Origin: a virus | Reading direction: 5' to 3' (one strand) | Virus record (IMG/VR): IMGVR_UViG_3300021375_000176 | Span: 1 to 22,496 of that record | DNA length: 22,496 nt | Part shown: positions 1 to 22,496 of the stretch, in pieces | How positions within the stretch are numbered: the first letter of the stretch is position 1 | How the letters are laid out: each line of letters begins with the position of its first letter | The notes under the pieces: generated by a model | What the model was told of the DNA's origin: nothing | Database searches by the model: none | The model's input: the letters and a program-made list of their open reading frames with translations, nothing else | Program-made: the position numbers and the translations under genes

Positions 1-1
1 T

Positions 2-3000
2 ATTGGTAATGCAAATGTCGCTAAGCTAAAAAACATTATGGCTAAAGAGGGGAAAAATGGCATACGCTTTACTGATTATGATATGGTTAGTGGCGGAAAA
101 AAGGGCGCACAAAATGTTGTATCTTGGGAAAAACCTGGAAGTGAAATCGACACTTATATTCATCAAACAAATGCCCAAGGAGATATTAATGAAGGAAACT
201 TTAGATATCGCGCAGGATCAACTCCTGCAGCTGAAGGCAGGGGAGAAGGCATATTTACTAGCCCCACTAGCTACGCTGACCAAAACGCAGCATATGGAGC
301 CCGTGAGCTAGGCGTTGTAACCGCAAGAGCTGATGCTTCTAAGTTAGGTCAAGGGCAAACTAGGCTAGCTATGGATGGCCCAGATGCGCCTGAAACTTTT
401 ATTCCCGAAGCGCAAGTGCAAGAAATTTTTGAAATTAAACCAGCCACTATGCAATTAACTGAAATGGGTAATAAAACTGTTGGCTCTATAGCAAAAGCTA
501 CTGACAGCTTTAAAGCTTCTATTTCAGATATGCGCAAAAACAATGACATCAAAAAAATGTTTGAAAAAGAAAACACGTCGGATGAAAACATTGTAGGTAT
601 GTTTATTGATTCATTAAGAGTTATTGACGAAAATGCTGCTGGGCAAGCTAGAAAAGTTGCTGGCCATGACAAAGTGTACGAAAGAATATCTTTGCAAGAT
701 TTGTATGATAAAGTTGGACGCAAAATAGAAGCTCGTATGACTATAGGGACTAAAGATAGATGGCCACCTGCTAAACGTAGAGAAGCTGGGGCTGTTATGC
801 TAAATTATACTAGGGGTAACTTAGGCGACTTTATTGAAGAAGCTATGGTTAAAACTAAAACTGGTAAAGGGCTAGATGTTAAAGATGAGCTATTACTAAC
901 TACTAATAAAAATTTTAAAGACTGGGCTCGTACAGGTGGAAGAACCTTAATGAATGCTCTTGAAGGGCCTAGAGAAGCTAGAAATCCTAGTATTAACCCA
1001 CACGGTGATTGGGCTATGAATGAAGCTGGTGAAATAGTCGGATTTCCAAGAGGATCTACTAAAGCAGAATTCTTTTCTGGGGGAAGTAAAGTTCAATTAT
1101 CAGAATCCAGTTTTCCTTCAGTTATTAAATCTTTAAATATTTTAGGCAGACAAGCCCTTGGTATGGATAAAGATTTCTTTGGACTAATAAAATCATTAGG
1201 CAAAAAAGGCATATTAAAAGAGCGCCCTGGCCCATTAGCAGAGCATAAAGCATCTCTTAATTTGCACAGGTTAACCGACACTGAGCAAGACGAACTAACA
1301 GAAGCATACGATATTTTGCAAGATGCTCTTAAAGAAGCATTTCCAAATAAACCAGCTACCTCAAGACAATTTATTGAATTGAAAGAGTCGGTATTTTCAA
1401 GCCGTATAAAAGCGTTAGATTCTGTTGCTAGAGAAACTAAAACTAAAGGCAATCAATACAAATCTAAACAAAGTTTTACTAGAAGACTAGATGAAGAGTT
1501 AGAAAAAAGATTTGCTAATGACCCTGAAGCTAAAGTGTATATGCAACACAATGTTGACACTCGTGGCCGTACGTCACCAATAGATCCTTCGGGAGGCTCT
1601 TTAAACTCTGGTGGCGCAATTCGTCATGGATTTACTGGAGCTAAAAAACCTATAGTATACGGGGATGAAGGGTTTAATCAAATTGTTGACGATTTAATTT
1701 TATTTGATGATAAGGCGGGCTTAAGCAAAATACAAGGTACAGGGTTAGATAGGCATTCACATTGGTTAAAAAATAAAGACATGTACCTTAAACAAGGCCA
1801 AGAAGCTTTAGACAATGTAGACAATCCTGATTGGAATCCAAAATGGATGGATAGAAAAGACGCCGGGCCTTATTTGAGAGGAGTTATGGAAGTAGCTCGA
1901 ATTAAGAAAGCAAATGATGCTGGTGTTCCTTATGAGTCTAATATGATGATTGAGGTTGATGCCCCTTCTTCAGGTTCTCAACATATTGGTGCACAATATG
2001 GCGATGAAAACATACTAAAGTTAACAAGTGTTCTTACTGATCCTGTTGATCGCACAGGCTTGACTGCTGCTGAAATAAGGCTACTAAGCGAAGGTGTTCC
2101 GGATGATGCTATTGCTAAAGATTTGTATACTGATGTTGGCGTAAAATACAACAAATATATGCAAGAAAGTTACGATGAATTAGCTGCAACCGACCCTGAA
2201 AAAGCTCGTTTGTTTAAAGAAATTTCTGACGAATTTTTAGGTGGAGACAGAGGAATTGTTAAACCTATTGTTATGAAAGTTCCTTACGGGGCAGGAAATG
2301 ACACACTTAAGATTGATTTAAATTCTCAATTAGATGGTAGAAAAAAATTAGCTATTTTAGAGCGGGGAGTTGATCCTGATGAGCTAATGGAATTTCATTG
2401 GAATAAAGGTATGGCTAGAGCTTTAAATGATGGGCTTGCTACACAATACGAATTTAAACAATTTAATTCTTTAATAGGTAAGATTTTTAATACTAGAACA
2501 AATAGAAAACCATTATTAATTGAAGGTCCTTCTGGAGATATAACTGATTTAACAAAGTACATAATGGGAAGCGAAAGAACTTTTCGAGCTACCATTGGTC
2601 CTGAAGGCGTTCCAGATTTAGCAGCTGTTAGAGCCCCTAATTGGAGAGGTCAAGAGGTAACAGTATATAACCAAGTTCCTAAACAAGAAATATCTCCTGA
2701 AGCTATTAACAAAATTGCAACTGATGCAAAAATGGTAACTCAAGGAATGGCTCCTAATGTAACTCATATGATGGATGCTGGATTTTTGCATAAATTAGTT
2801 CAAGCAGCAGATGCCGCCGGTATCGAAGTTAGGGTTGTGCATGATGCATTTTTTGTCCACCCAAATGATGTTAAAGCTGTTAAGCAATTATCTGGAAAAG
2901 TATTCCAAGACCTCCATGCTAATTATAATATTAGACAAAAAATGGTTGAAGGGTTGTCTAAAGCTACCGGTATGTCGATAGGAGACATATTAGCTAAAAT

Positions 3001-3088
3001 TGAAGCTAAAGGCTTAACTATGGAAACTAAGTTTGATATTGGCGCTGAGCCAGTTGAAAGATTTACTAATGTTGTTAGAGGAGGATAA
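2..3088 (+). CDS. C-terminal part of a giant protein with a single-subunit (T7/N4-type) RNA polymerase domain; 5' end outside window
   Basis: The frame is open from the left edge, and the first ATG (38) has no convincing ribosome site, so the gene most likely starts upstream. Numbering from that ATG (1,016 residues), the last 520 residues carry every T7-family RNAP landmark in order. These are DTRGR at 507-511 (DxxGR), motif A DAPSSGSQH at 641-649 (T7 D537 region, D-x3-SG-x-QH), motif B KPIVMKVPYG at 742-751 (T7 K631/Y639) and motif C with N907-H910-D913 then HDAF at 935-938 (T7 D812). All catalytic residues are present. Residues about 36-134 (YIHQT, then GIFTSPTSYA) loosely resemble the ADP-ribosyltransferase-like domain of phage polyvalent proteins; this is weak. 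It lies in the late-direction block while a different RNAP lies in the early block, so I infer a virion-packaged RNAP comparable to N4 gp50. Alternatively it is an inactive structural relic, but intact motifs argue against that. Confidence 0.8.
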   Translation: MGNANVAKLKNIMAKEGKNGIRFTDYDMVSGGKKGAQNVVSWEKPGSEIDTYIHQTNAQGDINEGNFRYRAGSTPAAEGRGEGIFTSPTSYADQNAAYGARELGVVTARADASKLGQGQTRLAMDGPDAPETFIPEAQVQEIFEIKPATMQLTEMGNKTVGSIAKATDSFKASISDMRKNNDIKKMFEKENTSDENIVGMFIDSLRVIDENAAGQARKVAGHDKVYERISLQDLYDKVGRKIEARMTIGTKDRWPPAKRREAGAVMLNYTRGNLGDFIEEAMVKTKTGKGLDVKDELLLTTNKNFKDWARTGGRTLMNALEGPREARNPSINPHGDWAMNEAGEIVGFPRGSTKAEFFSGGSKVQLSESSFPSVIKSLNILGRQALGMDKDFFGLIKSLGKKGILKERPGPLAEHKASLNLHRLTDTEQDELTEAYDILQDALKEAFPNKPATSRQFIELKESVFSSRIKALDSVARETKTKGNQYKSKQSFTRRLDEELEKRFANDPEAKVYMQHNVDTRGRTSPIDPSGGSLNSGGAIRHGFTGAKKPIVYGDEGFNQIVDDLILFDDKAGLSKIQGTGLDRHSHWLKNKDMYLKQGQEALDNVDNPDWNPKWMDRKDAGPYLRGVMEVARIKKANDAGVPYESNMMIEVDAPSSGSQHIGAQYGDENILKLTSVLTDPVDRTGLTAAEIRLLSEGVPDDAIAKDLYTDVGVKYNKYMQESYDELAATDPEKARLFKEISDEFLGGDRGIVKPIVMKVPYGAGNDTLKIDLNSQLDGRKKLAILERGVDPDELMEFHWNKGMARALNDGLATQYEFKQFNSLIGKIFNTRTNRKPLLIEGPSGDITDLTKYIMGSERTFRATIGPEGVPDLAAVRAPNWRGQEVTVYNQVPKQEISPEAINKIATDAKMVTQGMAPNVTHMMDAGFLHKLVQAADAAGIEVRVVHDAFFVHPNDVKAVKQLSGKVFQDLHANYNIRQKMVEGLSKATGMSIGDILAKIEAKGLTMETKFDIGAEPVERFTNVVRGG

Positions 3089-3090
3089 TT

Positions 3091-3321
3091 GTGTATAAAG
3101 ACTACAATGTAATGTCTGCTCAAGGAATGACAGACGTTGAATTACTAAAAGCTAATGGTGGTCCAGAAAAATTTGCTGGGACTTCTAAGGTTAATACATT
3201 TATGGTTAATAAGGTTTATCAAGATAATCTTAAAGCCGGGATGTCTAAAGCTGAAGCAAATGTAAGAAAAGTTGAAGCTCAAAAATTAGTAAAAGCCACG
3301 AAAGAGTGGCGAGGTTACTAA
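3091..3321 (+). CDS. Small hypothetical protein following the large RNAP-like gene
   Basis: This ORF encodes 76 residues and starts with GTG two bases after the TAA of the upstream gene. A strong GAGGAGG ribosome site lies 7 bases before the GTG, which decides the start. The product is lysine-rich and polar, has no signal peptide or membrane segment, and has a helical C-terminal half (SKAEANVRKVEAQKLVKATK). I do not recognise the family. Its position as the last gene of the rightward block, directly before the terminator, suggests a minor virion or assembly protein, but nothing in the sequence proves it. Confidence 0.75.
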   Translation: MYKDYNVMSAQGMTDVELLKANGGPEKFAGTSKVNTFMVNKVYQDNLKAGMSKAEANVRKVEAQKLVKATKEWRGY

Positions 3322-3325
3322 AACA

Positions 3326-3375
3326 AAAAATAAAGCTACATTTTGGATAATTGTCCAATTTGTAGCTTTATTTTT
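3326..3375 (+). terminator. Bidirectional intrinsic terminator closing the rightward block
   Basis: A perfect 15-bp inverted repeat (3326-3340 with 3361-3375, AAAAATAAAGCTACA and its complement) encloses a smaller TTGGA/TCCAA stem. It ends in TTTATTTTT on the + strand and in a T-rich run on the minus strand too, so it can stop transcription from both sides. It begins 5 bases after the + strand stop codon. Confidence 0.85.
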
Positions 3376-3386
3376 GCCTTTTACTA

Positions 3387-3424
3387 AAAAGTTGATCCCC
3401 AGGATCTCCATATGGACTACTTTT
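3387..3424. other. Three-stem inverted-repeat cluster between the two terminators
   Basis: An outer pair AAAAGT (3387-3392)/ACTTTT (3419-3424) encloses two small stems: GATCC-CCA-GGATC and the palindrome TCCATATGGA. It sits in the gene-free stretch between convergent blocks. No reading frame or promoter motif was recognised here; the role is unknown. Confidence 0.35.
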
Positions 3425-3496
3425 AAGTGCTTGGCTTATGTTTGCTTAGGCTTATTTTATAGTACTTTAAAACAAAGAACACAAAGCAATAGGCAA

Positions 3497-3544
3497 AAAT
3501 AAAGGACTGTAACTAGGTATTAACCTAACTATAGCCCTTTATTT
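3497..3544 (-). terminator. Intrinsic terminator of the leftward block
   Basis: AAATAAAGG (3497-3505) pairs with CCTTTATTT (3536-3544), with an inner arm CTGTA..TAGGT/ACCTA..TATAG interrupted by two mismatches. On the minus strand it ends CCTTTATTTTT. It starts 3 bases after the thioredoxin stop codon, so it ends the long leftward transcription unit. Confidence 0.8.
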
Positions 3545-3546
3545 GC

Positions 3547-3807
3547 TTATGCACTAAGCTCTTTTGTTAAATTAGAAGCTGATAAGCCTCCTACTAATTT
3601 TCGTGGTTTTTTGTCATCAACTATAATAACTGTTGTAGGAATAGAATTAACGCCATAAGTAACAGACATTTCAGTTCCTTTCGGAGTATCTACATCGTAC
3701 GTTTCTATTTCCCAATCTACAAGTTTATTTGTTACTTCTTTAAATATAGGCTCGTAATTTTTACAAGGACCACACCAATCAGCATGAAATTTTATTATTT
3801 TTCGCAT
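3547..3807 (-). CDS. Thioredoxin-like protein
   Basis: This is a short thioredoxin-fold protein of 86 residues (cellular thioredoxins have about 108) that lacks part of the N-terminal beta-alpha unit. The redox motif WCGPCK (C12, C15) and the cis-proline in NSIPTT (P57) are both present. The start has the ribosome site GAAGGAGACGC before ATG and overlaps the end of the upstream gene by 13 bases. It lies in the same leftward operon as the class II ribonucleotide reductase, whose C-terminal cysteine pair must be re-reduced each cycle, so the likely role is electron donor to that enzyme. Serving as a DNA polymerase processivity factor, as host thioredoxin does for T7, is possible but not shown. 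Confidence 0.92.
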   Translation of the reverse strand: MRKIIKFHADWCGPCKNYEPIFKEVTNKLVDWEIETYDVDTPKGTEMSVTYGVNSIPTTVIIVDDKKPRKLVGGLSASNLTKELSA

Positions 3808-3989
3808 GCGTCTCCTTCTATTTTTTCAGAACTGTGGAAAGCTGCAATTCTTAAAGATTTAATTAATCCTAAAATTGTAATTTCTAGTTCTTCTTTCATT
3901 TCTTCACTATAGTTAATATTTTCATATAAATTAATTGCCGTGTTAAGGGCTTCTGCTATTTCCATAACTGGGTATTTATTACATTGCAT
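3795..3989 (-). CDS. Small hypothetical protein
   Basis: This ORF encodes 64 residues, predicted mostly alpha-helical and acidic (MEIAEALNTAINLYENINYS), with no recognised family. AAGGAG precedes the start, which overlaps the previous stop as TAATG, and the 3' end overlaps the thioredoxin start by 13 bases. The tight overlaps on both sides argue that it is a real, translationally coupled gene. Confidence 0.7.
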   Translation of the reverse strand: MQCNKYPVMEIAEALNTAINLYENINYSEEMKEELEITILGLIKSLRIAAFHSSEKIEGDACEK

Positions 3990-4189
3990 TATTTTTTCTC
4001 CTTAGAACCAACAATTGCTGGTTTTTTATTTTTATTTTCTTTAGGTTGTTTAGCTTCAAGTAGAAATTGAATAAGATTTCTATGAACATCGTCATTCATT
4101 GGAATTTCATCTATTTCTACTATAGAAGTATTTAAAAATGGTGAATCTACGTCTACCAATTGAATTGTTACTTTTGCTACTGTAGCCAT
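3989..4189 (-). CDS. Small hypothetical protein
   Basis: This ORF encodes 66 residues. The N-terminal 35 residues look like beta strands (VAKVTIQLVDVDSPF) and the C-terminal 20 are lysine-rich and probably disordered. The start ATG shares bases with the endonuclease stop (TAATG) and has an AGGAG site. The family was not recognised. Confidence 0.7.
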   Translation of the reverse strand: MATVAKVTIQLVDVDSPFLNTSIVEIDEIPMNDDVHRNLIQFLLEAKQPKENKNKKPAIVGSKEKK

Positions 4190-4602
4190 TATTTTTCTCC
4201 TATTACTTGTGTTATTGTGTTTTCAGTATACCATCTGAATTTATTTTTAGTTGCCCATTCGCCATGGGTTAATTTTGTACCGTCTTTGCGAACTTTTGAG
4301 TGAGGCATTGGAGTTTTATGATTATAAAATAAAAATAGCAACTCCTTACCATTTGGTAAAGAATCCCTAATCCATACATATTTTCTAGCTTCTGCGCTAT
4401 CCATAAATCTTCCTTTAGCTTCTATTATTAAATTGCCTTTTCCAAAGTCAGGAGTGTAAGTATGATTAATTGTGTAAGAAACTTTTTCAGGGTGATGTTC
4501 CCAATCTTTTAATAACCCTTTTTCTAACTCACCTTCCCATTTGGAATCGGCCCCTCTTACAGAGGCCTTCCATCTATTATTTGGTTTGTACTTATATGCC
4601 AT
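4189..4602 (-). CDS. Endonuclease I, T7 gp3-like Holliday-junction resolvase
   Basis: The product has 137 residues, close to the length of T7 endonuclease I (149). The PD-(D/E)xK core is visible: an N-terminal Glu in SKWEGELEKGL (E23 or E25), D52 in YTPDFG, then IIEAKG with E61 and K63. The D-x8-E-x-K spacing is nearly that of T7 D55/E65/K67. In the T7 system this enzyme resolves branched replication intermediates and helps degrade host DNA. AGGAG lies upstream of the ATG. It is sandwiched between the ferredoxin gene and small genes of the RNR operon. Confidence 0.9.
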   Translation of the reverse strand: MAYKYKPNNRWKASVRGADSKWEGELEKGLLKDWEHHPEKVSYTINHTYTPDFGKGNLIIEAKGRFMDSAEARKYVWIRDSLPNGKELLFLFYNHKTPMPHSKVRKDGTKLTHGEWATKNKFRWYTENTITQVIGEK

Positions 4603-4611
4603 TTAACTCTC

Positions 4612-6798
<2,187 letters not shown>

Positions 6799-6799
<1 letters not shown>

Positions 6800-6960
6800 T
6801 ATTTCTCCTTGTTGTTTTTATTGTTATCTTTTTGAAACCATTCATAGGTTTGAAGTTGGAAAATTTTTTTAGATATAAAATTGACGCTATGATAAGTATT
6901 AGGATTTTCTATTTTGTACCTAATAGCCATTTTATAAGCAACTTGTTTATCTATTTCCAT
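6799..6960 (-). CDS. Small hypothetical protein upstream of the RNR
   Basis: This ORF encodes 53 residues: MEIDKQVAYKMAIRYKIENP, then an aromatic stretch and a Lys/Asn-rich tail. A good AAGGAG site precedes the ATG. Its stop overlaps the RNR start by one base, and the RNR ribosome site (AAGGAG) lies within its last codons, so it is translationally coupled to the RNR. No family was recognised. Confidence 0.65.
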
Positions 6961-6981
6961 TTATTATTCTCCTTATTTGCG

Positions 6982-7023
6982 AAAAAAGCAATCCAACCTA
7001 TATTACTATAAGTTAAATTGCTT
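6982..7023 (-). terminator. Intrinsic terminator between DNA polymerase and RNR units
   Basis: On the minus strand AAGCAATTTAAC (7012-7023) pairs with GTTGGATTGCTT (6986-6997): 12 bp with two U-G pairs around a 14-nt loop. It is followed directly by a T6 run. This separates the replication module from the RNR module, though read-through may be partial. Confidence 0.8.
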
Positions 7024-7030
7024 AATTTAT

Positions 7031-7201
7031 TTAGTGGCCCTTTGGAGGGTCAATCATATCTCTGATAGGTATTGCTTCAGAAGGCACAAAACCCTTTTTT
7101 ATATATTCGGAAAAGCTTACACATAAAACTTCTCCGTTTACTCTTTCGCAATAAATACCATCATTGTCGTCATCATCCACTTTTCCATTAGTGTATGTCA
7201 T
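7031..7201 (-). CDS. Small acidic hypothetical protein overlapping the DNA polymerase end
   Basis: This ORF encodes 56 residues, with an acidic patch (DDDDNDG), two cysteines and the C-terminal DMIDPPKGH. It begins inside the last codons of the DNA polymerase gene in another frame (14-base overlap), typical of coupled phage genes. A GGAGAAACTTGGT stretch serves as an imperfect ribosome site. It ends 8 bases before the terminator hairpin. The family is unknown. Confidence 0.6.
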   Translation of the reverse strand: MTYTNGKVDDDDNDGIYCERVNGEVLCVSFSEYIKKGFVPSEAIPIRDMIDPPKGH

Positions 7202-9110
7202 ACCAAGTTTCTCCTATTTTAGATGTACCATCCATTCTACAATTAAAACCTAATTGTTTACCTGCTATAGTTGCAGCCTTTTCTAGCACAGTTGCTAGTT
7301 TAGGTGCATCTTCAACAGAACATTCAAAGTTTTGCTCATCATGCATAATAGCTAATAATTTACAATCAATATTATTTTTTTCTATTAACTTAGCAGATAT
7401 GCTTGCCCATTCTTTTGCAAGAATAGCTTCATTACCTTGTAATAAGTAATTTAGCAATTTATGCGGTGAATCAACTTGTATTTTTCTGCCATCTTGAGCG
7501 GTAATAGTTTTGCCGCCAGATTTTTCAAAGTCTAGTTTTAATTTAGATTGTAATTTACTTAATGCAGGAAAGCTCTTTAAGAATTTAGCTTTAAGCTCTT
7601 TTCCATCTTTAGCTTTACCTTTAACAATAGAGCCTATCTTAGTATCGCCTGCACCAAATAAAAATGCATAAATAAAAGTTTTAGCTTGTGCTCTAGTTTG
7701 TAACCCAGCAGCCTTTTGATTTACTGTATGAACATCAGTACCTTCTGCTTCTTTGCCAGTAACAACTGTTTTTGAATATGTTTCATCATTCATAGCAGCA
7801 GCCAACAACCTTAATTGTGCAGATGCTAAATCACATCCAACTAAAACTCGATCGCGAGGAGCAATAAAGATTTCTCTCATTTCCTTTCCAAATGTTGCTT
7901 TAGCTCCTGGAACATTTACTAAGTTTTTATGACTCATTCTTCCGGTTGCAGTACCTAAAGTAAAAGGTACACACTCAATTCTACCATCTTTGCGTCTTGA
8001 GCCTAACCAACCTTTTGCCTCTTCTTTTTGATTTTGAAGAGTATTAAGGCGATGCTGATACGTAGCATGAAGAGCGATATCTTTTCCAAGAGTGCCTTTA
8101 ATAGACGCATAAGAATCCTCCGTTAATTTTGCTGAAGTTCTTATCATTCTTCCTTCAGCAGTTCGTTTCATATTCCATTCAGTAGGCTTCCAACCATTTT
8201 TAAATAGTAATTTTTTCACTTCGCTATGTTGTGTTAATTTAGCATCGTGAAATTCTACTTTGCAATATGGACCACAAACTTTTACTCCTTCACCAAGCCA
8301 TTTAGCTTGTGCCGAATGCAAAGCCCCTGTTTTAGTATATCTTGGTAAAACAGGCATTTTTAAACGTTGACCCTCTTTTAAGTCAGCATCATATTTAACA
8401 AATTTAGTACCTAAAATTTGATTGCATTCAAAGTTAGTAACCCAAACACTTGGGCACTTAACAATTTTTGGCATTAAAGGCTCAATCTTTTCTCTAAGCG
8501 TTTCAATTTCTTTCTTAAGAAAAGCTATATGTCTTAAAGCTAATCTTTCATCAATTAACCAGCCATTTTTTACTTGCTGAGCACTAATTTTAGCAATTGC
8601 AAATTCGCGTTGAATAACAGATTTAGGAATGCCTGAATTTTTAAATTCTTGCATTAATTGCATATAAACACGAACATTTATTTGCACATCCATTTCGCAT
8701 CTATTAAGCATTGCGTCTTCGTACACTTCCCATTGTTCTTGAACAGGTTTAAAAACTCCTAAAGCTTCTCCCCATTGAGCTAAACTGTGCCTACCTTTTG
8801 TTCGCCCTAACTTACGATTAAAATTTAATAATTGAGACATTAGAAAAGTATCCACAAGAGTTGCACTAGTTTTAAAATCATACAACTTTTCTAAAACTAC
8901 TTGATCGTACGCAATCCAATTATGTCCAATAATTTGTTTAGCTGTTGACATAATTTTAAGAGCTTCTTTAATGCCTCTATAATTACTATTATAATCAGTA
9001 AAGGTTTCTTTTTCTTTCGTCTCTATATTAAACATGCTGATGCACCATAGCTTAGTAACATCATTCTGGAAGCCATTTGCCTCCAGATCAACTACGAGCT
9101 TTTCATTCAT
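7188..9110 (-). CDS. Family A DNA polymerase with 3'-5' exonuclease (T7 gp5-like)
   Basis: The 640-residue replicative polymerase (T7 gp5 has 704) has exonuclease residues D8/E10 in VVDLEANG, HNWIAYD (D69) and D141 in CEMDVQ. Polymerase motif A is CDLASAQLR (D427), motif B RAQAKTFIYAFLFGAGD (R473, K477, Y481, F485) and motif C MHDEQ (H590-D591). Y481 is the counterpart of T7 Y526/E. coli F762. Two positions differ from T7: the Glu that acts as ribose steric gate (T7 E480) is Gln432, and T7 Y530 is Phe485. AAGGAG precedes the start. It follows the primase-helicase by 18 bases and works with it, the SSB and the exonuclease at the phage fork. Confidence 0.96.
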   Translation of the reverse strand: MNEKLVVDLEANGFQNDVTKLWCISMFNIETKEKETFTDYNSNYRGIKEALKIMSTAKQIIGHNWIAYDQVVLEKLYDFKTSATLVDTFLMSQLLNFNRKLGRTKGRHSLAQWGEALGVFKPVQEQWEVYEDAMLNRCEMDVQINVRVYMQLMQEFKNSGIPKSVIQREFAIAKISAQQVKNGWLIDERLALRHIAFLKKEIETLREKIEPLMPKIVKCPSVWVTNFECNQILGTKFVKYDADLKEGQRLKMPVLPRYTKTGALHSAQAKWLGEGVKVCGPYCKVEFHDAKLTQHSEVKKLLFKNGWKPTEWNMKRTAEGRMIRTSAKLTEDSYASIKGTLGKDIALHATYQHRLNTLQNQKEEAKGWLGSRRKDGRIECVPFTLGTATGRMSHKNLVNVPGAKATFGKEMREIFIAPRDRVLVGCDLASAQLRLLAAAMNDETYSKTVVTGKEAEGTDVHTVNQKAAGLQTRAQAKTFIYAFLFGAGDTKIGSIVKGKAKDGKELKAKFLKSFPALSKLQSKLKLDFEKSGGKTITAQDGRKIQVDSPHKLLNYLLQGNEAILAKEWASISAKLIEKNNIDCKLLAIMHDEQNFECSVEDAPKLATVLEKAATIAGKQLGFNCRMDGTSKIGETWYDIH

Positions 9111-9128
9111 ATTTATATCTCCTTTTAT

Positions 9129-10805
9129 TTATAATTGACTAAATTCTACTGGTACATTAGTTAATCTACCTGTATCGCTGTCAAATCTTGCATAACCAGC
9201 TGGGCCTGTAAATCCTGTAAAACGATTTTTAAGCACACTGATTTTAACTTTTTGTCTTTCAAACTCATCTTCTTCATATTTATTTCTGCTAAAACCAATA
9301 ATTTGAAAAGCAATTTGTTTAAGTGAACCTGAGCCCTTAAGCGCATCTTCAGTTATATTAGCTCCTTCTTCAAATGTTTTGGTGCCACCACCTGTTTTTC
9401 TTAAATGAGAAACTACTCCAATCCAAACATCAAATTTCTTGCAGCATTTTAATAAATCAGACATTAATTTATCCATTGACTCATTAACGCTTCCATCAAC
9501 CTCACTTACAGCTAATGTTATATGATCTAAATATATAAATTTACATCCGCTAGCCGCCATAAATTCAATTTTTTCCATTAATGAATTATCGCTAACCGAG
9601 CCTTGATGATCAAGTAAAGTTAATCTACCTTCACCAGCAACATCTTCCCAAGCATTTTTGCCTTCTTTGCCTTCTCGATCAAATTCAACGTCAGGTAAAG
9701 TTATACGTTTATTTAAATGCAATCCAATAAGTCCATCAAGTGTTTCTCTAATAGATTCTTCTAAGGACACAATACCTATTTGAATATTTGTTGTTTGAAG
9801 AATATGATAAATATCTTCTCTAACAAATGAAGATTTACCACTTCCTGTGCCTGCTGTAAATATTGTTAATTCGCCAGTTCTTCGCCCATAAGTCATTTTA
9901 TTAACTTCACCAAAACAATTTGGATATGGTATCGAATCTTCTCTCCTATCTTCATTAAATAATGCCCATGTATCGGCAGAATTTACAATTCCTGCAGGAG
10001 AGTAAGCTTCAGCATTCCATATGGCTTTTTCTAACTCATACAATTTGTCTGCTTTTAAATAATCATTAGCATCTTTTCCATGTCTACCCAATGCAGCTAT
10101 CTTAGCTTTGCCTGTACGAATAATTTTAGCACAAGCTTTTGCTCCATCATACCCTTGCTCATCTGCATCAAACATAAAAACAACTTCTTCAAAACTATTT
10201 AAATATTCTAAATTAGCTTGAATTTGTTTTCTTGCATTTCCTGCTCCATTAATAACTGATACTACTGGCCATTCTTGCTGTTTATTTAAGTATAATTGTT
10301 GAACAGACATAGCGTCTAAAGCGCCTTCGGTTACTACAATTTTCTTAGAGCTTCCTGGTGGAAACTTAGATTGTCCAAATAATTCATCATTATTTTTAAC
10401 TGAGCCGATAGCTGTAAACTTTTTATTTGCTACTTCTCTTTTTTCAAAACCAACAACTTTGCTTTTATTAGTAACTGGATAATAATGAAACTGAATAGTT
10501 GTGCCATCAGATTCGCTATAACCTACTTTAACTCCATAAAGCTCAGATATTGCTTTCTTAATTTTTCTTTCTTTAAAACCTCTTACAGGAAAGCTATTTA
10601 TTTCTTTTACTGTTTCTTTTTTATTCATAAATTCATTTCCTTGTGTTTGTTTATTTGTTTTTTCTTCTTTTACAAAGCCAGAATCTTCGCATCCAAAACA
10701 GAAATAAGTAAACTTATTACCGTTGTCATACACAGCTCTGTTATCATTCGATCCACAAGCTGGACAAGCCTCATGGCGAATAAATATGCCTGGTTGTTCT
10801 TTCAT
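9129..10805 (-). CDS. Bifunctional primase-helicase (T7 gp4-like)
   Basis: The 558-residue protein matches T7 gp4 (566) in length and domain order. It has an N-terminal zinc-binding domain (C14, C17, C36, C39), a TOPRIM primase core (VVTEGALDAMS with E160; FMFDADEQG with D213/D215; KDANDYL) and a RecA-like helicase with Walker A AGTGSGKSS (318-326). Walker B is FIYLDH (423-428), followed by VVSHLRK and SGSLKQIAFQIIGFSRN. An in-frame ATG at codon 60 (10628) is preceded by AAGGA at 9 bases. It would give a form without the zinc domain, like T7 gp4B, which starts at codon 64. The gene lies downstream of ribozyme G, with an AAAAGGAG site. Confidence 0.96.
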   Translation of the reverse strand: MKEQPGIFIRHEACPACGSNDNRAVYDNGNKFTYFCFGCEDSGFVKEEKTNKQTQGNEFMNKKETVKEINSFPVRGFKERKIKKAISELYGVKVGYSESDGTTIQFHYYPVTNKSKVVGFEKREVANKKFTAIGSVKNNDELFGQSKFPPGSSKKIVVTEGALDAMSVQQLYLNKQQEWPVVSVINGAGNARKQIQANLEYLNSFEEVVFMFDADEQGYDGAKACAKIIRTGKAKIAALGRHGKDANDYLKADKLYELEKAIWNAEAYSPAGIVNSADTWALFNEDRREDSIPYPNCFGEVNKMTYGRRTGELTIFTAGTGSGKSSFVREDIYHILQTTNIQIGIVSLEESIRETLDGLIGLHLNKRITLPDVEFDREGKEGKNAWEDVAGEGRLTLLDHQGSVSDNSLMEKIEFMAASGCKFIYLDHITLAVSEVDGSVNESMDKLMSDLLKCCKKFDVWIGVVSHLRKTGGGTKTFEEGANITEDALKGSGSLKQIAFQIIGFSRNKYEEDEFERQKVKISVLKNRFTGFTGPAGYARFDSDTGRLTNVPVEFSQL

Positions 10806-10832
10806 GCGTGTCTCCTTTTATATTATTTATAT

Positions 10833-10901
10833 CCGTTATCTCTTCAGATACGCCTTCAACGGTAGCGTATGACACCAGTTTTACCTGGTGTTTCGAGTAA
10901 C
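10833..10901 (-). ncRNA. Hammerhead-ribozyme-like element G (SSB/primase junction)
   Basis: Read on the minus strand: CUC-GAAA, stem III (ACACCAG/CUGGUGU, loop GUAAAA), GUC with predicted cleavage between 10871 and 10870. Then comes stem I (AUACGCU/GGCGUAU) with loop A-CCGUU-GAA, and CUGAAGA-GAU. Position 7 is A rather than U, which the hammerhead consensus allows. Loop CCGUU pairs with AACGG (10833-10837). Its stem III differs in sequence and loop from the other copies yet still pairs. GUUACUC before GAAA can alternatively pair with GAUAAC after the core. Confidence 0.8.
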
Positions 10902-10922
10902 TCTCTCCTCCAAGAAAGTTAC
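10897..10922 (-). other. 9-bp hairpin with GGAGG loop next to ribozyme G
   Basis: On the minus strand GTAACTTTC (10914-10922) pairs with GAGAGTTAC (10897-10905) around the loop TTGGAGGA. It shares GUUAC with the 5' flank of ribozyme G, so the two folds overlap. It lies in the 43 bases between the SSB stop and the ribozyme. Confidence 0.6.
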
Positions 10923-10936
10923 CGAGGGGTTCTTAC

Positions 10937-11488
10937 TTAAAACTCATCATCTGCATCAATGTCAAGATCTAATTCAGAATCATCTTTAAACGGCGATGCT
11001 TCAACAAATTCAGCGCCTTTTTCAATAGTTCCAAATTCCGAGCCAGGAGGAATATCAGCTTCATAAGGAATTAAATCAGATACTAAAACGTTTTTAAGCG
11101 ACATAGAAGTACCACTAGTTCCATTATATTTCCAATCGTACGTGTCATAAGAAATAGTTCCTTTAGATCCGTTACCCACAGTTACACCCACTAAAGGAAC
11201 AATCAAACCTGCGGCATCTTTAGTAAATACCCCCGGTGCTTTAAGCTCTTTCCCGCCTGCGGTAACCGCATTTGCCTTAAAAGTTAGCTTATATTGCCCT
11301 GTTTCATTACCATCTGCATCTTCAACCGGGCGTAAAGAACGTATTAAACCTTTCTTTTTAAATTCTGAAGCTGTTTTCTTATCAACATTAGCTGTTGCTG
11401 ACCATTGTTTTTTCTCAAAATTTAATTGAGGATTTTTAGGGTCGAGAAAACACCAACTTAATTCAACATTTTCTAATAAATTTGCCAT
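10937..11488 (-). CDS. Single-stranded DNA-binding protein (T7 gp2.5-like)
   Basis: The 183-residue protein has an OB-fold-like beta-rich body (about 1-150) with ELSWCFLDPKNPQ near the start, and a strongly acidic tail ending DLDIDADDEF. An acidic tail with terminal Phe is the hallmark of T7 gp2.5-class SSBs, which use it to contact DNA polymerase and primase-helicase. Its length is close to that of gp2.5 (232), and it lies between the exonuclease and primase-helicase genes, the expected partners. The ribosome site is AAGGAG, with the start adjacent to the exonuclease stop. Body motifs alone are weak; the tail and context carry the call. Confidence 0.85.
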   Translation of the reverse strand: MANLLENVELSWCFLDPKNPQLNFEKKQWSATANVDKKTASEFKKKGLIRSLRPVEDADGNETGQYKLTFKANAVTAGGKELKAPGVFTKDAAGLIVPLVGVTVGNGSKGTISYDTYDWKYNGTSGTSMSLKNVLVSDLIPYEADIPPGSEFGTIEKGAEFVEASPFKDDSELDLDIDADDEF

Positions 11489-12346
11489 TTATATTTCTCC
11501 TTTTCTTAATATTTGTGGAAGATTCCACATTTCATTTTTTGCTCTTCTCATCCAAAGCAATCTTCCCATTTCAACCATCACACATTTGTGAAATTCTCCA
11601 TAGGCATTTTTATAAGCTTTAGCAATTGCAACCCAAGCATCATCAATTTCAGGATTTGCAGCTAATATTTTTTCAGCAGTTACTTTTCCTATTTTAGGAA
11701 CGCCTTGAATATTATCTACAGAATCACCAGTTAACATTTGAAATTGCATTGATCTCATGCCGTCAAACTCTGTTACATAACTTGCTTCTTCTTTTCTAAA
11801 GTTATATTTATTGCCAGGAACCATCCAAAGATCTTTGTCTACAGTGCATATGCATGTACCATCAGGGTCTTTAGTTTGGGCAATAGCTAAAGTATCATCC
11901 GCTTCTTCATCAACGCTTATAACCACATCATATTTATCAATTAAATAATTCCTTACTTTTTGGTAATAATACGGTTTTTCAGAAGTTCTATTTCCTTTAT
12001 AAGGCTTAGTTACAGCAATGTCTTTTCTAAAATTAGTATCTCCCGATAAATGAATTTCAAAAGTTTCACATTGTGCCTCTCGTGCTATTTTTAAAATAAA
12101 ATTGTCAATAAATTCAACACACGATTTCCATTTAGTTAAACGAATATCTCCAGCTTCAATTTCTAATTCTTCATCGCCAAAATCCATTAAATCGTTAGCT
12201 GAGTCTTGAGCAAATCTTTTACTTTCTCTTGAATCTAGCACTTCGCCACCACTATTTACAACATCGAAATAATTAGTTTGGCCCCAATTTGCTGACCAAT
12301 ATACTAATACGTCTCCGTCAATTAGCGCTTTCATTTGTTTCTTCAT
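11489..12346 (-). CDS. 5'-3' exonuclease (T7 gp6-like, FEN/PIN fold)
   Basis: The 285-residue nuclease removes RNA primers and degrades DNA 5' to 3'. Metal-binding acidic clusters of the FEN family appear in order: LIDGDVL (D10, D12), VDEEADD (E147, E148, D150, D151), TVDKDLWMVPG (D170, D172) and LTGDSVDNIQGVPKIG (D208, D211). The last is followed by the helix-hairpin-helix GVPKIGKVTAEKIL that binds DNA. It begins inside the last codons of the GIY-YIG gene (29-base overlap) with a GGAGTAAGAT site. It is grouped with SSB, primase-helicase and polymerase. Confidence 0.93.
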   Translation of the reverse strand: MKKQMKALIDGDVLVYWSANWGQTNYFDVVNSGGEVLDSRESKRFAQDSANDLMDFGDEELEIEAGDIRLTKWKSCVEFIDNFILKIAREAQCETFEIHLSGDTNFRKDIAVTKPYKGNRTSEKPYYYQKVRNYLIDKYDVVISVDEEADDTLAIAQTKDPDGTCICTVDKDLWMVPGNKYNFRKEEASYVTEFDGMRSMQFQMLTGDSVDNIQGVPKIGKVTAEKILAANPEIDDAWVAIAKAYKNAYGEFHKCVMVEMGRLLWMRRAKNEMWNLPQILRKGEI

Positions 12347-12845
12347 ATCTTACTCCAAAATATTGAGAAATAATCCATTCAATTTCTTGGGGACTAGCAT
12401 TAAACCACTCGTTTTGTCGTTTGTACTTAGTTCCTAAAATTTGATGAATTTGTCCCTCAGTTTCATGTCTATCTTCAGTATAAAATTTACTATACAATTT
12501 ATAAGACCTATGCGGATCTCCAGTTTGGTATTTATTTAATCTATCTTTAGCATTAATACTCATACCAACTTTAACCCAGCCTTTAAAAGCTTTATTAATC
12601 ATAATATAAATTTCGCCGGAAATATCTTTGCTGTCTAATTCAGCATGTGACCATGCATCATCTAACGATTTAAATATTCCAGGTTTATGAATTTTGCTTG
12701 TAATGGGAATATATTTTCCATCCAAGAACATTCGCTTTTTATTGTATTTTATTTTAAAACATGTTCTACAGAACTTATGTTTGCCTTTTACTGACCAATT
12801 AGTTCCTTCAACAAGCTCTACTTTACAACTTGTGCATGTACTCAT
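12318..12845 (-). CDS. GIY-YIG / T5orf172-type nuclease with N-terminal zinc finger
   Basis: This 175-residue protein has an N-terminal CxxC...CxxC zinc finger (C4, C7, C26, C29) and a degenerate GIY-YIG domain. The domain includes GEIYIM (77-82) in place of GIY, WVKVGMS (90-96) in place of YIG, R102 in DRLNKYQTGDPHRS, a Glu in RHETEGQIH and a final NEWF (145-148). The spacing and EWF ending match T5orf172/MUG113-type phage nucleases. It has its own promoter-like site (12863-12884) and AATAGGAG ribosome site. It could be a free-standing homing endonuclease or a DNA-processing enzyme of the replication module; the sequence does not decide. Confidence 0.8.
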   Translation of the reverse strand: MSTCTSCKVELVEGTNWSVKGKHKFCRTCFKIKYNKKRMFLDGKYIPITSKIHKPGIFKSLDDAWSHAELDSKDISGEIYIMINKAFKGWVKVGMSINAKDRLNKYQTGDPHRSYKLYSKFYTEDRHETEGQIHQILGTKYKRQNEWFNASPQEIEWIISQYFGVRYEETNESAN

Positions 12846-12862
12846 ATATCTCCTATTTTTAA

Positions 12863-12884
12863 TATATACTATACAACCGCGTAA
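12863..12884 (-). promoter_or_regulatory. Putative phage RNAP promoter P5
   Basis: The minus-strand sequence is GTTACGCGGTTGTATAGTATAT, one of five sites sharing TACGCGGATGTATA (here GGTTG for GGATG). It lies just after the TAG stop of the 62-residue gene and about 20 bases before the GIY-YIG start codon. TATA followed by a purine resembles the initiation end of T7-class promoters. Confidence 0.6.
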
Positions 12885-13073
12885 CTAATCATCTAACATT
12901 TCATCGTCGTTAGGCAAAAGATCCTCATCAACAAAAAATCCTTGATCATTATAAAATTCTTCATCTCGTGAGCCGTCTGTTCTATTAATTAAAAATATTA
13001 ATTTATCAATAGCTTCTGGGTCTCCTGTGCTAAGTCCGTAATGCTCGCATAGCTCTTCAAATTCGCTTGCCAT
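12885..13073 (-). CDS. Small acidic hypothetical protein
   Basis: This ORF encodes 62 residues, very acidic overall (PNDDEMLDD at the C-terminus), with no Zn or membrane motif and no family recognised. AAGGAG precedes the ATG. It is the first gene after the RNA polymerase. A very acidic small protein next to the RNAP could be a polymerase regulator or a DNA mimic, but this is only a guess from charge and position. Confidence 0.7.
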   Translation of the reverse strand: MASEFEELCEHYGLSTGDPEAIDKLIFLINRTDGSRDEEFYNDQGFFVDEDLLPNDDEMLDD

Positions 13074-13096
13074 ACTTTACTCCTTATTAATTATAT

Positions 13097-13144
13097 GTGA
13101 GGAAGCCTAACCTCTTACGAGATTATATATTTAGCTTCCTTCAC
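13097..13144 (-). other. Large hairpin spanning the RNAP stop codon
   Basis: On the minus strand GTGAAGGAAGC (13134-13144) pairs with GCTTCCTCAC (13097-13106) with one bulge. An inner 7-bp stem TAATCTC/GAGGTTA is closed by a GUAA (GNRA) tetraloop. The RNAP TAA stop (13115-13117) is part of that loop. There is no T-run after it, so a processing or stability element is likelier than a terminator. Confidence 0.65.
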
Positions 13145-15346
13145 ATCTTGTATATCTAAATTACCATACATTACTGGATGAGCATGCAGCCCAAACGTTT
13201 TAAGAGTGTCACCTAATTGATCTTTTTCAAAGATTTCAATAAATGTTTCTTTAAATGTTTCTAACAATAATGATGTTTCTGCAGCATTAACAGAAAATTG
13301 ATCATGAATCATCATAAACGATTCAACTCCTTTATCAGCTAAATTAGCTATAGTTAATGTTAATAACGCAGCATCTTGTGAATGCACGAAATTAGCGCTT
13401 ATTCCTTTAGCATGATCGCTTTTCATTGGTTTATCTATAAACAATTGAAACGACAATTGTACTAATTTTCCAGCAAAACTACAATTAACTCTTCCTGTTT
13501 CAATTCTGGAATAATCTTGAAACGCTGTAAATCCTGATTCAGTTTTCCAAGTTACTAAAGCTTTGCCGTTATTTCTTCTTAAAGCTTCTTCAACTCCAAG
13601 CTTTAATGCTTCTTTAGCTTGAGTTTGTCTAGGAAATGCTGATTCAACGCCATCGTAAATTGCTGTACCTACGTAAGAAGCATCATCAAAACTCATTTCT
13701 GACAACACGCTAAAACCATGTTCTCTGCGATCATCATAAGTTTGTTCTTGAATGCATTCTCTTCCCGCATCATAATAATATGACATAGTAGGTCTTTTAC
13801 ATAGCTTACGCCAGGCTTTATTACCTAAATTTTCATAATTTTTATAAGCAAATCCGCCGTTTAACACAGAATTAGCAATTACCATATAAGCATCACCAAT
13901 TTCTTGGGTTGGATGGTTGATAACATTAGTTTCTTGAGCACCAACAGTATCTCTAGTTACGGCTGATAAAACTTGCAAACCAGAATTAGTTGCATCTAAT
14001 CCAATTGGCAAATGACAAACATAACTTTCACCCTGCTCATGATATTTTTTCCATTCTAGTACGGCAGCCATTAATTGAAATTTAGATTTCTTTTCATTTT
14101 TAAATTGATCTAACCATTTTGAATTTGTTAAATCTTCTGCAGCTTCTAAAATTTCATCCATATGCACCCATACAAATAACACTCTATCATCCATAGCTAA
14201 TTTATCTTCTCCCATACAATTTGCTGTATGAACCGCTAAATTATATAAAACATCATCGGTTACAGATGCACCATTTTTAAAAATTAACAAACTTTTAGCT
14301 AAATCAGAGCCTGTTGGCTCAAAATAATTAACAACAGGATACATACGCCCCCGACTATCTAATTGAAAATCATAATGAAAAGTTTTATTACGCATTCTTT
14401 GCGCCATAAAAGCTACTTTATCAAATTCATATCTTTTTGACGAGGCCCTTACAAGATCAAGAGGTTCGCTTGTTTTTTCTTTAAACCAACCTGAAGCTTT
14501 TCTTTTGCTATATTTTTTGCTTCTTCCATCTATTTGAACAGTTGTTAAGCCTTTTTTCATTAATTGCTGACTTACATTTGCTAAATACCACTTTTTTGCT
14601 TGTTCTCCTACAAAATCTGAAATTCTTCTAAATTTCATTAACGAATACAAAGCATTAGAAACTTCTTCAGCATCAGTTGCTTTAGGAATAAATTTATGCT
14701 TATTTTCATCCATTTGCAATAATATTGGCAATAAATCCTCGTTTACTTGAAATTTAGTGCTGCCATAAGCATTTAAAGCTGCATAAACTTTAGGCATTTT
14801 TGCATGCGTATATTGAGAAGTTAAAGATTTAGGCATCTTTTTAACAATTGTTCTTCCATCTTTTCTTGGATGGGTCCAATAAGTGTATTCTTCTTTAGGA
14901 AGTTCTAATTCTGAAATTGTTAATTGTTCTTTAAAATAATCAAATAATAAATTATTTTCATTTATAAAGTCTAATTTGTTTAATTTCATAACTCCTTGTC
15001 TTTCAGTTACTTTGTCTATATAATTTAAAGACTTTAAAGAACCAAATGCTTCTACTCCAGCCGATATTAAAGCGTATTTAACTTTTCTATTAGTGCCTGC
15101 TTTTAAATTAAACGTCGTAAATTTGTTCATTTCAATAGCAAGACTTTCAGCTGCCGTAGTTAATCCCGTTCCTTTAGAAATTGCTTTTATTGTGTGGTCT
15201 AAAATTAACTTTGCTAAACCCCGAACATTATCTGTCCCTAATAATACTTTTCTAAAAGCAGACTTAGGTCCCCTAGGTATAGCAGCGGTCATATGATTTA
15301 TTTGACCGGTTATTTGTAGAAGCAATGTTTCTCTTCTATTTTCCAT
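13115..15346 (-). CDS. Phage single-subunit DNA-directed RNA polymerase (T7-like)
   Basis: The 743-residue polymerase (T7 has 883; the shortening is mainly N-terminal) has all family motifs. These are DSRGRMYP (DxxGR, 330-334), motif A LDATNSGLQ (D451), motif B KRPTMSYYYD (K517, Y525; T7 has YG at the end, here YD), then ANFVHSQD (651-658) and motif C HDQF (H681-D682). It should transcribe the phage middle and late genes from the repeated GGATGTATA sites. It has a strong AAAAGGAGGG ribosome site, is preceded by two very small genes, and is the largest gene of the middle region. It is not closely similar to the RNAP-like domain at the left edge: the shared residues are essentially the catalytic motifs. 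Confidence 0.96.
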   Translation of the reverse strand: MENRRETLLLQITGQINHMTAAIPRGPKSAFRKVLLGTDNVRGLAKLILDHTIKAISKGTGLTTAAESLAIEMNKFTTFNLKAGTNRKVKYALISAGVEAFGSLKSLNYIDKVTERQGVMKLNKLDFINENNLLFDYFKEQLTISELELPKEEYTYWTHPRKDGRTIVKKMPKSLTSQYTHAKMPKVYAALNAYGSTKFQVNEDLLPILLQMDENKHKFIPKATDAEEVSNALYSLMKFRRISDFVGEQAKKWYLANVSQQLMKKGLTTVQIDGRSKKYSKRKASGWFKEKTSEPLDLVRASSKRYEFDKVAFMAQRMRNKTFHYDFQLDSRGRMYPVVNYFEPTGSDLAKSLLIFKNGASVTDDVLYNLAVHTANCMGEDKLAMDDRVLFVWVHMDEILEAAEDLTNSKWLDQFKNEKKSKFQLMAAVLEWKKYHEQGESYVCHLPIGLDATNSGLQVLSAVTRDTVGAQETNVINHPTQEIGDAYMVIANSVLNGGFAYKNYENLGNKAWRKLCKRPTMSYYYDAGRECIQEQTYDDRREHGFSVLSEMSFDDASYVGTAIYDGVESAFPRQTQAKEALKLGVEEALRRNNGKALVTWKTESGFTAFQDYSRIETGRVNCSFAGKLVQLSFQLFIDKPMKSDHAKGISANFVHSQDAALLTLTIANLADKGVESFMMIHDQFSVNAAETSLLLETFKETFIEIFEKDQLGDTLKTFGLHAHPVMYGNLDIQDVKEAKYIIS

Positions 15347-15358
15347 CTATCCCTCCTT

Positions 15359-15490
15359 TTATCTACGCAAAATCAATCTTTTTATAAGATAATAAACAAA
15401 TCCTATATGATAGGCTATTTTAAAAATAACCCAATATAATAATTTATCTATTGGAGTTTTATTTTTTGCTTTATTATTTTTATAATCCAT
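15359..15490 (-). CDS. Very small membrane protein upstream of the RNAP
   Basis: This ORF encodes 43 residues: a lysine-rich N-terminus (MDYKNNKAKNKTPIDK), then a hydrophobic segment (LLYWVIFKIAYHIGFVYYLI) and a basic end KRLILRR. That is one predicted transmembrane helix. AGGAG lies 6 bases before the ATG and the stop is 12 bases before the RNAP start codon. The family is unknown; the clean ribosome site and position in a packed operon support it. Confidence 0.6.
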   Translation of the reverse strand: MDYKNNKAKNKTPIDKLLYWVIFKIAYHIGFVYYLIKRLILRR

Positions 15491-15499
15491 TTATTACTC

Positions 15500-15679
15500 C
15501 TATCTATTCCAATCTTTTTTCCAAAAATTTCTTGGTTTTACATAGTTTTTTATTTCTTTACCAACATTTTCTTTACCATTAATGTTTTTATCTAACAAAT
15601 CCCATTCTAAATCAGTTTTGCTTTTTTGATTTTTAACATGTTCAGCTAATTCTTTAAAAGTTCGTCTAACTAATTTCAT
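15500..15679 (-). CDS. Small basic hypothetical protein
   Basis: This ORF encodes 59 residues, beginning MKLVRRTFKELAEHVKNQKS, lysine-rich and without cysteines. The start ATG overlaps the stop of the 92-residue gene as ATGA, implying translational coupling. It ends with an AGGAG that serves the next gene. No family was recognised. Confidence 0.65.
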   Translation of the reverse strand: MKLVRRTFKELAEHVKNQKSKTDLEWDLLDKNINGKENVGKEIKNYVKPRNFWKKDWNR

Positions 15680-15954
15680 AAGAAATCACTCATTGACATG
15701 CCAGCATCTTTCATAGCATCAAAATCTTTACGTTTAGATTCGTTTCTAAATTCTTCAGCATCCGAATCATGCCTATCATCATAATTTGAAAAAGGAGACA
15801 AAGGCGCTAATGGTACGGGCCTTTCCGTTTCTTTTTTAGATTTTACTATTTTTATAGCATCAGGTGTCCATTTAGAATTAATCTCTGGATTGTCTGCTAG
15901 TATTTCAGTTCTTGCTTTATTAGCTTCTAACATTTTTTCTTCGATCGTTTTCAT
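15676..15954 (-). CDS. Hypothetical protein, probably largely disordered
   Basis: This ORF encodes 92 residues, highly charged, with a proline stretch (RPVPLAPLSPF) and a DDRHDSDAEE segment in the middle. A short conserved-looking end (MKDAGMSMSDFL) is reminiscent of a scaffold or interaction tail. ACAAGGAG precedes the ATG. It is the first gene after ribozyme F, whose predicted 3' cleavage product would carry it. The function is unknown. Confidence 0.7.
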   Translation of the reverse strand: MKTIEEKMLEANKARTEILADNPEINSKWTPDAIKIVKSKKETERPVPLAPLSPFSNYDDRHDSDAEEFRNESKRKDFDAMKDAGMSMSDFL

Positions 15955-15973
15955 ATTTCTCCTTGTATTAATT

Positions 15974-16030
15974 GAGTTATCTCATCAGTTAGAACTTCAA
16001 CTCTGTTCTAAGACGCCCGAAGGCGTTTCG
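15974..16030 (-). ncRNA. Hammerhead-ribozyme-like element F
   Basis: Read on the minus strand: C-GAAA, stem III ACGCC-UUCG-GGCGU, C17 with predicted cleavage between 16012 and 16011, stem I UUAGAAC/GUUCUAA with loop A-GAGUU-GAA, then CUGAUGA-GAU. Loop GAGUU pairs with AACUC (15974-15978). A second CGAAACGCCUUCGGGC copy lies just upstream (16031-16050). The element lies between a small membrane-protein gene and the 92-residue gene. Confidence 0.85.
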
Positions 16031-16050
16031 TGTTGCCCGAAGGCGTTTCG
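16031..16050 (-). repeat. Partial duplication of ribozyme F stem III
   Basis: CGAAACGCCTTCGGGC is repeated 20 bases upstream of the functional copy, but it is followed by AACAC instead of GUC and so has no cleavage triplet. Its CGCC could pair with the GGCG of the downstream copy, giving an alternative longer stem III. It begins 3 bases after the stop codon at 16054. Confidence 0.8.
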
Positions 16051-16053
16051 AAT

Positions 16054-16152
16054 TTATGCATCTAAAATTATTAAGCTTAAAACAAATCCTAAAACTAATA
16101 ATTGACCAAACATTATCCATTCTGGCAAAGTGCTCAAAGTCCAACCACTCAT
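16054..16152 (-). CDS. Very small membrane protein
   Basis: This ORF encodes 32 residues, with a short polar N-terminus (MSGWTLSTLPEW) and one hydrophobic helix (IMFGQLLVLGFVLSLIIL). The ATG overlaps the lipoprotein stop as ATGA, and GGAGGAAGAGGT lies just upstream as ribosome site. The pair lipoprotein plus membrane peptide suggests a joint function in the envelope. The family is unknown. Confidence 0.6.
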   Translation of the reverse strand: MSGWTLSTLPEWIMFGQLLVLGFVLSLIILDA

Positions 16153-16322
16153 ACCTCTTCCTCCACCATTATAGGTTTATTTCCTAACCAGCCTATGCAT
16201 CCTTGAGCATCTGCAGGCGCACATTCTATTTGCCCTCTAGTTTGATGCTCGATCATTTGTTGTTCAAGTTCGCCGCAGCCAACTAAAGCAAGCATAGAAA
16301 TTATTACTACATATTTTATCAT
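16149..16322 (-). CDS. Small phage lipoprotein
   Basis: This ORF encodes 57 residues. A signal peptide MIKYVVIISMLALVGC ends in the lipobox LVGC (C16 lipidated), leaving a 42-residue mature part with two further cysteines (C35, C42). AAGGA precedes the ATG. Small lipoproteins expressed outside the lysis cassette, as in T5 Llp, often block superinfection by masking the receptor. An outer-membrane spanin is the alternative, but no partner spanin or holin is visible here. The lipobox is seen in the sequence; the function is inference. Confidence 0.7.
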   Translation of the reverse strand: MIKYVVIISMLALVGCGELEQQMIEHQTRGQIECAPADAQGCIGWLGNKPIMVEEEV

Positions 16323-16343
16323 AATTTATCCTTATATTTATAA

Positions 16344-16610
16344 TTACCATTTAATCCATTTTGGAACCACAAAAGCTTTATCGTGCATACATCTTTCTAA
16401 ATGATCTAATGTATTAGATTCGTCTTCAGTTAATCCTTCAAAAACAACCGCTTCGGCTTTTTCTGGAATTCCTTCTCCTGTAAAACGTTTTCTAAAGTAC
16501 ATTAAATTACCAAGCAAATTTTCTGCTTCTTTTATAAAAACTTTTATTACTTTTCTATTATATATTCTCGATCTATAATCCCACAATTCATTTCCATCAT
16601 CATCATACAT
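16344..16610 (-). CDS. Hypothetical protein
   Basis: This ORF encodes 88 residues, with one cysteine, mixed charge, and a conserved-looking end HDKAFVVPKWIKW. AAAGGAAT lies upstream of the ATG. It follows the ThyA-like gene by 4 bases and is surely co-transcribed with it. No family or motif was recognised. Confidence 0.7.
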   Translation of the reverse strand: MYDDDGNELWDYRSRIYNRKVIKVFIKEAENLLGNLMYFRKRFTGEGIPEKAEAVVFEGLTEDESNTLDHLERCMHDKAFVVPKWIKW

Positions 16611-16614
16611 ATTA

Positions 16615-17358
16615 TTATTCCTTTAATTTAAAATCAACTTTATCATAAGGAAAATAATCGTGGTATATAAGTTCTTTTCCGTCCCAATTAAACTTTATTT
16701 TAGAATGATTTGGAATTCTGTATGTAATCATATCTTCAATAGCTTGTAAATGCTCTTGATAAATATGAGTATCACCAAAATTCATAATTACTTTTCCAGG
16801 AATTAATTTAGTTTTTCTACCTATTTCAGATAAATACAACGCCGAAAGAATTAAGTCACTGGGTAACCCAATAGCTACATCTAAACTTCGTTGTGTCCAA
16901 ATTAAATCTAAAAATCCATTTCTAACATAAAATTGGTAATTAAAATGGCAGCAAGGCAAACTAAGTTTATCCAAACGTTCAGAATTCCATAAATTAATCA
17001 TATGTCTTCTGCTATTTGGATCTTTCTTAATACCTTCAATCAAAGCTTCCCATTGTTCTCTGGGTGGGTAATCTAATTCAAGTTTACCATTTTTATCTGC
17101 CCAAAGTTTCCAATATGGACAACCTAAGGCTTCAAATTCTTCAACTGTTTTAGCATCTTGTAAAAAGCCTAAAAACTCTCCCACTATACCTTTAGTAAAA
17201 ATCTCCCTATAACTTAATAAAGGAAGTCCTGTTTCAGCTATGTCAAATTTAATACTAGTACCAAAAACGCTCAAAGTTTCACCATTTCTAGTATTTCTTT
17301 GAACGCCTTCGGTTAAAACTTTTTCGACAAGCTGTTTATACACCTCATCAATATACAT
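16615..17358 (-). CDS. ThyA-family enzyme, predicted dCMP (hydroxy)methylase rather than thymidylate synthase
   Basis: The 247-residue protein has the family fold landmarks: RNTRNGETLSVFG (phosphate loop), GEFLGFL (catalytic Glu61), DPNSRRH (R117, R118), LPCCH (nucleophile C137), QRSLDVAIGLP (D160) and GDTHIYQEH (H198, Y200). The residue 8 after D160, Asn177 in E. coli ThyA and the dUMP selector, is Asp168 (GLPSDL). T4 dCMP hydroxymethylase also has Asp there, and Asn-to-Asp at this site is known to switch the enzyme toward dCMP. The usual C-terminal folate-closing tail is also altered. I infer a dCMP-acting methylase or hydroxymethylase. Neighbouring MazG and DUF5664 genes fit nucleotide-pool remodelling. 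Ordinary thymidylate synthesis is the alternative. Confidence 0.85.
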   Translation of the reverse strand: MYIDEVYKQLVEKVLTEGVQRNTRNGETLSVFGTSIKFDIAETGLPLLSYREIFTKGIVGEFLGFLQDAKTVEEFEALGCPYWKLWADKNGKLELDYPPREQWEALIEGIKKDPNSRRHMINLWNSERLDKLSLPCCHFNYQFYVRNGFLDLIWTQRSLDVAIGLPSDLILSALYLSEIGRKTKLIPGKVIMNFGDTHIYQEHLQAIEDMITYRIPNHSKIKFNWDGKELIYHDYFPYDKVDFKLKE

Positions 17359-17362
17359 AATG

Positions 17363-17497
17363 TTATTTAAAACTATTTATATATTTAAGAGCTTTAGCAG
17401 CTGAACGACTGCTAATGCCATGATACCTCATTAGCATTTTTCTTGCATCGTTGTGTTTGCCAAAATTATGTGCTGTTATTTTAGTGTGTGCTTTCAT
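17363..17497 (-). CDS. Very small basic hypothetical protein
   Basis: This ORF encodes 44 residues, strongly basic (MKAHTKITAHNFGKHNDARK, then RSAAKALKYINSFK). It starts TAATG-coupled to the DUF5664 gene, with GGAG upstream, and ends 4 bases before the ThyA-like start. It may bind nucleic acid, judged only by charge and a helix-like second half. No family was recognised. Confidence 0.6.
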   Translation of the reverse strand: MKAHTKITAHNFGKHNDARKMLMRYHGISSRSAAKALKYINSFK

Positions 17498-17793
17498 TAT
17501 TTACTCCAATTGTTTGACTCGTAACCGAGTTCTATTAAAAATGCTAGATTTGTACTAGCGTGAGCTAGGTGAGTAAATCCACTTTCAGGATCAACTATTT
17601 CACCTTTACGATAGGCTTCGAGATGTCTATACAAAGCGCCAACGTATCTTTCAGGGTCATCAACAGATTTCCAATTATAAGCGCCGTATTTATTTGCGCC
17701 AAATGTTAAAACTTCTGCAATACCTTGAATTATTTTAGGCGGAACTAAATCATAACGAGTTTTGCCGCCATCAAATTTTTTAAATTCTTCCAT
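17497..17793 (-). CDS. DUF5664 / dATP-dGTP diphosphohydrolase N-terminal-type protein
   Basis: The 98-residue protein has the family pattern: KFDGGKTRYDLVPP (6-19), LTFGANKYGAYNW (29-41), YRHLEAYRKGEIVDPESG (55-72) and HLAHASTNLAFL (75-86). These alpha-helical phage proteins relate to MazG-type all-alpha NTP pyrophosphatases; a member in cyanophage S-2L is a dGTP/dATP diphosphohydrolase. Here it would remove particular dNTPs or balance the pool. It is a single short domain, so it may act as an oligomer. GAGGGAG precedes the start, and a putative phage promoter lies about 20 bases upstream. Confidence 0.8.
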   Translation of the reverse strand: MEEFKKFDGGKTRYDLVPPKIIQGIAEVLTFGANKYGAYNWKSVDDPERYVGALYRHLEAYRKGEIVDPESGFTHLAHASTNLAFLIELGYESNNWSK

Positions 17794-17809
17794 TTATATC
17801 TCCCTCATT

Positions 17810-17831
17810 TATAACTATACATCCGCGTATT
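17810..17831 (-). promoter_or_regulatory. Putative phage RNAP promoter P4
   Basis: The minus-strand sequence is AATACGCGGATGTATAGTTATA. It is embedded in the last codons of the 57-residue gene: GCG GAT GTA TAG reads Ala-Asp-Val-stop. It stands about 20 bases upstream of the DUF5664 start. It shares the core with P1, P2, P3 and P5. Confidence 0.65.
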
Positions 17832-17988
17832 GATCTACAGATATATGCTTAAAACCTAATTTTTGCAATATATCTAAAGTTTTTAAAGCAGCTGTAGAAC
17901 TTACAATAACTTCTAAATCTTCGCTTTTAACTGCTAACTTTGCAATTTTATCAATAACATCTGTTATTAACATTTTTTTATTAACCAT
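17815..17988 (-). CDS. Small hypothetical protein
   Basis: This ORF encodes 57 residues, with an alpha/beta-like pattern (LEVIVSSTAALKTLDILQKL) and the end HISVDQYADV. The ATG lies one base after the MazG stop, and GGAGCAATAAA supplies the ribosome site. Its stop codon lies inside promoter P4. The family is unknown; a sequence of this kind recalls small regulatory or nucleotide-binding subunits, without any diagnostic motif. Confidence 0.65.
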   Translation of the reverse strand: MVNKKMLITDVIDKIAKLAVKSEDLEVIVSSTAALKTLDILQKLGFKHISVDQYADV

Positions 17989-17989
17989 T

Positions 17990-18358
17990 TTATTGCTCCG
18001 TTTTTTCTTTAATAAAATCGCCTACTTCATTTAATTCACCTTTTCGATCTTTAATTTCTTGAAATGAAAAGAATAAACATTCTTCAATAGTCATATTTTG
18101 AAGTTTACATTGCATTATAAGGGTTACTATTATATCTCCAATAGCATCTCTTATTTCATGTTGGTTGTTACAATTAACAGCTTCCAACAACTCATGCGTT
18201 TCTTCCAGGGTTTTAATTGCTTGAGTTATTGGATTTCCATTTATTGTTATTTTTCTGTCTTTACCCCAATTTTCTATCTGAAATATTAAGGCTTCTATTC
18301 CTATATTAGGTTTATCAGCCGGTCTATTTTCATTCCATTGAACTTGTATTTCATTCAT
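17990..18358 (-). CDS. MazG-like nucleoside triphosphate pyrophosphohydrolase
   Basis: The 122-residue single MazG domain has the metal-binding signature EETHE (52-56) then E68-x2-D71 and D75 in EIRDAIGD, within two long helices. Such enzymes hydrolyse (d)NTPs to monophosphates. In phages they clear unwanted dNTPs or alter the host stringent response by lowering (p)ppGpp; the second role is debated. With a possible dCMP-modifying enzyme nearby, dCTP would be a logical substrate, which is inference. GGCGGAG precedes the ATG, and the next gene follows at once. Confidence 0.9.
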   Translation of the reverse strand: MNEIQVQWNENRPADKPNIGIEALIFQIENWGKDRKITINGNPITQAIKTLEETHELLEAVNCNNQHEIRDAIGDIIVTLIMQCKLQNMTIEECLFFSFQEIKDRKGELNEVGDFIKEKTEQ

Positions 18359-18404
18359 AACTTCTCCGCCTATTTCTTTTATGCATATAGTGATACATAA
18401 TTAA

Positions 18405-18914
18405 TTATGCGTTTACCTTGTATTTATTTTTGCACCACCACGTTGGCTTCCGTTCAGGCATTTCATTCCAAGCAGCGTAATGCTTTTCGTGGATACAATA
18501 TCTACGATAAGCGGTCACCGGATTTTTATGCTTATACATATCTGGCATAGCCTGTGCAAGTGGTGTAATTTTGCCGATCGGAATATTAAAAGGCGTTTGC
18601 CAGAGCGCATCTTTAAGTTTTGTGTAACTTAAATGCGTTCTAACATAACGTTCTGTATATTCCTCGGACAAAGCTATAAAATGTTGGTATAACCATTCAT
18701 AATTCGCTTTGGATTGTCTAACCCAGATCGAACAAGGATGATTTTTATGAGCTAATTTGTATAAAGAATGCTTATCGGCATATCCATCTCCGTCAAGCAC
18801 TCTATGCGCAGTAGACAACATTTGAGCAGTCTCAAGCACCATTTTAACTAACATTTTATCAGGTTGAACTTTTGCAGCTTCAACAGGATTTTTATCAAAA
18901 TAAAATATATTCAT
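18405..18914 (-). CDS. Conserved phage protein of unknown function
   Basis: The 169-residue protein has the signature KMVLETAQMLSTAHRVLDGD (24-43), NHPCSIWVRQSKANYEWLYQHF (59-80; Trp/His-rich helix) and ITPLAQAMPDMYK (116-128), then AYRRYCIHEKHY. I recognise this pattern from many tailed-phage genomes but know of no established function; some annotations liken it to pyrimidine-dimer glycosylases, which I cannot confirm. Conserved His, Asp and Cys residues suggest an enzyme. It has its own promoter-like site and lies directly after ribozyme E. TGGAG precedes the start, and it opens the nucleotide-metabolism segment. Confidence 0.8.
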   Translation of the reverse strand: MNIFYFDKNPVEAAKVQPDKMLVKMVLETAQMLSTAHRVLDGDGYADKHSLYKLAHKNHPCSIWVRQSKANYEWLYQHFIALSEEYTERYVRTHLSYTKLKDALWQTPFNIPIGKITPLAQAMPDMYKHKNPVTAYRRYCIHEKHYAAWNEMPERKPTWWCKNKYKVNA

Positions 18915-18930
18915 GCTTTATTTCTCCATT

Positions 18931-18952
18931 TATATTTATACATCCGTATAAA
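18931..18952 (-). promoter_or_regulatory. Putative phage RNAP promoter P3
   Basis: The minus-strand sequence is TTTATACGGATGTATAAATATA. It lies 4 bases downstream of the pseudoknot strand of ribozyme E and about 20 bases before the start at 18914. A transcript from here would not contain ribozyme E; read-through transcripts from upstream would. Confidence 0.6.
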
Positions 18953-18955
18953 TTT

Positions 18956-19012
18956 GTGCTATCTCATCAGTTATACTTTCAGCACTAGTATAAGACGCCC
19001 GAAGGCGTTTCG
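18956..19012 (-). ncRNA. Hammerhead-ribozyme-like element E
   Basis: Read on the minus strand: C-GAAA, stem III ACGCC-UUCG-GGCGU, C17 with predicted cleavage between 18994 and 18993, stem I UUAUACU/AGUAUAA with loop A-GUGCU-GAA, CUGAUGA-GAU. Loop GUGCU pairs with AGCAC (18956-18960). Classical stem II is only one G-C pair. The GAAA starts 4 bases after the upstream stop codon. Confidence 0.85.
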
Positions 19013-19015
19013 TTT

Positions 19016-19273
19016 TTATTTTCGATCAGGTATTTTATAATCCGACCAATGCCCTTTAATTTTTTCAAAACCTAAATTATGTTGCATTGAAAATCTTAAG
19101 TAATCCATGGAACTTAATTCGCTTAAACGAAAATCCATTGTTTCACCTAATTCATTCATTGCTTCATTAAATGTATTGAAATATCCGCACATTTTCCTAT
19201 AATTTTCAATAGGCATAGTAATTATTGCGTCTTCTTTTGTGTATTTTACTGTTGCTTTTTCATGATTTTGCAT
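19016..19273 (-). CDS. Early hypothetical protein
   Basis: This ORF encodes 85 residues, alpha-helical, with several methionines and one cysteine (IENYRKMCGYFNTFNEAMNE). It has no recognised family. CGGAG lies before the ATG. It lies in the cluster of small early genes separated by ribozyme-like elements; such genes usually encode host-takeover factors, which the sequence neither supports nor excludes here. Confidence 0.7.
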   Translation of the reverse strand: MQNHEKATVKYTKEDAIITMPIENYRKMCGYFNTFNEAMNELGETMDFRLSELSSMDYLRFSMQHNLGFEKIKGHWSDYKIPDRK

Positions 19274-19290
19274 TTTTATCTCCGTTTTTA

Positions 19291-19380
19291 TTAAAATAAA
19301 TGAATTGCGACCGTTTTCACGGCCACAAATATGATTGTTCCCATAATTAAATGCGAAATTGTCATTATTAAATCATTCAT
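19291..19380 (-). CDS. 29-residue membrane peptide
   Basis: An ATG directly follows the previous TAA and encodes 29 residues that are almost entirely one hydrophobic helix (IMGTIIFVAV, ending IHLF). AGGTGAAGAG supplies a ribosome site inside the upstream gene. The reading frame also contains a GGCCGU-GAAA-ACGGUC hairpin. Small early phage membrane peptides often target the host envelope, but this is uncertain. Confidence 0.5.
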   Translation of the reverse strand: MNDLIMTISHLIMGTIIFVAVKTVAIHLF

Positions 19381-19665
19381 TTACTCTTCACCTATATAAG
19401 TAACATTTGCATTACTTTTATTTATTTTTATTTCAACAAGTGTGTCAAGATTTCTTACAACAATTTTAAAATTTTTAGTCATTTTAACAAATATTAGACC
19501 AAATTCTTCAATAAAATCTTTAGTTTGTTCAATATAATCGGCAAAATCTTCATATTTCTTTTCATCTTGCCATCTATCGTATAAATAAAATAATCGACCA
19601 TCGTCCATAATATTATTTATAAATCCAACAGTTCCTTGATACATATTTTCAGTTAATTCTTTCAT
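19381..19665 (-). CDS. Early hypothetical protein
   Basis: This ORF encodes 94 residues, with an acidic, aromatic-rich N-terminal half (RLFYLYDRWQDEKKYEDFAD) and a beta-like C-terminal part (FKIVVRNLDTLVEIKI). The family was not recognised. TGGAG precedes the ATG. It is the first gene downstream of ribozyme D, whose 3' product would carry it. Confidence 0.7.
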   Translation of the reverse strand: MKELTENMYQGTVGFINNIMDDGRLFYLYDRWQDEKKYEDFADYIEQTKDFIEEFGLIFVKMTKNFKIVVRNLDTLVEIKINKSNANVTYIGEE

Positions 19666-19692
19666 TTATATCTCCATTATTGTAAATTTATT

Positions 19693-19754
19693 GTCGAATC
19701 TCATCAGTTGTACCTTCTCGACCGGTACAAGACACCCCGAAGGGTGTTTCGATT
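19693..19754 (-). ncRNA. Hammerhead-ribozyme-like element D
   Basis: Read on the minus strand: AAUC-GAAA, stem III ACACCC-UUCG-GGGUGU, C17 with predicted cleavage between 19731 and 19730, stem I UUGUACC/GGUACAA with loop G-GUCGA-GAA, CUGAUGA-GAUU. It has the best short stem II (GAUU/AAUC, 4 bp). Loop GUCGA pairs with UCGAC (19693-19697). The GAAA begins 5 bases after the stop codon at 19756. Confidence 0.87.
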
Positions 19755-19755
19755 A

Positions 19756-20160
19756 TTATGCAAACATTCTAATTGCGGTATGTTCGGCAATTTTAAACTC
19801 ATCACCACTAATAACACGTTTAACAATGTATGGCATTTTTCTTGCTCTATGATTGTATCCAACAAGTGTGTATTGTCGACCGTTCATAGTACCTTCTTTT
19901 TCTAAGTCAAAAGGCTTTTCTCCTTGCAAAACACGATGATTATTTTCTAATTTAAGAAATTTCATTGTTTCAGTGTCAGCACTAGCTAATCTAACTTTAA
20001 AATTTGTAAATTTAACACTATCTTCATCATAAGTAGCATTACCAAAATCAAGAACTAATCCATTGTCTTCCATAATTACATTAAGTGAATTTTTAATAAT
20101 TTCACGAATTTCATTAATAGTTGTTGGATTTATTTCTTTTATATCGTATTTAATTTTCAT
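19756..20160 (-). CDS. Early hypothetical protein
   Basis: This ORF encodes 134 residues, with an N-terminal helical segment (TTINEIREIIKNSLNVIMED), then a beta-rich part with LDFGNATYDEDSVKFTNFKV and a C-terminal basic stretch (YNHRARKMPYIVKRV). No cysteines or signal peptide were seen and no family was recognised. It is driven by promoter P2 with an ACGGAG ribosome site, and it ends next to ribozyme D. Confidence 0.7.
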   Translation of the reverse strand: MKIKYDIKEINPTTINEIREIIKNSLNVIMEDNGLVLDFGNATYDEDSVKFTNFKVRLASADTETMKFLKLENNHRVLQGEKPFDLEKEGTMNGRQYTLVGYNHRARKMPYIVKRVISGDEFKIAEHTAIRMFA

Positions 20161-20187
20161 TTGTATCTCCGTTATTATAAAATTTTT

Positions 20188-20208
20188 CTTACTTATACAT
20201 CCGCATAA
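20188..20208 (-). promoter_or_regulatory. Putative phage RNAP promoter P2
   Basis: The minus-strand sequence is TTATGCGGATGTATAAGTAAG, the best match to the shared consensus. It lies directly downstream of the T-loop hairpin/terminator of the structured region and about 28 bases before the next start codon. Confidence 0.65.
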
Positions 20209-20220
20209 CTTTTAAAAATT

Positions 20221-20242
20221 AAAAAGAGGGAATCGAACCCTC
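20221..20242 (-). terminator. T-loop hairpin followed by a U tract (terminator-like)
   Basis: GAGGG-TTCGATT-CCCTC, extended to 6 bp by A-T, is followed by TTTTTAATTTTT on the minus strand: a classical intrinsic terminator shape. Its 7-nt loop is the canonical tRNA T-loop. It stands between the structured RNA region and promoter P2, so it could insulate one unit from the next. Confidence 0.65.
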
Positions 20243-20245
20243 TCA

Positions 20246-20580
20246 CCAAAGTATTCACCTTGGGCCACCAGGTAGGGAATCGAACCCTATACACCAGATA
20301 TTCATCTGGCTTCCATTCTTTAAATTGGTGGGACTCGAAAAGATTCACCTGGCCAGGTTTGCCCGAGTTCAGCTCTTCTCTTTTCGTTGCTCAAATATTT
20401 GATGGCTTCGTGGTGTAATCACACACTTTAAGCATTTCCTCTTTTGCCCTCTGTACTTCATCGGTAACACCCCTCGTAAGCCTTGCCTAATAAACCGAAG
20501 TCAAAGAAATATTCCTCTGGAATTATCTCTATTAGGTGGAATTAGTGTTCCTCCATACTCATATTTTCTAACGCACGTCC
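20246..20580 (-). ncRNA. Probable structured non-coding RNA with tRNA-like hairpins
   Basis: No convincing gene fills this stretch. On the minus strand a 67-nt tRNA-like fold (20265-20331) has CCACCA/TGGTGG ends, a CCAGA-TGAATA-TCTGG arm, TAGGG-TTCGATT-CCCTA T-arm and no D-arm. A second arm pair (CCAAG..TTTGG at 20246-20263) adjoins the terminator hairpin. A degenerate third T-loop (TTCGAGTCCC) follows ACCTGGCCAGGTGAAT. Further upstream CCTAATA (20530-20536) pairs with TATTAGG (20486-20492), and GGAACACTAATTCC forms a small hairpin. Arms recur at about 50-nt spacing, too short for real tRNAs. It is bounded by ribozyme C and the terminator hairpin. The function is unknown. Confidence 0.5.
20369..20461 (-). 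CDS. Possible 30-residue peptide with CxxC
   Basis: An ATG with GAGGGG 9 bases upstream encodes 30 residues including KRKCLKC, like half of the small zinc-finger proteins found in phages, but the second CxxC is missing. It lies inside the structured region, so it may be a relic or chance. I give it little weight. Confidence 0.25.
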   Translation of the reverse strand: MKYRGQKRKCLKCVITPRSHQIFEQRKEKS

Positions 20581-20592
20581 CATAAACTTTTT

Positions 20593-20649
20593 GTCGTATC
20601 TCATCAGTTATACCTTCACGACCGGTATAAGACGCCCGAAGGCGTTTCG
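20593..20649 (-). ncRNA. Hammerhead-ribozyme-like element C
   Basis: Read on the minus strand: C-GAAA, stem III ACGCC-UUCG-GGCGU, C17 with predicted cleavage between 20631 and 20630, stem I UUAUACC/GGUAUAA with loop G-GUCGU-GAA, CUGAUGA-GAU. Loop GUCGU pairs with ACGAC (20593-20597). Stem II is one G-C pair, preceded by an A tract that follows the stop codon at 20657. Its 3' product would begin the structured RNA region. Confidence 0.85.
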
Positions 20650-20656
20650 TTTTTTT

Positions 20657-21004
20657 TTATTCTTCTCTAGTTAGCTCATGTAATTCAACCGAATCAAGCT
20701 CATCAATTAAAATTGAATCGTCATCATGTCCAAATGCCCAAGACATTGGCCAAGATAAATCAAGCCATGTTTCTTCGCTGCCTTGATTTTTTTCAAAATA
20801 TTTTAAAGCATCATAAAAACGTTTATAGTATCTTGTTTTTGAATGTTCAGTTTCAACAATAAAATATTCCCCACTTGGACTAGTACTTAGCCAAACATAT
20901 CGACCATTATCAACATCTTTAAAGGATGTTAAATATTCAAATCTAAAATTAATTAAGCCTTTTTTGATTTTATCCGCTCTTTCTTTATTTATTGGATTAT
21001 TCAT
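20657..21004 (-). CDS. Early hypothetical protein
   Basis: This ORF encodes 115 residues from the ATG at 21004, which has GGGAG 7 bases upstream. A longer frame open to 21064 would start inside ribozyme B and has no ribosome site, so the shorter form is preferred. The product has a basic N-terminus (NKERADKIKKGLINFRFEYL), many aromatics and an acidic C-terminus (HDDDSILIDELDSVELHE). No family was recognised. Confidence 0.75.
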   Translation of the reverse strand: MNNPINKERADKIKKGLINFRFEYLTSFKDVDNGRYVWLSTSPSGEYFIVETEHSKTRYYKRFYDALKYFEKNQGSEETWLDLSWPMSWAFGHDDDSILIDELDSVELHELTREE

Positions 21005-21028
21005 TTTTGTCTCCCTAATTAAAATTTT

Positions 21029-21087
21029 GAGGTATCTCATCAGATATGTTTTCACCTCTAACATATGACGCCCGAAGGCGTTTCGAT
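21029..21087 (-). ncRNA. Hammerhead-ribozyme-like element B
   Basis: Read on the minus strand: AUC-GAAA, stem III ACGCC-UUCG-GGCGU, C17 with predicted cleavage between 21067 and 21066, stem I AUAUGUU/AACAUAU with loop A-GAGGU-GAA, CUGAUGA-GAU. Stem II GAU/AUC has 3 bp; loop GAGGU pairs with ACCUC (21029-21033). Stem I and its loop are identical to element A while stem III differs. Confidence 0.86.
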
Positions 21088-21088
21088 T

Positions 21089-21373
21089 TTAGTATTGAAC
21101 AACAACCTCTTCGTTGTCACATTGAATAATCAATGCATCATCATATAGGTCGTCAACTGGAACTTGTAGGTCATGAGCTGCTTCATCGATTGATTTATAA
21201 CCGCTGAACTCACCCCTTAAAGCTACCACGTCCATTGAATATGGATTGTCTTCGTCATGAACATCATTAAGAAACTCAACCAAACCCCAAGCTTGGTTAA
21301 CTGTCCAACCTGCATTGTCATCACTCATCAACATTCCAACTGCTTCACTGTCTGTCATTTCCATTATTATCAT
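21089..21373 (-). CDS. Early acidic hypothetical protein
   Basis: This ORF encodes 94 residues from the ATG at 21373, preceded by ACGGAG; an upstream TTG gives a 99-residue form but includes the ribosome site. It is strongly acidic throughout (WTVNQAWGLVEFLNDVHDED, then DVVALRGEFSGYKSIDEAA). The middle pattern (aromatic helix, acidic loop, DxVAhRxEFxxYxSxxEA) resembles a family I have seen in other phages, of unknown function. The acidity would suit a DNA mimic, but this is a guess. Confidence 0.75.
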   Translation of the reverse strand: MIIMEMTDSEAVGMLMSDDNAGWTVNQAWGLVEFLNDVHDEDNPYSMDVVALRGEFSGYKSIDEAAHDLQVPVDDLYDDALIIQCDNEEVVVQY

Positions 21374-21384
21374 TTTTATCTCCG

Positions 21385-21436
21385 TCAATTAAATCACAAT
21401 TGCCCACTATTTTTAATGAGCAATAATTATTTAATT
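21385..21436 (-). repeat. 52-nt intergenic hairpin cassette, copy 1
   Basis: AATTAAAT..ATTTAATT (8 bp) encloses ATTGCTCA/TGGGCAAT (8 bp with one U-G pair). It covers the stop codon of the upstream gene and ends at the ribosome site of the next. It differs by one base from the copy at 21685-21736. Confidence 0.85.
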
Positions 21437-21673
21437 TCGATCGATTTCAATTATGCTTAAAGCATTAAGAACTTCAGCCATAAGCTCATCGGCTTGGCTT
21501 GGTACACAATACATTCTATGCAATTTGCCAATAATTGGCTCATACATTTCATGAATTGAATTTGCTTTTGCTTGAAGTTGTTTGTTTTCTTCTTTAAGCT
21601 TGGCAATTTTAGAAACCATTTTATCCATTCTTTCTTGAATTCGGTCTTCTCTTTTTCCACCTTTGTGATGCAT
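21431..21673 (-). CDS. Early coiled-coil hypothetical protein
   Basis: This ORF encodes 80 residues from the ATG at 21673 (MHHKGGK), which has TGGAG 6 bases upstream; the five-residue longer form would use that ribosome site as coding. Residues about 8-40 form a heptad-rich, charged coiled coil (MVSKIAKLKEENKQLQAKAN). The C-terminal part ends ALSIIEIDRN, with one cysteine. It probably oligomerises. The family was not recognised. Confidence 0.7.
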   Translation of the reverse strand: MHHKGGKREDRIQERMDKMVSKIAKLKEENKQLQAKANSIHEMYEPIIGKLHRMYCVPSQADELMAEVLNALSIIEIDRN

Positions 21674-21684
21674 ATTTTTCTCCA

Positions 21685-21736
21685 TCAATTAAATCACAAT
21701 TGCCCACTATTTCTAATGAGCAATAATTATTTAATT
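21685..21736 (-). repeat. 52-nt intergenic hairpin cassette, copy 2
   Basis: This copy is identical to 21385-21436 except for one base in the hairpin loop region. It occupies the same place: overlapping the stop codon of the upstream gene (21735) and abutting the next ribosome site. Confidence 0.85.
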
Positions 21737-22043
21737 ATTCACAACTTTTATATTCAATATCTTCCTTAAACAATTTCCAATTATCAAATTGTTCATGTCG
21801 ATATCCCACAAGTTTAAACCACATTCTATGAAATTTTTCGTCGTTGTCAATCATACAAAAAGCAGTTGTTTTGCCTTCACTATGATTAAGGTCGTGACTA
21901 TGTAAATCTAAAACTTTTTTAGATACTTTTAATTCTGGATTGTTTTTGATGAATAAAGAACTTAATTTTATTCCTTGTTTTTCAAAAGCTTTTCCAATTT
22001 CTATAATAGTATCAACCGCATATAAATTTATTTCGTTTAGCAT
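21735..22043 (-). CDS. Early hypothetical protein
   Basis: This ORF encodes 102 residues, with an N-terminal helix (NEINLYAVDTIIEIGKAFEK), a His/Asp-rich middle (LDLHSHDLNHSEGK) and an aromatic C-terminus (RMWFKLVGYRHEQFDNWKLF) with two cysteines. AAGGAGAG precedes the ATG. It is the first gene after promoter P1 and its structured leader. No family was recognised. Confidence 0.7.
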   Translation of the reverse strand: MLNEINLYAVDTIIEIGKAFEKQGIKLSSLFIKNNPELKVSKKVLDLHSHDLNHSEGKTTAFCMIDNDEKFHRMWFKLVGYRHEQFDNWKLFKEDIEYKSCE

Positions 22044-22070
22044 TTTTCTCTCCTTCCTATTAAAATTCTA

Positions 22071-22183
22071 TATAAGTAAAGGAACTAAGTTCCCGACATA
22101 GTCTCACTCATTCCAGTTTTTTGTGTTGAAGTAATCATCTCCAACTGTGGCTTTATTGTGTGAACTTAATTCCCTTACTTATA
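22071..22183 (-). other. Structured 5' leader with a 22-bp stem
   Basis: TATAAGTAAGGGAATTAAGTTC (22162-22183) pairs with 22071-22092 over 22 bp, two of them G-U, around a loop of about 70 nt with its own CAGTT/AACTG pairing. The stem begins at the TATA of promoter P1, so the 5' end of that transcript would be double-stranded. It ends about 27 bases before the start codon. Confidence 0.75.
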
Positions 22184-22194
22184 CATCCAAATAA
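22174..22194 (-). promoter_or_regulatory. Putative phage RNAP promoter P1
   Basis: The minus-strand sequence is TTATTTGGATGTATAAGTAAG. It shares GGATGTATA and the downstream AAGTAAG with P2. It lies between ribozyme A and the leader of the 102-residue gene. The G/C at the two bases before GG is lost, so it may be weaker. Confidence 0.6.
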
Positions 22195-22206
22195 TTTTAA
22201 TTCTTT

Positions 22207-22273
22207 GAGGTATCTCATCAGATATGTTTTCACCTCTAACATATGACACCCCAATTTCTTGAGGTGTTTCGAT
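22207..22273 (-). ncRNA. Hammerhead-ribozyme-like element A
   Basis: Read on the minus strand: AUC-GAAA, stem III ACACCUCAA-GAAA-UUGGGGUGU (9 bp, GNRA loop), C17 with predicted cleavage between 22245 and 22244, stem I AUAUGUU/AACAUAU with loop A-GAGGU-GAA, CUGAUGA-GAU. Loop GAGGU pairs with ACCUC (22207-22211). Stem III is longer and differs in sequence and loop from the other copies, while the core is unchanged. Confidence 0.87.
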
Positions 22274-22275
22274 TT

Positions 22276-22496
22276 TTAAAATGGTATATTTTCAACTAAT
22301 TTATTTTCTAACAAAGTTCGAATTCCATTATAGACATCATTAATATCATCATCATCTAATCTTTTGTTATTCAATTCATCAATTAAATCCATTCCAGTCC
22401 AATTCATAAATCTTTCAACATCTCTTTTAGTTTTAATTTTAGAAATGTCTTGGCAACCACATATAGTAACAATTGCTTCTTGTAAGACTTTTTGAA
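22276..22496 (-). CDS. C-terminal part of an early hypothetical protein, start outside window
   Basis: An open frame enters from the right edge and gives 72 C-terminal residues, with ICGCQDISKIKTKRDVERF, an acidic run LDDDDINDVY and the end LVENIPF. It is rich in charged residues and probably helical. The stop codon lies 5 bases before the CGAAA of ribozyme A, the same arrangement as at elements B to F. The family cannot be judged from this fragment. Confidence 0.75.
   Translation of the reverse strand, partial: QKVLQEAIVTICGCQDISKIKTKRDVERFMNWTGMDLIDELNNKRLDDDDINDVYNGIRTLLENKLVENIPF

Follow-up and report, generated by a model that had tools for sequence, protein, structure and literature searches.

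Seven type II hammerhead sequences between early genes of a T7-like phage and their probable part in transcript processing

Why would a phage carry a series of hammerhead motifs between its genes? The question is raised by a viral DNA of 22,496 nucleotides (IMG/VR record IMGVR_UViG_3300021375_000176, positions 1 to 22,496; this whole stretch is the window referred to below), in which an earlier note had described seven hammerhead-like elements on the minus strand and proposed that they split the early transcript at gene junctions. What hammerheads do in bacteria and phages is, according to a review, an open question (PMC6155905). Named phages are distant here: the closest by RNA polymerase are 28% identical, and the closest by DNA polymerase is Vibrio phage 1.208.B, with 34% identity.

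A scan of the window with the core pattern CGAAAC..GUC..CUGANGAGA matched exactly the seven sites on the minus strand; the plus strand gave no match, nor did a backward reading. A structural descriptor found seven elements in the window against about 0.03 expected (6 in 200 dinucleotide shuffles). CUGANGA, GAAA, A15.1-U16.1, and the GUC triplet were present in all seven. Stem I (7 bp) and stem III (5 to 9 bp) were perfectly paired, whereas stem II was open, measuring 1 to 4 bp by the descriptor and reliably 1 to 3 bp, with G10.1-C11.1 in every element. The positions, the complete hammerhead cores, and the type II reading given in the earlier note were thus borne out. In addition, loop I forms a 6-bp, covarying pseudoknot with the bases directly after stem II in all seven elements, a contact that had previously been overlooked. 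The features of type II architecture (the core, closed stems I and III with an open stem II, compensatory pairing, and the pseudoknot contact) were all found, and at the level of sequence there is strong support for regarding the seven as genuine type II hammerheads with a minimal stem II.

Comparison of 30 distinct elements extends this picture. CUGANGA, GAAA, and GUC were invariant, and 98.1% of cells in stems I and III and the pseudoknot were paired. Stem I was 100% paired, with all seven pairs changing on both sides, and the pseudoknot was 93.9% paired, with five of its six pairs changing on both sides. The covariation score was 0.71 versus 0.20 for shuffles, and pairs changed on both sides in 149 cells versus 45. 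Such compensatory change in the stems and pseudoknot indicates selection on the RNA, and the earlier observation that stem III varies yet always pairs holds across this larger set. Every viral sequence matching the subtype pattern kept the seven stem I pairs; 14 matches in bacterial and archaeal genomes kept only one to three of the seven and were set aside as chance. At relaxed thresholds, Rfam reported no hammerhead in the window. The covariance-model check suggested in the earlier note gave a single match: with Rfam RF02276 (Hammerhead_II), element D matched at 24 bits, below the gathering threshold of 37 bits, which is a database detection rule and not a property of the ribozyme, and the other six gave no match. 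The same model recognizes most hammerheads in the viral contigs L089 and L071. The present elements, which it misses, have little or no stem II; this minimal-stem-II subtype escapes standard RNA annotation.

The seven elements, lettered A to G from high to low coordinates, all point the same way as their genes and lie on the early/replication strand of this T7-like phage. Element A (22207..22271, minus strand, predicted cut after 22245) begins 4 nt past the stop of the open reading frame at 22276-22494 (gap read by hand), has a 9-bp stem III and the pseudoknot GAGGUG/UACCUC, and leads into a non-coding RNA on the minus strand (22044..22190; fold z-score of -5.5) with a long closing helix whose arms lie at 22162-22183 and 22071-22092. 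Element B (21029..21085, minus strand, predicted cut after 21067), with the same stem I and pseudoknot as A, begins 3 nt past a stop and has 62 nt between cut and ATG. Element C (20593..20649, minus strand, predicted cut after 20631) begins 7 nt past a stop, has the pseudoknot GUCGUG/UACGAC, and is followed by a structured non-coding RNA (20329..20582, minus strand) that is conserved in contig L185, contains six pairs with compensatory changes, and is closed by UGGGAC/GUCCCA. ARAGORN and Rfam found no tRNA gene in this RNA. A resemblance to RNase P motifs was dropped, as no match to RNase P appeared in Rfam at E values up to 5, and a 19-nt match in contig L207 is probably coincidental, apparently lying within a ribonucleotide-reductase-like frame.

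Element D (19693..19751, minus strand, predicted cut after 19731) begins 4 nt past a stop, with 65 nt from cut to ATG, and element E (18956..19012, minus strand, predicted cut after 18994) begins 3 nt past a stop, with 79 nt from cut to ATG and a repeated 19-bp motif directly downstream. Element F (15974..16030, minus strand, predicted cut after 16012, 57 nt from cut to ATG) is preceded by a half copy consisting of GAAA and the stem III hairpin (16031..16050, minus strand); it is this half copy that begins 3 nt past a stop, that of a 32-residue open reading frame (read by hand). The half duplication had been noticed before and is real, being conserved in contig L008. Element G (10833..10895, minus strand, predicted cut after 10871) has the core CUGAAGA, lies between the SSB-like and primase-helicase genes, and has 65 nt from cut to ATG. 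It begins 41 nt past the SSB-like gene, behind another hairpin that carries GGAGGA in its loop (10897..10922, minus strand); this hairpin is kept in near relatives, and comparable hairpins occupy the same junction in relatives that have no hammerhead.

The claim that six of the seven begin a few bases past a stop therefore stands, with gaps of 3 to 7 nt and G as the exception. The companion claim, that each precedes the next ribosome site, applies directly to five elements, in which 57 to 79 nt separate cut and ATG; A and C lead first into non-coding RNA, the next start lying 201 and 470 nt away, a feature that had also been overlooked. By our own count, an element is present at about 6 of roughly 21 early junctions.

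The same placement recurs elsewhere. Among the matches listed, we surveyed 112 type II hammerheads in 79 viral contigs, of which 83 (74%) began 1 to 10 nt past a co-oriented stop, against 3.9% for random positions; 89 had a ribosome-site-like start 40 to 72 nt past the cut, against 13%. Both placements were combined in 64 of the 112, compared with 0.54% at random; on the opposite strand the number was 2 of 112. Near relatives of the phage retain the hammerheads, and in contig L026 element F lies 3 nt past a stop codon other than that of the window. The elements are confined to the early strand, and no hammerheads occur among the structural genes of L185 and L104. More distant T7-like relatives (among L010-L031, with RNA polymerases 62 to 69% identical) are without hammerheads, indicating that the function is dispensable or replaced there.

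From the sequences, the structure supported by covariation, the placement, and the relatives, we infer that pseudoknot-stabilized type II hammerheads probably cut the early transcript co-transcriptionally into single-gene or short messages. Each element would fold during early/replication transcription and cut itself after GUC. Since the motif starts just past a stop and is complete before the following ribosome site is reached, both reading frames would be left intact by the cut. The full stop codon would stay on the upstream message, whose 3' end would be a blunt, stable stem III hairpin, often with a UUCG loop, and a 2',3'-cyclic phosphate; the stable 3' hairpin foreseen in the earlier note is real as a structure. 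The downstream message would have a 5'-OH and open with stem I and the pseudoknot, followed by a ribosome site or, in two cases, by non-coding RNA. The predicted retention of stem I and the pseudoknot at this 5' end had gone unremarked. Because fold prediction cannot score a pseudoknot, we can only infer its stability in the cleaved product. Without any nuclease of the host, the phage would thereby obtain single-gene or short mRNAs whose ends are protected, comparable to the products of RNase III processing in phage T7. The earlier reading of the elements as gene-junction processors thus gains from their placement, here and in other viral contigs, and may be regarded as partly supported. Counting against processing are the absence of the elements from distant relatives, their presence at only about 6 of 21 junctions, and the non-coding stretches opened by A and C.

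Alternatively, the hammerheads may cut, but mainly for regulation: expression of the downstream gene would be tuned by cleavage, or by ribosomes, proteins, or ligands that inhibit it, with message separation secondary. Regulation has been proposed generally for bacterial hammerheads (Perreault et al., PMC3088659), and the elements begin within the ribosome footprint of the stop codon, so that a terminating ribosome could block folding. However, no aptamer-like or switch-like extension is attached to any element, the stems vary freely yet always pair, and the genes downstream differ in kind; we consider this explanation unlikely. Equally unlikely is that the elements are dispersed repeats, copied or recombined at the DNA level, that mark points of module exchange and spread between junctions with little use as RNA. 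Gene modules between hammerheads are indeed reordered among the window, L008, L185, and L104. Moreover, element B is identical letter for letter to an element of L008 (at 593), and element A to one of L104 (at 12730), despite flanks near background identity and genes only 54 to 58% identical. The strong compensatory change in stems and pseudoknot, together with how strictly the elements are placed and oriented with respect to stop and start codons, nevertheless argues against mere copying.

Less probable still, and in our view improbable, is that neighboring pairs of hammerheads free RNAs that are then circularized or joined by the reverse reaction or by a ligase. Segments B-C, C-D, and D-E are each bounded by two hammerheads, and both products would carry ligatable ends (5'-OH and 2',3'-cyclic phosphate), but no RNA ligase or kinase family match was found among the window proteins scanned, and spliced or circular products of such arrays were sought and not found by Perreault et al. 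in 2011 (PMC3088659). That the elements are only stable hairpins, serving as 3' stabilizers or terminators (for example, of plus-strand RNA) around an incidental hammerhead core, has very little probability: stem III followed by T-rich sequence scores like a terminator at four plus-strand positions (18993, 19730, 20630, and 21067), yet the core is invariant in 30 elements, loop I has distant pairing partners, no long tract of U comes next on the transcribed strand, and no plus-strand genes were recognized in the region, the plus-strand terminator reading being rejected on covariation.

Transcript processing by the hammerheads thus remains the preferred reading, and it can be tentatively extended. 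The stop-ribozyme-start junction might be a phage-wide part in which hammerhead-bounded modules act as self-releasing RNA cassettes and the ribozyme repeats as exchange points, although we regard this as doubtful. If true, genes and non-coding RNAs could be swapped, added, or moved within the early operon without fixing transcription signals.

The earlier note knew of no hammerhead series used as gene-junction processors, which was mistaken. In prophages, clusters of hammerheads around single genes or short gene blocks were reported in 2011 by Perreault et al. (PMC3088659), who proposed that long phage transcripts are processed into single-gene or operon-length mRNAs; three such arrays cleaved in vitro and one, from Agrobacterium, in E. 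coli. In the same work, a type II hammerhead with a 1-bp stem II and a 6-bp pseudoknot cleaved at >1.2 per minute in 0.5 mM Mg2+ (PMC3088659). The seven-element array, with exact cut sites and a tight placement rule, makes the 2011 proposal directly testable, as do the relatives in which elements have been gained, lost, or shuffled. The window elements share with those type II hammerheads, and with RF02276, the core, closed stems I and III, the open stem II, and the pseudoknot between loop I and the tail, but differ in a stem II of 1 to 3 bp, scores of at most 24 of 37 bits, and a stem I that is always 7 bp long and whose 9-nt loop ends in GAA. As in the prophage clusters of Clostridium scindens, Azorhizobium, and Agrobacterium (Fig. 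3 of the 2011 study), serial hammerheads are co-oriented with and flank genes or short gene blocks; here, however, a single fragment of a T7-like phage contains seven, on its early/replication strand. Long arrays in the viral contigs L089, L071, and L129, for which no related named phages were found, likewise contain serial type II hammerheads with the same stop-hammerhead-start spacing, but their stem II is mostly longer (2 to 5 bp). What is new here is this seven-element array, its subtype, and the stop-hammerhead-start rule quantified in 79 viral contigs. In phage T7, RNase III cuts the early RNA between early genes, yielding messages with 3' hairpins. The role proposed for the window elements resembles this in a related kind of phage, with cuts between early genes and 3' hairpins on the products; RNase III, however, is a protein enzyme of the host, whereas the window carries built-in ribozymes whose cuts would leave 5'-OH and 2',3'-cyclic phosphate ends.

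All seven minus-strand hammerheads claimed in the earlier note were found in the window (elements A, 22207-22271; B, 21029-21085; C, 20593-20649; D, 19693-19751; E, 18956-19012; F, 15974-16030; and G, 10833-10895). A structural descriptor matched exactly these seven, versus six matches in total over 200 dinucleotide shuffles (0.03 per window). Each element reads C-GAAA, a stem III hairpin, GUC, a 7-bp stem I with a 9-nt loop, and CUGANGA-G. Overlooked in that note was a pseudoknot, in which six bases of loop I, itself of the form N-(6 nt)-AA, pair with six bases downstream of CUGANGA, the first of them two positions past that motif. Six kinds of pairing occur among the seven elements (GAGGUG/UACCUC twice; GUCGUG/UACGAC, GUCGAG/UUCGAC, GUGCUG/UAGCAC, GAGUUG/UAACUC, and CCGUUG/UAACGG once each). 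This is the pseudoknot typical of type II hammerheads described by Perreault et al. (PMC3088659), and fast cutting was shown to require it in a type II example with a 1-bp stem II (PMC3088659).

Covariation was assessed in 30 distinct elements of the window and of related viral contigs, each admitted on having 7 pairs in stem I and 4 or more in the pseudoknot; one viral match with a shifted pseudoknot (contig L186) was excluded. Standard pairs filled 98.1% of cells, pseudoknot counted, with both-sided changes at all stem I pairs and five of six pseudoknot pairs, and the covariation score was 0.71, compared with 0.20 for shuffles and <0.1 with partners slid. Before any entry rule, stem I was paired at 7/7 positions in every viral match to the bare pattern but at only 1 to 3 of 7 in the 14 matches from bacterial and archaeal genomes, indicating that the subtype is viral within the collections searched. 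An Rfam scan of the window at E up to 1 returned no hammerhead, and in a targeted RF02276 search one element scored, reaching 24 bits where the cut-off is 37. RF02276 recognizes most array elements of two other viral contigs, L089 and L071, in which stem II is mostly longer; the minimal stem II of A-G probably explains the failure.

The 22,496-base record, possibly a fragment, carries on its minus strand the early/replication module of a T7-like phage, encoding T7-type RNA polymerase, SSB-like protein, exonuclease, primase-helicase, DNA polymerase, ribonucleotide reductase, thymidylate synthase, MazG-like protein, dATP/dGTP pyrophosphohydrolase, and many small ORFs (ORF and ribosome-site calls were mechanical). 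Stop codons precede A to F by 4, 3, 7, 4, 3, and 3 nt, respectively, the gap for F being measured from its half copy (GAAA and stem III hairpin, 16031-16050). In contig L026, the stop codon before F differs, with the 3-nt gap unchanged. G begins 41 nt past the SSB-like gene, with a GGAGGA-loop hairpin in between (10897-10922, minus). This hairpin is kept in near relatives, comparable ones occupy the SSB/primase junction of hammerhead-less relatives (L010, L011, L022, and L019), and it is possibly older there than G. For five elements (B, D, E, F, and G), the next ATG lies 57 to 79 nt past the predicted cut; in the other two, A and C, a non-coding RNA comes first, and the next start is 201 and 470 nt from the cut, respectively. 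Two further proteins were observed. A 1,016-aa product (38-3088, plus) has a divergent T7-type RNA polymerase domain (PF00940, E 7.5e-15) and is predicted to be a second, unusual single-subunit polymerase beside the RNA polymerase at 13115-15346. A T5orf172/MUG113-domain protein (12318-12845, minus), present in L008, L026, and L010 and absent from the other relatives compared, is a possible homing endonuclease.

A loose hammerhead pattern gave at least 120 matches over viral contigs, and among the matches listed, 112 distinct descriptor-positive elements from 79 contigs were surveyed. In 83 of these 112, a co-oriented stop codon ending an ORF of 45 aa or more precedes the element by 1 to 10 nt (random, 3.9%); 89 have a ribosome-site-like start 40 to 72 nt past the cut (random, 13%), and 64 show both, compared with 0.54% at random and 2 on the opposite strand. 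Since the descriptor is blind to gene positions, this enrichment is not built in. Similar spacing is seen in L089, L071, L129, and L074, which carry 3 to 8 elements in series. Stop codons are unmentioned in the main text of Perreault et al. 2011 (PMC3088659).

Hammerheads vary in number among relatives: six in L008 (RNA polymerase 91% identical), three in L026 (88%), six in L185, two in L188, one in L104, and none, covariance model included, in T7-like relatives with 62-69% identical RNA polymerase (among L010-L031). The opposite-strand structural genes of L185 and L104 (portal, terminase, scaffold, and capsid) are without hammerheads. The primase-helicase/DNA polymerase junction holds one in L188 and none in the window, and gene order between hammerheads varies. 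In the window, C lies next downstream of the gene after B; in L185 a different hammerhead does, and in L008 a homologue of the 19016-19273 gene comes next directly. All three records that have the gene before B carry a hammerhead after that gene. A and B are each identical to an element of another record (L104 for A, L008 for B), despite downstream genes 54-58% identical and flanks near background (B, 66% and 74%; A, 68% and 64%; random 50-mers, mean 56%, up to 68%), which suggests that junctions have copied ribozymes from one another or exchanged them. Part of this identity could also come from selection alone.

Directly 3' of C lies a structured non-coding RNA (20329-20582, minus; L185 11949-12209), conserved in L185 at about 85% over 55 nt and 72% over 204 nt, with six compensatory pairs and a closing UGGGAC/GUCCCA helix followed by CCA; it matched no Rfam family. 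The RNA after A (22044-22190, minus) has a 22-bp closing helix (z -5.5) and partly resembles L185 9161-9259. Three further features were also observed. A tandem unit pair (20216-20317, minus) is 89% identical to L026 474-575, with compensatory changes by eye; each unit comprises a hairpin whose loop reads (U/G)GAAU and then a tRNA T-arm-like hairpin (UUCGAUU loop), lacks a D-arm, and was negative in tRNA recognition. The 19-bp intergenic motif TTAYRCGGAYGTATARRTA (22176-22194, 20190-20208, 18933-18951, and 17812-17830, minus) also occurs in L008, L026, L104, L185, and L176, always in early-gene orientation; three of its four window copies lie 3' of a hammerhead or of a hammerhead/non-coding RNA unit. 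The motif may act as a promoter, having a TATA like that of T7-type promoters, as an operator, having the dyad TTATAC-GGAT-GTATAA, or as a hairpin in the RNA. A 66-nt repeat (21371-21436 and 21671-21736, minus; 94%), with the hairpin AUUGCUCA..UGGGCAAU, represents a second type of junction element; it immediately follows stop codons at junctions without a hammerhead and shows compensatory changes in L185 (about 10464-10525).

In the proposed mechanism, each element would cut after GUC. The upstream RNA would retain its entire stop codon and end in a hairpin of about -7 to -12 kcal/mol, and the downstream RNA would begin with a 5'-OH, then immediately stem I and the pseudoknot. Messages would thus be separated with reading frames unharmed, and both ends would be shielded from common exonuclease pathways; we infer this end protection and a fitness benefit from cutting. 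In T7, comparable cuts are made by host RNase III.

The ribozyme type, pseudoknot, prophage arrays, and processing proposal were all published in 2011 (PMC3088659); a 2017 review considered the role of hammerheads an open question (PMC6155905), and no test of the processing proposal was found in open-licence literature after 2011. New here are the window array, the minimal-stem-II subtype beyond Rfam's reach, the measured stop-hammerhead-start rule, module shuffling, and hammerhead-headed non-coding RNAs. The array belongs to an already known kind of system, whose putative function is now better supported.
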